A stretch of DNA of 64,000 nt from Vandammella animalimorsus (lineage in GTDB: Bacteria > Pseudomonadota > Gammaproteobacteria > Burkholderiales > Burkholderiaceae_C). Location: the NCBI RefSeq assembly GCF_002285285.1, contig NZ_NSJF01000005.1, positions 62,001 through 126,000 of the forward strand. The letters run 5' to 3'. Positions 1 through 64,000 of the stretch are shown here, piece by piece (the stretch's first letter is position 1; the number at the start of each line of letters is the position of its first letter). A program made the translations under genes and the position numbers. The notes beneath the pieces were generated by a model. The model had not been told where the DNA came from, did no database searches, and saw only the letters and a program-made list of their open reading frames with translations.

Positions 1-31
1 AAGACCCTGTTTCTCATCAAAGGACTGTGAG

Positions 32-1030
32 ATGGCTCGTCGACTCTCTGCATTGGCTCTGCTTCCCGTCAGCCTGGCTGCCATGGCTTTGACACAACCT
101 GCTCAGGCGCAGGACTATCCTGGCAGCAAGCCGATTACCATCATCGTTCCGTTCTCCGCAGGCGGCCCCACCGACAAGGTGGCGCGCGATTTCGCCGATG
201 CACTGCGCAAGCACCTGGGCAATGCCTCGATCGTGATCGACAACGCCGCAGGCGCCGGCAGCACCATTGGCCTGGCCAAGGCCGCACGCGCCAAGCCCGA
301 TGGACACACCCTGCTGGTGGCGCACATCAGCATGTCCACCGTGCCTTCGCTCTATCGCAAGCTGTCCTTCAACGTCAAGGAAGACTTCGAGTACCTGGGC
401 ATCATCAATGATGTGCCGATGACGCTGATCAGCCGCCCGACGCTGGAAGCCAACAACTACTCCGAGCTGATGAGCTGGGTCAAGAGCCAGAAGGATGGCG
501 TCAACCTGGGCAACGCCGGTCTGGGTTCGGCCTCGCACCTGTGCGGCCTGATGTTCCAGGATGCCACCAAGATCCAGATGGTGACCGTGCCCTACGGCGG
601 CACCGCACCGGCCATTGCCGACCTGTTGGCTGGCCAGATCGACCTGCTGTGCGACCAGACCACCAACACCACGCCGCACGTCTCGGCCAAGAAGGTCAAG
701 GCCTTTGCCGTGACCACGCCCAAGCGCCTGGAGGCCGAGGCCTACAAGGAGCTGCCGACGCTGGACGAGGCCGGCCTGAAGGACTTCAATGTCACGATCT
801 GGCACGGTCTGTATGCGCCCAAGGGCACGCCCAAGGAAGTGGTGAGCAAGCTCAACGCCGCCCTGAAGGAAGCGCTCAAGGATCCCGAGTTCATCAAGCG
901 CCAGAGCGATCTGGGTGCGGTTGTGGCCACAGACGAGCGCACCAATCCCGAGCAGCACAAGGCTTTTGTCGCTTCGGAAATCGAGAAATGGGGCGCTGTG
1001 ATCAAGGCGGCTGGCCAGTACGCAGACTGA
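32..1030 (+). CDS. Bug-family (TctC-like) periplasmic substrate-binding protein
   Basis: The product is a 332-residue secreted solute receptor of the Bordetella uptake gene (Bug/TctC) family, which binds small carboxylates or similar ligands in the periplasm. Residues 1-26 form a signal peptide ending AQAQ. The mature start has the family motif YPGSKPITIIVPFSAGGPTD, followed by the NAAGAGSTIG ligand loop and a GGTAPAIADLLAGQID segment in the second lobe. The ATG follows an AAGGAC ribosome site and the length is normal for the family. No TctA/TctB membrane genes lie next to it, which is usual for the many orphan Bug proteins of Burkholderiales. The ligand cannot be told from sequence. Confidence 0.93.
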   Translation: MARRLSALALLPVSLAAMALTQPAQAQDYPGSKPITIIVPFSAGGPTDKVARDFADALRKHLGNASIVIDNAAGAGSTIGLAKAARAKPDGHTLLVAHISMSTVPSLYRKLSFNVKEDFEYLGIINDVPMTLISRPTLEANNYSELMSWVKSQKDGVNLGNAGLGSASHLCGLMFQDATKIQMVTVPYGGTAPAIADLLAGQIDLLCDQTTNTTPHVSAKKVKAFAVTTPKRLEAEAYKELPTLDEAGLKDFNVTIWHGLYAPKGTPKEVVSKLNAALKEALKDPEFIKRQSDLGAVVATDERTNPEQHKAFVASEIEKWGAVIKAAGQYAD

Positions 1031-1052
1031 TCTGCTCTCTTGATCCCTCGTC

Positions 1053-1078
1053 AAAAACGGCCCTGCGGGGCCGTTTTT
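1053..1078 (+). terminator. Intrinsic terminator after the Bug receptor gene
   Basis: An 11-bp perfect stem (AAAAACGGCCC with GGGCCGTTTTT) and a 4-base loop lie 22 bases after the stop codon. The T run completes a Rho-independent terminator. The symmetric A/T flanks could also work in the other direction. Confidence 0.9.
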
Positions 1079-1324
1079 GTTGCACTGTGTGCAGCGCCGC
1101 AGCGTAAACGTTGGCAATTGGCGACAGAGTAAACAACGTGATCAATTGCGCCTGCGCCGCTTGGCGAGGCATTGGATGAGGCCAGGCGGGCCCCCTTTCC
1201 CTAGGCAATGTGCGGCCCGGGCTGGGCGTCAACGCTGTGGATTGTGCTTTGGCAGGCGGTTGTGAGGCGGGGCGCGAATGGTGATAATCGCCTGCAATCG
1301 TATCGACTGATAGGAAATGTAAAC

Positions 1325-2368
1325 GTGGACATCACCCAATTGCTGGCCTTCAGCGTCAAGAACAAGGCATCGGACTTGCACCTCTCGGCGGGCCTGCCGC
1401 CGATGATTCGCGTCAACGGCGACGTGCGACGCATCAACGTCGAGCCGCTGGATCACCGCACGGTGTTCTCGATGGTCTACGACATCATGAGCGATGCCCA
1501 ACGCAAGACTTATGAGGAGTTCCTGGAGGTGGACTTCTCGTTCGAGATCGACGGCTTGGCGCGCTTTCGCGTCAACGCCTTCAACCAGAACCGTGGCGCG
1601 GCCGCGGTGTTCCGAACCATTCCCAGCAAGGTGCTGACACTGGAGCAGCTCAATGCGCCGCGCATCTTTGCCGATTTGGCGCTCAAGCCGCGTGGCCTGA
1701 TTCTGGTGACCGGGCCGACCGGCTCTGGCAAGTCCACCACGCTGGCGGCGATGATCAACCACCTCAACGAGAGCGAGTACGGCCACATCCTGACGGTGGA
1801 GGACCCGATCGAATTCGTGCACGAGAGCAAGAAGTGCCTGATCAACCAACGCGAAGTCGGGCCGATGACGCACTCGTTCACGGCCGCGCTGCGCTCTGCG
1901 CTGCGCGAAGACCCGGACGCGATTCTGGTGGGCGAATTGCGCGACCTGGAGACCATCCGCCTGGCCCTGACGGCGGCCGAGACCGGCCACTTGGTGTTCG
2001 GCACGCTGCACACCTCCAGCGCGGCCAAGACCATCGACCGCGTGATCGACGTCTTCCCCGCCGAGGAAAAGGAGATGGTGCGCTCCATGCTGTCTGAATC
2101 GCTGGAGGCCGTGATCTCGCAGACGCTGCTCAAGACCAAGGATGGCAGCTCGCGTGTGGCCGCGCATGAGATCATGCTGGGCACGCCCGCGATCCGCAAC
2201 CTGATCCGCGAAGCCAAGGTGGCGCAGATGTACTCAACCATCCAGACCAGCCAGAACCAGGGCATGCAGACCTTGGACCAGAATCTGGTGGAGCTGGTGC
2301 GGCGCAACGTCATCAGCGCACGCGACGCGCGCCTGAAGGCCAAGATGCCGGAAAACTTCCCCGTCTGA
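1325..2368 (+). CDS. pilT: Type IV pilus retraction ATPase PilT
   Basis: PilT is the cytoplasmic hexameric ATPase that powers pilus retraction in twitching motility. The chosen GTG start (reading VDITQLLAFSVKNKASDLHL) gives 347 residues, the usual betaproteobacterial length, and follows AGGAAA. Upstream in-frame codons lack family similarity. An N-terminal PAS-like domain is followed by Walker A GPTGSGKST near residue 130, the acidic/Asp-box segment EDPIEFVH, Walker B LVGELRD near 202 and the His-box HTSSAAKTIDR. The C-terminal AIRNLIREAKVAQM segment is the typical retraction motif region. It heads a three-gene group with the cyclic-nucleotide-binding gene and pilU. Confidence 0.97.
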   Translation: MDITQLLAFSVKNKASDLHLSAGLPPMIRVNGDVRRINVEPLDHRTVFSMVYDIMSDAQRKTYEEFLEVDFSFEIDGLARFRVNAFNQNRGAAAVFRTIPSKVLTLEQLNAPRIFADLALKPRGLILVTGPTGSGKSTTLAAMINHLNESEYGHILTVEDPIEFVHESKKCLINQREVGPMTHSFTAALRSALREDPDAILVGELRDLETIRLALTAAETGHLVFGTLHTSSAAKTIDRVIDVFPAEEKEMVRSMLSESLEAVISQTLLKTKDGSSRVAAHEIMLGTPAIRNLIREAKVAQMYSTIQTSQNQGMQTLDQNLVELVRRNVISARDARLKAKMPENFPV

Positions 2369-2434
2369 TGGGCTGGAGAGTGGTCTGTGTGGTGGGGTAA
2401 TAGAAAAAAAGAGAGGGAGCGCAGCGAGGGCACG

Positions 2435-3085
2435 ATGCCATGGTCGCCAACAGGGGGCAATGGCCACTCGGCCATGGTGGTGCAGCCGGCCGAGCCGGCG
2501 CAACTGGCAAGGCCAGCAAATGAGTCGGAGTCGGTACTGTTTCAGTCGCTGATCCTGCCGCATGCCGGCAGCGCGCAGGTGATCGTGCCTTGGAGTGCCC
2601 GCGCCCAGGAGCTGGGCGCGCGGCGCATCGGCCAGGAGCGCGGCATCGGCCTGCTGCAAGCGGCCTGGGCGCGTCAAAGCCCCAGCCAACCGTTCAACCG
2701 CCAGGAGCTGGCGCTGCTGGGCAGCTTCTTCGAATACCACAGCCTGCCGGCTGACCGCGAGATCATCCAGCAGGATGAATACGGCGACTACATGATGGTG
2801 CAGCTCAATGGCGTGATGGCCGTGGAGCGCGCAGGCCCCAATGGCCAGCCGGTGCGCATGGCGGAGACCCATGTGGGTGACCTGATCGGCGAGATGTCGT
2901 TGCTCGATCAGGGGCTGCGCTTTTCATCCTGCGTCAGCCTCACGCCCTGCGAGCTGGCCGTGCTCACGCGCGATGGGCTCGATGAAATGATGCACAATCA
3001 AGCGCAGTTGGCAGCCCGTCTGGTGCTGCTGCTGGCTCGCAAGTTGTCGGTGCGGCTGCGCGCGGTGAGCTCCAAGCTCAAATGA
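2435..3085 (+). CDS. Cyclic nucleotide-binding domain protein between pilT and pilU
   Basis: The product has about 216 residues (203 if the ATG at 2474 is used). Its C-terminal 130 residues form a cyclic-nucleotide-binding (CAP/PKA regulatory) fold, with the beta-roll segments LPADREIIQQDEYGDYMMVQ and HVGDLIGEMSLLDQG, the latter resembling the phosphate-binding cassette. There is no helix-turn-helix afterwards, so it is not a Crp-type transcription factor. It may be a cNMP- or c-di-GMP-responsive partner of the pilus motors. A CNB gene in this position is a recurring arrangement in Comamonadaceae as far as I recall. The N-terminal 80 residues are Gly/Ala/Gln-rich with no recognised domain. 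Whether it still binds nucleotide is unknown. Confidence 0.85.
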   Translation: MPWSPTGGNGHSAMVVQPAEPAQLARPANESESVLFQSLILPHAGSAQVIVPWSARAQELGARRIGQERGIGLLQAAWARQSPSQPFNRQELALLGSFFEYHSLPADREIIQQDEYGDYMMVQLNGVMAVERAGPNGQPVRMAETHVGDLIGEMSLLDQGLRFSSCVSLTPCELAVLTRDGLDEMMHNQAQLAARLVLLLARKLSVRLRAVSSKLK

Positions 3086-3154
3086 AGAACAACGGGCCCT
3101 CTGGCCCATGCGGTCTGCGGCGCAGACCCAGCCCGATCATCAAGGGAGAAGACA

Positions 3155-4291
3155 ATGGAACGCGATCAGGCCAGTAAATTCATCAACGACCTGCTGCGGC
3201 TGATGGTCAGCCGCAATGGCAGCGATTTGTTCATCACCGCCGACTTCCCGCCGGCCATCAAGGTCGACGGCAAGGTCTCCAAGGTCTCGCCGCAGCCGCT
3301 GACGCCGGCGCACACGCTGGCGCTGGCGCGCTCCATCATGAGCGACAAGCAGGCCGCCGAGTTCGAGCGCACCAAGGAGGCCAATTTCGCCATCTCGCCC
3401 GCGGGCGTGGGGCGTTTTCGCGTCAACGCCTTCGTGCAGCAAGGTCACGTGGGCTTGGTGCTGCGCGTCATCCCGCTGAATGTGCCCACCATCGATGGCC
3501 TGGGCCTGCCGCAGGTCCTCAAGGACGTGGCCATGAGCAAGCGCGGCCTGTGCATTTTGGTGGGCGCCACCGGCTCGGGCAAGTCCACCTCGCTGGCGGC
3601 CATGGTGGATTGGCGCAACGAGCATTCCTACGGTCACATCGTCACCATCGAGGATCCGGTGGAATTCGTGCATGCGCACAAGAACTGCGTCATCACCCAG
3701 CGCGAGATCGGCCTGGACACCGACAACTGGGAGGTGGCGCTGAAGAACTCGCTGCGCCAGGCGCCGGACGTGATCCTCATGGGCGAGATCCGCGACCGCG
3801 AGACCATGGAGCACGCCATCGCCTTTGCCGAAACCGGCCACCTGTGCCTGGCCACGCTGCACGCCAACAGCTCCAACCAGGCCATGGACCGCATCATCAA
3901 CTTCTTCCCTGAGGAGCGCCGCGCCCAGCTGCTGATGGACGTGTCGCTGAACCTGCGCGCCATCATGTCGCAGCGTCTGATCCCGCGCCAGGACGGCAAG
4001 GGGCGCATCGCCGCGATCGAGGTGCTGCTCAACACCCCGCGCGTGGCCGATTTGATCTTCAAGGGCGAGGTGGCTGAGATCAAGGAGGCCATGAAGCTCA
4101 GCCGCAACCAGGGCATGCAGACCTTCGACCAGGCGCTGTTCGACCTGTTCGAGGCCAACGTCATCAGCTACGAAGATGCGCTGCGCAATGCCGACTCGCT
4201 CAATGATCTGCGCCTGCAGATCAAGCTGCACAGCACGCGCGCGCGCACCAAGGACTTGGCCGCTGGCACCGAACACCTCTCCGTGGTGTGA
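3155..4291 (+). CDS. pilU: Type IV pilus ATPase PilU
   Basis: PilU is the PilT paralogue that assists retraction in the cytoplasmic motor complex. The 378-residue product has Walker A GATGSGKST near residue 138, IEDPVEFVHAHKNC, Walker B LMGEIRDRETM and the His-box ATLHANSSNQAMDR. Its C-terminal tail is longer than that of PilT, as expected for PilU. The ATG follows GGGAGAAGAC. It lies 69 bases after the cyclic-nucleotide-binding gene and ends before a terminator, so pilT, the CNB gene and pilU probably form one operon. Confidence 0.96.
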   Translation: MERDQASKFINDLLRLMVSRNGSDLFITADFPPAIKVDGKVSKVSPQPLTPAHTLALARSIMSDKQAAEFERTKEANFAISPAGVGRFRVNAFVQQGHVGLVLRVIPLNVPTIDGLGLPQVLKDVAMSKRGLCILVGATGSGKSTSLAAMVDWRNEHSYGHIVTIEDPVEFVHAHKNCVITQREIGLDTDNWEVALKNSLRQAPDVILMGEIRDRETMEHAIAFAETGHLCLATLHANSSNQAMDRIINFFPEERRAQLLMDVSLNLRAIMSQRLIPRQDGKGRIAAIEVLLNTPRVADLIFKGEVAEIKEAMKLSRNQGMQTFDQALFDLFEANVISYEDALRNADSLNDLRLQIKLHSTRARTKDLAAGTEHLSVV

Positions 4292-4311
4292 TCGCCCATG
4301 CACGCCACCAT

Positions 4312-4334
4312 GGCCGCACGCTGCGGCCTTTTTT
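4312..4334 (+). terminator. Intrinsic terminator after pilU
   Basis: GGCCGCA pairs with TGCGGCC around a 3-base loop and is followed by six T residues. It starts 20 bases after the pilU stop. Confidence 0.85.
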
Positions 4335-4361
4335 CTTTGACCTGCAAGATGGACTCCCGCA

Positions 4362-5294
4362 ATGAGCGCATCGATCCGCCCCAGAACCTATGACCCCGTC
4401 CCGCCCAAGCGCCTGGCCTTCATTGGCCTGGGCGTCATGGGCTACCCCATGGCCGGACACCTGGCTGCAGCCGGCCATGCGGTGACGGTTTACAACCGCA
4501 CGGCCAGCAAGGCCGAGCAATGGCTGCAGGAGTTCTCTGCCCTGGGCCTGGCGCAGCCGCTGCGCCACGCGCCCACACCAGCCGAGGCGGCGCAGGGCGC
4601 CGACATCGTGCTGGGCTGCGTGGGCAACGACGACGACCTGCGCGCCGTCACCAGCGGCCCCGACGGCGCCTTCGAAGGCATGGCCGCTGGCGCGATCTAT
4701 GTGGACCACACCACGGCCTCGGCCGATGTGGCACGCGAGCTGGCGCAGCTGGCGCAGCAGCGCGGGCTGCACTTTCTTGATGCGCCTGTCTCCGGCGGCC
4801 AGGCCGGGGCGCAAAATGGCCAGCTCACCGTCATGTGCGGTGGCCAGCAGGCTGTCTTCGATGCCGTCGCACCCGTAGCGGCGGCGTTTTCGCGCGCCTT
4901 CACGCTCATGGGCCCGGCTGGCGCCGGGCAGCTGACCAAGATGGTCAACCAGATCGCCATTGCCGGCCTGGTGCAGGGCCTGGCCGAAGCCGTGGCCTTT
5001 GGCCAGCAGGCCGGGCTGGACATTCCCAAGGTCATCGACGTCATCAGCAAGGGCGCAGCGCAAAGCTGGCAGATGGAAAACCGCGCCGTGACCATGGCCC
5101 AGGGCCAGTTCGACTTCGGCTTTGCCGTGGACTGGATGCGCAAGGACCTGGGGCTGGTGCTGGCCGAAGGCCGCCGCAATGGCGCCCACCTTCCGGTGAC
5201 GGCGCTGGTGGACCAGTTCTATTCCGACGTGCAGGCCCTGGGCGGCGGGCGCTGGGACACTTCCAGCCTGATCGCCCGATTGCGCCGGTTCTAA
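4362..5294 (+). CDS. NAD(P)-dependent beta-hydroxyacid dehydrogenase (3-hydroxyisobutyrate dehydrogenase / tartronate semialdehyde reductase family)
   Basis: This 310-residue cytoplasmic enzyme belongs to the family that oxidises 3-hydroxyacids or reduces tartronate semialdehyde with NAD(P). It has the Rossmann motif FIGLGVMGYPMAGHL near residue 20, the substrate-binding signature FLDAPVSGGQAGAQNG, and the catalytic Lys in GAGQLTKMVNQ. The exact substrate cannot be assigned, because neighbours (pilU upstream, aroQ downstream) give no pathway clue. The N-terminal 15 residues before the Rossmann fold are longer than usual. Its TAA stop overlaps a solitary repeat end (5294-5308). Confidence 0.92.
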   Translation: MSASIRPRTYDPVPPKRLAFIGLGVMGYPMAGHLAAAGHAVTVYNRTASKAEQWLQEFSALGLAQPLRHAPTPAEAAQGADIVLGCVGNDDDLRAVTSGPDGAFEGMAAGAIYVDHTTASADVARELAQLAQQRGLHFLDAPVSGGQAGAQNGQLTVMCGGQQAVFDAVAPVAAAFSRAFTLMGPAGAGQLTKMVNQIAIAGLVQGLAEAVAFGQQAGLDIPKVIDVISKGAAQSWQMENRAVTMAQGQFDFGFAVDWMRKDLGLVLAEGRRNGAHLPVTALVDQFYSDVQALGGGRWDTSSLIARLRRF

Positions 5295-5308
5295 GAACCT
5301 GTTCAAAG
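5294..5308 (+). repeat. Solitary end motif of the 162-bp element, touching a stop codon
   Basis: AGAACCTGTTCAAAG starts on the last A of the preceding TAA stop codon and matches the end of the 162-bp elements (AGAGCCTGTTCAAAG) at 14 of 15 positions. No matching right end is seen downstream, so this looks like a decayed or truncated copy. A weak CTGCC/GGCAG hairpin follows. Confidence 0.5.
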
Positions 5309-5394
5309 CCTGCCGGTTGGCAGGGCGTTCGCTGCCCCGGCCCCACTTCCATCCCCAACAAGCCTTGACCTGAACTCCTGAGCGTTTGTCCGCC

Positions 5395-5874
5395 ATGACC
5401 GACACCACCGCAGCCCGCCGCATCGTCTTCGTCCTCAACGGTCCGAACCTGAACCTGCTGGGCACGCGCGAGCCCCAGGTCTATGGTCAGCAGACGCTGG
5501 CCGATGTGGAGGCGCTGTGCCAGCAGCGCGCCGCGCAGCATGGCTTGCAGGCGCGCTGTCACCAGAGCAACCACGAAGGCGCGCTGATCGACTGGATCCA
5601 CGAAGCAGGACGCTTGCATCAGCAAGGGATGCTGGCTGGCGTGGTGCTCAACGCCGGCGCTTACACCCACACCAGCATCGCGCTGCACGACGCCATCAAG
5701 GGCACTGGCGTACCGCTGATCGAGCTGCACATCAGCAATGTTCACGCGCGCGAGCCCTTTCGCCATCACTCCTACATCGCCAGCGCGGCCAAGGCCGTGA
5801 TGTGCGGCCTGGGCGTGGCCGGCTACGGCCTGGCCATCGACGCGATCGCGCAGTGGGGCCAGCCGCCGCAGTAA
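5395..5874 (+). CDS. aroQ: Type II 3-dehydroquinate dehydratase
   Basis: AroQ converts 3-dehydroquinate to 3-dehydroshikimate, the third step of the shikimate pathway, as a cytoplasmic dodecamer. The 159-residue product contains the family blocks [19 protein letters not shown] (with the catalytic Tyr and Arg region), [48 protein letters not shown] and a final [16 protein letters not shown]. The ATG at 5395 is preferred over an in-frame TTG three codons upstream. In many proteobacteria aroQ precedes accB/accC, but here an unrelated conserved gene follows. Confidence 0.96.
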
Positions 5875-5994
5875 GCCCAGTCGGCGCCGAAACGGCCCGC
5901 CCTGCATCGCGGCCTTGCCCAGCGCGTTATAGTGTCAGCCCTGCGGCGCAGCGGGCCTGGGCCTGCTGCCGCGCACTTGAACCGAAGGCCTGCT

Positions 5995-6636
5995 ATGACC
6001 AACGATAACGACTACCCATTTGAAATCCACGTGCATGGACAAGTCTTCGTGCGCCCCGATGTGGGCTTTGCCGCCATCGAGGAGGCCCTCAAGCCCATGT
6101 GGCGCTATGCCGGCGCGCGTTCGCTGGCGGCTGCGGCCGTGGGCTACTACGAAGAAGAGCCGGGCATTGAATTCATCGCCCGCGAGCACGCGCTGCAGAT
6201 GTGCTGGACGGTGCGTGGAGACGAGGACTTTCGCCAAGTCATCGACGAGGTTTGCATGAACCTCAACGACCTGGCCGACCGCGGTTGCGTGATCGAAGTG
6301 ACCTTCTACGACCGCGCGTTCGACGAGGCCGATGAGGAAGACGGCCCCGCCCACGAAGATGAAGCGCGCGATGACTTCTTCCTGCTGTTTGTCGGTCCCA
6401 CGCCCTCGGCCATCATGCAAATCCAGCGCGACCTGCTGGTGCAGGATGTGGTGGCGCTGATGGAACGGCACTTCGAGGCCAGCGAGCTCACCGGCGTCGT
6501 GCAGGAAATCGACCGCCTGTTTACCGGGCGCTTCGATGCGCTGGTCAGCTCGCTGGAGTTGGGCCGCCCGCCGCGCGGCGGCTCAGGCCCAGGTGGTGGC
6601 CACGGCGGCGGACGCCGCCCGCGCCACCTGCATTGA
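5995..6636 (+). CDS. Conserved-looking acidic hypothetical protein with a Gly-rich tail
   Basis: I do not recognise a characterised family for this 213-residue product. It is acidic (for example AFDEADEEDGPAHEDEARDD in the middle) and has no signal peptide or membrane segment, so it is probably cytoplasmic. The first 190 residues look globular, with two beta-rich stretches (FEIHVHGQVFVRPDVGFAAI and GIEFIAREHALQMCWTV). The last 25 residues are a basic Gly/Arg/His tail (GPGGGHGGGRRPRHLH). It stands alone between aroQ and a terminator. Coding is supported by consistent codon usage and the terminator directly after the stop. Confidence 0.75.
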   Translation: MTNDNDYPFEIHVHGQVFVRPDVGFAAIEEALKPMWRYAGARSLAAAAVGYYEEEPGIEFIAREHALQMCWTVRGDEDFRQVIDEVCMNLNDLADRGCVIEVTFYDRAFDEADEEDGPAHEDEARDDFFLLFVGPTPSAIMQIQRDLLVQDVVALMERHFEASELTGVVQEIDRLFTGRFDALVSSLELGRPPRGGSGPGGGHGGGRRPRHLH

Positions 6637-6680
6637 GATCAAGAGCAGCCCCTGAGCTTTTGCGCAAACGCCCGGTATTT

Positions 6681-6713
6681 GCACAGCCCGCCAAATGCGG
6701 GCTGTGCTTTTTT
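6681..6713 (+). terminator. Intrinsic terminator after the 5995-6636 gene
   Basis: An 11-bp perfect stem GCACAGCCCGC/GCGGGCTGTGC with loop CAAAT is followed by six T residues. It faces the end of the convergent murI gene. Confidence 0.9.
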
Positions 6714-6766
6714 ACATGGTCATGGTTGCATGGTCATGGCCGCGGCTGTGGCCGGACAGCGCTCGT

Positions 6767-7597
6767 TCAATGCGGCGGCAAATGCCGTGCCGCCTGGCAC
6801 TGCAGGAACTGCCAATCGCCGTTGCTGCGCAGCTCCAGCCAGGCCGTTGCAGGCTCGCCTGGCGAGGCAGGGCAGGGGGCGGCGGCGCTGGCCAGCAGCT
6901 GCGCCTGCTCCAGGCGGCGCTGCGTTTGCTGGGCCACAGCTGCCGCGCTGTCGATCAGGCTTACGCCTGCAGGCGCATGGCGCAGCAGTGCCGCGGCCGC
7001 CAGTGGGTAGTGGGTGCAGCCCAGCACGATGCAATCCACTGCCGTCTCCGTCGCATCTTCAGTCGCAGGGCGCAACGCCTGCGCCATGTAGCGGGCGCAC
7101 AGTGCGTCGATCAGTGCCGTATCGTCCTGCTCAATCGCTGCGGCCAAGCCTGGGCAGGGTACATCGTGCACAGTCGCTTGCGTGGCCCACTGCTGCCGCA
7201 GCGCCTGGTACTTGCGGCTGCGCAGCGTGCGCTCGGTGGCCAGCACCGCCACCTGGCCGCTGCGGCTGGCCTGCACGGCCGGTTTGATGGCCGGCTCAAC
7301 GCCGATGATGGGCAAATCGGCAAAGTGCTCGCGCAACTGGCCGATGGCCACGGTCGTGGCGGTGTTGCATGCCACCACCAGCAGCTTGATGCGCGCCTGC
7401 TCCAGCAATTGCTGCGTGATCTGCATGCAGCGCTGCGTGATGAAGGCATCGTCGCGCTCGCCATAAGGCGCATGCCTGGCGTCGGAGAAATACACAAAGC
7501 GCTCATGCGGCAGCGCTTGGCGCAGCGCCCGCAGAATACTCAGGCCGCCAATGCCGCTGTCGAAAACACCAATGGGGGATGTGGCGGACTGGGGCAT
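6767..7597 (-). CDS. murI: Glutamate racemase
   Basis: MurI interconverts L- and D-glutamate to supply D-Glu for peptidoglycan. The chosen ATG at 7597 (MPQSATSPIGVFDSG) gives 276 residues, the normal length. An open extension further upstream has no family similarity. Conserved blocks are PIGVFDSGIGGLSILRAL near the N-terminus, the catalytic-Cys motifs VVACNTATT and VLGCTHYPL, and ARHAPYGERDD. It is convergent with the preceding gene and divergent from the phosphatase gene at 7792, with about 190 bases of promoter region between them. Confidence 0.96.
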   Translation of the reverse strand: MPQSATSPIGVFDSGIGGLSILRALRQALPHERFVYFSDARHAPYGERDDAFITQRCMQITQQLLEQARIKLLVVACNTATTVAIGQLREHFADLPIIGVEPAIKPAVQASRSGQVAVLATERTLRSRKYQALRQQWATQATVHDVPCPGLAAAIEQDDTALIDALCARYMAQALRPATEDATETAVDCIVLGCTHYPLAAAALLRHAPAGVSLIDSAAAVAQQTQRRLEQAQLLASAAAPCPASPGEPATAWLELRSNGDWQFLQCQAARHLPPH

Positions 7598-7791
7598 GTG
7601 AAAGGGGCTAAAGACAAAGCGCCTGCGGCGCACAAGGGGCGGCAAAGTGCGCGATTGTATGCGCCGCACCATGGCCTGCTCATCCGATAGCATGGCGTGC
7701 ACGACAGGGCTGCTGCTGTGCGCGCGACATTTTTGCGCTGCCGGGCCTTGGTAGAGATTTTCTGGATTGTTGGAATCGGTTTTTTGAGGAG

Positions 7792-8328
7792 ATGGCCATG
7801 ACCCTTCGCCCCCCTGTGCTGGAGCACCTGCAGCATTTGCCGCCTGGGCAGGCTGTGCGGGTGTTGATGGTGTGCATGGGCAATATTTGCCGCAGCCCAA
7901 CGGCCCACGGCGTGTTGCAGGCCAAGGTGGCCGCGGCTGGTTTGCAGCAGGCGGTCGAGGTGGATTCGGCCGGCACGCACGATTACCACGTGGGCGAGCC
8001 GCCCGATGCGCGCGCCCAGCAGCATGCGCTGCGGCGTGGCTATGACCTCAGCGGCCAGCGTGCGCGGCAGCTGCAGGCGCGGGATTTTTCAGCGTTTGAT
8101 CTGGTGCTGGTGATGGATGCAGCCAATGAGCGCCTGGCCCAGGCGCTGTGCCCGCCTGCGCAGCGCCACAAGCTGCAGCGGCTGGCGGCTTTTGCCAGCA
8201 GGCATACGGTCACGCAGGTGCCGGATCCCTACTATGGCGGGGCTGAGGGTTTCGAGCAGGTGCTGGATTTGGTGGAGGACGCTTGCGATGGCCTGCTGAC
8301 GCAACTGCAGGCCAGCGGGCGTTGGTGA
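7792..8328 (+). CDS. Low-molecular-weight protein tyrosine phosphatase
   Basis: This 178-residue cytoplasmic phosphatase carries the P-loop VCMGNICRSPTAHG (CX5RS) near residue 28 and the general-acid DP motif in VPDPYYGGAEGFEQVLD near residue 140. These are hallmarks of LMW-PTPs that act on phosphotyrosine proteins. The ATG at 7792 follows TTTTTTGAGGAG; an alternative ATG lies two codons on. There are no exopolysaccharide tyrosine-kinase genes beside it, so it is more likely a housekeeping-type LMW-PTP than a Wzb partner. Confidence 0.93.
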   Translation: MAMTLRPPVLEHLQHLPPGQAVRVLMVCMGNICRSPTAHGVLQAKVAAAGLQQAVEVDSAGTHDYHVGEPPDARAQQHALRRGYDLSGQRARQLQARDFSAFDLVLVMDAANERLAQALCPPAQRHKLQRLAAFASRHTVTQVPDPYYGGAEGFEQVLDLVEDACDGLLTQLQASGRW

Positions 8329-8370
8329 GCGCTGGCAAGATGCGCCTTTGCTGCCCCCGGCGCAGCACAT

Positions 8371-8395
8371 GAAAAAGCGCCCGGTGAGGGCGCTT
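8371..8395 (-). terminator. Intrinsic terminator after the enoyl-CoA hydratase gene
   Basis: Read on the minus strand, AAGCGCCC pairs with GGGCGCTT around a 5-base loop and is followed by a T run. It lies about 40 bases beyond the stop at 8433. Confidence 0.8.
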
Positions 8396-8432
8396 GGAAT
8401 ACAGGCATCGCAGGCGATGCCTGTGGCGGTTT

Positions 8433-9212
8433 TTATTGGTTCTTGAACTGCGCTGGGCGCTTGTTGACGAAGGCGTCCATGCCTTCCTTCTGGTCTTGCG
8501 TGGCAAACAGCGCGTGGAACAGGCGGCGCTCGAACATCACGCCGTCGGACAGACCGCTTTCAAAGGCGCGGTTGACGGCTTCCTTGGCGGCGATGGCGGC
8601 AATGAGCGAGTAGCTGCAGATCGTCAGCGCCGCGCCCAGGGCTTCTTCCATCAGCTTGTCGGTGGGCACCACGCGGCTGACCAGGCCGGAGCGCTCGGCT
8701 TCCTGCGCGTCCATCATGCGACCGGTGAGGTTCATGTCCATGGCCTTGGCCTTACCCACGGCGCGCGGCAGGCGCTGCGTGCCGCCTGCGCCGGCGATCA
8801 CGCCCAGCTTGATTTCGGGCTGGCCGAACTTGGCGTTTTCGGCGGCGATGATGAAGTCGCACATCATGGCCAGCTCACAGCCGCCGCCCAGGGCGTAGCC
8901 GCTGACGGCGGCGATGACGGGCTTGCGCACGCTGCGGATGGTTTCCCAGTTGCGGGTGATGAAGTCGCCCTTGTAGGCGTCGATGAAGTTGTACTTGGCC
9001 ATGGCCGTGATGTCGGCGCCGGCGGCAAAGGCTTTTTCGCTGCCGGTGACGATGATGCAGCCAATGCTGTCGTCGGCGTCAAAGGCCTTGAGCGCTTGGC
9101 CCAGCTCGGTCATGAGCTGGTCGTTCAAGGCGTTGAGGGCCTTTGGGCGGTTGAGGGTGATGATGCCGACTTTTTCCGCTTCGGTGCGCACTTCAATGGT
9201 TTCGTAGGCCAT
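8433..9212 (-). CDS. Enoyl-CoA hydratase (crotonase family)
   Basis: The 259-residue product is a crotonase-fold enzyme that hydrates trans-2-enoyl-CoA in fatty-acid or phenylacetate-type beta-oxidation. The oxyanion-hole segments are [11 protein letters not shown] near residue 62 and [17 protein letters not shown] near 105. The first catalytic Glu is in [18 protein letters not shown]. The position of the second catalytic Glu is Asp ([19 protein letters not shown]), a substitution I believe occurs in other bacterial members. The ATG follows AAGGAGACCC. It is monocistronic between the M61 peptidase gene upstream and a terminator. Confidence 0.93.
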
Positions 9213-9409
9213 GGGTTGGGTCTCCTTGTTGAAAAAGTGAAAAAAGAATGGGGTTTTCGCTGCGCTGCCGGCGGGGCGCTTGGGGTAGGCGCATGCAAAA
9301 CCGCATCACTATAAGTCCGATCGCAGGCGGCTCAGAGGCAAGCGCTGCACGAATCGCGGCGCTGCGCGCCCTTGCGGGTGGGTGATCTGCGGTTTGATTG
9401 GCAGCGGGC

Positions 9410-11338
9410 TCATCCGGCGCGGGTCTGCGGGGATGGGTGTGCGGTCGGGGGCGTGGCTGGGCCAAGCCAGCTGCGCAGCGTCTGGGCCTGCTGGGCGGTG
9501 GGCTCAGGCAGCGGCTGCAGCCGCACGTCGCCAGCGACCTCTTGCGTGGCGGGCAGCTGCAGTGTGCGCCAGAGCAGGCGGCCATCGCGCGCCAGCAGCA
9601 CGCGCAGCGGCCCTTGGGCGGCGCTGGCATCGGGCAGCAGGCCGTCGAGCTCGTCGAGTTTTTTCAGACGCCAGCCTGCCGCATCGCTCGGTTGGGCCGC
9701 TGCGCCGCCAGCGCTTGCACCACCTGAATGACTGTGTGCCAGCCCCAGCCATTCGTCGCCCACGGCCATGCCGGCGCGTTCGGCAGCGCTGCCGCTGTGG
9801 ATGCGGGCGATGGTCAGCGCACTGCCTTGGCCTTCGCGCAGCTGCAAGCCCAGGCGCTGCGCCCAGCTGGCGGGCTTGTGCTCCAGCGCCAGGCCGGCGC
9901 TGGCCAGGGTTTGGGCCAGCGGCAAGGCGGCCGTACTGTGCACCCACTGCTGCAGCTCGGCTTGCCAGTCGCGGCCACTGAGCTGGGCCAGCACGTCCAG
10001 CACGGCGGCCTCGTCGATGGGGCCGCCATTGGAGCGTTGCCACAGTGCGCGCATCACATCGTCAAGGCTGCAGCGGCCATGCTGGCGCAGTTGCAGATCC
10101 AGGCACAGGGCCACCAGCGCGCCTTTGGTGTAGTAGCTGACGGTGGCGTTGGCGGTGTTTTCGTCCTGTCGGTAGTACTTGATCCAGGCGTCAAAGCTGG
10201 CCTGGGCCACGCTTTGCACATGGCGGCCCGGGGTTTGCTCGACCTGTTGGATGGTCTTGCCCAGCAGCTTGAGGTAGTGGGCGTCGTCCAGCAGGCCGGC
10301 GCGGCGCAGCAGCAGGTCGTCGTAGTAGCTGGTAAAGCCTTCGAAGAACCAGAGCAGCTCGGTGTAGTTTTCTTGGTCGTAGTCGTAGCGCGCGAACTCG
10401 GCCGGGCGCAGGCGCTTGACGTTCCAGGTGTGGAAGTATTCGTGGCTGATCAGGCCCAGCAGCGTGGTGTAGCCCTCGGGCTGCTCGGCCGCGCCCTGGC
10501 GCGGCAGGTCGCTGCGCTGGCAGATCAGGGCCGTGCTGTGGCGATGCTCCAGTCCGCCATAGCCACTGCCTACGGCGTTGAGCAGGAACAGGTAGTGCCC
10601 GTGCGGTGGATGTTCGACGCTGCCCGAATGCCCTGCACCCGGTGGGTGCCAGAAGTCGATGGCGGCTTCGCAGATGCGCTGTGCGTCCTGCAGCAGGCGT
10701 TGCCCGTCAAAGGCCGGCGTGGCGCCGGCGACGACGAAGCGGTGCACGATGCCGCGCGCGCTGAACTGGCCCTGCCAGAACGCGCCCAGCTCCACAGGCG
10801 AATCGGCCAGCTCGTCGTAATCGGCGGCGCAGTACAGGCCAAAGCCGGCCTCGTCCACCTCGGCAGCCGGCAGCGCCGTGGCTACGCGCCAGTCGGGCGC
10901 GTGATCGGGGCGCGGCAGCTGCAGGCCGTGGGGCTGTGCTTCCTGGCCGTGCACGCGCAGGCACAGGCTGGTGGGATTGAAAAAAGCGCGCTCGCCATCG
11001 AGCCAGGCAGCGCGCACCGAGTGGTCGAAGGCGTAGACGCGGTAGCGCAGCGTCAGCGCGCTGCCAGGCTGAGCGGCGATGTGCCAGCGGTTCTTGCTCA
11101 GCGCGCGCACGGCCACGGGCGCGCCGCTCTGGCTGGCCTGCAGGCCGTGCAGGTGGCGGGCAAACTCCCGCACCAGATAGCTGCCGGGGATCCACACCGG
11201 CAGCGAGACGATTTGCTCTGCCGCAGGCGCGGCAATGTGCAGCGTGACGTGGAACTGGTGGCCGTGCGGGTCGCTGGGCTCGACGATGTATTGAACGGGC
11301 AATGCGGGCGGGGCAGGGGGCTTGGGCTGGCTGGGCAT
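9410..11338 (-). CDS. M61-family metallopeptidase with C-terminal PDZ domain
   Basis: The 642-residue product matches the M61 (glycyl aminopeptidase-like) family. It has an N-terminal beta domain (VWIPGSYLVREFARHL), the zinc motif SHEYFHTWNVKRLRP near residue 299 and the downstream Glu ligand region NYTELLWFFEGFTSYYDDL. A C-terminal PDZ-like segment (IARIHSGSAAERAGMAVGDE) follows. No clear signal peptide is visible, so it may be cytoplasmic. The start MPSQPKPPAPPALPVQYIVE was chosen because a longer open frame would run back into dsbC. It lies 94 bases after dsbC on the same strand and may be co-transcribed with it. Confidence 0.9.
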   Translation of the reverse strand: MPSQPKPPAPPALPVQYIVEPSDPHGHQFHVTLHIAAPAAEQIVSLPVWIPGSYLVREFARHLHGLQASQSGAPVAVRALSKNRWHIAAQPGSALTLRYRVYAFDHSVRAAWLDGERAFFNPTSLCLRVHGQEAQPHGLQLPRPDHAPDWRVATALPAAEVDEAGFGLYCAADYDELADSPVELGAFWQGQFSARGIVHRFVVAGATPAFDGQRLLQDAQRICEAAIDFWHPPGAGHSGSVEHPPHGHYLFLLNAVGSGYGGLEHRHSTALICQRSDLPRQGAAEQPEGYTTLLGLISHEYFHTWNVKRLRPAEFARYDYDQENYTELLWFFEGFTSYYDDLLLRRAGLLDDAHYLKLLGKTIQQVEQTPGRHVQSVAQASFDAWIKYYRQDENTANATVSYYTKGALVALCLDLQLRQHGRCSLDDVMRALWQRSNGGPIDEAAVLDVLAQLSGRDWQAELQQWVHSTAALPLAQTLASAGLALEHKPASWAQRLGLQLREGQGSALTIARIHSGSAAERAGMAVGDEWLGLAHSHSGGASAGGAAAQPSDAAGWRLKKLDELDGLLPDASAAQGPLRVLLARDGRLLWRTLQLPATQEVAGDVRLQPLPEPTAQQAQTLRSWLGPATPPTAHPSPQTRAG

Positions 11339-11432
11339 GGCGTATGAAGGGCGCGCGCCGCGCAGGCATGTCGCGGCGCGGGCGGAAAAGAAAAAGCCAG
11401 TCCGGGACTGGCTTGCAGGGCAGGGAGTGCGG

Positions 11433-12227
11433 TCAGGATTTTTTCTTGCTCTCGGCAATTTCCTTGAGCCTTTGCTCGATGCGCTCGGCGGGCACGGCGC
11501 CGGGCACGCGGGCATTGTCCTCGAAGAAGATCGTGGGCGTGCCGGTGATCTTGTACTGGCGGCCGAAGGCCAGGTTGCGCTGCAGCGCCTCGTGCTTGTC
11601 GCAGGAGGCCTGCGAGGCCGGGGTCTTGTTGTGGATCATCCAGCTGTTCCAGGCGGTGGCCTTGTCCTCGGCGCACCAGACATCGCGCGATTTCTCAAAC
11701 GAGTCCGGGCTGAGGATGGGGTAGAGGAACACGTGCACGGTGATGTTGTCGACGTTGCGCAGATCGCGCTCGAAACGCTTGCAGTAGCCGCAGTTCGGGT
11801 CGGCAAAGACGGCGATCTTGCGGCTGCCGTCGCCGCGCACGATGGTGAAGGCGTCATCGAAGGGCAGCTTGCTGAACTCCACCGCCGTCAGCGCATTGAT
11901 GCGGTCCTCGGTCAGGTTGCGCATGGCCTTGGTGTCGTAGAGCTCGCCCTGGATCAGGAAATCGCCCGAGGCATTGGTGTAGAACAAGTCCGTGCCCTTG
12001 CGCACTTCGAACAGCCCTTGCATGGGTGTGGCGCGCACCTCGTCGATGTCCTTGAGCTGGGTGATGCGCTCGCTGAGCGCCTTGCGGATGGCGTCGGCAT
12101 CGGCGTGGGCTGTGCCGCTGAGGCTGCCCAGTGCCAGCAGCGCGCTGGCCGCCAGCGGTTTCCAGAGCGCAGCGCGGGCGCGGGTCGAGGTAGAAGCGGC
12201 CATGGGGGGAGTCAAAGCAGTGTGCAT
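11433..12227 (-). CDS. dsbC: Thiol:disulfide interchange protein DsbC
   Basis: DsbC is the periplasmic disulfide isomerase that repairs wrongly paired cysteines. The product has 264 residues from the ATG at 12227, or 256 from the ATG at 12203; neither has a strong ribosome site. A signal peptide ends around GTAHADA. An N-terminal dimerisation domain follows, then a thioredoxin domain with the active site FADPNCGYCKRFE near residue 145 and the cis-Pro loop ITGTPTIFFED. A second Cys pair (C in VWCAED and SCDKHEA) is also typical of DsbC. Confidence 0.94.
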   Translation of the reverse strand: MHTALTPPMAASTSTRARAALWKPLAASALLALGSLSGTAHADADAIRKALSERITQLKDIDEVRATPMQGLFEVRKGTDLFYTNASGDFLIQGELYDTKAMRNLTEDRINALTAVEFSKLPFDDAFTIVRGDGSRKIAVFADPNCGYCKRFERDLRNVDNITVHVFLYPILSPDSFEKSRDVWCAEDKATAWNSWMIHNKTPASQASCDKHEALQRNLAFGRQYKITGTPTIFFEDNARVPGAVPAERIEQRLKEIAESKKKS

Positions 12228-12385
12228 GGTTGGGAAACGGGTTGGAAAGAAGGTGTCGAAAGAAGGCATCAGCACAGCGCGCGCAGCATAGCAGGATCGC
12301 CTGCACTGGGGCGCGGGCATGGTCTTGGGGAGGTTTTTACGCAACGCGACCGCAATGCAATGCGGCGCTGCACGCAGGCCGCGCA

Positions 12386-13666
12386 TCACGGGCGTGGCGG
12401 CTGCAGTGGTGTGTGGGCTGTGCCCAGGCCGGGCGGCATGGGCAGTGCGGCTGTGCCGCCCATGGCTTGCTGCATAACCCAGTGCTTGAGCGGCCCGCTG
12501 GCCGAAAAGCCGCGCATGCCCCAGTTGCGCAGGCCCTGCAGCCAGGGCTGCTGTTGCCAGAACAACCATTGCAGCCCGTCGGTAGCGGTCGCCATGGGCA
12601 GCAACGCAGCCTTGCGCTGGCGCGCGTACTGGCGCAGCAGGCGCTGGTCGGCCACGCTGCGCCAGGCCGGGCGCTGCAGCAGCGCATCGGCCAGCGCGGC
12701 CACATCGCCCAAGCCCAGGTTCAGGCCCGAGCCAGCCAGCGGGTGCACGGTGTGCGCCGCATCGCCCAGCAGCACCCAGGCGGCGTCGGGGGCGCTTGGC
12801 ATGGGGCCGGCCCACTGGCGCGCTTGCGCCAGACGCAGCGGCCAGCGCGCGCGCGGCGCACTCAGTGTGAATTGCGTGTGCGGTGGCAGGCCCTGGCCGT
12901 GGGGCGTCGGGCCTGCGGCCGCAGCGCCGGTGGCAATGGCGTGCAGCTCGGCCACGAAGGTGGCCTCATCCAGCGCCACCAGGCGCTGGGCCTGCGCCAC
13001 GCTGGTGGACCAGACGACGGCGTACTCGTCGCCCTGCGCGCCGCCCAGTGGCAGCAGCGCCAGGATGTGTTCGCCACAAAACCATTGGTGCGCCGTGCCG
13101 CCGTGCGGCTGGCTGCTGCGCAGCCGGGTGGCCACGGCATGCTGTGGGTAATCGAAGTGGTCGAACTCCACGCCCAGCTCGGCGCGCGAAGTGCTGGCCT
13201 TGCCCTCGCAAATGGCCGTCAGCGTCGCTGGCACGGCGTCGCTGACCAGCTCTACCCCAGGCTGAAAGCGCAGCGCGGTGCGCAGCACGTCCTCCAGCGC
13301 CGGTACGTCCACGATCCAGGCCAGCGCATCGGCGGCGGTCGCGGTCGTCTGGCCGGGCTGCTGTTTGATGGCTCGGCTGTGCGGCGCATCAAAGCGCACG
13401 GCGCCGCCGGCATCGCCGCGCACATGCATGTGCCGCACGGCGGTCACGGCATCGCCCTCGGGCCAGCAGCGCAGCTCCTGCAGCAGCTGGCGCGAGGCCT
13501 GGTTCAGCGCGTAGGCGCGCACATCGCGCGCGCGCTGCGCTGGCCCATCGGCGGGAGCGCCATCAACCAGCGCCACGCGCAGCTTGGCTTGGCCCAGGCG
13601 CAGGGCCAATGTCTGGCCCACGATGCCTGCGCCGCGAATGCATACATCAAAACCGCTTTTCGACAT
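12386..13666 (-). CDS. UbiH/UbiF/VisC-family FAD-dependent hydroxylase
   Basis: This 426-residue flavin monooxygenase belongs to the family that hydroxylates the aromatic ring in ubiquinone synthesis. It has the FAD-binding GAGIVGQTLALRLG at residue 11 and the second FAD motif LLGDAAHTVHPLAGSGLNLG near residue 300. Which ring position it acts on (UbiH, UbiF or UbiI role) cannot be decided here. The ATG at 13666 puts the Rossmann motif where expected. The frame stays open upstream through a hexanucleotide repeat to a GTG at 13840, which would add a (Trp-Arg)n stretch and is not considered real. dsbC lies downstream on the same strand. Confidence 0.9.
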   Translation of the reverse strand: MSKSGFDVCIRGAGIVGQTLALRLGQAKLRVALVDGAPADGPAQRARDVRAYALNQASRQLLQELRCWPEGDAVTAVRHMHVRGDAGGAVRFDAPHSRAIKQQPGQTTATAADALAWIVDVPALEDVLRTALRFQPGVELVSDAVPATLTAICEGKASTSRAELGVEFDHFDYPQHAVATRLRSSQPHGGTAHQWFCGEHILALLPLGGAQGDEYAVVWSTSVAQAQRLVALDEATFVAELHAIATGAAAAGPTPHGQGLPPHTQFTLSAPRARWPLRLAQARQWAGPMPSAPDAAWVLLGDAAHTVHPLAGSGLNLGLGDVAALADALLQRPAWRSVADQRLLRQYARQRKAALLPMATATDGLQWLFWQQQPWLQGLRNWGMRGFSASGPLKHWVMQQAMGGTAALPMPPGLGTAHTPLQPPRP

Positions 13667-13764
13667 GGCGGCGATTGTAGGGGGCTTCGCTGGCCGGGCC
13701 GGGCCAGTGTCTTGGCCCTGCGCTTCATCATCCGCATTGCGCAAGGCAGGCAGGGCAGCCAAGC

Positions 13765-13829
13765 GCCATCGCCATCGCCATCGCCATCGCCATCGCCATC
13801 GCCATCGCCATCGCCATCGCCATCGCCAT
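13765..13829. repeat. Hexanucleotide microsatellite (GCCATC)10 plus partial unit
   Basis: Ten perfect tandem copies of GCCATC (13765-13824) are followed by GCCAT. The tract lies 99-163 bases upstream of the start codon of the UbiH-type gene on its 5' side, and about 180 bases upstream of the divergent gene at 14013. Unit-number change by replication slippage would alter spacing in steps of 6 bases. The rest of the 346-base intergenic region shows no other feature. Confidence 0.95.
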
Positions 13830-14012
13830 GGATGCCGCACTGTGCAGTCCAGTGGCGAGGGCGCAGCGCCGGCGGGTTATGGCGGCTACAAGCGCCGCAA
13901 TGGCCTCTTGGCCCTGGATTTCTCCGGCTCTTGCGGTGCATGGCGCCCTGTGGCATTGTCTGGCTCTTGCCGGTTTCTGCGCCGCCCATCATCCCAGAGC
14001 AAAGGCTGCACC

Positions 14013-14765
14013 ATGAGCCCCACCGCTGTTTTTCGCCTGCCTTGCGCCCGCCGTCTGCAGCGCCTGCCGCTGCTGCTGGGCGCCCTGTGCACAGCCCTGT
14101 CTGCCGTGTCTGCCCTGCCGGCCCGTGCCCAAAACAACCCCAACATGCCCGGCTACATCCCCCCGGCCATCCTGCACAACTTGCACATGTGTGGCTCGGC
14201 CAATTGCGCCACCGCCCCCTCGCCTGCCCAGCCCGCTCAGCCCCTGTCTTCGTTTGAGCAATATTGCCGGGACATTGGCGGTTGCCAGTTCAACAACACG
14301 ACTGCCTGGCGACACCAGCTTGGCTTCGGTGTGGCGGTGGTCGGCTTTGACGCCCCCCAACTGCGCCGCGACCCCACACACAACCGGGGCTCGCTGTTCA
14401 TGGCCACGGCCAACGACCCGCACAAAGCCGAGCAAAAGGCCATGGAGGACTGCATTTCGAGGCGCTTCAGCGATTGCCGTGTGATTGCCCGGGTGGCCAA
14501 CGCCTGCACTGCCATTGTTGAGGCCAGCCGCTATCTGCCCAACGGCGGCGGCAGGGCCTACTCGCGCTTCTATGTCAGCCCCGCTGTGCCTCTGGGCAAT
14601 CTGGGCGATCACCTCGACAAAGGCGGTCATGCGCACCAGGATTTTCGTAATGAAGCCGAAAAAAGCGCCATCGCGGCCTGCAAAAACGACCCTGGCGGCC
14701 AGGGCCAAAGCTGTAGCTCCTCCCCCAGTGTGCTGTGCGCCAGGGATCTGATTACTCCTTTCTGA
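14013..14765 (+). CDS. Secreted protein with DUF4189-like domain
   Basis: The product has 250 residues. A signal peptide covers residues 1-37 (a Leu/Ala-rich core ending ALPARAQ), followed by a Pro-rich linker. A Cys-rich C-terminal part has the pattern of DUF4189 domains: a Gly-Val/Phe-Gly start (LGFGVAVVGFD), KAEQKAMEDC, then regularly spaced CRVIARVANAC and further Cys pairs (AACKNDPGGQGQSC). Ten or so cysteines in the mature part suggest disulfides in the periplasm or outside. The function of DUF4189 proteins is unknown. The TGA stop is directly joined to a 161-bp repeat element; a lipoprotein gene follows that element. Confidence 0.75.
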   Translation: MSPTAVFRLPCARRLQRLPLLLGALCTALSAVSALPARAQNNPNMPGYIPPAILHNLHMCGSANCATAPSPAQPAQPLSSFEQYCRDIGGCQFNNTTAWRHQLGFGVAVVGFDAPQLRRDPTHNRGSLFMATANDPHKAEQKAMEDCISRRFSDCRVIARVANACTAIVEASRYLPNGGGRAYSRFYVSPAVPLGNLGDHLDKGGHAHQDFRNEAEKSAIAACKNDPGGQGQSCSSSPSVLCARDLITPF

Positions 14766-14926
14766 GAGCCTGTTCAAAGTCTCTACACGGCGGTCAAGGA
14801 AGCGGATTTGGGCGGTCTGCGGCGTTGCAAAGCCTCGCCATAGCCCGGGCTATGGCTGCGTTTTGCGCCTTGCAGCCCATCCCAAACCGCTTCTTGCCCG
14901 CTCGTTCCGAGACTTTGAACAGGCTC
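14766..14926. mobile_element. 161-bp fold-back (MITE-like) element, copy 1
   Basis: The ends are perfect inverted repeats (GAGCCTGTTCAAAGTCTC at the left and its complement at the right). The interior can fold into a long imperfect hairpin centred on GCCATAGC/GCTATGGC. It is flanked by TGA on both sides (14763-14765 and 14927-14929), and the left TGA is the stop codon of the DUF4189-like gene. It has no coding capacity. The same sequence recurs at 17712, 26768 and 29226, so a non-autonomous transposable element moved by a transposase in trans is the best explanation. Confidence 0.85.
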
Positions 14927-14935
14927 TGAACCGCT

Positions 14936-15184
14936 ATGAGAACACCCAACGCCATGAAATCTGCACTGATTCTGGCCGCCGCCTTGCTGCTGGGCGCCTG
15001 CGCCACATCGCAATCACCCGCCCACCAGCAGCAGCGCGGCAGCTTCATTGACCGTCAAGGCAACCGCGTCGTTCTGGACAAAAAGCGCCCGGCGGCATCG
15101 CCCTCCGTGGTGGAGGGCGCTGGCGGCGTCTATGAATGCCGCAACGGCCAATGCCAACCCCTGACCCCAGTCCAAATCCAATAA
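14936..15184 (+). CDS. Small putative lipoprotein
   Basis: The product has 82 residues from the ATG at 14936, or 76 from the ATG at 14954. It starts with a lipoprotein signal (MKSALILAAALLLGACATS) with lipobox LGAC, so it is probably lipid-anchored. The mature part is short and hydrophilic, ending with two Cys in VYECRNGQCQPL. No family is recognised. The first ATG is only seven bases after the right target repeat of the element at 14766, so the gene has lost its native upstream region, or relies on the element or read-through for transcription. No good ribosome site is visible. Confidence 0.65.
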   Translation: MRTPNAMKSALILAAALLLGACATSQSPAHQQQRGSFIDRQGNRVVLDKKRPAASPSVVEGAGGVYECRNGQCQPLTPVQIQ

Positions 15185-15372
15185 AAGCAATGCACCACCA
15201 AGCGCCTTGACAGGCCGGGCGCCATTGGGCAAGGGCTGCCGGGGTGAGGCGCTGGCGCAGAATGGGGCAGAGGCCGCCGCCGTCGGGTCGCCCATGCTGT
15301 GGCACGCCATCGGGCAGGGGCAGGCCGCATAAAATCGCCCATTTTTGTGCACCCCATCAGGAACAACACAGC

Positions 15373-16467
15373 ATGAGTCTGCAATGCGGCATCGTGGGCC
15401 TGCCCAACGTGGGCAAGTCCACCCTTTTCAACGCCTTGACCAACGCCGGCATCGCCGCCGAGAACTACCCCTTTTGCACCATCGAGCCCAATGAGGGCGT
15501 GGTCGAGGTGCCCGATCCGCGCCTGGCGCAACTGTCGGAGATCGTCAAGCCCGAGCGCGTCGTGCCCGCCGTGGTGGAGTTCGTGGACATCGCAGGCCTG
15601 GTCGCTGGCGCCAGCAAGGGCGAGGGTCTGGGCAACCAGTTCCTGGCGCACATCCGCGAGACCAACGCCGTCGTCAACGTGGTGCGCTGCTTTGAGGATC
15701 CCAACGTCGTGCACGTGGCCGGCAAGGTCGATCCCATTGCCGACATTGAAGTCATCCAGACCGAGCTGTGCCTTGCCGACCTGGGCACGGTGGAAAAATC
15801 CATCCAGCGCTACGCCAAGCTGGCCAAGTCCGGCAACGACAAGGATGCGGCCAAGATGCTGGCGCTGCTGCAGCGCATCCAGCCCGCGCTGGACGAGGCC
15901 CGCCCCATCCGCACCCTGGGCCTGGACGCCGAGGAGCTGGCCCTGCTCAAGCCGCTGAGCCTGATCACCGCCAAGCCAGCCATGTTTGTCGGCAACGTCA
16001 GCGAGGATGGCTTCGAGAACAACCCGCTGCTGCAGCGCCTGCAGGATTACGCCGCCAGCCAGGGCGCGCCCGTGGTGGCGATCTCGGCCAAGATCGAATC
16101 CGAGCTGGCCGGCATGGAGCCTGAGGATCGCGCACTGTTCCTGCAGGAGCTGGGCCAGAGCGAGCCAGGCCTGAACCGCCTGATCCGCGCCGCCTATGAA
16201 CTGCTGGGCCTGCAGACCTACTTCACCGCTGGCGTCAAGGAAGTGCGCGCCTGGACCATCAAGAAAGGCGCTACCGCGCCGCAGGCCGCTGGCGTGATCC
16301 ACGGCGACTTCGAGCGTGGCTTCATCCGCGCCCAGACCATCGGCTTTGACGACTTCATTCAATACAAGGGCGAGCAAGGCGCCAAGGAAGCGGGCAAGAT
16401 GCGCGCCGAAGGCAAGGACTACGTGGTGCAGGATGGGGATGTGATGAACTTCCTGTTCAACGTGTGA
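15373..16467 (+). CDS. ychF: Redox-regulated ribosome-associated ATPase YchF (Obg family)
   Basis: YchF is a universally conserved P-loop NTPase of the Obg family that prefers ATP and associates with ribosomes. The 364-residue product matches the usual length exactly, starting [20 protein letters not shown] with the G1 motif. G3 is [21 protein letters not shown] coiled-coil insert follows, and the C-terminal TGS domain includes [20 protein letters not shown] and [10 protein letters not shown]. The ATG follows GGAACAACACAGC. It stands alone before a terminator. Confidence 0.97.
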
Positions 16468-16507
16468 GAGGACGGTACAGAATCTCTTTTCACCCCTTCA
16501 AAAAAAC

Positions 16508-16534
16508 ACGGCCCACTGAGGGCCGTATTTTTTT
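16508..16534 (+). terminator. Intrinsic terminator after ychF
   Basis: The 7-bp stem ACGGCCC/GGGCCGT with loop ACTGA is flanked by A and T runs. It serves ychF, and possibly the convergent regulator gene from the other side. Confidence 0.85.
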
Positions 16535-16579
16535 ATTGGCTGTGCACAGAGCGCCAACAAGCTCCTCGAGGGCATTGCC

Positions 16580-16960
16580 TCAAGCCGCAGCAGCGCAGCC
16601 TTGGACTGGGGTGGCGCCATTGGCGCTGCTGCCCTGTAAGTTGGGGCAGTACAGCGTGTGCAGCAGCTGCAGCAGCTGCAGGATTTCGGGTTGGGCGATG
16701 CTGTAGAAGATGCGCTTGCCGTCGCGCCGGGTGCTGACCACATTCTCGCTGCGCAAGATGGCCAGTTGCTGCGACAGCGAGGGCTGGCGAATGCCCAGGG
16801 CTGCGGCCAGATCGCTGACGCAGCTCTCGCCCTGTGCCAGATGGCACAGCAGCAGCAGGCGGTCTTCATTGGCCAGTAGTTTGAGTACGGTCACGGCTTG
16901 ACCGGCGCCCGAGCGCATGAGCTCAGGCGTCAATACGGCAGTTTCAGCAGTTTCAGTCAT
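16580..16960 (-). CDS. ArsR-family repressor of the YgaV/SqrR/BigR (persulfide-sensing) type
   Basis: The product is a 126-residue winged-helix ArsR-family regulator. It has Cys39 in LLLLCHLAQGE and Cys105 in LHTLYCPN, the two positions used as a disulfide or polysulfide switch in SqrR, BigR and E. coli YgaV. The metal-site pattern ELCVC of arsenic sensors is absent. The recognition helix is in IRQPSLSQQLAILR. The ATG at 16960 is preferred over one at 16984, which would overlap the dyad operator at 16983-17010. It is divergent from an AhpD-like gene and a DUF2892 gene, much like ygaV-ygaP, so it probably represses both and itself until oxidised by reactive sulfur. Confidence 0.85.
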   Translation of the reverse strand: MTETAETAVLTPELMRSGAGQAVTVLKLLANEDRLLLLCHLAQGESCVSDLAAALGIRQPSLSQQLAILRSENVVSTRRDGKRIFYSIAQPEILQLLQLLHTLYCPNLQGSSANGATPVQGCAAAA

Positions 16961-16982
16961 GTGGGAGGGGGCGGGGGCCAGC

Positions 16983-17010
16983 ATACAGTTCTTTTAAATA
17001 TAAAATGTAT
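16983..17010. promoter_or_regulatory. AT-rich dyad: candidate operator and promoter of the divergent YgaV-like locus
   Basis: ATACA and TGTAT flank a very AT-rich core (TTTTAAATATAAAA) in otherwise GC-rich DNA, between the ArsR-family start and the AhpD-like start. Position and symmetry suit an ArsR-family operator overlapping both promoters. The base assignment is inference from sequence only. Confidence 0.55.
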
Positions 17011-17047
17011 TCCTGTTAATTGTATGGCAAGCTACAAGGAGTCGAGC

Positions 17048-17413
17048 ATGAGCAAAAGCTACCGCGAAATTATCGAGCACACGTCGTCATGGCTGGCGCC
17101 GCTGCGCAAGGACATGCCGGACACCATGAAAGGTTTTGGCGCCTTGTCGCAGGCAGCGCTGGCCGATGGCGCGCTGGACAAGAAAACTAAGGAGCTGATT
17201 GCACTGGCGCTGGGCGTGGCAGCGCGTTGCGATCCTTGCCTGGGCTACCACGCCAAGGCGCTGGTGCAGTTGGGCTGCACGCGCGCTGAGCTGCTGCAGA
17301 TGCTGGGCATGTGCGTGTACATGGGCGGTGGCCCATCGCTGATGTATGCTGCCAATGCGCTGGCCGCTTACGAGGAGTTTGGCGGAGAGAAGGCGCAGGA
17401 TGCGGCGCAGTGA
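17048..17413 (+). CDS. Carboxymuconolactone decarboxylase / AhpD-like protein
   Basis: The 121-residue product is a single CMD-fold protein with the AhpD-type redox motif Cys61-x2-Cys64-x3-His68 (ARCDPCLGYHAK). This suggests thiol-dependent peroxidase or disulfide-reductase activity rather than lactone decarboxylation. Homologues form oligomers in the cytoplasm. The ATG follows a strong AAGGAG. It is the first gene of a transcript divergent from the YgaV-like repressor, with the DUF2892 gene 100 bases downstream. That context points to detoxification or handling of reactive sulfur or oxidants. Confidence 0.9.
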   Translation: MSKSYREIIEHTSSWLAPLRKDMPDTMKGFGALSQAALADGALDKKTKELIALALGVAARCDPCLGYHAKALVQLGCTRAELLQMLGMCVYMGGGPSLMYAANALAAYEEFGGEKAQDAAQ

Positions 17414-17513
17414 TGCGCGCCACCGACTGGATATTGGATCGATGTTTTGCCGGCCCGGCTGTTGCAGGGCCTGGCAAGAGGAATGTGAAAAAGGAACGTG
17501 AAGGAGTTCTCGG

Positions 17514-17711
17514 ATGAAATTCAATGTTGGCGGGATTGATCGCATTGCGCGCATCGTCGTGGGCTTGGTGCTGATTGCCTTGGCAGCCACGGGCACTGTG
17601 GGTTGGTGGGGCTGGCTGGGTGTGCTGCCTCTGGCCACCGGGTTGTTCCGTTTCTGCCCGGCCTATCCGCTGCTGGGTGTGAACACCTGCAAGCTGCCCA
17701 AGGATTCTTGA
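17514..17711 (+). CDS. DUF2892 small inner-membrane protein (YgaP membrane-domain-like)
   Basis: The 65-residue product has two hydrophobic segments (RIVVGLVLIALAATG and the WWGWLGVLPLATGLFRF region) and the ending CPAYPLLGVNTC. This is the DUF2892 membrane domain found at the C-terminus of the rhodanese YgaP, here as a stand-alone protein without rhodanese. It starts MKFNVGGIDRIARI after AAGGAG. Its two Cys residues near the second helix may be redox active. The TGA stop is the left target repeat of the element at 17712. Confidence 0.88.
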   Translation: MKFNVGGIDRIARIVVGLVLIALAATGTVGWWGWLGVLPLATGLFRFCPAYPLLGVNTCKLPKDS

Positions 17712-17873
17712 GAGCCTGTGCAAAGTCTCTGCACGGCTGGCAAGAAAGTGGATTTGGGCGGTCTGCTGCCATTGCAAAGCCTCGCCATAGCCCCAGCTAT
17801 GGCTGCGTTTTGCGCCTTGCAGCCCATCCCAAACCACTTTTTGTCCGCTCGCGCCAAGACTTTGAACAGGCTC
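17712..17873. mobile_element. 162-bp fold-back (MITE-like) element, copy 2
   Basis: The left end is GAGCCTGTGCAAAGTCTC and the right end is the complement of GAGCCTGTTCAAAGTCTT, so the ends are slightly diverged. The centre holds GCCATAGC/GCTATGGC. TGA flanks both sides (17709-17711, which is the stop of the DUF2892 gene, and 17874-17876). It has the same orientation as copies 1 and 3. Confidence 0.85.
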
Positions 17874-17899
17874 TGAGGCAGGCGGCTGACCATTGCGAA

Positions 17900-17930
17900 A
17901 AAAGCGCCCGCAAATGCGGGCGCTTTTGCT
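17900..17930 (+). terminator. Intrinsic terminator of the CMD-DUF2892 operon
   Basis: A 12-bp perfect stem AAAAGCGCCCGC/GCGGGCGCTTTT with loop AAAT is followed by a broken T run. It lies downstream of the inserted element, so it was probably separated from its operon by the insertion. Confidence 0.85.
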
Positions 17931-17957
17931 TTTGCCAGGCAGGATGGAAAGCTCCGC

Positions 17958-18001
17958 TCACGATCTTGCCCACTGTGTGGGCAAGATCGTGAACAGGTTC
18001 T
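17958..18001 (-). repeat. Long hairpin with a solitary element-like end at the aminotransferase stop codon
   Basis: A 16-bp perfect stem (17958-17973 with 17977-17992) encloses a 3-base loop. On the minus strand it is preceded by AGAACCTGTTC, whose first A is the last base of the aminotransferase TGA stop. The motif resembles the ends of the 162-bp elements with one base changed (AGAACC for AGAGCC). It probably acts as a terminator or mRNA 3' stabiliser, although no T run follows. Confidence 0.6.
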
Positions 18002-19197
18002 CACATGACCTTGGCGATGGATTCGCAGACGTGGCCAATGTTGTTCTCGTTCAGCGCGGCTACGCAGATGCGACCGCTGTCCACGCCATAAACGCCGAAC
18101 TCATTGCGCAGGCGCTCCATCTGTGCCTTGCTCAGGCCCGAGTAGCTGAACATGCCCACCTGGGTGGTGATGTAGGACAGGTCCTGCTGCACGCCTGCGG
18201 CTTTCAGGCCATCGACCAGTTTCTGGCGCATGGCCTTGATGCGGGTGCGCATCTGGGCCAGCTCCTGCTCCCACAGCGCGCGCAGCTCGGGTTTGCCCAG
18301 CACGTAGGCCACGACGGCGGCGCCGTGTGTGGGCGGGTTGGAGTAGTTGGTGCGGATGGCGATCTTGAGCTGGCTGAGCACGCGCGCGGCTTCATCCTTG
18401 TTGGCGGCCACGACCGACAGCGCGCCCACGCGCTCGCCATACAGGCTGAAGCTCTTGGAGAAAGAGGTCGAGACCAGGAAGGTCAGGCCGCTTTGCACGA
18501 ACTTGCCCACCACGGCGCCGTCCTCGGCCAGGCCTTGCGAGAAGCCCTGGTAGGCCATGTCCAAAAAGGGCGTGAGCTTGCGGGCCTGCACGGCCTGCAC
18601 GACGCGGTCCCACTGCTCGGGCGTGAGGTCGTAGCCTGTGGGGTTGTGGCAGCAAGCGTGCAGCACCACGATGGTGCCTTCGGCGGCGGCCTGCAAATCG
18701 GCCAGCAGGCCCTCGAAATCGATGCCGCGCTGAGCGGCGTTGTAGTAGCGGTAGGTGCCCACTTCAAAGCCCGCGTTTTGGAAGATGGCGCGGTGGTTTT
18801 CCCAGCTCGGGTCGGAGATCAAGACCTTGGCCTGCGGCAGCAGCTTCTTGAGGAAGTCCGCGCCGACCTTCAGCCCGCCCGTGCCGCCCAGGGCCTGCAC
18901 GGTGGCCACGCGGCCCGATGTCACGGGCTCCGAATCCTTGCCAAACACCAGCTCCTTGACGGCCTGGTCGTAGGCCAGCAAGCCGTCGATGGGCAGGTAG
19001 CCGCGCGCCTTGGGCTCAGCTTGCAAGGCGGCCTCGGCCTGTTGCACTGCCTGCAGCAAGGGCAGCTTGCCGTTCTCGTCAAAGTACACGCCAACGCCCA
19101 AGTTCACTTTTTTGGGGTTGGTGTCGGTGGCAAATTGTTCGTTCAGGCCCAGAATGGGATCGCGAGGGGCCATCTCGACGGCGGAAAACAATGACAT
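18001..19197 (-). CDS. tyrB: Aromatic amino acid / aspartate aminotransferase (class I)
   Basis: This 398-residue PLP enzyme transfers amino groups between aspartate or aromatic amino acids and 2-oxoglutarate. It starts MSLFSAVEMAPRDPILGLNE, the common N-terminus of the AspC/TyrB group, after AAGGA. CCHNPTGYDLTPEQW carries the substrate-site Asn, the Schiff-base Lys is in STSFSKSFSLYGERVGA near residue 246, and RTNYSNPPTHGA follows. AspC and TyrB cannot be separated with certainty by eye. tyrB is the usual betaproteobacterial assignment. The gene stands alone. Confidence 0.93.
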   Translation of the reverse strand: MSLFSAVEMAPRDPILGLNEQFATDTNPKKVNLGVGVYFDENGKLPLLQAVQQAEAALQAEPKARGYLPIDGLLAYDQAVKELVFGKDSEPVTSGRVATVQALGGTGGLKVGADFLKKLLPQAKVLISDPSWENHRAIFQNAGFEVGTYRYYNAAQRGIDFEGLLADLQAAAEGTIVVLHACCHNPTGYDLTPEQWDRVVQAVQARKLTPFLDMAYQGFSQGLAEDGAVVGKFVQSGLTFLVSTSFSKSFSLYGERVGALSVVAANKDEAARVLSQLKIAIRTNYSNPPTHGAAVVAYVLGKPELRALWEQELAQMRTRIKAMRQKLVDGLKAAGVQQDLSYITTQVGMFSYSGLSKAQMERLRNEFGVYGVDSGRICVAALNENNIGHVCESIAKVM

Positions 19198-19272
19198 GAA
19201 GCGTCCTTGAAACGAAGGAAAAAGACAGGAAAAAACGCGAGCCGGCAATTGTAGGTGTTGTTGGTGTGCACT

Positions 19273-21843
19273 CTATGGCTCTGGTCGGTGGTTGCTGAAC
19301 TGTGGTTGTTTGAGCCATTGGGCGAAAGTCTCTGCGCTCAGCGGGGGGGAGAACAAATAGCCCTGCCCGTAGGCCACGCCCAGGCTTTGCAGGAAGTCCC
19401 GTTGTGTGATGCGCTCCACGCCTTCGGCCACCAGGCCCAGGCCCAGGCCTTGGGCGATGGCTGCCACGGCCTGGCAAATGGCTGTGTCCGAGGCGTTGTA
19501 GGGCGCGCCTTGCAGGAACAGGCGCGAGAGCTTGAGGCCGTGGATGGGCAGGCGGCGCAGGTAGTTCAAGGCGCTGTAGCCTTCGCCGAAGTCGTCGATC
19601 GACAGCCGCACGCCCAAGGTTCGCAAATGCGAGATGGTGCGTGTGGTCAGCGGCTCGTCCTCGATCAGGACTCGTTCAGTGAACTCCAGCTCCAGCGCAG
19701 CGCCGGGCAGGTGGGCTTGCTGCAGGGCCTGCACCACGATGTGCGCCAGATCACCAGCGAGGAACTGGCGGTAGGAGACATTGACGGCAATGGGTACGGT
19801 GTTCAGCCCGGCGTTGCGCCAGCGGCGCACTTGTTGGCAGGCTTCGTTCAAAGCCCAGGCGCCCAGGCGCATGATTTCACCGTTGTGCTCGGCGTGGGCG
19901 ATAAAGGTCTCCGGCGGCACTTCGCCCAACTGTGGGCTGCGCCATCGCAGCAGTGCCTCGGCGCCGATCAGCGTGCCGCTTTGTAGGTGTACCTGGGGCT
20001 GGTAGAGCAATTGCAGCTCTCCCTTGTCGATGGCGCTGCGCATCAGGTTGTCCATTTGCAGCCGGTCGTGCTGGCGCCGCGCCAGATCCTCGCTATAGAG
20101 CTGCCAGCTGCCGTGGCCCCGGCGCTTGCTCTCGTACATGGCGGCATCGGCGTTTTGCAGCAAGGTATCGCTGTCGCGGCCATCGCGCGGCGCAATGGCA
20201 ATGCCAATGCTGGCGCCAATGCGGATGCTCTCGTGCTCAATCTGAAATGGCTCCAAGAGTTGCTGCAGGATGCGCTGCGCCAGCGCAATGGGCTGGCCTG
20301 GGGTGATCATTGGGCAAAGAAATACGAATTCGTCGCCGCCCATGCGCGCGCACAGGGCCTGCTCGCCCGCGGCGCTGCGCAGGCGCTGTGCGACTGCGCG
20401 CAGCAATTGGTCGCCGATGTAGTGGCCCAGCGCGTCGTTGATGACCTTGAAGCGGTTCAGATCGACATATAGCAGCGCCAGCAGGGGCGATTTGCCCAGC
20501 AGGCGCCTGTGCAGTTCCTCCAACAGCGCATCGCGGTTGAGCAGGCCGGTCAGCGGGTCGGTGCGGGCCTTGTGCAGCAGGTTTTGCTCCATGTGCTTGC
20601 TGCGGCTGATGTCCTCGAGCGTGCCACTGATGCGCACGGTAAAGGGGTCGAGCATGTCCGGCTCGCCCTGCATGCGCACCCAGTGCTCGGGCTCGTTGGG
20701 CTGCGGGTGGGGGCGCAGCTCCAGCGTGAAGGCTTTTTGTGAGCTCAGAGCTTGCTCCAGGGCTTGCTGTAGGCGCTGGCTGTCGGGCGGTATGAAGCAG
20801 GCCAGCAGCCCTGCCAGCGAAGCCGGTGGCCGCTCCAGCCGCAAAATGCGCAGCGCACCTTGCGTGAGAAAGCAACGGTCCGTGCCTCGCTCCCATTCCC
20901 AGGCGCCGGCAGTGGACAGGGCTTGCATCCGCGTGAACAGATGCTGATCGCGCCGCGACTCGGTGATGTCGCGGATCAGTGAAATGACCTGCACCGGTGC
21001 ATCACCAGGCCGGGCCGTGCTGGCAAAGCGCGGGATGGCGCTGACTTGCAGCCAGCGGAAATGCCGCGCATGCACCTGGTACAGGCCCATGATGCGGTTG
21101 AGCACAGGCTTGCCACTGCGTTGAGCAATTGCCGCTGGCGTTTGCTCGCGCGGCAGGTGCATGCCATGCGCATCCACTGTGGTCCAACTGTTGGAGTGGA
21201 AAGTGGCGCGCCAGCTGTCGTCGCCTGGGGCATGGTTGAGGATGCGCATGGCGGCATCGTTGATGTGCTGCAAGGTGCCCTGCGCATCGTAGACGACTAC
21301 GCCTTGATCGATGGCCTCGAACAGCTCGGCGTAGTGGTCGCTGCTGTGGCTGTGCAGGCGATGGGTCAATACCAGCCAGTGCGGCGGGGTATGGCTGGCC
21401 GCTTGCAGCATTGCCATGGGGTAGGGCAGGGGCATGGCGTACAAAGCCAGTGAGCGCTGGCCTGGCGCTTGCATGAAATAGGCCTGCCCTTGCCGCAGCG
21501 TTTGCAGCAGTTCCTCGTGCTGAGTGGCGCTCAATCCCTGCAGCAATTGCGGCAGTGGCTGTCCCCGAACTTGGGGGCGCGTTTGCTGAAACAGCGCGGC
21601 CGCAGCTGGGTTGACATCGATCACAAAGCCATCCGAAGCCAGAATGAACGCCGGCAGCGGCAAGCTGTCGAACAGCTGCAGATACAGCACGTCACCGCTT
21701 TGAATGCCCGGCGTTGATCGCGCTGCTGCGCTGCCTGGCAAGCCCGGCAACTGCGTAGCATTGGGTGCGGCATCGGGCGTTGCATCAGCCGCCGCCGCGC
21801 GGGCAGCAGCAGGTTCAGAATGGGAGGAAGCGGGCGTGGCCAT
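19273..21843 (-). CDS. PAS-PAS-PAS-GGDEF-EAL cyclic-di-GMP signalling protein
   Basis: The 856-residue product has no clear membrane segment and an Ala-rich start. PAS-like sensor regions lie near residues 50-110 (LFDSLPLPAFILASDGFV), 165-280 (YAELFEAIDQGVVVYDAQG) and 300-400. The GGDEF domain has an intact ARMGGDEFVF near residue 500. The EAL domain has intact AEALLRW near 628, with NVSYRQF, LEFTERVL and SIDDFGEGYSAL, so both cyclase and phosphodiesterase activities are possible. In such tandem proteins one activity often dominates. It is downstream of no operon partner and may act on motility or biofilm, including the pili encoded at 1.3-4.3 kb, but that link is inference. Confidence 0.94.
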   Translation of the reverse strand: MATPASSHSEPAAARAAAADATPDAAPNATQLPGLPGSAAARSTPGIQSGDVLYLQLFDSLPLPAFILASDGFVIDVNPAAAALFQQTRPQVRGQPLPQLLQGLSATQHEELLQTLRQGQAYFMQAPGQRSLALYAMPLPYPMAMLQAASHTPPHWLVLTHRLHSHSSDHYAELFEAIDQGVVVYDAQGTLQHINDAAMRILNHAPGDDSWRATFHSNSWTTVDAHGMHLPREQTPAAIAQRSGKPVLNRIMGLYQVHARHFRWLQVSAIPRFASTARPGDAPVQVISLIRDITESRRDQHLFTRMQALSTAGAWEWERGTDRCFLTQGALRILRLERPPASLAGLLACFIPPDSQRLQQALEQALSSQKAFTLELRPHPQPNEPEHWVRMQGEPDMLDPFTVRISGTLEDISRSKHMEQNLLHKARTDPLTGLLNRDALLEELHRRLLGKSPLLALLYVDLNRFKVINDALGHYIGDQLLRAVAQRLRSAAGEQALCARMGGDEFVFLCPMITPGQPIALAQRILQQLLEPFQIEHESIRIGASIGIAIAPRDGRDSDTLLQNADAAMYESKRRGHGSWQLYSEDLARRQHDRLQMDNLMRSAIDKGELQLLYQPQVHLQSGTLIGAEALLRWRSPQLGEVPPETFIAHAEHNGEIMRLGAWALNEACQQVRRWRNAGLNTVPIAVNVSYRQFLAGDLAHIVVQALQQAHLPGAALELEFTERVLIEDEPLTTRTISHLRTLGVRLSIDDFGEGYSALNYLRRLPIHGLKLSRLFLQGAPYNASDTAICQAVAAIAQGLGLGLVAEGVERITQRDFLQSLGVAYGQGYLFSPPLSAETFAQWLKQPQFSNHRPEP

Positions 21844-21930
21844 GGCCGTTATCGTAATGGCGCTGGGGCTGAGCTGATGGCAGTCTTGCAGCGGCGCGCG
21901 CTGGAGGGTAGAGCATGTTCTTGCATGCGC

Positions 21931-21961
21931 TGACGTACAATTTTTCTATCTTGATACGTCA
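21931..21961. promoter_or_regulatory. Inverted repeat upstream of the toxin-antitoxin pair: candidate autoregulatory operator
   Basis: TGACGTA and TACGTCA form a perfect 7-bp inverted repeat separated by an AT-rich 17-base spacer containing TTTTTCTATCTT. It ends 15 bases before the antitoxin ATG, where a ribbon-helix-helix antitoxin would bind its own promoter. Confidence 0.55.
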
Positions 21962-21976
21962 TTCAGAGAGGCCGCC

Positions 21977-22225
21977 ATGCAAACCAAGTTGACCCTACGT
22001 TTGGACGCCGAACTCATTCGCCAGGCCAAGGCCTATGCCGAGCGCGATGGCCGCTCCGTCTCGGAGCTGGTGGCCGCGTACTTCGCCCGCCTGACCCAAC
22101 CACAGCCGCCCCAAGCCCCGCCAGCGGCCGCCGCGCCGCGCACCAGAGGCCTGCTGGGCGCGCTGCAGGGCAGCCCGCTGGATGAGGACGATTACCGCCA
22201 GCACCTGCTGCAAAAACACGGCTGA
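21977..22225 (+). CDS. Ribbon-helix-helix antitoxin (DUF6364/VapB-like)
   Basis: The 82-residue product starts MQTKLTLRLDAELIRQAKAY, a ribbon-helix-helix DNA-binding start. A second helix with DGRSVSELVAAYFARL follows. A Pro/Ala linker leads to a C-terminal tail (LDEDDYRQHLLQKHG) suited to wrapping the toxin. The length and start resemble the DUF6364 group. Its stop overlaps the next start as TGATG, so translation of the pair is coupled. It should neutralise the PIN-domain product and repress the operon through the upstream dyad. Confidence 0.82.
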   Translation: MQTKLTLRLDAELIRQAKAYAERDGRSVSELVAAYFARLTQPQPPQAPPAAAAPRTRGLLGALQGSPLDEDDYRQHLLQKHG

Positions 22226-22704
22226 TGCCCATGGCCGCCCGCCCCCGCGCCCCCGCCAGCGTGCAGGAGCCGCCCGCCCGCTACTTGCCGCCAGGCCAGA
22301 CGGTGCTGCTGGATACCTGCGTCGTGCTCGACCTGCTGCTGTTGCGCCAGCCCTTTGCGGCCCAGGCCTGCGCCCTGTTCGAGCAGGCCGAGCGGGGCCA
22401 GTTGCAGGCCGTGCTGTGCGCCACCACCTTGACGACCATCGACTACCTGGCCTGCAAGCAAGTGGGGCGTGAGCGCTCGCGCGCCATGCTGCAAGACCTG
22501 CTGGCCCTGTGCGGCGTGGCCCCCGTCACCCGCGCCGTGCTGGACGCCGCGCTGCGCAGCCCCATGGCCGACTTTGAAGACGCCGTGCTCGCCGCCGCTG
22601 CACAGGCCTGCGGCGCGCAGGCCATCATCACGCGCAATGTGCGCGACTTCGCCCTCTGCAGCCTGCCAGTGCACACCCCGGCGCAGTGGCTGGCTGCGGG
22701 CTGA
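22225..22704 (+). CDS. PIN-domain ribonuclease toxin (VapC-like)
   Basis: The 159-residue product has PIN-domain acidic residues: Asp in VLLDTCVVLDLLL near residue 30, Asp in ADFEDAVLAAAAQ and the closing TRNVRDF. An expected central Glu is replaced by Asp in TTLTTIDYLAC. This domain cleaves RNA with Mg2+ in type II toxin-antitoxin systems. The first 25 residues are a Pro-rich extension. The ATG overlaps the antitoxin stop, and a second ATG lies two codons later. The pair sits between a signalling gene and uvrB with no sign of a larger mobile island. Confidence 0.83.
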   Translation: MPMAARPRAPASVQEPPARYLPPGQTVLLDTCVVLDLLLLRQPFAAQACALFEQAERGQLQAVLCATTLTTIDYLACKQVGRERSRAMLQDLLALCGVAPVTRAVLDAALRSPMADFEDAVLAAAAQACGAQAIITRNVRDFALCSLPVHTPAQWLAAG

Positions 22705-22860
22705 TCCCCCAAAAAAAGACCAAGGCCCGCGCGCAAGCCGCGCCAGGCCGAACGCGGCGGCCCGGGCAGCAGGGCAGGCACAATCTGCGCTTTGTCTGGT
22801 TGCGCCATGCCCTGTGCTGCGCTTCTTCTCGCCGCAATGCGGTTGCATCCTTTGGCACCC

Positions 22861-24924
22861 ATGTCCACAGCTACGCCGCCGGCCCCGCAGCAGGGCCAAT
22901 TCGTCACCTTCCCCGATTCCCCCTTTCAGCTGTTCCAGCCCTATCCGCCCGCGGGTGACCAGCCCACGGCCATTGCCGAGCTGGTGGAAGGCGTGCAGGA
23001 CGGCGAGGTGTTCCAGACCCTGCTGGGCGTGACCGGCTCGGGCAAGACCTTCACCATGGCCAACGTGATCGCGCGGCTGGGGCGGCCGGCGATCGTGTTC
23101 GCGCCCAACAAGACGCTGGCGGCGCAGCTTTACAGCGAGTTCCGCGAGTTCTTCCCCAAAAACGCGGTGGAGTACTTCGTCAGCTATTACGACTACTACC
23201 AGCCCGAGGCCTATGTGCCGCAGCGCGATCTGTTCATCGAGAAGGACTCGGCCATCAACGAGCAGATCGAGCAGATGCGCCTCTCGGCCACCAAGAGCGT
23301 GCTGGAGCGGCGCGACGTGGTGATCGTGGCCACCGTCAGCGCCATCTACGGCATTGGCGCGCCAGAGGATTACATGCAGATGCGGCTGATTCTGCGCGGT
23401 GGGGGCCTGGCCAATCAGCGCGACTTGATTGCGCAACTGGTGCGCATGCAGTACCGGCGCAGCGACATGGATTTTGCGCGCGGCACCTTCCGCGTGCGCG
23501 GTGACACCATCGACGTGTTCCCTTCGGAAAACTCCGAGCTGGCGCTGCGCATCGAGCTGTTCGACGATGAGGTGGAGGCGCTGCACCTGTTCGACCCGCT
23601 CACCGGCCGCGTGGTGCAAAAGGTGCCGCGCTTCGTGGTCTACCCCAGCAGCCACTACGCCACGCCGCGCGAGAAGGTGCTGGCCGCCATCGAGACCATC
23701 AAGATTGAGCTGCGTGAGCGCCTGCAGCAGCTGCATGAGATGGGCAAGCTGGTTGAGGCCCAGCGGCTGGAGCAGCGCACGCGCTTCGACCTGGAAATGC
23801 TCAGCGAAGTGGGCCACTGCAAGGGCATCGAGAACTACAGCCGCCACCTCTCAGGCGCGCAGCCTGGCGAGCCGCCGCCCACGCTCACCGATTACCTGCC
23901 CGCCGATGCGCTGATGTTCCTGGATGAGAGCCACCAGATGATCGGTCAGCTCAACGCCATGTACAACGGCGACCGCGCGCGCAAGCAAACCCTGGTCGAT
24001 TACGGTTTTCGCCTGCCCAGCGCGCTGGACAACCGGCCGCTGAAGTTCGCCGAGTTCGAGCAGCGCATGCGCCAGGTGGTGTTCGTCTCGGCCACGCCCG
24101 CGGCCTATGAGCAAGAGCACGCCAGCAAGGTCGTCGAGCAAATCGTGCGCCCCACTGGCCTGGTGGACCCGGAAATCGAAGTGCGCCCGGCGGCCAGCCA
24201 GGTGGACGACGTGCTGCAGGAAATCCGCAGCCGCGTGCAGCAGGACGAGCGCGTGCTCATCACCACGCTGACCAAGCGCATGGCCGAGCAGCTGACCGAC
24301 TACCTGACGGAAAACGGCGTCAGGGTGCGTTACCTGCACAGCGATGTGGACACGGTCGAGCGCGTGGAAATCATCCGCGACCTGCGCTTGGGCAGCTTCG
24401 ACGTGCTGGTGGGCATCAACCTGCTGCGCGAGGGGCTGGACATCCCCGAGGTCAGCCTGGTAGCCATTCTGGACGCCGACAAGGAAGGCTTTCTGCGCGC
24501 CGAGCGCAGCCTGATCCAGACCATTGGCCGTGCCGCCCGCAACGCGCGTGGCAAGGCCATTCTGTACGCCGACCAGATGACCGACTCCATGCGCCGCGCC
24601 ATTGGCGAGACCCAGCGGCGGCGCGACAAGCAAATGGCCCACAACCAGGCCCACGGCATCACGCCGCGCACCATCCGCAAGCAGGTGCGCGACCTCATCG
24701 ACGGCGTTTACAGCGAAAAAGCCGATCGGCAGAAACAGGCCCAGGCCCAGCAGGCCGCCTACACCGGCGAGCTGCTGGAGATGAGCGAGAAAGACGCCTC
24801 GCGCGAGATCAAGCGGCTGGAAAAGCAAATGCACGAGCACGCCCGCAACCTGGAGTTCGAGCAGGCCGCCGCGCTGCGCGACAAGCTGGCCCAGCTCAGG
24901 CAGCACCTGTTCGGCGCGGGCTGA
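22861..24924 (+). CDS. uvrB: UvrABC system protein B
   Basis: UvrB is the damage-verification helicase of nucleotide excision repair, working with UvrA and UvrC. The 687-residue product has Walker [16 protein letters not shown] near residue 56, the beta-hairpin region [15 protein letters not shown], helicase motifs LDESHQ, VSATP and QTIGRAARN, and the C-terminal UVR motif [22 protein letters not shown]. The ATG at 22861 gives the expected N-terminus. Another ATG lies seven codons upstream. Confidence 0.97.
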
Positions 24925-25517
24925 GCCGGCCCAAGCGGCCCAAGCGGCCCAAGCGGCCATGGCCGACGCGTACCGCCATCAATCGGTATGGCAACGGCGC
25001 GCGCGGCGCTGCAAATGGCGCTGCGCGGCCCACTGCATCGCCAACGCCAGGCGGCGCAGCCCGCGCGGCGCGCCAGGCGCTGTGGCTTGTGCCAGGCAAG
25101 GCAGTTGGCCGCTTGCCTGCAAGCTGCAGGCATCGGCAGGATGGGCAGGGGCGCCCGAAGGGGCGGGGGGCGTCAGGGCAAAGGCAAGCATGGTCGGCTT
25201 GGGTGGGTTGTGGATGACAAGCCCCAAGCATCCTTGCACTGTGTGAAATGCCTGCGCAGCCTCGGTGCGCTGCGCATGAAGCGCCGTGCCAGGCCTTTGC
25301 CAGTGGCACTGCGGGACAAGCCCTAGAATCCGGCGCTGATTGGGCTTGAAACAAGGCATTTTTGCGTCTGCATACACCGCTGTTGGCGTGGCTGAGCATC
25401 TGGCGCGTGCTGCTGGGCCATGCCTTGCCAACAGGGCGGCGCATCGCCACATGGCCTGGCGCACTTTGAGCACTTGGTGCGGCGCAGGCCCGCTTTCTTT
25501 TTTCTCAGGAGCTTTTC
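24925..25517. other. 593-base intergenic region with a short 9-bp tandem repeat
   Basis: Directly after uvrB the sequence holds about three and a half copies of GCGGCCCAA (24927-24959). I see no convincing gene, RNA or terminator in the rest. Open frames here lack ribosome sites and recognisable composition. The last 200 bases presumably hold the promoter of the PCu(A)C gene. Confidence 0.6.
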
Positions 25518-26099
25518 ATGTCTTTTTCTTTGACTCGTCTGCCCCGCATGGCTGCGACTGTGCTGCTGGGCTTGGCTGCAGTTGGCGCTGGCGCTGGTCT
25601 GGCGCAAGCGCAGGAGTACCGCCTCAAGGAGCTGGAGATCAGCGCCCCGCACGCCCGCGCCAGCCGCCCGGGCGTGCCCAACAGCAGCGCCTACTTTGCC
25701 GTGACCAACCATGGCCAGCAGGCCGATCGCCTCGTCAGCGCCTCATCCCCAGTGGCCGAGCGCACCGAGCTGCACGACATGAAGATCGAGAACGATGTCA
25801 TGCGCATGTTCCAGGTCGAAGGCATCGAGCTGCCCGCTGGCCAAAGCCTGACGCTGGGTCAGGGCAACAAGCTGCACGTCATGCTGATGCAGCTCAAGCA
25901 GCCGCTGCAAGCCGGGCAAACCATTTCGCTGACGCTGCAGTTCGAGAAGGTCGGCGCCATCGACATTCAGGTGCCGGTCAAGGAGCACAAAATGGGCGGG
26001 CACGAGCACCACGGGCACGGCCATGGCGACGGCCATGCCGAACACGGCAAGGGCCAGCAAGGTCATTCCGGCCATGAAGGCCACGGCAAGGCGCACTGA
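25518..26099 (+). CDS. PCu(A)C-family periplasmic copper chaperone with His-rich tail
   Basis: The 193-residue product has a signal peptide (residues 1-31, ending AQAQ) and a cupredoxin-like PCu(A)C domain that binds Cu(I) for delivery to cytochrome oxidase. The copper ligands fit the pattern H-M...M...H-M: ELHDMKIENDVMRMFQVEG and LHVMLMQLKQ. A Gly/His-rich tail of about 40 residues (for example HEHHGHGHGDGHAEHGKG) adds many extra metal ligands. The ATG follows AGGAGC. It is convergent with the DUF302 gene across a terminator. Confidence 0.9.
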   Translation: MSFSLTRLPRMAATVLLGLAAVGAGAGLAQAQEYRLKELEISAPHARASRPGVPNSSAYFAVTNHGQQADRLVSASSPVAERTELHDMKIENDVMRMFQVEGIELPAGQSLTLGQGNKLHVMLMQLKQPLQAGQTISLTLQFEKVGAIDIQVPVKEHKMGGHEHHGHGHGDGHAEHGKGQQGHSGHEGHGKAH

Positions 26100-26134
26100 T
26101 CAAGAGCAACAATCGGCCGGGTAACGGCCAACAC

Positions 26135-26166
26135 AAAAAAGGGGCCTTGGATGGCCCCTTTTTTTT
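26135..26166. terminator. Bidirectional terminator between the PCu(A)C and DUF302 genes
   Basis: A 12-bp perfect stem AAAAAAGGGGCC/GGCCCCTTTTTT with a 6-base loop lies between two convergent genes. A and T runs on both sides let it work on both strands. Confidence 0.92.
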
Positions 26167-26204
26167 GGATCGTGGTGTGGCAGTGCTTATTGCACTTGCC
26201 GCAC

Positions 26205-26687
26205 TTACTGCACTGCAGCCGGCACCAGTTTTTCCAGGCCAGCCAGCGGCGCGGTCACGTCCGCGGGCAGGTGGTGGCGCTGGCCCATGTAGCTGGCGGT
26301 GTTCATGGAGACGAACACATGGCCCTTGCCGTCTTCCCAGACCAGCACTTTGGAGGGCAGGTCGATGGCCAGCGTGGGGGCCTGCTGCATCATCGGCGTG
26401 CCCAGCTTGGGATTGCCGAACACGATGACGCTGGCCGCTGGCATGTCCAGTTGATGGTCCTTGGCGGCTTGTTGGTGGTCGATGACGGTGAAGATCGTCA
26501 GGCCCTTGGCCTTGAGCGCCTCTTCGATGCGCTTGACCGACTCTGCGGCCGAGTGCGCGCTTTGGACCGTCAGCAGGCCGTCCACTTCGGCCGGCTTCTT
26601 GGCCTCATCGGCGGCCATGGCCGTGCCGCCCAGCATGGCCAGGGCGAGCGCCAAGCTATGGAGTTTGGGGAGTTTCAGCAATTTCAT
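26205..26687 (-). CDS. Secreted DUF302 domain protein
   Basis: The 160-residue product starts at ATG 26687 after AAGGAGC. It has a signal peptide (residues 1-25, ending TAMAAD) and one DUF302 domain: AESVKRIEEALKAKGLTIF, the His-containing VIDHQQAAKDHQLDMP, VIVFGNPKLGTPMM, and KVLVWEDGKGHVFVSMN. The family function is unsettled, and binding of small ligands or metal has been suggested. It is monocistronic, with one element of the 162-bp family 80 bases upstream of its start. Confidence 0.88.
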   Translation of the reverse strand: MKLLKLPKLHSLALALAMLGGTAMAADEAKKPAEVDGLLTVQSAHSAAESVKRIEEALKAKGLTIFTVIDHQQAAKDHQLDMPAASVIVFGNPKLGTPMMQQAPTLAIDLPSKVLVWEDGKGHVFVSMNTASYMGQRHHLPADVTAPLAGLEKLVPAAVQ

Positions 26688-26767
26688 GCTCCTTGTGTCA
26701 AAACAGGGCGGCAATGATAGGTGATACCGGCCAGCAGCGTGTGGCCGGTGTCGGCGCAGTGGGCTCA

Positions 26768-26929
26768 GAGCCTGTTCAAAATCTTTGCACGGCGGTCAAG
26801 AGAGCGGATTTGGGCGCTCTGCTGCGCCCGCAAAGCCTCGCCATAGCCCCAGCTATGGCTGAGTTTTGCGCCTTACAGCCCACCCCAAACCGCTTCTTGC
26901 CCACTCGCGCCGTGATTTTGAACAGGCTC
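26768..26929. mobile_element. 162-bp fold-back (MITE-like) element, copy 3
   Basis: The inverted ends are GAGCCTGTTCAAAATC and its complement, with TCA on both sides (26765-26767 and 26930-26932). The right TCA is the stop codon (TGA on the minus strand) of the siderophore receptor gene. It differs from the reverse complement of copy 4 (29226-29387) at only 4 of 162 positions, with no gaps. Confidence 0.88.
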
Positions 26930-29179
26930 TCAGAACTGGTAGCTCAGGCGCAGCATGGCGTTGCGCGGCGCGCCCCACTGGTATTGGGTGAACTGGCCAT
27001 AGTTGGTGTAGTAATGCGCGTCGAACAGGTTGTTGATGTGCAGCGACAGCGCTGCGGCGCGGTTGACGTCGTAGCGCAGCATCAGGCTGGCGATCTGGTG
27101 CGCGCCTTGGCCGATGAGCACGTTCTGGCGCTGCGGGTTGCGCACCGTGCGTTGCGTGGCGCCGTACCAGTTCAGGCCAGCGCCAATTTGCAGCCCCGCC
27201 AGCGCGCTACTGAGGCGATAGGTAGTGAAGAGCTTGAAACTGCGGTTGGGCGTTTCGCGGCCGATGCGCTGGCCTTGCGCATCGCGCGCGACGAAGCTGC
27301 TCCAGCCAGCGTGCAGGTTCCAGCGCGGGCTGAGGGCGCCGGAGATTTCCAGCTCGACGCCGCGCGTCTTGGCGCCATTGACGGCGCGATACACGGGCTG
27401 GCCGCCGGGCAGGCGCTCGCCGGTAGCCACGGCCACGTTGTCGCGCCGGGTTTCGAAGGCGGCCAGCGCCAGATTGAGCTGGCCTTCGCGCAACCTGCTC
27501 TTGAAGCCCGCTTCGTAGTTGCGCCCGATCACCGGATCCAGGTAGCGCCCCTGCGCATCCAGCGTCGATTGGGGCTGGAAGATGTCTGTGTAGCTGGCGT
27601 ACAGCGCATGCTGCGCACCGATTTTGTAGCTCAGGCCGAGGTAGTGCGAGGCGCGCTGCAGGCGGTTGCTGTAGGGCGTGAAGTAGGGGCCAAAGCTGTC
27701 GTCGTGCACACGGTAGCCGTTCATCCGCAGGCCCAGCGTCAGCGCCAGCGGCTCGGCCAGCGCCAGCTCGGTGATGCCGGAGATGGCGTTTTGCGTGCGG
27801 CGCCCGCGCAGCGCCGTAAAGCGCTCTGGTAGCCACTGCGGTTGGGGCAGATCAAAGTCCGGTCGGCTGAAATCGCCCCAGCTGGGCGGCAACTGCCCCG
27901 GCAGCGGGTTGTGGTAACCGTTGTCGTAGCGGTTGCGGTTGTGGTTGTAATTCAGGCGCAGCAAATGGGTGCGGCCCCAGGCGCGGTAGTGGCCGTGCAG
28001 CTTGGCATCGAGCGTGCGCTGCACGCGGCTGCCGCTGATGTGGTTGATGTAGCTGGTGGCCATGCCGGTGTTGCCCAGCGGCTCTGGATGGCCAGCGACG
28101 TAGCTGTTGTTGAAGTCCAGGCGGTTGTCGCTGTGCGTGTAGTTCAGCGTGGCCTGCCAGCCGCTGCCCAGGCGCTGCTCCAGCGTCAGATAGCTGTTGA
28201 GGCTGCGTGTGCGCGCATGCGCCCAGTGCGGCGCGGTGTTGACCGAGCGGCCGTAGCGGGTGAGGCTGCCGTCGCTGTGGAACAGCGGCAGTCCGCCGGA
28301 CATGGTGCCGGTTGGGGTGCTGCGCTGCCAATCGGCGCCCAGGCGCAGCGTGCTGTATGGGCCAAGATCGGTCTCGGCCGTGGCGTAGAGGGTGCTGCGC
28401 GCTTCGCTGTAGCGATCGATGAAGGAATCGCGCGTTTGACGCACGCCCACGGCGCGTGCGCGCAGCGTGCCGGCCTGGTTCAGCGGGCCGGAGACATCGG
28501 CTTGGGCGCGGCGCAGGCCCCAGCTGCCCAGGCCCAGCGCTGCGCTGCCCTGGAGCTGACGCTGCGGGCGCTTGCGCACCAGGTTGATCGAGGCCGAGGG
28601 ATTGCCTGGCCCGGTCATGAAGCCGGTGGCGCCGCGCACGATCTCGATGCGGTCGTACAAGGCCGTGTCCATCAGGTTGTCGCCGTAGTTGAAGCGCGTG
28701 TCGTAGTAGTTGGTCACGCCATCGTAGGAGACGCTGCCCACGTTCATGCCGCGCGCGGAAATGCTGAAGCGGTCAATGTCGTTTTGCTGCGAGCTCAGCC
28801 CCGTGGCGTTGTTGAGCACGTCGATCAGGCGGCCCAGCTCAGGCTGATCGAGCATGCGTTGGCTGGTGACGATGCTCACGGACTGGGTGCTGTCCTTGAG
28901 CTCTTGCGGGATGCCGGTGGTCGAGTTGCTCAGCCGCGCCGTGTAGTTGCCGGCGCCTTCGGTCTCCAGCAGCGCCTCGGGGCTGCTGCCGGTGACGGTG
29001 ATGGCCTCCAGCTCGGCCCCAGATGTTGAAGGGGTGGGCGCAGCTTGCGCCCATGCGCTGGTCAGGCCCAGCAGGGCGCTGCCCACGCTCAAAAGGCGCA
29101 GGGCTTTGGCCAGGCCAGTGATGGGGTAGGGTGGGCGTGCAGGCGCAGAAGCGGCGCGGGGTGGGCAGATCGAGGCCAT
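26930..29179 (-). CDS. TonB-dependent siderophore receptor (FhuE/FpvA-like)
   Basis: The 749-residue outer-membrane receptor has a signal peptide ending SAWAQA and the TonB-box region ELEAITVTG. The plug domain has the siderophore-receptor motifs IPQELKDSTQSVSIVTSQRM, SARGMNVGSVSYDG and GATGFMTGPGNPSASINLVRKRP. The barrel ends with the aromatic RLSYQF. The MTGPGNPSASIN form of the plug suggests hydroxamate or pyoverdine-type siderophores, which is only a hint. It is probably controlled by the AraC-type gene upstream. The gene is bracketed by inverted copies 3 and 4 of the 162-bp element; copy 4 ends about 45 bases before the ATG, so the promoter must lie in or beyond it. Confidence 0.93.
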   Translation of the reverse strand: MASICPPRAASAPARPPYPITGLAKALRLLSVGSALLGLTSAWAQAAPTPSTSGAELEAITVTGSSPEALLETEGAGNYTARLSNSTTGIPQELKDSTQSVSIVTSQRMLDQPELGRLIDVLNNATGLSSQQNDIDRFSISARGMNVGSVSYDGVTNYYDTRFNYGDNLMDTALYDRIEIVRGATGFMTGPGNPSASINLVRKRPQRQLQGSAALGLGSWGLRRAQADVSGPLNQAGTLRARAVGVRQTRDSFIDRYSEARSTLYATAETDLGPYSTLRLGADWQRSTPTGTMSGGLPLFHSDGSLTRYGRSVNTAPHWAHARTRSLNSYLTLEQRLGSGWQATLNYTHSDNRLDFNNSYVAGHPEPLGNTGMATSYINHISGSRVQRTLDAKLHGHYRAWGRTHLLRLNYNHNRNRYDNGYHNPLPGQLPPSWGDFSRPDFDLPQPQWLPERFTALRGRRTQNAISGITELALAEPLALTLGLRMNGYRVHDDSFGPYFTPYSNRLQRASHYLGLSYKIGAQHALYASYTDIFQPQSTLDAQGRYLDPVIGRNYEAGFKSRLREGQLNLALAAFETRRDNVAVATGERLPGGQPVYRAVNGAKTRGVELEISGALSPRWNLHAGWSSFVARDAQGQRIGRETPNRSFKLFTTYRLSSALAGLQIGAGLNWYGATQRTVRNPQRQNVLIGQGAHQIASLMLRYDVNRAAALSLHINNLFDAHYYTNYGQFTQYQWGAPRNAMLRLSYQF

Positions 29180-29225
29180 GGCAGTGCAGTGGGATGAAAA
29201 AGCAATGGGAAAACACCCGCTCTCA

Positions 29226-29387
29226 GAGCCTGTTCAAAATCTCGGTGCGAGTGGGCAAGAAGCGGTTTGGGGTGGGCTGCAAGGCGCAAAACGCAGCCAT
29301 AGCTGGGGCTATGGCGAGGCTTTGCGGGCGCAGCAGAGCGCCCAAATCCGCTCTCTTGACCGCCGTGCAAAGATTTTGAACAGGCTC
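29226..29387. mobile_element. 162-bp fold-back (MITE-like) element, copy 4 (inverted)
   Basis: This copy is in the opposite orientation to copies 1-3 and is flanked by TCA on both sides (29223-29225 and 29388-29390). It lies between the receptor start and the AraC-type gene. It does not touch the stop codon of any recognisable gene. Confidence 0.88.
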
Positions 29388-29704
29388 TCACAATCGCCGC
29401 GCATGGCGCTCGCCCACGGCTGGGGGCTGCAATGTGCACAACACGGCCCATGACTGGCGCCATGGGCGATTCTTCGGGCGCAGCAGATCGCCCGATGCCA
29501 GGGGGGCATGAGTGCGGAGCGAAGGATCCGAGAGCCGGTTTCTGAGAGCTGTTGCTCAGGCATGGCTTGGCCTGGGCTGCCGCGTTGGCAGGTAAGGGCC
29601 TGGCTGTGCGCGCCACAGTATCGGCAACGCCTGCTGCTGCCGGCTATGCGCAAACGCGGCAAGGCGATGCGCAATGACGCAATGCGACCGCGCACTGCGT
29701 AGGC
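29388..29704. other. 317-base intergenic region downstream of the AraC-type gene
   Basis: No convincing gene is seen. It contains a near-repeat GCGCAATG/CGCAATGC just after the AraC stop and several short inverted repeats. An open frame on the minus strand (29309-29695) runs through the element and has no protein-like features. Confidence 0.5.
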
Positions 29705-30778
29705 TCAACGCTGGCGCAGCCAGGCGCTGGGGGCCAGGCCGAAATGCGCGCGGAAGGCGGCGGTGAAGTTGGTGGGGTGGGCGTAGCCGGCCAGCAGCGC
29801 TGCCTGGGCGATGCTGCTGCCCTGTTCGAGCTGCTGGCGCGCCTGCTCCAGGCGGCAGCTGCGCAGCCAGTCAAACACCGTGCAGCCGTAGGCGAGCTGG
29901 AACTTCACGCGCAGCACGCTGGGGCTCATGCAGGCCAGCTGCGCCAGCTCGTGCAGCGTGTAGGCTTGGCCGGGCGCGGCGCGCAATTGCTCATGCACGC
30001 GAGCCAGCAGGCGCCGGTCGCGCTCGCTCAGCCGTGTGGCGGCGTGTTGGCGCTTGACCTCGCTGGTGCTCGCTGCGCTGTCGCGGCGCTGGTCTGTGGC
30101 GGCCAGGGGCTGCAGCGCCTGGGCCAGCATTTGCAGCGCCAGGCCCTCGCGCAGCAACGCCTGCGCGGCCGGCAGCATGGCTGGGGCGAACAGCGCCTGC
30201 AGGGTCTGCAGCAAATGCCGATCAAGGGCCCAGCGCTGCAGTTGAGGCCGGCTTGGCCGCAGGGCCTGCTGCGCCCATTCGGCCAGTTGCGGGTCTGCGC
30301 CCAGCGCCTGGGCCTGCTCAAGCACCACGCTGACGCTGCGCAGTCGCTGGCCTGCGGCATGGTGGCCAGACAGCGCCGTGGCCTCGTCGTACACCATGCC
30401 GGCGCAGTGGCGCGCGCGCAGCGACACACTGCTGTCGGCTGCCCGCCCGCTGGCGTTGAGGCGCACCTCGGCCTGGCCCTGCAACAGCGCGCTGACCGAC
30501 AAAGCAGCCGCATTGTGCGAATGCGATTGGTAGCTGTGCTGCACCTGCAGATCGGACAGCACCAGCTTCAGCCCTGGCCGCAGCACATGTTCTTGCACCT
30601 GGCCGCAGGCCACGCAGATGGCGCCGATGTCGCCGCGCTGCGCCTCCAGCTGCGGGAAGCGGTAGTCAAAACCGCTGCGCTGGCCCAGGCGCACCAGCTC
30701 GGCCACGGTCAGCTGCTGTGCCGTGGCTGACCTGGCAGGCTCGGCGGTGGATGCGGCGCAATCCATGGGCGGCGGCAT
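29705..30778 (-). CDS. AraC-family transcriptional regulator (PchR-like)
   Basis: The 357-residue product has an N-terminal ligand-binding region (residues 30-200) and a C-terminal AraC domain with two helix-turn-helix units: YTLHELAQLACMSPSVLRVKFQ and SIAQAALLAGYAHPTNFTAAFRAHFGLAPS. The long N-domain without a JmjC-like cupin signature, and its position upstream of a siderophore receptor gene, fit PchR-type regulators. Those bind a ferric siderophore and switch on its receptor. The ATG at 30778 is eight bases after the dnaG stop, so it may be co-transcribed with dnaG. Confidence 0.87.
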   Translation of the reverse strand: MPPPMDCAASTAEPARSATAQQLTVAELVRLGQRSGFDYRFPQLEAQRGDIGAICVACGQVQEHVLRPGLKLVLSDLQVQHSYQSHSHNAAALSVSALLQGQAEVRLNASGRAADSSVSLRARHCAGMVYDEATALSGHHAAGQRLRSVSVVLEQAQALGADPQLAEWAQQALRPSRPQLQRWALDRHLLQTLQALFAPAMLPAAQALLREGLALQMLAQALQPLAATDQRRDSAASTSEVKRQHAATRLSERDRRLLARVHEQLRAAPGQAYTLHELAQLACMSPSVLRVKFQLAYGCTVFDWLRSCRLEQARQQLEQGSSIAQAALLAGYAHPTNFTAAFRAHFGLAPSAWLRQR

Positions 30779-30786
30779 GACGGGCT

Positions 30787-32868
30787 TTACTTCAGCGCGG
30801 CCAGGTGGCTGGTGAGTTGACGCAGCTTGGCGCCGGCCTGGCTGTCGTGGCCGTAGGTTTTTGTCACGGCGTCGATCTCGATTTGCAGCTGGCGGATCAT
30901 GATGTGCTTGAGCGCGCTGGCGATTTCGTCGCGGTAGTCTTCCAGCGGATGCTCGCTGATGCGCTGGATGTGCGGCAGCAGCCGGGCCAGGGCGGCGGGC
31001 GGGGCCTGTTGCAGCGCCGGCTGTAGCTCGGCCCAGCTTTGCGCGCCGTACTGCTGGTAGTGGTCGTCGAGCCAGGCAAAGAGCTGCCCGTCCGGTGCGG
31101 GCAGGCGGCACAGCAGGCCCAGGTCTTGCTGGCTCAGGCTCTCCAGCAGGGGCATGTGGGCCAGCAGCACGCAGGCGGCGTGTTCCTCGCGCCGCAGCGG
31201 GCGCAGCCGCTGCGGCGTGCGCACCGCAGCGCCCAGGCCGCCCAACCCGCCGCCGTGCGTTGCGTTGCGCCGCCATGTGGGCGGCTGCCCGTCGCGCCGC
31301 GGCCAGGCATGGGGCGCGGGCTCGCCGGGCCAGGCCGCAGCAGGCGGGTATTGCGGCGCGCCGCCGTCGTGCATGCCGTCCAGTGGTGGCTCGTAGGGCA
31401 GGCCCTGGTGCGGGCCGTCGAATTCATCGGGCCAGGCCTGCATGGGCGGCTCGTGCAGCGGTGGCGGCATGGCGGCGGGGGCGTAGGCGCTGCCGAGCGC
31501 GCGCGCGCTGGCGGCGTCAGGCTGCGGATGCGGGCTACGCTGAGTGGGCTGAGGGCGCAAGGCAGCGGCCTGTTGTTGCCATAGCTGCTGCAAGTCTTCG
31601 CGCGCCAGTTGCGCGATGCGGGCCACCTCGTCACGGATTTGCAGCTTCAGCGCCCCCTCGGGCAGCATGGCCCACAGCGGCAGGGCGCGGTGCGCCATGC
31701 GCGCACGGCCCTCGGCGGTGGCCAGCTGACAATCCTGGCTGGCCACTTGCAGCAGATATTGGCTCAGCGGAATGGCCAGCTCGACCTGCTCGGCAAAGGC
31801 CTGCTCGCCGCGCTCGCGGATAAAGCTGTCTGGGTCGTGCTCCTTGGGCAGGAACAGAAAGCGCATGCTGCGGCGCTCGTCGGCAAAGGGCAGGGCGCAT
31901 TCGAGCGCCTTGGCTGCGGCCTTGCGCCCGGCGCTGTCGCCGTCGAAGGCGAACACCAGCTGATCGGTGTGGCGCAGCAGCAGTTGCACGTGGTGCTCGG
32001 TGCAGGCCGTGCCCAGCGTGGCCACGGCGTTGGCAAAGCCCCACTGCGCCAGCGCCACCACATCCATATAGCCTTCGCAGACCAGCGCATAGCCCTGGCT
32101 GCGGATGGCCTGGCGCGCCTCGAACAGGCCATACAGCTCGCGGCCTTTGTGGAAGATGGGCGTCTCCGGCGAGTTCAGGTACTTGGGCTGGCCGTTGCCC
32201 ATGATGCGCCCGCCAAAGCCGATGGTCTCGCCGCGCACATTGCGGATCGGGAACATCAGCCGGTCGCGGAAGCGATCGTAGCGGCGGCCGCTTTCAGCCT
32301 TGTAGATCACCAGGCCGGCGTCTTCGAGTTGCGGGTCGGCGTAGTCTGGGAACACGGCAGCCAGCGTATGCTCGCCCGGCGGCGCGTAGCCCAGCTGAAA
32401 GCGCGCCGCGATGGCGCCGCTCACGCCCCGGCCCTTCAGATACAAAATGGCCTCGCTGGCCTGCTTGAGGTGCTGCTTGTAGGCCGCAGCCGCCTGGGCG
32501 TTGAGTTCGACCAGCGTCTTTTGCTGCTGGCGGCGCTGCTGGCGCTCGGCCGCCTGCGTGGGCGATTCGCGCTCCTGGCGCGGCATGGGCAGGCCGGCGC
32601 GCTGCGCCAGCTCCTTGACGGCATCGACAAAGCCCAAGCCGGCATAGTCCATCAAAAAGCCAATGGCGTTGCCATGCTTGCCGCAGCCGAAGCAGTGATA
32701 GAACTGCTTGCTCGGGCTGACGGTGAAAGAGGGCGACTTTTCCTCGTGAAACGGGCACAGCCCCAGCAGATTGGCGCCGCCCTTTTTGAGCGTGACATAG
32801 CGCCCGACCACATCGACGATGTCGGTGCGCGCGTTCAACTCGTCCAGAAAATGCTGCGGAATGGCCAC
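30787..32868 (-). CDS. dnaG: DNA primase
   Basis: DnaG makes RNA primers for replication. The GTG start at 32868 (VAIPQHFLDELNARTDIVDV) matches the family and gives 693 residues. The frame upstream reaches only a TTG. The zinc-binding domain has LCPFHEEKSPSFTVSP and FYHCFGCGKHGNAIGF. The Toprim domain has VCEGYMDVVAL near residue 264 and FDGDSAGRKAA. A Pro/Gly/Ala-rich linker of about 120 residues precedes the C-terminal helicase-interacting domain and is longer than usual. The expected neighbours rpsU (upstream) and rpoD (downstream) are missing; siderophore genes occupy both sides. Confidence 0.96.
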   Translation of the reverse strand: MAIPQHFLDELNARTDIVDVVGRYVTLKKGGANLLGLCPFHEEKSPSFTVSPSKQFYHCFGCGKHGNAIGFLMDYAGLGFVDAVKELAQRAGLPMPRQERESPTQAAERQQRRQQQKTLVELNAQAAAAYKQHLKQASEAILYLKGRGVSGAIAARFQLGYAPPGEHTLAAVFPDYADPQLEDAGLVIYKAESGRRYDRFRDRLMFPIRNVRGETIGFGGRIMGNGQPKYLNSPETPIFHKGRELYGLFEARQAIRSQGYALVCEGYMDVVALAQWGFANAVATLGTACTEHHVQLLLRHTDQLVFAFDGDSAGRKAAAKALECALPFADERRSMRFLFLPKEHDPDSFIRERGEQAFAEQVELAIPLSQYLLQVASQDCQLATAEGRARMAHRALPLWAMLPEGALKLQIRDEVARIAQLAREDLQQLWQQQAAALRPQPTQRSPHPQPDAASARALGSAYAPAAMPPPLHEPPMQAWPDEFDGPHQGLPYEPPLDGMHDGGAPQYPPAAAWPGEPAPHAWPRRDGQPPTWRRNATHGGGLGGLGAAVRTPQRLRPLRREEHAACVLLAHMPLLESLSQQDLGLLCRLPAPDGQLFAWLDDHYQQYGAQSWAELQPALQQAPPAALARLLPHIQRISEHPLEDYRDEIASALKHIMIRQLQIEIDAVTKTYGHDSQAGAKLRQLTSHLAALK

Positions 32869-32944
32869 GGCGTGCGGGCAGGAAACTGCCTGGGGCAAAG
32901 GGCCGCATTATCGCCGTGGCGCAGCAGGGTGCAGCGGGGCTTCT

Positions 32945-35026
32945 TCAATACGCCCAGGTCACCGTCAGCCCCAGGCTTCTGCCCGGCGCCACTTGCGCAA
33001 AGCTGCCCAGCGGGCCGTAGGCAAAGCCATAGCTGCGGTAGCGTTTGTCCGTCAGGTTGTGCGCGTAAAGGCTCAGCTCCAGTTGGGGCGATGGGCTCCA
33101 GGCCAGTGCGGCGTCCACCAGGGTGTAGGCCTTTTGCTTGAGCGCATTGGCGCTGTCGAAATAGTGAGCGCCGGTGTGGCGCAGGCGCAGTTGTGGGCGC
33201 AGCGTGGTCTGGCCCAGTGGCACGCGGCCCGTGGCGCTCAGGCTCAGACCATGGCTGGGGGTGAAGGGGACGCGGTTGCGCCCGCAGCCTTGGCAACTGC
33301 TGGCGCTGTAGCGCCGAAAGCGCGCCTGGTTGACGAAGCCCGAGGCCGCCAGCGTCCAAGCCGGGCTGGCGCGCCACTGGGCCGATAGTTCCAGACCGCT
33401 GGAGCGGGTATCGCCGACGTTTTTCAGGGTTTGGGTGCCCATCTGGCTGTCGCCGTAGAGCTGGGCGTCGCGCGTGGCGATGCGGTAGAGCGCCAGTTGC
33501 AAACGCAGCCTGTCGGTGCTGTAGCGCGCGCCTGCTTCGATGCTGGTGGAGCGCTCGCGGTCAAAGCCTTCGGCATCGGCCAGGCTGGTGGGCGCGAGGT
33601 TGTAGCCCGCTGGCTTGTAGCCTTGCGCCAGGTTGAGGTAGCCGCGCCAGGCGCTGCTGAACTGGTAGCCCGCGGCCAGATGGCCCAAAGTGGTGTGCTC
33701 GCGCGTGCGGCGCTGGCCTGCGATGGGGCTGCCCATCATGTGCCCTTCGAAATGGGTGCGGGCGCTGTCGCGCGAGAAGCGCAGCCCGCCAGTGAGATCC
33801 AGCTTTGGGGTAAGGCGCCAGGTGATGTCGCCGTAGGCGGCCAGGGTTTCGCTGCGGTTGTGCGAGTGGCTTTGCAGCATGGGGCTGTGTACGGGCAAAA
33901 CGAAGTCGATGGTGTAGTCGCGCTGCTGGCGCACGTCCTGCCGGTACAGGCCGAACACGCCATTCCAGCGCCGCGCAACGCCAGCCCGGGTGGCCAGGCG
34001 CAGTTCCTGCACGTTTTGCCGCCAGTGCTCGGGCTGCCAGGAATATTGCATGGCAAAGGGAAATTGCCGCGCATCCAGGTGCAGCCGCTGCGTGCTGGCA
34101 ATGGCGCTGAGTTGCCAGTCCTGCCACTGGTACTGGCCTGAGCCGGTGAGGCTGTTGGTGCAGCGCTGCTGGCGCACTTCGCGCCAGGCTTCGGGCAGGC
34201 CGGGCATGGTATAGGCGGTGCGTGCGTCGATGGCGTCGAAAGGGGTGTAAACGTCTTGCTGGCCGCGCATGCAGTCGCGCGCGGCGGCAAGGCCCAGCTC
34301 CCAGGGGGCAGCGGCGGGCGCCAGCCGCAGCTTGAGCCGACCGGCGCGCGAGCGCGAGCCGCCCAGATCAGAGCCGAGCACGTCGCTGTGCAAAGGGCCG
34401 CTCGTGCGCTGGCTGGACAGCGAGGCGGCGCCGTAGAGCAGATCGCGCACCAGCGGGCCGGAGATGTTGGCCTGCGCCTGGTGCCCGCGGTGGCTGGCTA
34501 CGCCAGCGCGCAGCAGCGCCTGCGCGCTGTTGTCCGGCTGGCGCGTGACGATGTTGAGCACGCCGCCCTGGGCGCTTTTGCCGTAGAGCGTGCCTTGCGG
34601 GCCTTTGAGCAGTTCCACCTGCTCGGCGTCCAGCAGCGATTGCAGCGCGGCGGTGGGCACCTGCGGCACGCCATCGACGTACACCGTCAGCGCCGGGTTG
34701 TAGAAGTCTTGCGCCGAGGTCACGCCGCGCAGCGTGATTTGCGGGTAGAGCTGGCTGCCGCTGTAGGCCATTTGCAGCTCGGGGAACACGCGCCCCAGCT
34801 CCTGCGTGCTGGCAACCTGGGCGTCCTCCAGCGCCCAACGGCTGGCGACGCTGGCGGCGCCGTTGAGTTGTTCCAGCTCGGCGTCGCGCTTGCTGGCCGA
34901 GACGACGACGGCGGGCAGCGTGGCCGCCTCGCGGTCTGGCTGCGCGCTGTCGCCCGCTTGCGTGGCATACGCTGGCAGCAGCGCCAGGCTGAGGCAGCAC
35001 AAGACAAAAGGTGGATGAAGGCGCAT
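32945..35026 (-). CDS. TonB-dependent receptor, FyuA/yersiniabactin receptor-like
   Basis: The 693-residue outer-membrane receptor has a signal peptide ending AYATQA. The plug carries PAVVVSASKRDAELEQLNGA (TonB box), LYPQITLRGVTSAQDFYNPA, DGVPQVPTAALQSL and LLKGPQGTLYGKSAQGGVLN. The barrel ends in LTVTWAY. Length and plug fit the FyuA-type group for phenolate-thiazoline siderophores. The ATG is only three bases after the stop of the ABC gene upstream, and its ribosome site (CAGGAG) lies in that gene, so it is the last member of a tightly coupled uptake operon. Two Cys-rich turns (SSCQGCGRN) in the barrel are unusual. Confidence 0.87.
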   Translation of the reverse strand: MRLHPPFVLCCLSLALLPAYATQAGDSAQPDREAATLPAVVVSASKRDAELEQLNGAASVASRWALEDAQVASTQELGRVFPELQMAYSGSQLYPQITLRGVTSAQDFYNPALTVYVDGVPQVPTAALQSLLDAEQVELLKGPQGTLYGKSAQGGVLNIVTRQPDNSAQALLRAGVASHRGHQAQANISGPLVRDLLYGAASLSSQRTSGPLHSDVLGSDLGGSRSRAGRLKLRLAPAAAPWELGLAAARDCMRGQQDVYTPFDAIDARTAYTMPGLPEAWREVRQQRCTNSLTGSGQYQWQDWQLSAIASTQRLHLDARQFPFAMQYSWQPEHWRQNVQELRLATRAGVARRWNGVFGLYRQDVRQQRDYTIDFVLPVHSPMLQSHSHNRSETLAAYGDITWRLTPKLDLTGGLRFSRDSARTHFEGHMMGSPIAGQRRTREHTTLGHLAAGYQFSSAWRGYLNLAQGYKPAGYNLAPTSLADAEGFDRERSTSIEAGARYSTDRLRLQLALYRIATRDAQLYGDSQMGTQTLKNVGDTRSSGLELSAQWRASPAWTLAASGFVNQARFRRYSASSCQGCGRNRVPFTPSHGLSLSATGRVPLGQTTLRPQLRLRHTGAHYFDSANALKQKAYTLVDAALAWSPSPQLELSLYAHNLTDKRYRSYGFAYGPLGSFAQVAPGRSLGLTVTWAY

Positions 35027-35029
35027 GGT

Positions 35030-36865
35030 TCAGTCTCCTGTCGGTGAGGGGTTATGGGGGGATTGGCGGGATGGGCAAGATTCGGGCGCGCCGTGGGCGC
35101 TCCAGTGCTTGGCGCTTTCGCTGGCGCGCCACATGCGGGCGTAGCGCCCGTTGCCCGCGAGCAATTGCGCATGCCGGCCGCGCTCGGTGATGCGGCCGTC
35201 GTCCAGCACCAGAATCTGGTCGGCAGCGGCGATGGTGCTGAGGCGATGGGCGATCACGATCACGGTGCGGCTGCGCACCAGCGCGTCGATGGCGGCCTGG
35301 ACGGCGATTTCGCTTTCGGTATCCAGCGCGGCGGTGGGTTCGTCGAGGATGACGATGGGCGCGTCCTTGAGCATGGCGCGGGCAATGCTGATGCGCTGGC
35401 GTTCGCCGCCCGAGAGCCGCGCGCCGATCTCGCCCACGCGGGTGTCATAGCCTTGCGGCAATCGGCTGATGAACTCGTGGCAGCAGGCCGCTTGCGCCGC
35501 AGCGCGCACCTGCGCGTCGCTCGCCTCGGGCCTGGCCATGCGGATGTTGGCCAGGATGCTGTCGTCAAACAGATACACCTCCTGGAACACCACGGAAATC
35601 ATCCCGTTGAGCTGCTCTGGCGTCAGGGCGCGCAGATCGGCGCCGCCGATGGTGATGCGCCCGGCCTGTGGATCGGCATGGCGCAGCAGCAGGCGCGCCA
35701 GCGTGCTTTTGCCGCTGCCCGAGGGGCCAACCAGCGCGGTCAGGCTGCGCTCTGGCAATTGGGCGCTGATGCCGTGCAAGGTCTGCGCGCTGGCATTGGC
35801 ATAGCGAAAGTCCACGTTTTCGATGGCGATGGCAAAGCCTTGCGGCTGGGCCGCTGGCGTGGCCTGTGGCAAGGCGGCGATGCGCAGCAGGGCGTCGATC
35901 TTGCCCAGCGCCGCTTCAATCAGGTCGATGACCTTGGCGTACAGCACGAAGTTGGCCAATGGCTCGCCAAAGCGCACGGCCAGCACCATCAGGGCCGCGA
36001 GAATGGCGGTATCGAGCGCGCCTGCGGTGACCAGCAGCGCGCCCGCGCACACCACCAGCAGCACGGCCAGCTCCATCACGGCGGCCAGCGCCAGATTGGG
36101 CCTGGCGCCTTTTTGCAGGCCGATGGTTTGCACGGCCTCCAGTTGCTCGATGCTGGCTTGCAGGCGTTGCGCGCCTTCGCCGGTGCAACAGGCCGCGCGC
36201 CAGGCGGGCAAGCCCTGGATGTATTCGAGCGCATCGGCGCTGGCGCGAGCGTCGGCCTCGGCCAACATGCGCATGCCGCGCCCGAAGGCCGGCCGCCGCC
36301 AGCGGTACAACGGCACGAGCAGCGGAAACACCAACAGCAACAGCAGGCCCATGCGCCAGTCGAAGTACAGCGCGGCCAGGGCCACGACCACGGGGGTCAA
36401 CAGGGCGTTGGCCATCATCTGGGCCACGGTCAGCAGATAGCTGAGGTTTTCATCCACCCCGCCCAGCAGTGCAGCGTGGACTTCGCCCGCGCGGCGGCTT
36501 TGCAGCTCTTGCAGTGGGATACGGCGCAGTTGCTCGCCCAGGGCGGTGCGCAGCTCGTGGCTGTTTTGCACCATGTCGCCGCCGTAGTCGAAGGCCATGG
36601 CGCGCCAGCGCAATGCCATGCTGGCGATCATGGCCAGCGTCATGGCGACCAACCAGGGCCAGGCGGCACGCCAGTCGGGCGCGGGCATCAGGGCCTGGAA
36701 CAAGGGCATCAGGCAGGCCAGGGCCAGCCCCTGGGTGGCGCTGGCCAGCGCCAGGGCGATCAGGCTGGCGCGCAGGCGCGGCGCGCGCGAGCGGGCGCTG
36801 TGCATCAGTTGCCGCCAGGTCTGGCGCAAGGGGGTGATGCGAGGGGCGGACGCGGCGCGGTTCAT
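35030..36865 (-). CDS. YbtQ-like fused ABC transporter (siderophore import, exporter fold)
   Basis: The 611-residue protein has six transmembrane helices (residues 25-330) fused to an ATPase domain. That domain has Walker [17 protein letters not shown], the Q-loop [11 protein letters not shown], signature [17 protein letters not shown], Walker [13 protein letters not shown] and the H-loop IAHRL. The segment [21 protein letters not shown] and the [21 protein letters not shown] start recall YbtQ, which pairs with YbtP to import ferric yersiniabactin. The ATG overlaps the previous gene by four bases (ATGA) after AAGGAGAG. It should form a heterodimer with the 36862-38661 product in the inner membrane. 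Confidence 0.87.
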
Positions 36866-38661
36866 GCCTGCTCTCCTTGTCGGCGTGATGCATGGCTTGC
36901 CGCATGATTGCCCGACAAGGCCCAGTCGCGCGCCTGTTCATGGTTGCGCCACAGGCGGGCGTACAGGCCGCCCTGCGCCAGCAAGTCGTCATGGCGGCCT
37001 TGCTCGGCCAGCCGCCCTTGCTGGAACACCAGAATCTGATCGGCCGTGCGAATGGTGGGCAGGCGGTGCGCCACCATCAGCACGGTTTTGCCGCGCATGA
37101 GTTGCGCCAGCGCGGCCACTATGGCGGCTTCGTTTTCCGCATCGGCGTAGGCCGTGGCCTCGTCCAGCATCAGAATCGGGCGGTTCTGCAAAATGGCCCG
37201 CGCAATGGCGATGCGCTGGCGCTGCCCGCCAGAAAGGCGCACGCCGCGCTCGCCCGCCTGCGTGTCATAGCCCTGCGGCAAGGCCTCGATGAATGCGTGC
37301 GCCTGGGCGCAGCGGGCGGCGGCGATCACCTCCTCCATCGTGGCCTCTGGCACGCCCAGCCGGATGTTGTTGGCGATGCTGTCGGCCAGCAGAAAAACGT
37401 CCTGAAACACGAAGCCGACCTGACGCATCAGCACATCGGGTTGCATGTGGCGCACGTCCACGCCGCCGACCAGAATGCGCCCGGCGCTCACATCCCAGAA
37501 ACGCGGGATGAGTTGCGCCACGGTGCTTTTGCCCGCGCCCGATGGGCCAACCAGCGCGGTGACGCTGCCCGGCGGCGCCCGAAAGCCCACGCCCTGCAAG
37601 GCCAGCGGGCCATCGTCGCCGTAGCGGAAATCGACCTGCTCGAACACCACGCTGGCGTCGCGCGGCGTTTGCGCCTGACCCGGCGCGGGCAAGGGCAGCG
37701 GCGGCAGTTGCAGGATTTCATGGATGCGTTGGATGCTCATCTGCGTCTTGCCGATCAGGTGGCGCAGCGCCATCAGCGGCATCAGCGCCTCGGCCATGCC
37801 CGTGCCGATCAGCAGCGCGGCCAGCCAGGGCGCGGCATCGAGCCTGCCTTGCGCCAGCAGCCATGCGCCCAGCCACAGCAGCGCCGCCAGGGTGGGCAAG
37901 GGGCTGAGGATGATTTGCGACAGACGCGAGGGCAGCCCTGCCATGCGGTACCAGCGCAGCAGCACGGCGCGGTAGTCCTCCAGGGCGCGCTGGTAGCGCC
38001 CAAAGGTGGTCGCGCCGGTGTCGAAGCTGCGCACCACCGGCATGGCCTGCACGTACTCCACCACCGCGCGGGCCACGCGCTCGCCAGCCGCGTGGTAGCG
38101 ACGCATCATCTGGGCGCTGCCGCGCCAGGCCAGCGCTACGGTGGTCATGCCGATGCCCAGCACGGCCGTGGCAGCCAGCGCCAGCCGCCAATCCAGCGCG
38201 TACAGCAGCACGCCGGTCAACAGCGGCGCGGCATAGGCCCGCGCATACAGGGGCGTGGCATCGGCCACGAAAACATGCAGGGATTTGACGTCCTCCATCA
38301 GCACCTTGGTCAACGCGGCGCTGCCCAGTTGCTGCACCTGGCCCAGCGGCACCTGGGCCAGATGGCCCGCCAGCGTGGTGCGCAGCAACGCCTCCAGGCG
38401 AAAGGCCGCGCAGTGCGAGACATGCGAGGCCCGCAGGCGCAGCGTGAAGGCCAGCACCGTCAGCAGCAGGCAGACCAGCAACGGTTGCCACGGGTACTGC
38501 CGGGGCGTTTGCAGCAGGGCGTGCATGGCCCAGGCCAGGGCCGCCATCGCGCCCAGCACCGTGGCCGAAGCGATGGCGGACCAGGCCATGGCGCGGCGGA
38601 TGCGGCCTTGCACCGGGCGCATGATGGCCCAGGCGCTGGGCCGGGTGGTGTTCTGGCTCAT
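36862..38661 (-). CDS. YbtP-like fused ABC transporter (siderophore import, exporter fold)
   Basis: The 599-residue protein has an N-terminal six-helix membrane domain and a C-terminal ATPase domain with Walker A VGPSGAGKSTVAQLIP, the Q-loop VFQDVFLLADSI, signature RLSGGQRQRIAIARAIL, Walker B LMLDEATAYAD and the H-loop VAHRLPT. Walker B ends in ATA rather than PTS/PTA, as in the YbtP/IrtA group. The start MSQNTTRPSAWAIMRPVQGR overlaps the MFS stop as ATGA and follows AGGAGC. It is the partner of the YbtQ-like protein. An upstream open extension in the MFS gene is a shadow frame. Confidence 0.87.
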   Translation of the reverse strand: MSQNTTRPSAWAIMRPVQGRIRRAMAWSAIASATVLGAMAALAWAMHALLQTPRQYPWQPLLVCLLLTVLAFTLRLRASHVSHCAAFRLEALLRTTLAGHLAQVPLGQVQQLGSAALTKVLMEDVKSLHVFVADATPLYARAYAAPLLTGVLLYALDWRLALAATAVLGIGMTTVALAWRGSAQMMRRYHAAGERVARAVVEYVQAMPVVRSFDTGATTFGRYQRALEDYRAVLLRWYRMAGLPSRLSQIILSPLPTLAALLWLGAWLLAQGRLDAAPWLAALLIGTGMAEALMPLMALRHLIGKTQMSIQRIHEILQLPPLPLPAPGQAQTPRDASVVFEQVDFRYGDDGPLALQGVGFRAPPGSVTALVGPSGAGKSTVAQLIPRFWDVSAGRILVGGVDVRHMQPDVLMRQVGFVFQDVFLLADSIANNIRLGVPEATMEEVIAAARCAQAHAFIEALPQGYDTQAGERGVRLSGGQRQRIAIARAILQNRPILMLDEATAYADAENEAAIVAALAQLMRGKTVLMVAHRLPTIRTADQILVFQQGRLAEQGRHDDLLAQGGLYARLWRNHEQARDWALSGNHAASHASRRQGEQA

Positions 38662-39950
38662 GGCGCGGCTCCTGCATTGGCGGCGCTGTCTTGGTTCTGG
38701 CGTGCTTGCTGCTTCACCTGATGGCTCACCCGCACCATGGCCAGCGCCGCCAGCAAGGCCGCCAGCGCAAAACAGGCGGCGTAGCCCAGGCGCTGCGACA
38801 GCCAGCCGCCCAGCACGCCGCCGGCCAGCGCCAGCAGCGCATCGGCGCTTTGGCACAGCGTGAAATCCACCCCCGGCTGCAAGGGCGAAGCCAAGCCCAT
38901 CAAGGCCGCATACAACGCCACCCACAGGCAGGCCATGACGGTGAACATCAAGCCAATCAGCGCCACAAGAACCGCTGCGCTGGCGCTCGCCTCGGGCCGC
39001 GCCGCCAGCGTCAATGCCGCCAGCACGATGGCCTTGCAGCACATCGCCACAGCCACGGCGCGCCAGCCGGGGCAGCGCCGCACCAGCAAGCCGCCCACAA
39101 TCGCGCCGCCCAGGCCAGCGCTCAGCTGCAGCGTGCCGAACACCCACCCCACCTGCTGCAAGTCCATGCCACGGTCGAGCAACAACGGCCCGAACATGCC
39201 CAGCGACAGCCGCACGCCCGCACTGCACAGCAACAACAGCATCAGGCCCGTGCGCAGCTCTGGGCGGCGCAGCGCGTGGGCGATGCCGGGGCGGTGCGCC
39301 AAGGTCTGGCAGGCAGGGCCGGCTGGCTCGCGCAGCATCAGCATGGGCAAGCTCAGCAACGCCATGAGCACGGCCGTCAGGCACAGCGCCATTGGCCAGC
39401 CCAGTCGGCCTGCGAGCAGCAAAAATCCGCCCGCGCCCAGCATCGCGCCCACATAACTGCCGCCCACCTGCACGGCATTGCCCCAGCCGCGCCAGCGCGC
39501 GCTGAGCTGCTCCACGGCAAAGCCGTCACAGGCCACGTCCGCCGTGGCGGCCAGCAGCGCGGCCAGCAGCAGTGCCGCCAGAATCCAGGGCGCGTGCGCA
39601 CTCAACGTCAGTGGCAGCAGCAGGCCCGCCAGCCCCAACGCCGCCAGCACGGCGGCCATCAGCCATTGCCCGGTCAGCACCAGGGCGCGCGAGCGCCGTT
39701 GCGTTTGCCCGGCAGGCAGACGCCAGCGTTCAATGTGGGGCGCCCAGAAAAAACGCAGCCCCCAGGGCGCCCACAGCAAGGCCGTCAGCCCCGCCACGGT
39801 CAGCGAGGCCCCAGCATCGCGCAGCAGTGTGGGCAAGGCCTGCGTGACCAGCCCGGTGACGATGGTTTGCGTGACGTACACCGCGCCAATGGCGGCCAGC
39901 ACATGCGGCCAGCCTGGCGGGATGCAGTGGGGTGAAGGGGAGGTGCCCAT
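38658..39950 (-). CDS. MFS transporter, YbtX/AmpG-like
   Basis: The 430-residue product (444 if the ATG at 39992 is used) has about twelve transmembrane segments, for example VLAAIGAVYVTQTIVTGLV and ILAALLLAALLAATADVACD. The TADVACDGFAVEQL and GWGNAVQVGGSYVG blocks are typical of the AmpG/YbtX branch of the major facilitator superfamily. As first gene of an operon with two YbtPQ-like ABC genes and a FyuA-like receptor, it is the counterpart of YbtX. The precise role of YbtX is unclear; it may take up or export the siderophore. Start choice is uncertain because neither ATG has a good ribosome site. Confidence 0.83.
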   Translation of the reverse strand: MGTSPSPHCIPPGWPHVLAAIGAVYVTQTIVTGLVTQALPTLLRDAGASLTVAGLTALLWAPWGLRFFWAPHIERWRLPAGQTQRRSRALVLTGQWLMAAVLAALGLAGLLLPLTLSAHAPWILAALLLAALLAATADVACDGFAVEQLSARWRGWGNAVQVGGSYVGAMLGAGGFLLLAGRLGWPMALCLTAVLMALLSLPMLMLREPAGPACQTLAHRPGIAHALRRPELRTGLMLLLLCSAGVRLSLGMFGPLLLDRGMDLQQVGWVFGTLQLSAGLGGAIVGGLLVRRCPGWRAVAVAMCCKAIVLAALTLAARPEASASAAVLVALIGLMFTVMACLWVALYAALMGLASPLQPGVDFTLCQSADALLALAGGVLGGWLSQRLGYAACFALAALLAALAMVRVSHQVKQQARQNQDSAANAGAAP

Positions 39951-40120
39951 GGGCGAAAGCGGCGGCGGAACAACGGGAAACGGATCGGCCATTGCAAACC
40001 GCGGCTGCGCGCATGGCGCGGATGACCTGGATGCTGAACTGCCATCTGCACCTGCCGATGCGCCTGCGGGCCGCGCCAAGCCTGCCGGGGAGCGCGCCAT
40101 ACAATCGTTTGCAATTGCAT

Positions 40121-40139
40121 GCGAATGCGTATCATCTTG
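40121..40139. promoter_or_regulatory. Candidate Fur box between divergent siderophore-uptake genes
   Basis: GCGAATGCGTATCATCTTG matches the 19-base Fur consensus (GATAATGATAATCATTATC) at 11 positions, including AATG and ATCAT. It lies 55 bases before the AraC-type start and about 170 bases before the MFS start, where iron-dependent repression of both would be expected. It is only a moderate match. Confidence 0.4.
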
Positions 40140-40193
40140 CGAGCCATTCGGGCCGATGCGCGGTTTCGGGGCGGAATTTGTCGATTACGGAAA

Positions 40194-41165
40194 ATGCCTA
40201 TGCACACACGCAATGCACCAGTGCAAGACCCGGCCCGGCTGATGGATAGCGCCTTGGGCGGCGTGCCCCAGGCTTGGCGGCAGGCCATTTGGCTGGAGCG
40301 CCCCAACGAGGGCATCAACCTTTGCGGCATGAATGGGCGGCCTGGCGAGGACTGGGCCTTTGAGTCCGCCTCGGCGCCTGCGCTGGCCTTGAGCATCCTG
40401 CTCGAAGGCCAGATGGAGGCCGCATTCGAGGATGGTGCCGTCTTTGGCCTGGGCGCGGGCCAGGCCTTGCTGATGGCCGCTGGCCAGCACACCCGCGGCT
40501 GGAACGTGCTCTCTGGCGCCGGGCCGTTTCGCCTGCTCAATCTGCACTTGAGCCCGCAGGCGCTGCGGGGCCTGACCGGCATGGGCATGCAGGACATGCA
40601 GGCCCTGCTGCGCCAGGCCCGCCATGGCATGCGCCACCTCGATGCCTGTGCAGCCGTGCTGCCAGTGTTCAGCCAGTTGCAGCGCATCGCCGTGGAGCTG
40701 GCGCGCCAGCAGGGCTGCTTGCCCGATTGCAAGGCCAAGAGCGCCTTGCTGTGCGCCAAGGCCGCCGAGGCCCTGGCCGCCGTGCTCCAGCATTGCAGCA
40801 TCGAGCAAGGCCACGGCCAATTGCGGCGCGCCGTACCGGCCGACCGGCCTCGGCTGCTGCGGGCCAATGCCCTGCTGGAGAGCGCCTGCGAGCAGCCCTG
40901 GAGCGTGGCCGCGCTGGCCCAGGCCGTGGGCCTGAACGAGAAACGCCTGCAAGCGGGTTTTCAGGCCCTATACGCATGCAGCGTGCACGAGCGCCTGACC
41001 GCCATCCGGCTGGATCTGGCCCAGAGCCTGCTGGCCCAGGGCCACTCCATCGCCCAGACCGCGCAGCGCTGCGGCTTTGGCAGCGCAAGCCATTTCAGCA
41101 AGGTCTTCAGCCGCCAGCTGGGAATGCCGCCCAGGCAGTGGGCCAGCGGCCAGCTGGGCCAATAG
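40194..41165 (+). CDS. AraC-family regulator of the siderophore uptake operon (YbtA-like)
   Basis: The 323-residue product has an N-terminal sensing region (residues 1-210) and a C-terminal AraC domain with PWSVAALAQAVGLNEKRLQAGF and SIAQTAQRCGFGSASHFSKVFS. It is divergent from the MFS-ABC-ABC-receptor operon, as ybtA is from ybtPQX. It most likely activates that operon, and perhaps represses itself, when the ferric siderophore is present. The ATG at 40194 is used; a second ATG follows two codons later. Upstream in-frame codons to 40119 cover the candidate Fur box and are unlikely to be translated. Confidence 0.86.
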   Translation: MPMHTRNAPVQDPARLMDSALGGVPQAWRQAIWLERPNEGINLCGMNGRPGEDWAFESASAPALALSILLEGQMEAAFEDGAVFGLGAGQALLMAAGQHTRGWNVLSGAGPFRLLNLHLSPQALRGLTGMGMQDMQALLRQARHGMRHLDACAAVLPVFSQLQRIAVELARQQGCLPDCKAKSALLCAKAAEALAAVLQHCSIEQGHGQLRRAVPADRPRLLRANALLESACEQPWSVAALAQAVGLNEKRLQAGFQALYACSVHERLTAIRLDLAQSLLAQGHSIAQTAQRCGFGSASHFSKVFSRQLGMPPRQWASGQLGQ

Positions 41166-41201
41166 CCTCCTACACCGTCATTTCCATCACTGTGACGGCG
41201 C

Positions 41202-42911
41202 TCAATCGGCCATGGCTTCGACCAGAAAGCGCAGGCGTTTGCGGCCCATCCATTCGTCGGTCTCCAGCCGATAGGCCAGCTCGGCCTGTTCGGGCAGGCG
41301 TTCGGTGCGACCGAACCAGATGCCTTCGACCACCTGGCCGTGGTGCAGCACTTTCAGCGCCATGTGGCGGCTGGCGACCACGCGCTGCTCCAGCACGTGC
41401 AGCGGCTCCATGAACAGCGGGGCGGCAAAGCCCTGGCCCCAGACCTGGGTTTGCAGCAGTTCGGCCGTTTCGATGCTGCGGTATTGCGCCGGCAGCGGGC
41501 CGTCGCACCAGGTCTGGCCGTGCAGGGCGGCTTCGTCCAGCCATTCTTCGGCGATGCGTTGCAGCGCGTCCTGAAAGATGGGCAGGGCCTGGCTGCGCAG
41601 CGTGCAGCCGGCGGCCATGGCGTGGCCGCCGAATTTTTCCAGCACGCCGGGGTGGCGCTTGGCCAGCAGATCCAGCGCGTCGCGCAGGTGAAAGCCGGCG
41701 ATGGAGCGACCCGAGCCTTTGAGCAGGCCGGCGCCGTCCTCGGCGGCGCTGGGGGCGAAGACGAAGGTGGGGCGGTGAAATTGCTCCTTGACGCGCGCGG
41801 CGACGATGCCAACCACGCCTTCGTGAAAGCCGCCGTCGCTGACGGTGATGGCCGCGGGCAGGCGGGGGGCGCGGGCCAGGTTTTGCAGCACGCTGCCGAT
41901 GGCCACTTGCTTCATGTCCGCTTCCAGGTCGCGGCGCAGGCGGTTGATGTCGTCGAGCATCTGCGCCAGCTCGGCGGCGCGCTGGGCGTCGTCGGTGAGC
42001 AGGCATTCGATGCCGATGGTCATGTCGGTCAGGCGGCCGGCGGCATTCAGGCGCGGCGCCAGCGCAAAGCCCAGGTCGCTGGCGTGGGCGCGCGCCGGGT
42101 TGCGGCGGCTGAGCTCGAACAGCGCGGCCATGCCAGCGGGCATGTGCCCGGCGCGGATGCGCGCCAGCCCCTGGCTGGCCAGCAGGCGGTTGTTGGCGTC
42201 CAGCGGCACGACGTCGGCCACGGTGCCCAGCGCCACCAGCGGCAGCAGGCTGTCCAGCCGTGGCTGGTTGTGGGCCGTGAACTGGCCGCGCTCGCGCAGC
42301 AGGCTGCGCAGCGCCAGCAGGGTGTAGAACATCACGCCCACGCCGGCCAGGTGTTTGCTGGGGAAGCTGCAACCGGGCTGGTTGGGGTTGACCAGTGCGT
42401 CCGCCTGGGGCAGGGCCGGGCCGGGCAGGTGGTGGTCGGTGATCAGCACCTGCATGCCCAGCGCGCGTGCGCGGGCCACGCCTTCGATGCTGGCGATGCC
42501 GTTGTCCACCGTCACCAGCAGCTGCGTGCCGCTGGCGTGCATGCGTTCGGCCAGCCGGGGGGTGAGGCCGTAGCCGTCTTCGATGCGGTTGGGCACCAGG
42601 TAGTGCAGGTCTTGCGCGCCAAGCATGCGCAGCCCGCGCAGCGCCACGGCGCAGGCGGTGGCGCCGTCGCAGTCGTAGTCGGCCACGATGCCGATGCGCT
42701 GGCGCTGGGCGATGGCCTGGGCCAGCAGGGCGGCGGCGCTGGCCGCGCCCTTGAGCGTGGTCGGTGGCAGCAGGGCCTGCAGCCGGGTGTCCAGCTCGCG
42801 GGCATCGGCAATGCCGCGTGCGGCATAGAGTTGGGCCAGCAGCGGCGCAATGCCGGCTTGCTGCAGGGCCTGCTGGGCTTGCGGGGCTGTGGGGCGCTGG
42901 CGGTATTTCAA
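41202..42911 (-). CDS. recJ: Single-stranded-DNA exonuclease RecJ
   Basis: RecJ is the 5'-3' ssDNA exonuclease of RecFOR recombination and mismatch repair. The 569-residue product has the DHH-family motifs VADYDCDGATACAVAL near residue 75, LVTVDNGIAS, ITDHHLPG, the DHHA1 glycine motif SGRSIAGFHLRDAL, and an OB-fold C-terminus. The family length is normal. It follows the COG4255-like gene by 60 bases on the same strand and probably shares its transcript. Confidence 0.96.
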   Translation of the reverse strand: MKYRQRPTAPQAQQALQQAGIAPLLAQLYAARGIADARELDTRLQALLPPTTLKGAASAAALLAQAIAQRQRIGIVADYDCDGATACAVALRGLRMLGAQDLHYLVPNRIEDGYGLTPRLAERMHASGTQLLVTVDNGIASIEGVARARALGMQVLITDHHLPGPALPQADALVNPNQPGCSFPSKHLAGVGVMFYTLLALRSLLRERGQFTAHNQPRLDSLLPLVALGTVADVVPLDANNRLLASQGLARIRAGHMPAGMAALFELSRRNPARAHASDLGFALAPRLNAAGRLTDMTIGIECLLTDDAQRAAELAQMLDDINRLRRDLEADMKQVAIGSVLQNLARAPRLPAAITVSDGGFHEGVVGIVAARVKEQFHRPTFVFAPSAAEDGAGLLKGSGRSIAGFHLRDALDLLAKRHPGVLEKFGGHAMAAGCTLRSQALPIFQDALQRIAEEWLDEAALHGQTWCDGPLPAQYRSIETAELLQTQVWGQGFAAPLFMEPLHVLEQRVVASRHMALKVLHHGQVVEGIWFGRTERLPEQAELAYRLETDEWMGRKRLRFLVEAMAD

Positions 42912-42971
42912 GGCGGGGCTGTCCTGTTGGGCTGTGCTGTGATCGAGGTGTTCGGGGCGCTGGCGGCCGAT

Positions 42972-44036
42972 CTACAGTTGCTGCAGCAGCTGCATGGCAG
43001 CGTCGCGCGGGCGCAGGCCCAGGGCCTGGCGCAGGCGCTGGAGCCAGTGCGGCGCCTGCGGCCTGAGCCAGGCGGCGCGCCGCTCGCCGGCCAGCAGCAG
43101 TTGCCAGGCCGGGCCTTCGGCGCTGGGCGGCGTGGCCAGCAACTGTTGCAGCAGGCTGGCGTCCAGCGCCTGCCATTGCGCGGCCCAGGCGTGGAAGTTG
43201 CCCGCCAGCGCGGCGTCGCGCAGCGCCGTGTGCAGGTGGATGTGCGCCAGGCGCGGCTGCGCGGCGGCGGCCTGCGGCGGCACCACGCCCGTGCCGGAGA
43301 ACCACAGCGCATTGACCGGGGCCTGGCCTTGCGCGGCGCGCTCGTCGTTGACGGGGTGGGTGTAGAGCAGCATTTGCGCCTCGGTCTGCAGGCGTTGCAA
43401 GGTGCTGGCCGGGCCGCGTGCGCCGCCCAGGCCGGGCAGCCAGTGGCGCACATCCTGGCCGATGACGCGCTCCAGCGAGGGCATGGCCAGAGTGGCCAGC
43501 CACGGCGCTTGCGCCAGCCACTGGCCATCGGGCAGCGGCCACAGTTGCAGGCCATCCTCGGCCTGGCCTTGTGCGTCGTCGCTCCACAGCGCGCGCAGCG
43601 CCGCCAGCAGCGCGGCGTTGTGCGCCGGGCTGAGCGCCAGCTGGGCTGGGTCGTGCAGCACGATGGCATCGGTGCGGATCTGCAAGTGGCAGGGGGTGAC
43701 CAGCGCCCAGCCCTGGCCGGGCTGCACGGCCAGGCCATGCTGCAAGGCGCGCAGCGCCGCCAGCGCGGGCAGGCCCTGGGCGGCGCCGGGTGCGTTTGCC
43801 GCAGCCGTGGCGGCAGCGGCAGCGGCCTCGGCCGTATCGGGCCAGGCTGCCTGCAGCAGTGCCAGCTCGTGGGGCATGAGCGGGCTGTCGCTTGGCAGGT
43901 CCAGCCACTGCGGCGCAGCCACCTGGCCCAGCAGGGCCTGCAGCGCCGGCAGTTGCAGCTGCGCGCCGCTGGCCGAGAAAAAGGCCTGCATGCCATGCAC
44001 GGCGGCAAAGGGCAGGATGTGGGTGACGATGGGCAT
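42972..44036 (-). CDS. COG4255-like conserved protein (sometimes named phosphoglycerate mutase-related)
   Basis: The 354-residue product starts MPIVTHILPFAAVHGMQAFF. It contains WALVTPCHLQIRTDAIVLHD and PVNDERAAQGQAPVNALWFSGTG, the latter a signature I associate with COG4255, whose members are sometimes labelled 2,3-diphosphoglycerate-independent phosphoglycerate mutase-like. The metal-binding residues of true iPGM are not evident, so I do not assign enzymatic function. It is commonly found beside recJ in Burkholderiales, as here. The start is uncertain (ATGs at 44036, 44051 and 44132). Confidence 0.75.
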   Translation of the reverse strand: MPIVTHILPFAAVHGMQAFFSASGAQLQLPALQALLGQVAAPQWLDLPSDSPLMPHELALLQAAWPDTAEAAAAAATAAANAPGAAQGLPALAALRALQHGLAVQPGQGWALVTPCHLQIRTDAIVLHDPAQLALSPAHNAALLAALRALWSDDAQGQAEDGLQLWPLPDGQWLAQAPWLATLAMPSLERVIGQDVRHWLPGLGGARGPASTLQRLQTEAQMLLYTHPVNDERAAQGQAPVNALWFSGTGVVPPQAAAAQPRLAHIHLHTALRDAALAGNFHAWAAQWQALDASLLQQLLATPPSAEGPAWQLLLAGERRAAWLRPQAPHWLQRLRQALGLRPRDAAMQLLQQL

Positions 44037-44175
44037 GACGGCTGCGGGCATGGGCGTGTTGACGGGCGCGATTGTCGCGCAAGCTGGGTCGCAGCGGCCG
44101 GGGCTGTCGCTGCTTTTCGGCTGTTCTTGCACGGGCTCCTACAATGCCCGGCTTTCGATTGCACCAGGAGAGCCC

Positions 44176-45381
44176 ATGTCCCCCATTGCTGCCATTGCTG
44201 AGCGCCATGACGAGTTGACGGCCATCCGCCGCGATCTGCATGCTCACCCGGAGCTGGGGTTCGAGGAATTTCGCACAGCCGGGCTGGTGGCCGACAGGCT
44301 GCGCAGCTGGGGTATTGAGGTGCACACGGGCCTGGCGCGCACCGGGGTGGTGGGGCTGATCGAGGGCCGGCATGTTGCGCCGCAGCCGCGCATGCTGGGG
44401 TTGCGCGCGGACATGGACGCGCTGCCGATGGACGAGCACAACCGCTTTGCCCACGCCAGCCGCATGCCCGGGCGCATGCACGCCTGCGGCCACGATGGGC
44501 ACACGGCCATGTTGCTGGGCGCGGCGCAGTACTTGGCGCAGACGCGCGATTTCGCTGGCACGGTGGCGCTGATCTTCCAGCCGGCCGAGGAGTTCGGCGG
44601 CGGCGCGGACGTGATGCTGCGTGAGGGGCTGCTGCAGCGCTATCCGCTGGAGGCGGTGTTCGGCATGCACAACATGCCGGGCATTGCGGCGGGCTCGTTT
44701 GCGCTGTCCAGCGGGCCGGTGCTGGCTTCCAACAGCGAGTTCAAAATCACGCTGCAGGGCAAGGGCGGGCACGCGGCCATGCCGCATCTGGCGGTCGATC
44801 CCATCGTCGTGGCTGGGCAGTTGATCGGCGCGCTGCAAAGCATCGTCAGCCGCAGCAAGCCGCCGCTGGAGTCGGCCGTGGTTTCGGTGACGACACTGCA
44901 GGCCGGCGATACCTTCAACGTCATCCCGGAGCAATGCCGCATGGGCGGCACGGTGCGCGCCTACACCGAGCCGGTGCTGGACGTGATCGAACAGCGCATG
45001 CGCGAGCTGGTGGAGTTCACGGCCCGCGCCCACGGCGCCAATGGGCAGCTGGAGTTCAACCGCATCTACCCGGCAACCGTCAACCACGAAGCGCAGACGG
45101 CGTTCGCACAGGCCGTGCTGCAGGAGCTGGTCGGGCCGCAGCGCGTGCTGCGCCAGACGCCCATCATGGCCGCCGAGGACTTTGCCTTCATGCTGCAGAA
45201 AGTCCCGGGCTGCTATGCCTTCATCGGCAATGGCGATGGAGGCCATCGCCTTGACGGCCATGGCGATGGCCCTTGCCTGGTGCACAACCCGAGCTACGAC
45301 TTCAACGATGCCATCCTGCCGCTGGGGGCCAGCTATCTGGCGCGGCTGGCCGAGCGCTGGCTGGCGCCTGCGGCGGCTTGA
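44176..45381 (+). CDS. M20-family amidohydrolase (hippurate hydrolase-like)
   Basis: This 401-residue dinuclear-metal peptidase/amidase of the M20D group cleaves N-acyl or aminoacyl amides in the cytoplasm. Motifs are LHAHPELGFEEFRTAGLV, GLRADMDALPMDE, MHACGHDGHTAMLLGAA, IFQPAEEFGGGADVM, KGGHAAMPHLAVDP and the C-terminal MAAEDFAFMLQKVPG with HNPSYDFND. The ATG follows CAGGAG. It is convergent with a Bug receptor gene, so a substrate link is possible but unproven. Confidence 0.93.
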   Translation: MSPIAAIAERHDELTAIRRDLHAHPELGFEEFRTAGLVADRLRSWGIEVHTGLARTGVVGLIEGRHVAPQPRMLGLRADMDALPMDEHNRFAHASRMPGRMHACGHDGHTAMLLGAAQYLAQTRDFAGTVALIFQPAEEFGGGADVMLREGLLQRYPLEAVFGMHNMPGIAAGSFALSSGPVLASNSEFKITLQGKGGHAAMPHLAVDPIVVAGQLIGALQSIVSRSKPPLESAVVSVTTLQAGDTFNVIPEQCRMGGTVRAYTEPVLDVIEQRMRELVEFTARAHGANGQLEFNRIYPATVNHEAQTAFAQAVLQELVGPQRVLRQTPIMAAEDFAFMLQKVPGCYAFIGNGDGGHRLDGHGDGPCLVHNPSYDFNDAILPLGASYLARLAERWLAPAAA

Positions 45382-45438
45382 TTGGCGGCTTGAGGGGCCG
45401 CCCCAGCCGCCGCGCGCAGCCGCAAGCGGCGCCCCAAA

Positions 45439-46461
45439 TCAATCGGGCAGGATGCCGAGTTTTTGCAGCTGTGGGCCCCAGTGGCTGCGCTCCTGCTCAA
45501 TGCGCTGCGCGAACGCGGCCGCGCTCTCGTGCAGCGGGATGGAGCCGTTGCGGCGCATGGTGTCGATAAAGCCTGGGTCGCGCAGGGCCTGGCCAATGGC
45601 CTGGTTGAGCTGCTCGACCACCGCCTGCGGCGTGCCCGCCGGGGCCGCCACGCCCAGCCAGACGGCGCTTTCAAAGCCGGGGTAGCCGGCCTGCTCCAGC
45701 GTGGGCGCGCCGGCAAAGCTGGGGCTGTCCACTTTGGGGCTGACGGCCAGCACCTTCAGGCGCTGTTGGCGCACCATGGGCTCGACCAGCGCCGTGCCGG
45801 CAAAGTACAGCTGCGTGTCGCCTGCCAGCGTGGCCGTCAGCGCGTCCGGGCCGGTCTTGAAGGGAATGTGCTGCAGCTCGATGCCCGCCTGGCGGCGCCA
45901 GAACTCGAACAGCACATGCGGCGGGCTGCCATTGCCCGAGCTGGCATAGTTCAGCACGCCGGGCTGCGCCTTGGCTTTTTCGACCAGCTCGGCCACGTTG
46001 GCCGCACCCAGGCCGGGGTGGGCCACCAGCGCCATGGGCAGCACGGCAATGGGGCTGACGGGCAGCAGATCGCGCGCAGGCTCATAGCTCAGCTTGGGGA
46101 AGATGTAGGGGCTCCAGACCGCATGGGCGTTGGTGATGATGGCCAGCGTGTGGCCGCTGGGCTCGCTCTCTTTGAGTTGCTTCATGGCCACCATGCCGCC
46201 TGCGCCGGGGCGGTTGTCCACCACCACGGGCTGGCCCAGCGTGGCGTGCAGCTTCTCGGCCAGCGGGCGGGCAAACAAATCGGGCAGGCTGCCGGCGCCG
46301 CCGTTGACGATCAGCGTCACCGTGCGGCTGGGGAATGGGACGGCTGCCTGCTGGGCCTGGGCAAGCGCCGGCATGGCCAGCAAAGCGGGCAGGGCAGCGC
46401 ACAGGGCGCGCCGCAGCAGGCCAGGGCGGGTTGGTGATTTCAAAGGGCGAATAGGGCTCAC
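45439..46461 (-). CDS. Bug-family (TctC-like) periplasmic substrate-binding protein
   Basis: The 340-residue solute receptor starts with GTG at 46461, chosen because AAGGAG stands seven bases before it. The signal peptide ends PALAQAQ. Family blocks are FPSRTVTLIVNGGAGSLPDL, VVDNRPGAGGMVAM, NYASSGNGSPPHVLFEFW and GTALVEPMVRQQRLKVLAV. The usual PFxAGGxxD motif reads VNGGAGSLPD, a variant that may alter ligand binding. No TctAB membrane genes are nearby. Confidence 0.92.
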   Translation of the reverse strand: MSPIRPLKSPTRPGLLRRALCAALPALLAMPALAQAQQAAVPFPSRTVTLIVNGGAGSLPDLFARPLAEKLHATLGQPVVVDNRPGAGGMVAMKQLKESEPSGHTLAIITNAHAVWSPYIFPKLSYEPARDLLPVSPIAVLPMALVAHPGLGAANVAELVEKAKAQPGVLNYASSGNGSPPHVLFEFWRRQAGIELQHIPFKTGPDALTATLAGDTQLYFAGTALVEPMVRQQRLKVLAVSPKVDSPSFAGAPTLEQAGYPGFESAVWLGVAAPAGTPQAVVEQLNQAIGQALRDPGFIDTMRRNGSIPLHESAAAFAQRIEQERSHWGPQLQKLGILPD

Positions 46462-46701
46462 AAAAACTCCTTAAAGGGGCAGGGTGGATGGGCCACCGGC
46501 CAGGTCGACCGGCGCGTTGCAATCAGGCCGCCACCATACATGAGCTGCAAGTGGTTTTGATGCTCAGTCTCAATCCTTTTTCTGGCGCTGCAAATTCCCT
46601 GGATGGCCAGGGCGCAAGTTCATCCCTGGTAACGCAGCCGCATAGAATGCGCGCTTTTGCCGCGTCTTTGGCGCGGCCAGCGTTTTGTTTTCCTTGCTGA
46701 T

Positions 46702-47154
46702 ATGCCCCCCGCCCTGAACGAGGTCACGATCTACACCGATGGCGCCTGCAAAGGCAACCCCGGCGCGGGCGGTTGGGGGGCGCTGCTGCAGTCGCAGGGG
46801 CACAGCAAGGAGATCTGGGGCGGCGAGCGCAGCACCACCAACAACCGCATGGAGCTGCGCGCCGTGATCGAGGCCCTGGCCTTGCTCAAGCGCCCCTGCC
46901 GCATCACGCTGTATCTGGACAGCGAGTACGTGCGCAAGGGCATCACCGAATGGATCCATGGCTGGAAGGCCAGGGGCTGGCAGACGGCGAGCAAGCAGCC
47001 GGTCAAGAATGCCGAGCTGTGGCGCGAGCTCGATGCGCTGGTGCACGAGCGCGGCCACCAGATCGACTGGCGCTGGGTCAAGGGCCATGCAGGCATTGCC
47101 GGCAACGAGCGCGCCGATGCGCTGGCCAACCGTGGCGTTGAGGAGCTGGCCTGA
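46702..47154 (+). CDS. rnhA: Ribonuclease HI
   Basis: RNase HI removes RNA from RNA-DNA hybrids such as primers and R-loops. The 150-residue product has all catalytic positions: Asp in [17 protein letters not shown], Glu in [13 protein letters not shown], Asp in [11 protein letters not shown] and the His/Asp region [18 protein letters not shown]. The start [14 protein letters not shown] is standard. It lies alone, 118 bases before metN on the same strand. Confidence 0.97.
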
Positions 47155-47272
47155 ACCTGCCGCCAGGGTCTGGCAAGCCTGACGCTGGCGTGGCCTGGGC
47201 GGTGTGGGCGCGTTGGCCGCACAGGCCGCCCCATGATTCCCTCTGAATGCCCTTGATGAATGAGAGTAAGAA

Positions 47273-48436
47273 ATGACGCATGAAGCCATGCCGCCGCAGC
47301 CGCCGCGGCCCCCTGGTCATGCCGATGCGGCCGTGGTGTTCGAGGGCGTGGGCAAGACCTACCAGTCCTCGGCCGGGCCCTTGCAGGCGCTGGCCGGCAT
47401 TGACCTGGCCATTGCACGCGGCAGCGTGTTCGGCATCATTGGCCGCAGTGGCGCGGGCAAGTCCAGCCTGCTGCGCACCATCAACCGGCTCGAAGAGCCC
47501 ACCGAGGGCCGCGTGCTGGTCGAGGGCGTGGATATTGGCCGTCTGTCGCAGCATGAGCTGGTGCGCCAGCGGCGGCGCATCGGCATGATCTTCCAGCACT
47601 TCAACCTGCTGGCCTTCAAGACCGTGTGGGACAACGTGGCGCTGCCCATGCAGGTGGCCGGCTGCAGTGCGGCGCAGACCCATGCGCGCGTGCAGGAGCT
47701 GCTGGAGCTGGTGGGCCTGGCCGACAAGAAATCCATGTACCCGCGCCAGCTCTCGGGCGGGCAAAAGCAGCGCGTGGGCATTGCCCGGGCGCTGGTGCAC
47801 AACCCGCCGATCCTGCTGTGCGATGAGGCCACCTCGGCGCTGGATCCCGAGACCACGCAGGCCATTTTGCAGTTGCTGCGCGACATCAATCGCCGCCTGG
47901 GCATTACCGTCATCCTCATCACGCACGAGATGAGCGTGATCCGTGAGATTGCCGATCATGTGCTGGTGCTGGAGCAGGGCCGCATTGCCGAACTGGGCCC
48001 CGTTTGGCAGGTGTTTGGCGCGCCGCAGCACCCGGCCACGCAGGCGCTGCTGGCGCCGCTGCAGCAGCAGTTGCCCGATGAGTTGCGCGCGCGGCTGCTG
48101 CCCCAGGCCCCGGCCAATGGCGCAGGCCATGCGCGCGTGCTGCAGCTGGGCTACACCGGCGCGGGCGCTCTGGAGCCCGACCTGCTGCGCATTGCCCAGG
48201 CGCTGCCTGGCCCGGTGCGCCTGCTGCACGGCGGGGTCGATCGCATCCAGGGCCATGCCTACGGGCGCCTGCTGCTGGCCGTGGGCGGCAGCGCCCCCTT
48301 GCCCGATTTGCAGGCCCTGTGCCAGGGCGAGCAGGCCATCGCCCACAGCGCCCAGCTGCTGGGCCATATCGCGCTGGAGCACGTCGCGCTGGGCGATGCC
48401 GGCCTGGCCGCAATTTCAGGAGAGCGCCATGTTTGA
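47273..48436 (+). CDS. metN: Methionine ABC transporter ATP-binding protein MetN
   Basis: MetN energises import of methionine. The 387-residue product has Walker [20 protein letters not shown] near residue 58, the signature [17 protein letters not shown], Walker [17 protein letters not shown] and the H-loop [12 protein letters not shown]-terminal NIL regulatory domain follows ([35 protein letters not shown]), which gives methionine feedback inhibition in E. coli. A 20-residue N-terminal extension precedes the ATPase fold. It overlaps metI by eight bases. No metQ receptor gene follows. Confidence 0.93.
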
Positions 48437-49088
48437 ACTCAGCATTCCGCTGGCCACTTACTGGCAGGCCCTGCTGGATACGCTGCTGATGGTGTCCGTC
48501 TCGGGCGCCATCGTGCTGCTGGGCGGCATCCCCATGGCCTTGCTGCTGATCCTCACGGCGCCGGGCGGGCTGCTGGCCTCGCCGGCGGTGCACCGCGTAT
48601 TTGGCGCAGTCGTCAACGGCTTTCGCGCCGTGCCCTTCATCGTGCTGCTGGTGGCGCTCTTGCCAGTCACGCGCTATCTGGTGGGCACCTCCATCGGCGT
48701 GTGGGCCGCCATCGTGCCGCTGTCCATCAGCGCCACGCCGTTCTTTGCCCGCATTGCCGAAGTCAGCCTGCGTGAGGTGGACCGCGGCCTGGTCGAAGCG
48801 GCCCAGGCCATGGGCTGCCGCAAATGGCACATCGTGCGCCATGTCTATCTGCCCGAGGCCTTGCCCGGCATCATTGGCGGTTTTACCGTCACGCTGGTGG
48901 CGCTGATCAGCTACACCGCCATGGCTGGCGCGGTGGGCGCGGGCGGGCTGGGCGATCTGGCGATCCGCTACGGCTACCAGCGCTTTGACAACCAGGTCAG
49001 CCTGATCGTCATCGCCATCCTGATCGTTCTGGTGACGCTGGTGCAGTGGCTGGGCGATGCCTATGTGCACTGGCTCAAGCACCGCTGA
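48429..49088 (+). CDS. metI: Methionine ABC transporter permease MetI
   Basis: The 219-residue inner-membrane permease has five predicted helices and the BPD_transp_1 EAA loop [22 protein letters not shown], which docks MetN. The closing [24 protein letters not shown] is characteristic of MetI. The start ATG follows AGGAGAGCGCC inside the metN 3' end, so the two are translationally coupled. The substrate-binding lipoprotein MetQ must be encoded elsewhere. Confidence 0.94.
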
Positions 49089-49106
49089 GTCAGCATCTGC
49101 ACAAAA

Positions 49107-49147
49107 ACAAAGCCCGTGCCGCTCTCACTTGCCGGCACGGGCTTTGT
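49107..49147. terminator. Bidirectional terminator between metI and the Rieske oxygenase gene
   Basis: A 15-bp perfect stem ACAAAGCCCGTGCCG/CGGCACGGGCTTTGT with an 11-base loop lies between convergent genes. The A-rich and T-rich flanks allow function on both strands. Confidence 0.85.
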
Positions 49148-49163
49148 CTTTTGTGGGTTGGCG

Positions 49164-49178
49164 CTTTGAACACGCTCT
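49164..49178 (-). repeat. Solitary end motif of the 162-bp element at a stop codon
   Basis: On the minus strand AGAGCGTGTTCAAAG overlaps the TAG stop of the Rieske oxygenase gene by two bases. It matches the element end AGAGCCTGTTCAAAG at 14 of 15 positions. No second end is visible before the terminator, so this may be a remnant. Confidence 0.45.
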
Positions 49179-50316
49179 AGCTTGCCGCGTCCTCGAAGGC
49201 CATGGCGCGGCGGTACCACTCGTGGAAGTGCTGCATGCCATCTTCCATCGGGCTTTGGTAGGGGCCGACTTCGTTATCGCCGCGCGCGAACAAGGCCTTG
49301 CGCCCGGCGTCCATGCGCTCGCCGATTTCATCGTCCTCGATGGCTGTTTCCATGTAGGCCGCACGCTGCGCCTCGACGAATTCGCGCTCGAAGGCGACGA
49401 TTTCCTCGGGGTAATAGAACTCCACCACGTTCATGGTCTTGTCCACGCTGATGGGGTGCAGCGTGGAGACCGTCAGCACGTGCGGGTACCACTCGATCAT
49501 GATGTGCGGGTAATAGGTCAGCCAGATGGCGCCGTGCTCGGGCAGGCGGCCTTCGTTGTAGCGCAGCAGCACTTCGTGCCAGCGCTGGTAAACGGCGCTG
49601 CCCGATTGCTTGAGCGCATTGGCCACGCCCACGGTCTGCACGGAGTATTCCTGCCCGAACTCCCAGCGCAGATCGTCGCAGGTGACGAAGTTGCCCAGCC
49701 CAGGGTGGAAGGGGCCGACGTGGTAGTCCTCCAGATAGACCTCGATGAAGGTCTTCCAGTTGTAGTTGCACTCGTGCATTTCCACGTGGTCCAGCGCAAA
49801 GCCCTCGAAGCTCAGTGCGTGGCGCGGGCCCAGCCGGGCCAGGTCAGCGGCGATGTCGCGGCCGTTGTCCTCGAACAGCAGGCCGTTCCACTCGCGCAGC
49901 CGGTACTGGTTGAGGTTCAGGCACGGGTCTTGCGGGAAATGCGGCGCGCCCAGCAGCGTGCCGTTTTCGCTGTAGGTCCAGCGGTGCAGTGGGCAGACGA
50001 TGTTGCCTGCCGCACTGCCCTTGGCGTTGTTTTGCAGATTGCCACGGCCTTGCAGCATCACGGCCTGGCGGTGGCGGCAGACATTGGAGATCAGCGCCAC
50101 GGAGCCATCGCGCTGGCGCACCAGCGCACGGCCTTGCTGCTCTTGCGGCAGGGCAAAGTAGTCGCCGGGCTCGGGCACGGCCAGCTGGTGGCCCATGTAG
50201 CGCGGCCCGGCGGCAAACAGGGTTTGCAACTCACGCTGGAACAGCGCCTGGTCAAAATAGCTGGAGACGGGCAACTGGCTTTTGGCCTGCTGCAGGGGAA
50301 GACTCAAATCAGACAT
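49177..50316 (-). CDS. Rieske-type ring-hydroxylating oxygenase, alpha subunit
   Basis: The 379-residue product has a Rieske [2Fe-2S] domain with C-x-H (SNVCRHRQAVM near residue 77) and C-x2-H (NIVCPLHRWTY near 105). A catalytic mononuclear iron site has the facial His pair in YLEDYHVGPFHPGLGNF near 195-205. Such enzymes add oxygen to aromatic rings or demethylate amines; the substrate is unknown. The ATG at 50316 has AGGA upstream, and ATGs also exist at 50331 and 50346. No reductase or ferredoxin gene is adjacent, so electrons must come from partners elsewhere. Confidence 0.9.
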   Translation of the reverse strand: MSDLSLPLQQAKSQLPVSSYFDQALFQRELQTLFAAGPRYMGHQLAVPEPGDYFALPQEQQGRALVRQRDGSVALISNVCRHRQAVMLQGRGNLQNNAKGSAAGNIVCPLHRWTYSENGTLLGAPHFPQDPCLNLNQYRLREWNGLLFEDNGRDIAADLARLGPRHALSFEGFALDHVEMHECNYNWKTFIEVYLEDYHVGPFHPGLGNFVTCDDLRWEFGQEYSVQTVGVANALKQSGSAVYQRWHEVLLRYNEGRLPEHGAIWLTYYPHIMIEWYPHVLTVSTLHPISVDKTMNVVEFYYPEEIVAFEREFVEAQRAAYMETAIEDDEIGERMDAGRKALFARGDNEVGPYQSPMEDGMQHFHEWYRRAMAFEDAAS

Positions 50317-50627
50317 CGCATCCTGATCCATGGACGACTCGAACAAGCCCGGTGCGTCTGGGCCGGGCCGCTGGTGCCGCGCGCCACAGTGGGCCTGGCG
50401 CGGCCACCGTTGGCATGGGCTTTCGTCATTTCGAGCGGCGCGCCAAAGTGGGAAACTTCATTGAAGGCGCACGACGAAAAAACAAGCCGGTCAATGCAAT
50501 GCACCGCCCGGCCCTGTTCAACGAGAGGCGATTCTATCAGTGCCCCCCAAGGAGGGAAAAGCGCGCTGAATGCTTGAGCAGCGCCTACGTGAATTGCCAT
50601 TGCAGGCCAGGCTATGGCGCTCGCTGT

Positions 50628-50804
50628 AGAGCGCCGGTTCCAAGTCTTGGCGCACGGCAGGCAAAAAAGCAAATGGGGCGGCCTGCAGCGTTGAAAGCTT
50701 TGCCATGGCTGGGACCATGGCTGCGAGATGTGCGCAAGGCGGCGCCCTGCAACCCATCCCGAACCGCTTTTTGCCCGATTGCGCCAAGACTTTGAGCAAG
50801 CTCT
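50628..50804. repeat. Degenerate copy of the 162-bp element in the 562-base gap before xseB
   Basis: The region aligns by eye with the elements at 14766 and 17712: AAGTCTTGGCGCACGGC at the left, CCATGGCTGGGACCATGGCTGCG in two halves around the centre, then CCCATCCCGAACCGCTT and CAAGACTTTGAGCAAGCTCT at the right. Its ends have drifted and no clean target duplication remains, so it is an old copy. The rest of the gap (50317-50878) shows no gene; it must hold the divergent promoters of the Rieske gene and xseB. Confidence 0.6.
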
Positions 50805-50878
50805 TAAAATCCGCCGTTTTCGTTCGCTCGGCGTGCGTGCCCGCCCAAGGCCCGCCTGGTGTTTTCTTTTTCTGTGCC

Positions 50879-51118
50879 ATGAACGCTGCCAAGTCCAAGA
50901 AGAATGAGCCCGCCAGCTACGAGGCGGCCATGCAAGAGCTGGAGCATTTGCTGGGCCAGATCGAATCGGGCGCCCTGCCACTGGAGCAGTTGCTGGCAGG
51001 CTACCAGCGCGGCGCGCAGCTGCTGGCCTTTTGCAGCGAACGGTTGCAGCAGGTGCAGGCGCAGGTGCAGATCCTGGACGGACAGCTGGTGCGCCCGTTG
51101 GGCGAGCAAGAGGACTGA
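50879..51118 (+). CDS. xseB: Exodeoxyribonuclease VII small subunit
   Basis: The 79-residue product is the short helical subunit that joins XseA to form exonuclease VII. It has the family core [25 protein letters not shown] in two overlapping parts, followed by [20 protein letters not shown]. The ATG gives the usual length. It is followed by ispA and dxs in the order typical of many proteobacteria. Confidence 0.95.
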
Positions 51119-51165
51119 GCCCGCCCCGCCGCCTAGGCGCAAGCGTTTTTCGGAGACCCATTGCC

Positions 51166-52170
51166 TTGACCTCATCCGCCCCCACGCCCCATGCCCGCCT
51201 GGCCGCTGCGCCAGGCCGGGCCGTCAGTGCTCAGCAGGACTTTCCTGAATGGCTGGCCCGGCATGCGCAATGGGTGGAGCAGGCTCTGGAGCATTTCGTG
51301 CCGCTGGCTGCGCCTACGGACTTGAGCCAGGCCATGCGCTATGCGGTGCTGGGCGGTGGCAAGCGCCTGCGCGCCTTGCTGGTGCTGGCCGCGCAGCAGG
51401 CCGTGGCGGCTGGCCGCGCCGATGAACAGCCCGCTTGGCAGGAGGCTGCGCTGCGCAGCGCCTGCGCCATCGAGCTGATCCACGCTTATTCGCTGGTGCA
51501 CGACGACATGCCTTGCATGGACAACGACGTGCTGCGCCGTGGCAAGCCCACGGTGCACGTGCAGTTCGGCCAGGCCACGGCGCTGCTGGCAGGTGATGCC
51601 ATGCAGGCCCTGGCCTTCGAGCTGCTCACCCCCCAGGCGGACGATGCCGTGAGCACGCCGCATGGCGCGGCCATTGCGCCAGCGGTGCAGGCGCGCCTGT
51701 GCGCGCTGCTGGCGCGTGCGGCTGGCCCGGCCGGCATGGCCGGCGGCCAGGCCATCGACCTGGCGCACGTGGGCAAGCCCATGGATCAGCAGCAATTGCA
51801 GCACATGCACGAGCTCAAGACTGGCGCGCTGCTACAGGCCAGCGTGCTGATGGGGGCGCACTGCGTGCCCGATGCCCCAGTGCAGGCTCTGCAGGCGCTG
51901 GGGCGCTATGGTCAGGCACTGGGTCTGGCCTTCCAAGTGGTGGACGACGTGCTCGATGCGACGGCCGACTCCAGCGTGTTGGGCAAGACCGCCGGCAAGG
52001 ATGCGGCCGACAACAAGCCCACTTACGTGTCGCTGCTGGGCGTGCAGGCCGCGCAGGCCTTGGCGCGACAATTGCACGCGCAGGCCGAGGCCGCACTGGA
52101 TGAGGCAGGTCTGCCCGATGTGGCTGCGCTGCGTGCACTGGCGGCTTGGGTGGTGCAGCGCAGCCACTGA
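51166..52170 (+). CDS. ispA: Farnesyl diphosphate synthase (polyprenyl synthetase family)
   Basis: IspA condenses IPP with DMAPP and GPP to make farnesyl diphosphate. The start is most likely TTG at 51166, since CGGAG lies about ten bases upstream and no suitable ATG or GTG precedes the conserved part. This gives 334 residues. Motifs are LGGGKRLRALLVL, the first Asp-rich motif LVHDDMPCMDND near residue 112, ELKTGALLQASV, and the second Asp-rich motif FQVVDDVLDAT near 258. It lies 47 bases after xseB and 88 bases before dxs, probably in one operon for isoprenoid precursors. Confidence 0.93.
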   Translation: MTSSAPTPHARLAAAPGRAVSAQQDFPEWLARHAQWVEQALEHFVPLAAPTDLSQAMRYAVLGGGKRLRALLVLAAQQAVAAGRADEQPAWQEAALRSACAIELIHAYSLVHDDMPCMDNDVLRRGKPTVHVQFGQATALLAGDAMQALAFELLTPQADDAVSTPHGAAIAPAVQARLCALLARAAGPAGMAGGQAIDLAHVGKPMDQQQLQHMHELKTGALLQASVLMGAHCVPDAPVQALQALGRYGQALGLAFQVVDDVLDATADSSVLGKTAGKDAADNKPTYVSLLGVQAAQALARQLHAQAEAALDEAGLPDVAALRALAAWVVQRSH

Positions 52171-52258
52171 GGTCAAGCTGCCCCGACGAACCGATGAGTG
52201 ATTCCCCCGCCGCGCCGAGCGCAGCCCAGCAACGCAAGTACAACAAGAGCAAGACATC

Positions 52259-54226
52259 ATGAGCGATACCGGCAGCCCCGCAAGCCCCTCCACTGCCTCA
52301 GAGCCAGGCAGCGCCGACAATCCCTATGCGCTGCTGCAAGGCATCGACAGCCCGGCCGCGCTGCGTCGCCTGCCGCGCGAGCAGCTCAAGGAGCTGGCTG
52401 GGCAGCTGCGCGCCTTCGTGCTCGAGAGCGTCTCCAAGACTGGCGGCCACCTCAGCTCCAACCTGGGCACGGTGGAGCTGACGATCGCGCTGCACTACGT
52501 GTTCAATACGCCCGAAGATCGGCTGGTCTGGGACGTGGGCCACCAGACCTATCCGCACAAGATCCTCACCGGCCGGCGCGAGCGCATGGCCACGCTGCGC
52601 CAGCTCGGCGGCCTGTCGGGCTTTCCGCTGCGCAGCGAAAGCGAGTACGACACCTTCGGCACGGCGCATTCGAGCACCAGCATCTCGGCGGCGCTGGGCA
52701 TGGCGCAGGCCGCAGCCCTCAAGGGCGAGGACCGCTGGGCCGTGGCCGTGATCGGCGACGGCGCCATGACCGCCGGCATGGCCTTCGAGGCGCTGAACAA
52801 CGCCGGCGTGGCCGAAGGCGGGCGGCTGCTGGTGGTGCTCAACGACAACGACATGAGCATCAGCCCGCCGGTGGGGGCGCTCAATCGCTACCTGGCCCAG
52901 TTGATGAGCGGGCAGTTCTACGCCGCCGCCAAGAACGTGGGCAAGACGGTGCTCAAGCCCGTGCCGCCGCTGCTGGAGCTGGCGCGGCGCTTTGAGCAGC
53001 AGGCCAAAGGCATGGTCGTGCCGGCCACGCTGTTCGAGAAATTCGGCTTCAACTACATCGGCCCCATCGACGGTCACGACCTGGATTCGCTGATCCCTAC
53101 GCTGGAAAACCTGCGCCATCTGCAAGGCCCGCAGTTCTTGCACGTGGTCACCAAGAAAGGGCAGGGCTACAAACTGGCCGAGGCCGACCCCGTGGCCTAC
53201 CACGGCCCCTCCAAGTTCGACCCCTCGGTGGGCATCGTCAAGCCGAAGACGCCGCCCAAGCCCACCTTCACGCAGATCTTTGGCCAGTGGCTGTGCGACA
53301 TGGCCGAGCAAGACCAGCGCCTGATCGGCATCACGCCCGCCATGCGCGAAGGCTCGGGCATGGTGGAGTTCCACCAGCGCTTTCCCAAGCGCTATTACGA
53401 CGTGGGCATTGCCGAGCAGCACGCCGTGACCTTCGCCGCCGGCTTGGCCACCGAGGGCCTCAAGCCCGTGGTGGCCATTTACTCCACCTTTCTGCAGCGC
53501 GCCTACGACCAGCTCATCCACGACGTGGCGTTGCAAAACCTGCCGGTGGTGTTCGCGCTGGACCGCGCCGGCTTGGTTGGCGCCGACGGCGCCACGCACG
53601 CTGGCGCCTACGACATTGCCTACGTGCGCTGCATCCCCAACATGGCCATGGCTTGCCCGGCCGACGAGCGCGAATGCCGCCAACTGTTGAGCACTGCTTA
53701 CGCGCAGAATCACCCCGTATGCGTGCGCTACCCGCGCGGCGCTGGCGTGGGCGCCGAGCCCCTGGCCGACCTGCAGCCGCTGCCTTATGGCCAGGGCGAG
53801 CTGCGCCGCCAGGCCAGCGCCCAGGCCAAGCCTGGGCAGCGCATTGCCATCCTGGCCTTTGGCACGCTGCTGTACCCGGCGCTGGCTGCGGCCGAGCGCC
53901 TCGATGCCAGCGTGGCCAACATGCGCTGGGCCAAGCCGTTGGACGAAGCCCTGCTGTTGCAGCTGGCGCAAAGCCACGATGTGCTCGTTACAGTGGAAGA
54001 GGGCTGCATCATGGGCGGCGCAGGCAGCGCCGTGCTTGAAACCCTGCAACAAGCCGGTTTGCCGCGCCCAGTGCTGCAGCTGGGCCTGCCCGATCAATTC
54101 ATCGCGCACGGCGATCCTGCCAGGCTGCTGGCGCAATGCGGTCTGGACGAGCACGGCATTGAACGCCAGATCCGCGCCTGGCTGGCCGCAGACCCTGCCG
54201 CCGCAGCCGTGGCGGCGGCATCGTGA
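52259..54226 (+). CDS. dxs: 1-deoxy-D-xylulose-5-phosphate synthase
   Basis: Dxs joins pyruvate and glyceraldehyde-3-phosphate using thiamine diphosphate, the first step of the MEP isoprenoid pathway. The 655-residue product has [35 protein letters not shown], the ThDP motif [17 protein letters not shown] near residue 165, [17 protein letters not shown] and [18 protein letters not shown] 20-residue Ser/Pro-rich N-terminal extension precedes the fold. It ends before a strong terminator. Confidence 0.97.
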
Positions 54227-54278
54227 CGGCATAGTGATGGCCAGGGCCTGACACACGTTGCACACTGTGCATTGGTTG

Positions 54279-54319
54279 CCCAAACAAAAAGCCAGCATCG
54301 CGCTGGCTTTTTGTTTGGG
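54279..54319. terminator. Strong bidirectional terminator after dxs
   Basis: An 18-bp perfect stem (CCCAAACAAAAAGCCAGC with its complement) and loop ATCGC lie between dxs and the convergent DctP-type gene. The stem contains AAAAA/TTTTT so it can serve both strands. Confidence 0.92.
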
Positions 54320-54355
54320 TGGCGGGCGGGCATGATGCGCCCGCCGTGGTATGCG

Positions 54356-55438
54356 TCAGATCTTGACGCTGTTGATGTACTGGTTGTAGGGGAACTCCGA
54401 GGCCATGTTCCACAGGATCTGGTCGCGCTGGAAGGTGCGCAGATCCTGGTAGATCTTCTTGAACTCCTCGGATTTGGCCTCGTGCTCGGCAAACACTTCC
54501 ATCGAGGCCTTGAAGCCAGCGTCCAGAATGTCCTTGCTGAAACGCTTGAGCTGCGTCTTCTCGGCCACCAGCTTCTTCAGCGCGCCAGCGCTCTTGGCCG
54601 AATACAGCGAAGTGGTCTCGGCCGCAGCCACGCGCATGGCGGCCTTGAGGATGGCCTTGAACTCGGGCGAGAGCTCGTTGAACTTCTTCAGGTTCACGAA
54701 GAACTCCAGCTCGGCGCTGGGCTCCCACCAGCCCGGTGCGTAGTAGTAGGGCGCGACCTTGTTCAGGCCCAGCTTCTCGTCGTCCAGCGGGCCGACGAAC
54801 TCCACCGCATCGAGCGTGCCCTTCTCCAGCGCCGTGTAGATGTCACCAGCAGGAATGTTTTGCGCCACCACGCCCAGTTTGGCCATGGCCTCGCCGAACA
54901 GGCCACCGCCCAGGCGCATCTTCAGGCCCTTGAAATCCTCGACCGACTTGATCTCCTTGCGGTACCAGCCGCCCATTTGCGTGCCGGTGTTGCCAGAGCT
55001 GGCGGTGAAGAAGTTGTACTGCTCGAAGAAGGCATCGAGGTACTTGCGGCCATTGCCGTGGTCCTTCCAGGCGTTCATCTGCAGCGTGGTCAGGCCAAAC
55101 GGAATGGCGCAGCTGAAGGCAAAAATGGGGCTCTTGCCGGTGAAGTAATACGCGGCGGTTTGCCCAATCTCAATGGTGTCGCCCTGCAGCGCATCGACCA
55201 CGCCGAAGGCCGGCATCAGCTCGCCAGCGGGGTGGGTGGAAATCTCGAACTTGCCGCCCGAGAGGGCTTTGACCTCGGCGGCCATCTTCTCGGCCGCGCC
55301 AAACAGCGTCGTCAGCGACTTGGGAAAGCTCGAAGCCAGGCGCCAGCGCACAGTGCTTTGCGCGTGAACGGCAGGCGCCACGCCCGCAGCGAGCACGCCG
55401 GCAATGCCAGCGCCTTTGAGAATGGAACGACGATCCAT
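54356..55438 (-). CDS. TRAP transporter substrate-binding protein (DctP family, TakP-like)
   Basis: The 360-residue periplasmic receptor starts MDRRSILKGAGIAGVLAAG, a twin-arginine-lacking but Tat-like signal. Family blocks are RWRLASSFPKSLTTLFGAAE, GLKMRLGGGLFGEAMAKLGV, ALEKGTLDAVEFVGPLDDEK and APYYYAPGWWEPSAELEFFV. The last resembles the 2-oxoacid-binding TakP/TTHA0766 group. It is the last gene of the minus-strand cluster, and the second binding protein there beside the one at 58181. It may recruit an alternative substrate to the same DctQM permease or to one elsewhere. Confidence 0.91.
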   Translation of the reverse strand: MDRRSILKGAGIAGVLAAGVAPAVHAQSTVRWRLASSFPKSLTTLFGAAEKMAAEVKALSGGKFEISTHPAGELMPAFGVVDALQGDTIEIGQTAAYYFTGKSPIFAFSCAIPFGLTTLQMNAWKDHGNGRKYLDAFFEQYNFFTASSGNTGTQMGGWYRKEIKSVEDFKGLKMRLGGGLFGEAMAKLGVVAQNIPAGDIYTALEKGTLDAVEFVGPLDDEKLGLNKVAPYYYAPGWWEPSAELEFFVNLKKFNELSPEFKAILKAAMRVAAAETTSLYSAKSAGALKKLVAEKTQLKRFSKDILDAGFKASMEVFAEHEAKSEEFKKIYQDLRTFQRDQILWNMASEFPYNQYINSVKI

Positions 55439-55579
55439 GTGTTTTTCTCCGATCAGAGGTCAATGCCTGGTCAGCCAGGCGGGGTCACAAAAAAGCCTCT
55501 GGATTCTAGTGAAAAGCCGGCCGATTTCTGCTGAGGGAAAGCCCTGCTTTTTGGGTTTCAACACACGCAATAAAGAGCG

Positions 55580-56161
55580 TCAGGACTGCTGCACCAGGAT
55601 GATCTTGGAGACCAGCTCAGCGGTGTTCTTGGCGCCGAGCTTTTTCATCAGCCGCGCGCGGTGCGCCTCTACGGTGCGGTGTGAGATTTTCAGTGCGGCG
55701 GCAATTTGCTTGCAGCTCATGCCGTTGACGACCTGGGCGGAGATTTCGCGCTCGCGCGGCGTCAGGTCGGTGGTGCGGGTGGCGTTGCGCAGTATGCCCT
55801 CGAAGCTCCAGATCATCAGCTCAAAAGGGGCTGCAGGGCTGAGGGTGACCCCTTTGGCTCGCGTCCAAAAAATCAGCCCGCTCTTGTGCTGCATGAAGCG
55901 CTCGTCCTCGTAGTAGACGTTGCGTTGCAGCGCTTGCAGGCAGCGCCTGCCGATCAGGTCGTAGTCGGCCAGCGATGGGTACAGCCGCAGAATGGGTTCG
56001 CCAATGAGCTCCTCGCGGTGGTAGCCGAACAGGCGCGCAAAGGCATGGTTGCAGTCGGCCATGACGCGGTTGCGCAGGATGAGCTGTGGGGCGGGCGACT
56101 CGTTGAAAGCCAGCAAGATGGTGTCGTTCTGGCGCATGGGCGCTTTATTGGAGCGTGTCAT
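55580..56161 (-). CDS. PAS-LuxR transcriptional regulator
   Basis: The 193-residue product has an N-terminal PAS domain (ILLAFNESPAPQLILRNRVM to SLADYDLIGRRCLQ, residues 15-115) and a C-terminal LuxR-type helix-turn-helix (LTPREREISAQVVNGMSCKQ and ISHRTVEAHRARLMKKLGA, residues 130-190). No receiver domain or aspartate phosphorylation site is visible, so it likely senses a small molecule or redox state. It lies between the DctM gene and the second DctP gene on the same strand, so it probably regulates this transport and degradation cluster. Confidence 0.88.
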   Translation of the reverse strand: MTRSNKAPMRQNDTILLAFNESPAPQLILRNRVMADCNHAFARLFGYHREELIGEPILRLYPSLADYDLIGRRCLQALQRNVYYEDERFMQHKSGLIFWTRAKGVTLSPAAPFELMIWSFEGILRNATRTTDLTPREREISAQVVNGMSCKQIAAALKISHRTVEAHRARLMKKLGAKNTAELVSKIILVQQS

Positions 56162-56252
56162 GAAAACTGATTTGTCCCTGCGCGGTCATGGCTGGCACTC
56201 AGATCCTGCCCCAAAGAGCCATCACGAATAGCGATGGCTTTGGGGCAGGCGT

Positions 56253-57572
56253 TCAGCCTTGCTGCAGCATGCTCTGGGGTAGAAGAGTCACCACGGCTGG
56301 AAAGAAAAACAAGAGCAAGATAGTAGCGAACTCCATGGCTACGAACCACCATGCGCCGTGGAAGATTTGTGTCAGTGGGGTGTCGCGGTCGATGCCGGCG
56401 ATGACGAAGACGTTCAACCCCACTGGAGGGGTAATCAGCCCGATCTCACACATCTTGACGGCCAGGATGCCGAACCAAATCGGATCGAAGCCCAGCGACA
56501 CCACGGTGGGAAACACGATGGGCAGAGTGATGACCAGCATGGAGAAGGCATCGAGGAACATGCCCAGCGGCAGGTAGATCAGCAGCAGCAGCGCCACCAC
56601 CAGCATGGGCGGGATGTCCGAGTCGCTGACCAGCGCGGCCAGCTCCTGCGGCAGCTGTACCAGGCTGAGAAAGTAGCTGAAGATGCCAGCGCCGATCATG
56701 GTGAACATCACCATCACCGTGGTGGTGATGGCGCTGCGGCAGCTGGCGTTGAAGGCTTGCCGCAGGCGGCTGCGGGCCTGTCGTGCACACAGCAGCATGA
56801 TGAGCGCAGCGCATGCGCCAATGGCTGCAGCCTCGGTGGGCGTGGCCAAGCCCAGGTAGATGCTGCCAAGCACAATGGAAAACAGCAATAGCACCTGCCA
56901 GCCGTGGCGCAGGCTGCGTACGCGCTGCCCCCAGGTGTGAGGCGCGAGCGTGGCCTGGCTGGCCATGCCGCTGCGGCAAATCAGCCAGATTCCAGCCATG
57001 AACACCAAGGTGGTCAGAAGGTCAGGGACGATGCCTGCGATCAGCATGGCGCCGGCGGAGACCTCGGTCAACGCGGCATAGAAGATCAGCAGCACGCTGG
57101 GCGGAATCAGCACCCCCAGTACGCCCCCTGCGGCAATGGAGCCTGCTGCCAGGCGCGGGTCATAGCCGGACTTTTTCATTTCTGGAATGGCCACAGCGCC
57201 CACTGTGGCGGCTGTGGCCACGCTGGAGCCGGAGGTACAGGCAAAGCCGGCGCTGGTGAGCACGCTGGCCATGGCCAGGCCCCCTGGCCAGTGGCCCACC
57301 CAGCTGCGCGCCACCTGAAACAGGCGTGCGCCAATGCCGGCATGGTGAGCAAAAGCACCCATCAGGATGAACAGCGGGATGACGGTCAGCAGGTAGGAGG
57401 CGCTTTGCGTATAGGAAAACGACTTGAGCCGGTTGAGCAAAAAGGGCAGGTCTTCGACCATGACGATGCCGGCCATGCCGGCCGCGCCCAATGCGGCAAA
57501 GACTGGCACGCCCAGCGCCATCAGCACGAAGATGAGCGCAATGGCTATCCAGGTGGCGATGTAAGGGTCCAT
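56253..57572 (-). CDS. dctM: TRAP transporter large permease (DctM)
   Basis: The 439-residue inner-membrane protein has about twelve helices and the DctM signatures VIPLFILMGAFAHHAGIGAR, SAGFACTSGSSVATAATVG, GVLIPPSVLLIFYAALTEV and LITPPVGLNVFVIAGI. It carries the solute through the membrane with Na+. It is separated from DctQ by only 24 bases and belongs to the DctP-DctQ-DctM operon. Confidence 0.95.
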   Translation of the reverse strand: MDPYIATWIAIALIFVLMALGVPVFAALGAAGMAGIVMVEDLPFLLNRLKSFSYTQSASYLLTVIPLFILMGAFAHHAGIGARLFQVARSWVGHWPGGLAMASVLTSAGFACTSGSSVATAATVGAVAIPEMKKSGYDPRLAAGSIAAGGVLGVLIPPSVLLIFYAALTEVSAGAMLIAGIVPDLLTTLVFMAGIWLICRSGMASQATLAPHTWGQRVRSLRHGWQVLLLFSIVLGSIYLGLATPTEAAAIGACAALIMLLCARQARSRLRQAFNASCRSAITTTVMVMFTMIGAGIFSYFLSLVQLPQELAALVSDSDIPPMLVVALLLLIYLPLGMFLDAFSMLVITLPIVFPTVVSLGFDPIWFGILAVKMCEIGLITPPVGLNVFVIAGIDRDTPLTQIFHGAWWFVAMEFATILLLFFFPAVVTLLPQSMLQQG

Positions 57573-57596
57573 GGAGGGCCTTTCACTTTCTTCACT

Positions 57597-58160
57597 TCAA
57601 TGGGCGACGTCCGTGGCCTGGACCTGGGCGGGCAAATGCCAGCCGCGCAGGCGCCAGTAGGCGCAGCACAGCATTTGCAGCGTGCCAAACCACAGGCCCA
57701 GCGCCAACAGGGCCTTGGCCCACCAGATGGGCATTTCCACATAACCCCAGCGGAACTCTCGGATCTCGAACGACTCCAGGGCGCCTTGCGTTGCAGGCCA
57801 GGCCAGGGCCAGTAGCACCAGCGCGGCCATCAGCCAGGCCAGAGCATCGAGCAGGGCGCTGACGCGAGCGGGCAACCAACGCTGGATCAGGCTCACGCGG
57901 ATGTGGGCTTGATCCAGCTGCGTCCAACCCAGGCCGAGAAAGACCAGCACCACCATGCTCAGCTCGGAGAGCTCGAATACCCCTGAGATTGGGTGTGAGA
58001 ACAGCCCGCGCGAGAAGGCATCGAGTGTGGTGCCAAGCATCATGAACAGCAGCGCCAGCACGGCGCACAGGCCGCTGGCGTTCGAGAGCAGCCGCAACCC
58101 GCGCACCAGCCATTGCGGCTGGGGGTGCGGTTGTGGCGCTGTGTGCATGGGAGTGGTCAT
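57597..58160 (-). CDS. dctQ: TRAP transporter small permease (DctQ)
   Basis: The 187-residue protein has four hydrophobic helices (for example [20 protein letters not shown] and [16 protein letters not shown]) and the DctQ-type second helix [17 protein letters not shown]. It is the small membrane partner of DctM. Spacing to the upstream DctP gene is 20 bases. Confidence 0.92.
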
Positions 58161-58180
58161 GGTCGTGGCCTGTGCTGTTT

Positions 58181-59272
58181 TCAGCCTTGTGCGGCCAGCT
58201 CGTCAAAGCGCAGCAAGCGACCGGCCGGATCGTGCTTGGCGATGGCCGCCTCGATGAGTTGCTGCATGGCCGAGCCGTCAATCTTGGCCGGCTTGGCCAC
58301 GCGCTCGAGCCAGGCATTGACCTGCGCGGGCTGGATGAGCTGGCGGGCCATGGCTTGCTCGGCCTCGGGCAGTGTGCTGAAGATGGCGCCTTCCTTCTTG
58401 GCGGTGGCCACGTACTGGCGTGCGGCCTTGTCGAAGATTTCGGTGTACTTGCCGCCGTAGATCTCGCTGACGATCTGATCACACACGGCCTTGACCGGCT
58501 CCGGGAAGCCATCCCAGACGCGCTTGTTGATGATGGTGGCCGAGGGGCCATGCGGCCCATCGCCAATGGCGGTGAAGTGCGGCGCGATTTCGTGCAGCTT
58601 GTAGGCTACTGCAGTGATGAAGTCAAAGCCATACACGCCATCGAGCACGCCGCGCTCGAGCGCGGTGTACACCTCGGGTGCAGCCATGGGCACAGCCGTG
58701 CCGCCCAGGCGTTCAATCACGTCGTTGGCCACGCCATAGCCGCGAATGCGCTTGCCCTTGATGTCGGCAATGGATCGGATGGGTTCGCGCGTGACCAGGG
58801 GGGCGTAGTACCAGTTGGTCCAGTACATGACCTTGGCGCGGTAGCGCTCCTCCCATTCGCGGCGCAGCGGCTCGAATTGCTGGTACAGGTCGCGGCACAC
58901 CAGTTGCAACGCATCGGCGCGGTTCATGCGGTAGTACCACTCCAGGCCGCGCGTGACGGGCAACTGGGCTTGATAGTAGCCAGGGGAGATGAGCGACATC
59001 TCCGAGGTGCGGTCACGCACGGCCGCGAGGTGTTCGCCCACTTTGTTGAGAGATTGGGCCCAGTAGCGGCGCACCTTGACCTCGCCATTGGTGCGTTGCT
59101 CCAGCTCTTTGAGGAACCACTCGTCCAACTGCGATGGACCGGCCGACTCCGAGATGTAGGAGTCGAACTTGAGCTGGATGGTCTTGGCCGCGCGGGCGCT
59201 GCCCCAGACGGCAGGAAATCCCAACGTAGCGGCAGCGGCCGATGAGGCGCGCAGGAACTGGCGGCGTTGCAT
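58181..59272 (-). CDS. dctP: TRAP transporter substrate-binding protein (DctP)
   Basis: The 363-residue periplasmic receptor starts [20 protein letters not shown], a Tat-like signal. It has the family motifs [40 protein letters not shown] and [20 protein letters not shown]. It is the first gene of the DctP-Q-M operon and provides its substrate specificity. The ligand is unknown, but the downstream and upstream CoA ligase and thiolase genes point to a carboxylic acid. Confidence 0.93.
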
Positions 59273-59391
59273 GGTGGTGTCTCCTTGGATGAATGGTGCA
59301 CCTTGGGGCGGTGCGTTGTGAGAAATGGTCTGTTCCTTGCTCTTTCAAAACCTGCAGGCGGTGCAGCGAAAGCGCTGCCGCAAAGGCCTGC

Positions 59392-60987
59392 TCAAAGCCA
59401 GTCCATGGGCTGCAAGCTGGGCAACTGTTCGCGCAGCTGTGTCTTGAGCACTTTGCCGTAACTGTTCTTGGGCAAGGCCTCGCACAGGTAGTAGCGCTTG
59501 GGCGCTTTGAAGGCGGCCAGGCTGGCACGACACCAGCGATCCAGCTCGGCCGGTTGCAGCGGCGCGCCCAGCTGCGGTACCACCATCGCGGCCACCTCCT
59601 CGCCCCATTCGGCGCTGCGGCAGCCGATGACGGAGACTTCTGCCACGCTGTCGTGGCGCAGCAGCACTTCCTCCACCTCGCGCGGGTAGATGTTGCTGCC
59701 GCCGGAGATGATCACGTCTTTGCTGCGATCAGTCAGAGTGAGAAAGCCATCGGCATCAAAACGACCAATGTCGCCCGTGCGCAGCCAGCCGTTTTGCAGC
59801 GCCTGTGCACTGGCCTGCGGATTGCGCCAGTAGCCCTGCATCACCGTGGCGCCGCGCACCAGCACCTCTCCGGCCTGCCCTGTGGGCAGGGCAGGCGGAT
59901 CGCTTTGCGTGCCGTCAGCGCACCAGGCAGAATCGGTCACGCGCACCTGCACGCAGGCGTGCGGCACACCCACCGAGGAGCGCCGTGCAGCGGCATGCTC
60001 GTGTGCACCATCGGCCACGATGGACTTGGGCAATGCGGTGATGGTCATGGGTGTTTCTCCCTGGCCGTAGATTTGCGCCAGACATGGGCCCAGCACCTGC
60101 AGCGCCCGCTCCAGGTCGGCCAGGTACATGGGGCCGCCGCCATAAACCACAGTCTTCAACCCGACGCCAGTTTCCCCACGCTCGCTGGCGTGCGCCACCA
60201 GGCGGTTGACCATGGTGGGGGCGGCAAACAGCGACAGTGCGCCATGCGCGCGGGCCAACGCCAGGATTTCGCCCGCGTCAAAACCGCGCGAGGCGGGCAC
60301 GATGTGCCGGGCCGCGTGGCGCACGAAGATGAAGTTGTACAGCCCGGCGCCGTGTGACATGGGCGCGGCGTACAGCAGGGCGTCGCGGTGGTCGATGGCG
60401 TCCACGTCCGTGGGGTAGCACAGCGACATGGCCACCAGGTTGTCGTGCGAGAGCATCACGCCCTTGGGGCGCCCGGTGGTGCCGGAGGTGTAGAACAGCC
60501 AGGCCAGCGCTTGGCCGGGCAGCGTGTGCGGCGCGTGCTCCGGGCCGGGCGGGGCATCGCCTGCGGCCTGTACGATCTGGCGGTATTCGGGCCCATCGAC
60601 GGCAATACAAAGCGGCGGCGGCACGTCCTGCTCACTGCTGTCCGAGCCAGCCAGGGCCGTAGATTCGTCAGCAAACAGCAGCCGGGCCTGGGCATGGCTG
60701 GCAATCCATGCTGCCTCGCGGGGGTGCAGTTTGTAGTTGATGGGCACCACCACAGCGCCCAGCCACCAAGCGGCATAGGCGATTTCCAGATACTCGCAGC
60801 GGTTGGGCATGAACAGCGCAATGCGCTCGCCCGGCTGCACGCCGTAGGCCTGCGCCATCCAGCGTCCCAAGGCAGCGGCGCGGGCGGCGAACTGGCCATA
60901 GCTGGCGTGCAAGCTGTTGCCCATGTACAGCGCTGGCGCCTGCGGTTGCAGGCGCGCCGTCTGATACAGCCAATTGGCGATGTTCAT
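59392..60987 (-). CDS. AMP-dependent acyl-CoA ligase
   Basis: The 531-residue ANL-superfamily enzyme activates a carboxylate to acyl-AMP and then acyl-CoA. It has the P-loop FYTSGTTGRPKGVMLSHDN near residue 170, YGQGETPMT, the hinge GDIGRFDADGFLTLTDRSKD and the C-terminal catalytic Lys in KNSYGKVLKTQL. It lies between the thiolase gene and the DctP gene on the same strand. It probably activates the acid imported by the TRAP system. The substrate (medium-chain, aromatic or cyclic) cannot be told. Confidence 0.92.
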   Translation of the reverse strand: MNIANWLYQTARLQPQAPALYMGNSLHASYGQFAARAAALGRWMAQAYGVQPGERIALFMPNRCEYLEIAYAAWWLGAVVVPINYKLHPREAAWIASHAQARLLFADESTALAGSDSSEQDVPPPLCIAVDGPEYRQIVQAAGDAPPGPEHAPHTLPGQALAWLFYTSGTTGRPKGVMLSHDNLVAMSLCYPTDVDAIDHRDALLYAAPMSHGAGLYNFIFVRHAARHIVPASRGFDAGEILALARAHGALSLFAAPTMVNRLVAHASERGETGVGLKTVVYGGGPMYLADLERALQVLGPCLAQIYGQGETPMTITALPKSIVADGAHEHAAARRSSVGVPHACVQVRVTDSAWCADGTQSDPPALPTGQAGEVLVRGATVMQGYWRNPQASAQALQNGWLRTGDIGRFDADGFLTLTDRSKDVIISGGSNIYPREVEEVLLRHDSVAEVSVIGCRSAEWGEEVAAMVVPQLGAPLQPAELDRWCRASLAAFKAPKRYYLCEALPKNSYGKVLKTQLREQLPSLQPMDWL

Positions 60988-61039
60988 GCGGTGGTGCTCC
61001 TTGTGTTTTCTTGTGGCGCAAGCAGGCTTTGGAGCGCAC

Positions 61040-62221
61040 TCAGGCGCGGCCGGTTTGCAAAATCGTGGCGTAGCTGGCCACAGCCGCGCCGCCCATGTTG
61101 AACACCAGGCCCAGGTCGGCGCGGGGCAGTTGCATGTCGCCAGCCTGACCGGTCAGCTGACGGAAGGCCAGGGCGTGCATGGAAACGCCCGTGGCCCCAA
61201 CAGGGTGGCCCTTGGCCTTGAGGCCGCCCGAGAGGTTCACCGGCAGGCGCCCGCCGCGCTCTGTGGCGCGCTCGGCCAGCAGTGCCGGAGCCTGGCCGGG
61301 GGCCGCCAGGCCCATGGCTTCGTAGATCAGCAGCTCGGCAATGGTGAAGCAGTCATGCACCTCGGCAAAGTTCAGCGCATCCAAGCCCACGCCGGCTTGT
61401 GCATAGGCCTGGGCGAAGGCACGCCGTGGGCCTTCGAAAGCCACCAGGTCGCGGCCTTTGAGCGGCAGGCGATCGCTCACATGCGCAGCGGCGCGAAACA
61501 GGGCGGAGCGCTTGGCCTGGGCGGCCACGTCCGGGGCGGCCAGAACGATGGCGGCAGCGCCATCGGTGATCAAGGAGCAATCCGTCATGCGCAGTGGCGG
61601 CGCAATCAGCGGGTTCTTGTCGGAGACGGTGTTGCAAAACGACTCGCTGAGCTCGCGCTGCATTTGCGCCAGCGGGTTGCGCAGCGCGTGGCGGTGGTTC
61701 TTGGCGGCGATGGCGGCCATGGCCGGCAGCGGGTCTTGCCAGCGCTGCCCATAGGCCTGGGCCGCCAGCGCGAACAGCTGTGGAAAGCTCAGACCGCGCT
61801 CGGCCGCATCGTGTTGGTAGCCAGCGCCAGCCAAGGCGGCAGTGACTTCCTCCGTGGTGCGGGAAGTCATTTTCTCAGCCCCAACCACCAGCACCACGCG
61901 CGCTGCGCCGCTGCGGATGGCATTCAGGCCTGCAAAGATGGCCGCTGCGCCCGAAGCGCAGGCGTTTTCGCAGCGGGCAGCGGGCTTGAAGCGCAAATCC
62001 TCATGCGCTTGCAGAACCAATGAGGAGGCAAAGCCATCGCTGACCATGCCGGAGTTGAAATGCCCCAGGTAAATCTGGTCCACGTCGGCTGGCGGAATGT
62101 CTGCATCAGTCAGCGCTTCGCGGGCGGCGGCCACGATCAGGCTTTCCAGATTGTCCGTGCCGAGCCGGCCGAAGGGGGTGTGGCCGCTGCCAATGATGGC
62201 CACGGGCTTGTCGTTGTGCAT
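61040..62221 (-). CDS. Thiolase-family acetyl-CoA acetyltransferase (SCP-x-like)
   Basis: The 393-residue product has the nucleophile Cys in ARCENACASGAAAIFAGL near residue 85, the motif NFAEVHDCFTIAELLIYEA near 285 and the C-terminal base region KAKGHPVGATGVSMH. The EVHDCF rather than NEAFA form of the second motif marks the SCP2/SCP-x-type thiolase branch. It would cleave a 3-oxoacyl-CoA. It starts the minus-strand cluster, 52 bases before the ligase gene, and is divergent from the SLC13-type gene. Confidence 0.9.
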   Translation of the reverse strand: MHNDKPVAIIGSGHTPFGRLGTDNLESLIVAAAREALTDADIPPADVDQIYLGHFNSGMVSDGFASSLVLQAHEDLRFKPAARCENACASGAAAIFAGLNAIRSGAARVVLVVGAEKMTSRTTEEVTAALAGAGYQHDAAERGLSFPQLFALAAQAYGQRWQDPLPAMAAIAAKNHRHALRNPLAQMQRELSESFCNTVSDKNPLIAPPLRMTDCSLITDGAAAIVLAAPDVAAQAKRSALFRAAAHVSDRLPLKGRDLVAFEGPRRAFAQAYAQAGVGLDALNFAEVHDCFTIAELLIYEAMGLAAPGQAPALLAERATERGGRLPVNLSGGLKAKGHPVGATGVSMHALAFRQLTGQAGDMQLPRADLGLVFNMGGAAVASYATILQTGRA

Positions 62222-62471
62222 GCCATGCTCCTGTCAGTCAAATGCTTCTTGGGCTTGCCGACAAGTATGGCCAGCGCGACTACGCACATCCATTCGTAGT
62301 TCCACGCCATCAACCACGTAGTGGAAATCCCGCAATCGCCTGCGGTGCTGTGCCGTTGCGCAAGAGGAGGGCGCCTGGCCGGATGGCGGTTGCTTCCTGC
62401 AAAACTCCACTTGCCCCAGGCGCGAAGAGCATTGAGGATCGTGGTTGTGACGACAAAATCAGGAGCAGTTC

Positions 62472-63887
62472 ATGCACCAGCGCGTTTCCCATCCGGCTGC
62501 TGATGCGGCCACCGATTCCGTGGCGGTCGCAGCCCGCTCGCCGGCCAGCCCGCGCGGGCTGTACATCACTTTGGCTGCGGCGCTGCTGGCGTTCGGGCTC
62601 TATCACGTGCTGCCCTACGAGGAGATGGCCAATCGTGGCCTGGCCATTCTGTGTTTTGTGACCGTGCTGTGGTTCACCGAGGCCTTGCACATCACCGTCA
62701 CCGCGCTGATGGTGCCGCTGCTGGCGTTGCTGTTCAGGATTCCGGATATGAGCACGGGCTCGGTGCTGGCTCACTTTGCCGACCCGATCATCTTCGTCTT
62801 CTTCGGTGGCTTTGCCCTGGCCACGGCGCTGCACATCCAAAAACTCGATCGCAAGATTGCCCTGTGGGTCATCTCGCTCTCGCGCGGCAATATGCGTGTG
62901 GCTGTGCTGCTGCTTTTTGCTGTAACCGCCTTTCTCTCGATGTGGATCAGCAACACGGCCACCGTTGCCATGATGCTGCCGCTGGCCTTGGGCCTGATGG
63001 GACACATCGACCACGAAAGGCAGCGCAAGACATTTGTCTTCGTGCTGTTGGGCATTGCCTACTGCGCCAGCATCGGTGGCATGGGCACTTATGTGGGCTC
63101 GCCGCCCAACGGCATTGCGGCGCGGGCCCTGGGCCTGGACTTCTGGGGCTGGATGAGGCTGGGGCTGCCCATCATGCTGCTGTTGCTGCCCACCATTCTG
63201 TTGGCCTTGTATGCGGTGCTGCACCCCGATTTCAGCCAGCGCGTCGATGCCCGGCAGCAGGAGTGCATTGCCTGGACGGCGCAGCGAGTGCTCACCGTGA
63301 TGGTGTTTCTCGTCACCGCCGCAGCCTGGATCATGGGCAGCGCCATCCAGCAGGCCACCGGCATTGCCTCGATCGACAGTTTCATTGCCCTGGCTGCGGC
63401 CGTGGCGGTCGTGCTGCTGGGCACGGTGCAATGGGGCGACGTGGTCGAGCACACCAACTGGAGCGTGCTCATGCTGTTTGGCGGCGGCATTGCGCTGAGC
63501 ACGTTGATGAAAAATTCCGGCGCCTCTGCCGCGTTGGGCTAGACCGTGGCCATGACCTTTGGCCAGTCCCATCCGCTGGTGGTTGTGGCTGTGGTGGCCG
63601 TTTTCATCATTTTTCTGACGGAGTTCACCAGCAATACGGCCTCGGCAGCCTTGCTGGTGCCCGTCTTTGCTGGGGTTGCCGTTGAGCTGGGTATGCCCAG
63701 GCAGATGCTGGTCATGGTGATTGGTATTGGCGCTTCATGCGCTTTCATGCTCCCCGTGGCCACGCCGCCCAATGCCATCGTGTTTGGCTCGGGGCTGATC
63801 CGTCAGCAGGAAATGATGGGCGTTGGCTTAGTGCTGAACCTGCTGTCTGCGGCCGTCGTGTCGCTGTGGGCCTATTTCCTGTTGTGA
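62472..63887 (+). pseudogene. SLC13/DASS-type dicarboxylate transporter interrupted by an in-frame amber stop
   Basis: Codons 1-356 and a continuation from 63543 to 63887 lie in the same frame, separated only by TAG at 63540-63542. Together they give a full-length 471-codon DASS transporter. The first Na+/carboxylate motif (WISNTATVAMMLP near residue 158) lies before the stop. The second ([13 protein letters not shown] near 386) and [11 protein letters not shown] lie after it, so the truncated protein should be inactive. The codon was most likely CAG or TGG before mutation. Real inactivation, a sequencing error, or suppressed amber are all possible. The ATG at 62472 follows AGGAGCAGTTC. Confidence 0.8.
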
Positions 63888-64000
63888 GGGCCTGCCCCAA
63901 GGCCAGGTGCTGCGCGGCAGGCGTGAGCGTCTCAACCATTGCGAAGGATTGGGGTTAGGGCTTTCACGGTATCGCGCCTGCCGGGCGGCTCGGCCAGGGC
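63888..64000. other. Window end with no gene resolved
   Basis: The last 113 bases follow the transporter frame. No complete or clearly partial gene can be supported. Confidence 0.5.

Follow-up and report, generated by a model that had tools for sequence, protein, structure and literature searches.

The principal finding of this study is that short mobile elements present in four copies within a 64,000-nucleotide stretch of the Vandammella animalimorsus genome (the whole stretch is referred to here as the window) contain a structure-conserved core that is common to elements with different ends. This core is an asymmetric hairpin of roughly 50 nt, centrally placed in elements of 157-162 bp. A preliminary description of the same DNA had identified the window's elements as MITEs; the surprise beyond that call is the core, which, like the placement of copies at stop codons, the description had missed.

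Fold-back elements of the window and their genomic copies

The four fold-back copies of 161-162 bp reported in the preliminary description, with their inverted ends and palindromic centre, were all seen, the only exception being one base in the left end of the second copy, which reads GAGCCTGTGCAAA; the other seven of the eight ends read GAGCCTGTTCAAA. All four have GCCATAGC/GCTATGGC at the centre, and each was found to have the same TNA triplet on both sides (4/4), again as described, these flanks being, on the + strand, TGA/TGA for copies 1 and 2 and TCA/TCA for copies 3 and 4. Copy 1 (161 bp, 14766-14926, + strand) has as its left target duplication the TGA at 14763-14765 (+), which is the stop codon of a CDS call at 14013-14765, and its asymmetric hairpin core lies at 14820-14874 (+; 79.4 bits with our covariance model R1). 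Copy 2 (162 bp, 17712-17873, +) is similarly preceded by a TGA duplication (17709-17711, +) that forms the stop of a short CDS call at 17514-17711, with the core at 17767-17821 (+; R1, 70.0 bits); folded alone, this copy reached -88 kcal/mol (z -9.4), and 0 of 200 shuffles were as low. Copy 3 (162 bp, 26768-26929, +), in which the ends, centre and flanks were read, is followed by a TCA duplication (26930-26932, - strand) that is the stop codon, TGA on the - strand, of a CDS call at 26930-29086, and has its core at 26822-26877 (+; R1, 56.6 bits). Copy 4 (162 bp, 29226-29387, - strand) has its core at 29278-29333 (-; R1, 63.7 bits), and its TCA flanks do not coincide with a called stop codon. 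Copies 3 and 4 (26768-29387) are in opposite orientation, 96% alike, and bracket the long gene call at 26930-29086 (-) like a composite unit.

In the genome as a whole, the end motif (at most one mismatch) occurs at 82 + 91 places, compared with 0 + 1 for its reversed control, and the repeats are thus not due to chance. The whole-genome search with a 162-bp profile that had been proposed was run on genome stretches and returned at least 59 matches, at least 49 of them full-length, both numbers being lower bounds, with 40 of 153 candidates scored in one search. Identical triplets flank 35 of the 49 full copies (TGA 13, TCA 9, TAA 7, TTA 6), many of these sites lying within CTNAG, and for 31 of the 49 another copy exists at 98% identity or more. 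At one locus of this genome (L151:1339-1985, C11:33765-34411) four copies stand head-to-tail at a spacing of 162 bp with flanking bases in common, the core stem being altered there to GGGC/GCCC; at another (L146:1501-1688, C7:26395-26582) a longer copy has the core stretch GTTTTATGGCTGT repeated.

The insertion/empty-site polymorphism that the preliminary description had suggested seeking in relatives was found for two of the four window copies, each time with a single TGA at the empty site, the comparison having given matches for copies 1 and 2, with the stretches compared for copies 3 and 4 unmatched. A same-genus genome without copy 1 (G008) aligned ungapped with the joined 117-bp flanks at 98.3% across one TGA. 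A second (G006), which carries copy 1 at the same place, is without copy 2 and again has one TGA, the flanks matching at 91% with two one-base gaps on the right. These empty sites, the terminal inverted repeats, the duplications and the presence in the same genome of an insertion sequence (IS) with matching ends (below) support the view that the window elements are non-autonomous MITEs, and we infer that they are mobilised in trans. Spread through phages or plasmids was considered and rejected: IMG/VR gave 0 matches for an exact core pattern and phages 0 for the window element, with plasmid records for three element queries numbering 1, 6 and 0.

Partner insertion sequences

The IS in question is an 848-bp element of the same genome (L031) with ends GAACCTGTTCAAAATCTTTT and a TAA duplication, whose end GAACCTGTTCAAAATCTTT is identical at 18 of 19 bases to the end GAGCCTGTTCAAAATCTTT of copy 3. 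Two of its frames match positions 1-71 and 84-257 of the NCBIfam model transpos_IS5_3, the second with 157.2 bits (cut-off 110) and the first with 92.6, below the cut-off alone; that both match the one model suggests a frameshifted transposase. The IS5-like origin proposed earlier is supported by the score of the second frame and by the TNA duplication, which, in combination with a length of about 850 bp, would fit the IS1031 subgroup of the IS5 family. Versions of this IS of 841-848 bp were found in three genomes of the same genus (L097, L106, L114, L099 and L103). The earlier statement that the window itself holds no transposase agrees with our searches: matches to PF01609 and PF13340 fall on contigs C1 and C6 of the genome and none on the window's contig C9, and tblastn of seven ORFs from IS-like loci, at least three of them transposases, gave no match in the window.

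Model R1 detected no core inside the IS loci L031 or L278, the core words GTTGCAAA, TTTGCGCC and GCCATAGC are absent from L031, and the ISs compared hold at most one short core word, GCGCCTTG.

A core common to elements with different ends

In other genera, BLAST matches were confined to the element's centre, and folding of the loci (24 inspected, including same-genus ones) mostly showed this region at the midpoint of a further fold-back whose ends were different. A strict core pattern was present in 71 of 399 genomes of the family and 40 of 141 genera, the reversed control yielding 0 among the matches listed. In a second scan, the genera named among the matches listed include Acidovorax, Variovorax, Tibeticola, Rubrivivax, Rhizobacter, Leptothrix, Thiomonas, Ideonella and others. 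One genome alone (G301, loci L384-L389) contains 233 strict cores. From 161 distinct cores, element boundaries were obtained for 116, with 20 giving none and 25 cut by contig ends. Identical duplications flank 82 of the 116 (TGA 55, TCA 4, CTAG 13, CTAA 6, TTAA 2, TTAG 2), an identity that is partly by construction as boundary calls accept only TNA or YTAR duplications and at most one mismatch. Within these 82, length is nearly constant, at 159 bp in 55 of 59 TNA-type elements and 161 or 159 bp in 21 of 23 elements with four-base duplications. The core is thus carried by elements with TNA, YTAR or CTAG duplications.

Some of these other ends could also be related to ISs. A 1171-bp IS in G034, with a TTAA duplication and a match to transpos_IS5_4, has ends matching those of GGCAACGCTGAAC-type elements with YTAR duplications; this genome holds 63 strict cores, and GGCAACGCTGAAC-type ends were read in two (L041 and L056). 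A 266-bp element of G899 with a CTAG duplication has ends GAGCCTGTCGGACTTAA, and in a different genome, G167, an IS1182-family element has ends CAGCCTGTCGGACTT and a CTAG duplication. For the GAAGGTG/GAGGCTG ends (GAAGGTGTGAAC/GAGGCTGAGAG), no partner IS was found among 30 loci kept from PF01609 matches in 16 genomes or in an end-pattern search of 7 genomes. At L296:1441-2860, an IS with GAGGGTGTTTCC ends directly adjoins a GGCAACGCTGAAC-type element.

At greater distances, 55 of 274 genomes in the class have a match to the covariance model (E 0.01), as do 34 of 398 in the phylum (E 1e-3), the latter including one family of another class repeatedly. The outer arms are unseen by the model, and terminal repeats found there confirm many of the class-level matches: repeats of at least 13/18 accompany 23 of 43 cores, compared with 2 of 152 positions drawn at random from these loci, the remaining 20 loci having no good terminal repeat at 140-180 bp. 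Under a stricter test combining terminal repeat and duplication, 13 of 44 class-level matches pass and 31 fail.

Several variants of the element were also observed. Longer elements with two inverted cores occur at L097:652-918, L373, L354, L335 and L049, the first of which (267 bp) adjoins an IS with similar ends. At L375 and L377 there are solitary left ends (CTGA followed by GAAGGTGTGAACGAATCC) with no core match behind them, which are likely decayed copies. In G024 (L054:1460-1680) a tRNA cluster harbours a GGCAACACTGAAC-type element, by which a tRNA-like gene appears to be disrupted; ARAGORN reports 13 other tRNAs in the locus. Rfam gave no match above the gathering threshold in the window, and in eight related loci only t44 passes, beside the element in L343. 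An earlier description of a shared, structure-conserved core was not found in searches of open-licence literature.

Structural conservation of the core

The stems of the core show compensatory change together with a retained asymmetry of their unpaired bases. Alignment A1 (66 cores) has 96.3% of its cells paired and 42 in which both partners differ, compared with 12.1 after shuffling. In alignment A2 (40 class-level matches) 90.5% pair, with 95 double-sided cells against 26.3 shuffled; double changes affect 14 of 16 pairs, and the covariation is 0.427 against at most 0.128 when slid. These counts lean, since the model guided the alignment of A2 and exact patterns the choice of part of A1, and related rows are not independent. 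The least biased evidence for covariation is the pair next to the selected region at 30 loci picked on the inner 27 nt only, which is paired in 29 of 30 and in three types (GC 17, CG 9, AT 3, unpaired 1), types that sort by end class. Including the bulge, the bulge+x/partner combination is TC/G in 17 of 20 GGCAA-type and 10 of 10 CTAG-type elements, and TG/C in 36 of 41 GAAGGTG-type and 22 of 29 GAGGCTG-type elements.

The outer unpaired motifs, a left-hand GTTG combined with a right-hand GCGCC, are kept in 59 of 66 rows of A1 and 30 of 40 of A2, and the palindromic form GCAAC is found in 0 rows of either alignment (66 and 40). The inner motifs are near-constant in A1 (62/66 and 63/66) and looser in A2, where CT(C/T)G occurs in 19 of 40 and CTGCG-like forms in 29 of 40. 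Homogenisation of the two arms was rejected as the sole cause of pairing, because it is incompatible with the outer asymmetry that has been retained.

Placement at stop codons

Read on one strand or the other, every TNA triplet spells a stop codon, and insertion at a gene's own stop thus leaves its protein intact. Three of the four window copies are at called stop codons. Across the genome, 21 of 35 copies are so placed, compared with 46 of 255 window TNA sites outside genes (p 5e-7), an excess that is not significant against a CTNAG control (6/19, p = 0.09). Of 45 TNA-type elements from other genera, most of which have GAAGGTG- or GAGGCTG-like ends, a discriminative gene caller placed 33 at sense TGA stops, 10 in intergenic positions, 1 at an antisense stop and 1 in contact with a gene, with another caller, whose antisense ORFs run through elements, giving 14 of 45 (8 'inside', 19 'edge'). 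Among control CTGA sites outside genes 278 of 1013 were at stops and 735 intergenic, corresponding to an odds ratio of about 7 to 9 for stops.

Orientation differs between types. Between tandem genes, TNA-type elements of other genera are found 37 times in sense and 3 times in antisense, an orientation that follows from their TGA target (55 TGA vs 4 TCA). At stops the window's type stands 13 times in sense and 11 in antisense (all 49 full copies), and elements with four-base duplications number, in the few cases between tandem genes, 2 and 3. Divergent gene pairs hold 5 of the 49 full copies. Persisting copies are commonly located at the stop codon of a gene, and we read the placement as one enzyme's preference for TGA combined with survival at harmless sites.

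Discussion

Taken jointly, we consider it likely that these elements are trans-mobilised MITEs with exchangeable ends and a conserved core that may be active as a folded single strand. In the genome of the window, an IS5-family DDE transposase, for which the 848-bp IS is a candidate source, would bind the GA(G/A)CCTGTTCAAA ends and insert the element at TNA with duplication of the triplet, and insertion at a gene's own stop codon would spare the protein. The window's copies would be members of a widespread group of short fold-back elements with a three-part build, namely exchangeable terminal repeats, variable arms and the conserved core, in which the repeats would be exchanged to fit different IS transposases and the hairpin would be held at a nearly fixed distance from them. 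Two end types were found to have an IS with matching ends within their own genome; the replacement of ends over time we infer. The core may work as a folded single strand, of DNA or RNA, in the element's own propagation, and may be recognised by something common to many Proteobacteria, the ends adapting to the local transposase. Considered on its own, a role of the core in propagation is a proposal to which we give slightly less than an even chance, and more tentative again is the suggestion that it constitutes a portable, transposase-independent module read by a common proteobacterial factor, whose lineage survives by swapping ends among successive IS families, these being two IS5 groups and probably IS1182.

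The closest known systems each share some of these features. Type II bacterial MITEs are, in the excerpted text of PMC10969869, short elements with terminal inverted repeats, target duplications and similarity to ISs at the ends only, all of which hold for the window elements; unlike those described there, however, the window elements are also conserved at the centre, which is common to ends fitting different IS groups. With the TNA-target members of IS5 they share the duplication, the ends and a partner transposase scoring with transpos_IS5_3, but no core match was seen in that IS locus. QMITE2, known mainly from Coxiella, is a MITE of 150-190 bp with an internal palindromic repeat and a location mostly in 3' UTRs; compared by description (PMC5896051), it differs in its variable duplications of 7-11 nt and in the GTAG-type REP inside it. 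YPAL/RU-2 and ERIC are palindromic mobile repeats of 127-168 bp beside genes, and YPAL, again compared by description (PMC2229807), differs in having internal repeats and duplications of variable size, between 3 and 26 bp. REPs, as portrayed in extracts of PMC3733652, are extragenic imperfect hairpins bearing a GTAG or CGTC tag, with compensatory stem changes and single or paired occurrence. The hairpins of the window type are likewise imperfect, extragenic, compensatory in their stems and single or paired, but are without the tag so described, have IS-like ends and duplications, and abound in several genomes without a Y1_Tnp match.

That likeness raises the alternative of a REP/REPIN-type repeat moved by a hairpin-reading Y1 (RAYT) transposase, to which the conserved mismatches of the hairpin, the REPIN-like elements with two inverted cores and the Y1_Tnp matches in 10 of 16 core-bearing genomes would lend themselves. 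We regard it as highly improbable. No Y1_Tnp match was found in the other 6 of the 16, these being the window's own 99.6%-complete genome (G000), G034, G184, G111, G079 and G086, of which G034 and G184 hold 63 and 35 strict cores; the 3- or 4-bp duplications, the IS-like ends and the want of a GTAG or CGTC tag of the kind given in the parts of PMC3733652 consulted point the same way, and such an origin is disfavoured. A simpler possibility is that the elements are ordinary MITEs in which the core is the relic of one ancestor, conserved through recency or shared descent only. The near-identity of many copies (31 of 49 with a twin at 98% or more) is consistent with this, as is the sorting of cores by end class expected from descent within classes, but stems that keep pairing through two-sided changes across a whole bacterial class, and an outer unpaired asymmetry that is never palindromic in the rows examined, make it an unlikely account.

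The association with stop codons admits two further explanations. If the hairpin served the host in 3' UTRs, by stabilising mRNA or ending transcription, and were selected for this, it would come to lie after stops, and we note that the TNA-type elements of other genera are enriched at sense stops (33 of 45, with 278 of 1013 for CTGA sites) and in sense between tandem genes (37 to 3), and that all four window cores were flagged as terminator-like in a scan that found 21 sites in the region against 14.3 expected (sd 3.6). However, the core stem is followed by TG(C/A)GTTTTGC rather than a long run of T, the TGA target of the biased type (55 to 4) accounts for its orientation, and neither the window's type (13 and 11) nor the four-base types (2 and 3) prefer an orientation; the unbiased orientation at stops in the window's genome counts against an RNA role in sense only, and we think it improbable that the core serves the host in this manner. 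Insertion might instead be actively steered to stops, for example via the ends of translation or transcription, beyond mere survival there, as the odds ratio of about 7 to 9 over CTGA sites and the own-genome excess (21 of 35 against 46 of 255) could suggest. Selection against the disruption of promoters and genes can yield much of that excess (divergent pairs hold 5 of 49 copies), which in the own genome is not significant against the CTNAG control, and we hold such steering to be decidedly unlikely.

Preferring the reading of trans-mobilised MITEs with exchangeable ends and a core that may be active as a folded single strand, we see a departure from the usual view of MITEs as shrunken ISs whose ends alone are important: the centre of these elements seems to last longer than the ends, with compensatory change preserving its shape across the class as terminal repeats and duplications switch type. 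Placement at stop codons offers a transposon a cheap and harmless entry into dense genomes. Together these elements provide a testable case of small passive transposons carrying a functional structure of their own, and the core provides a marker for following their changes of host and enzyme.
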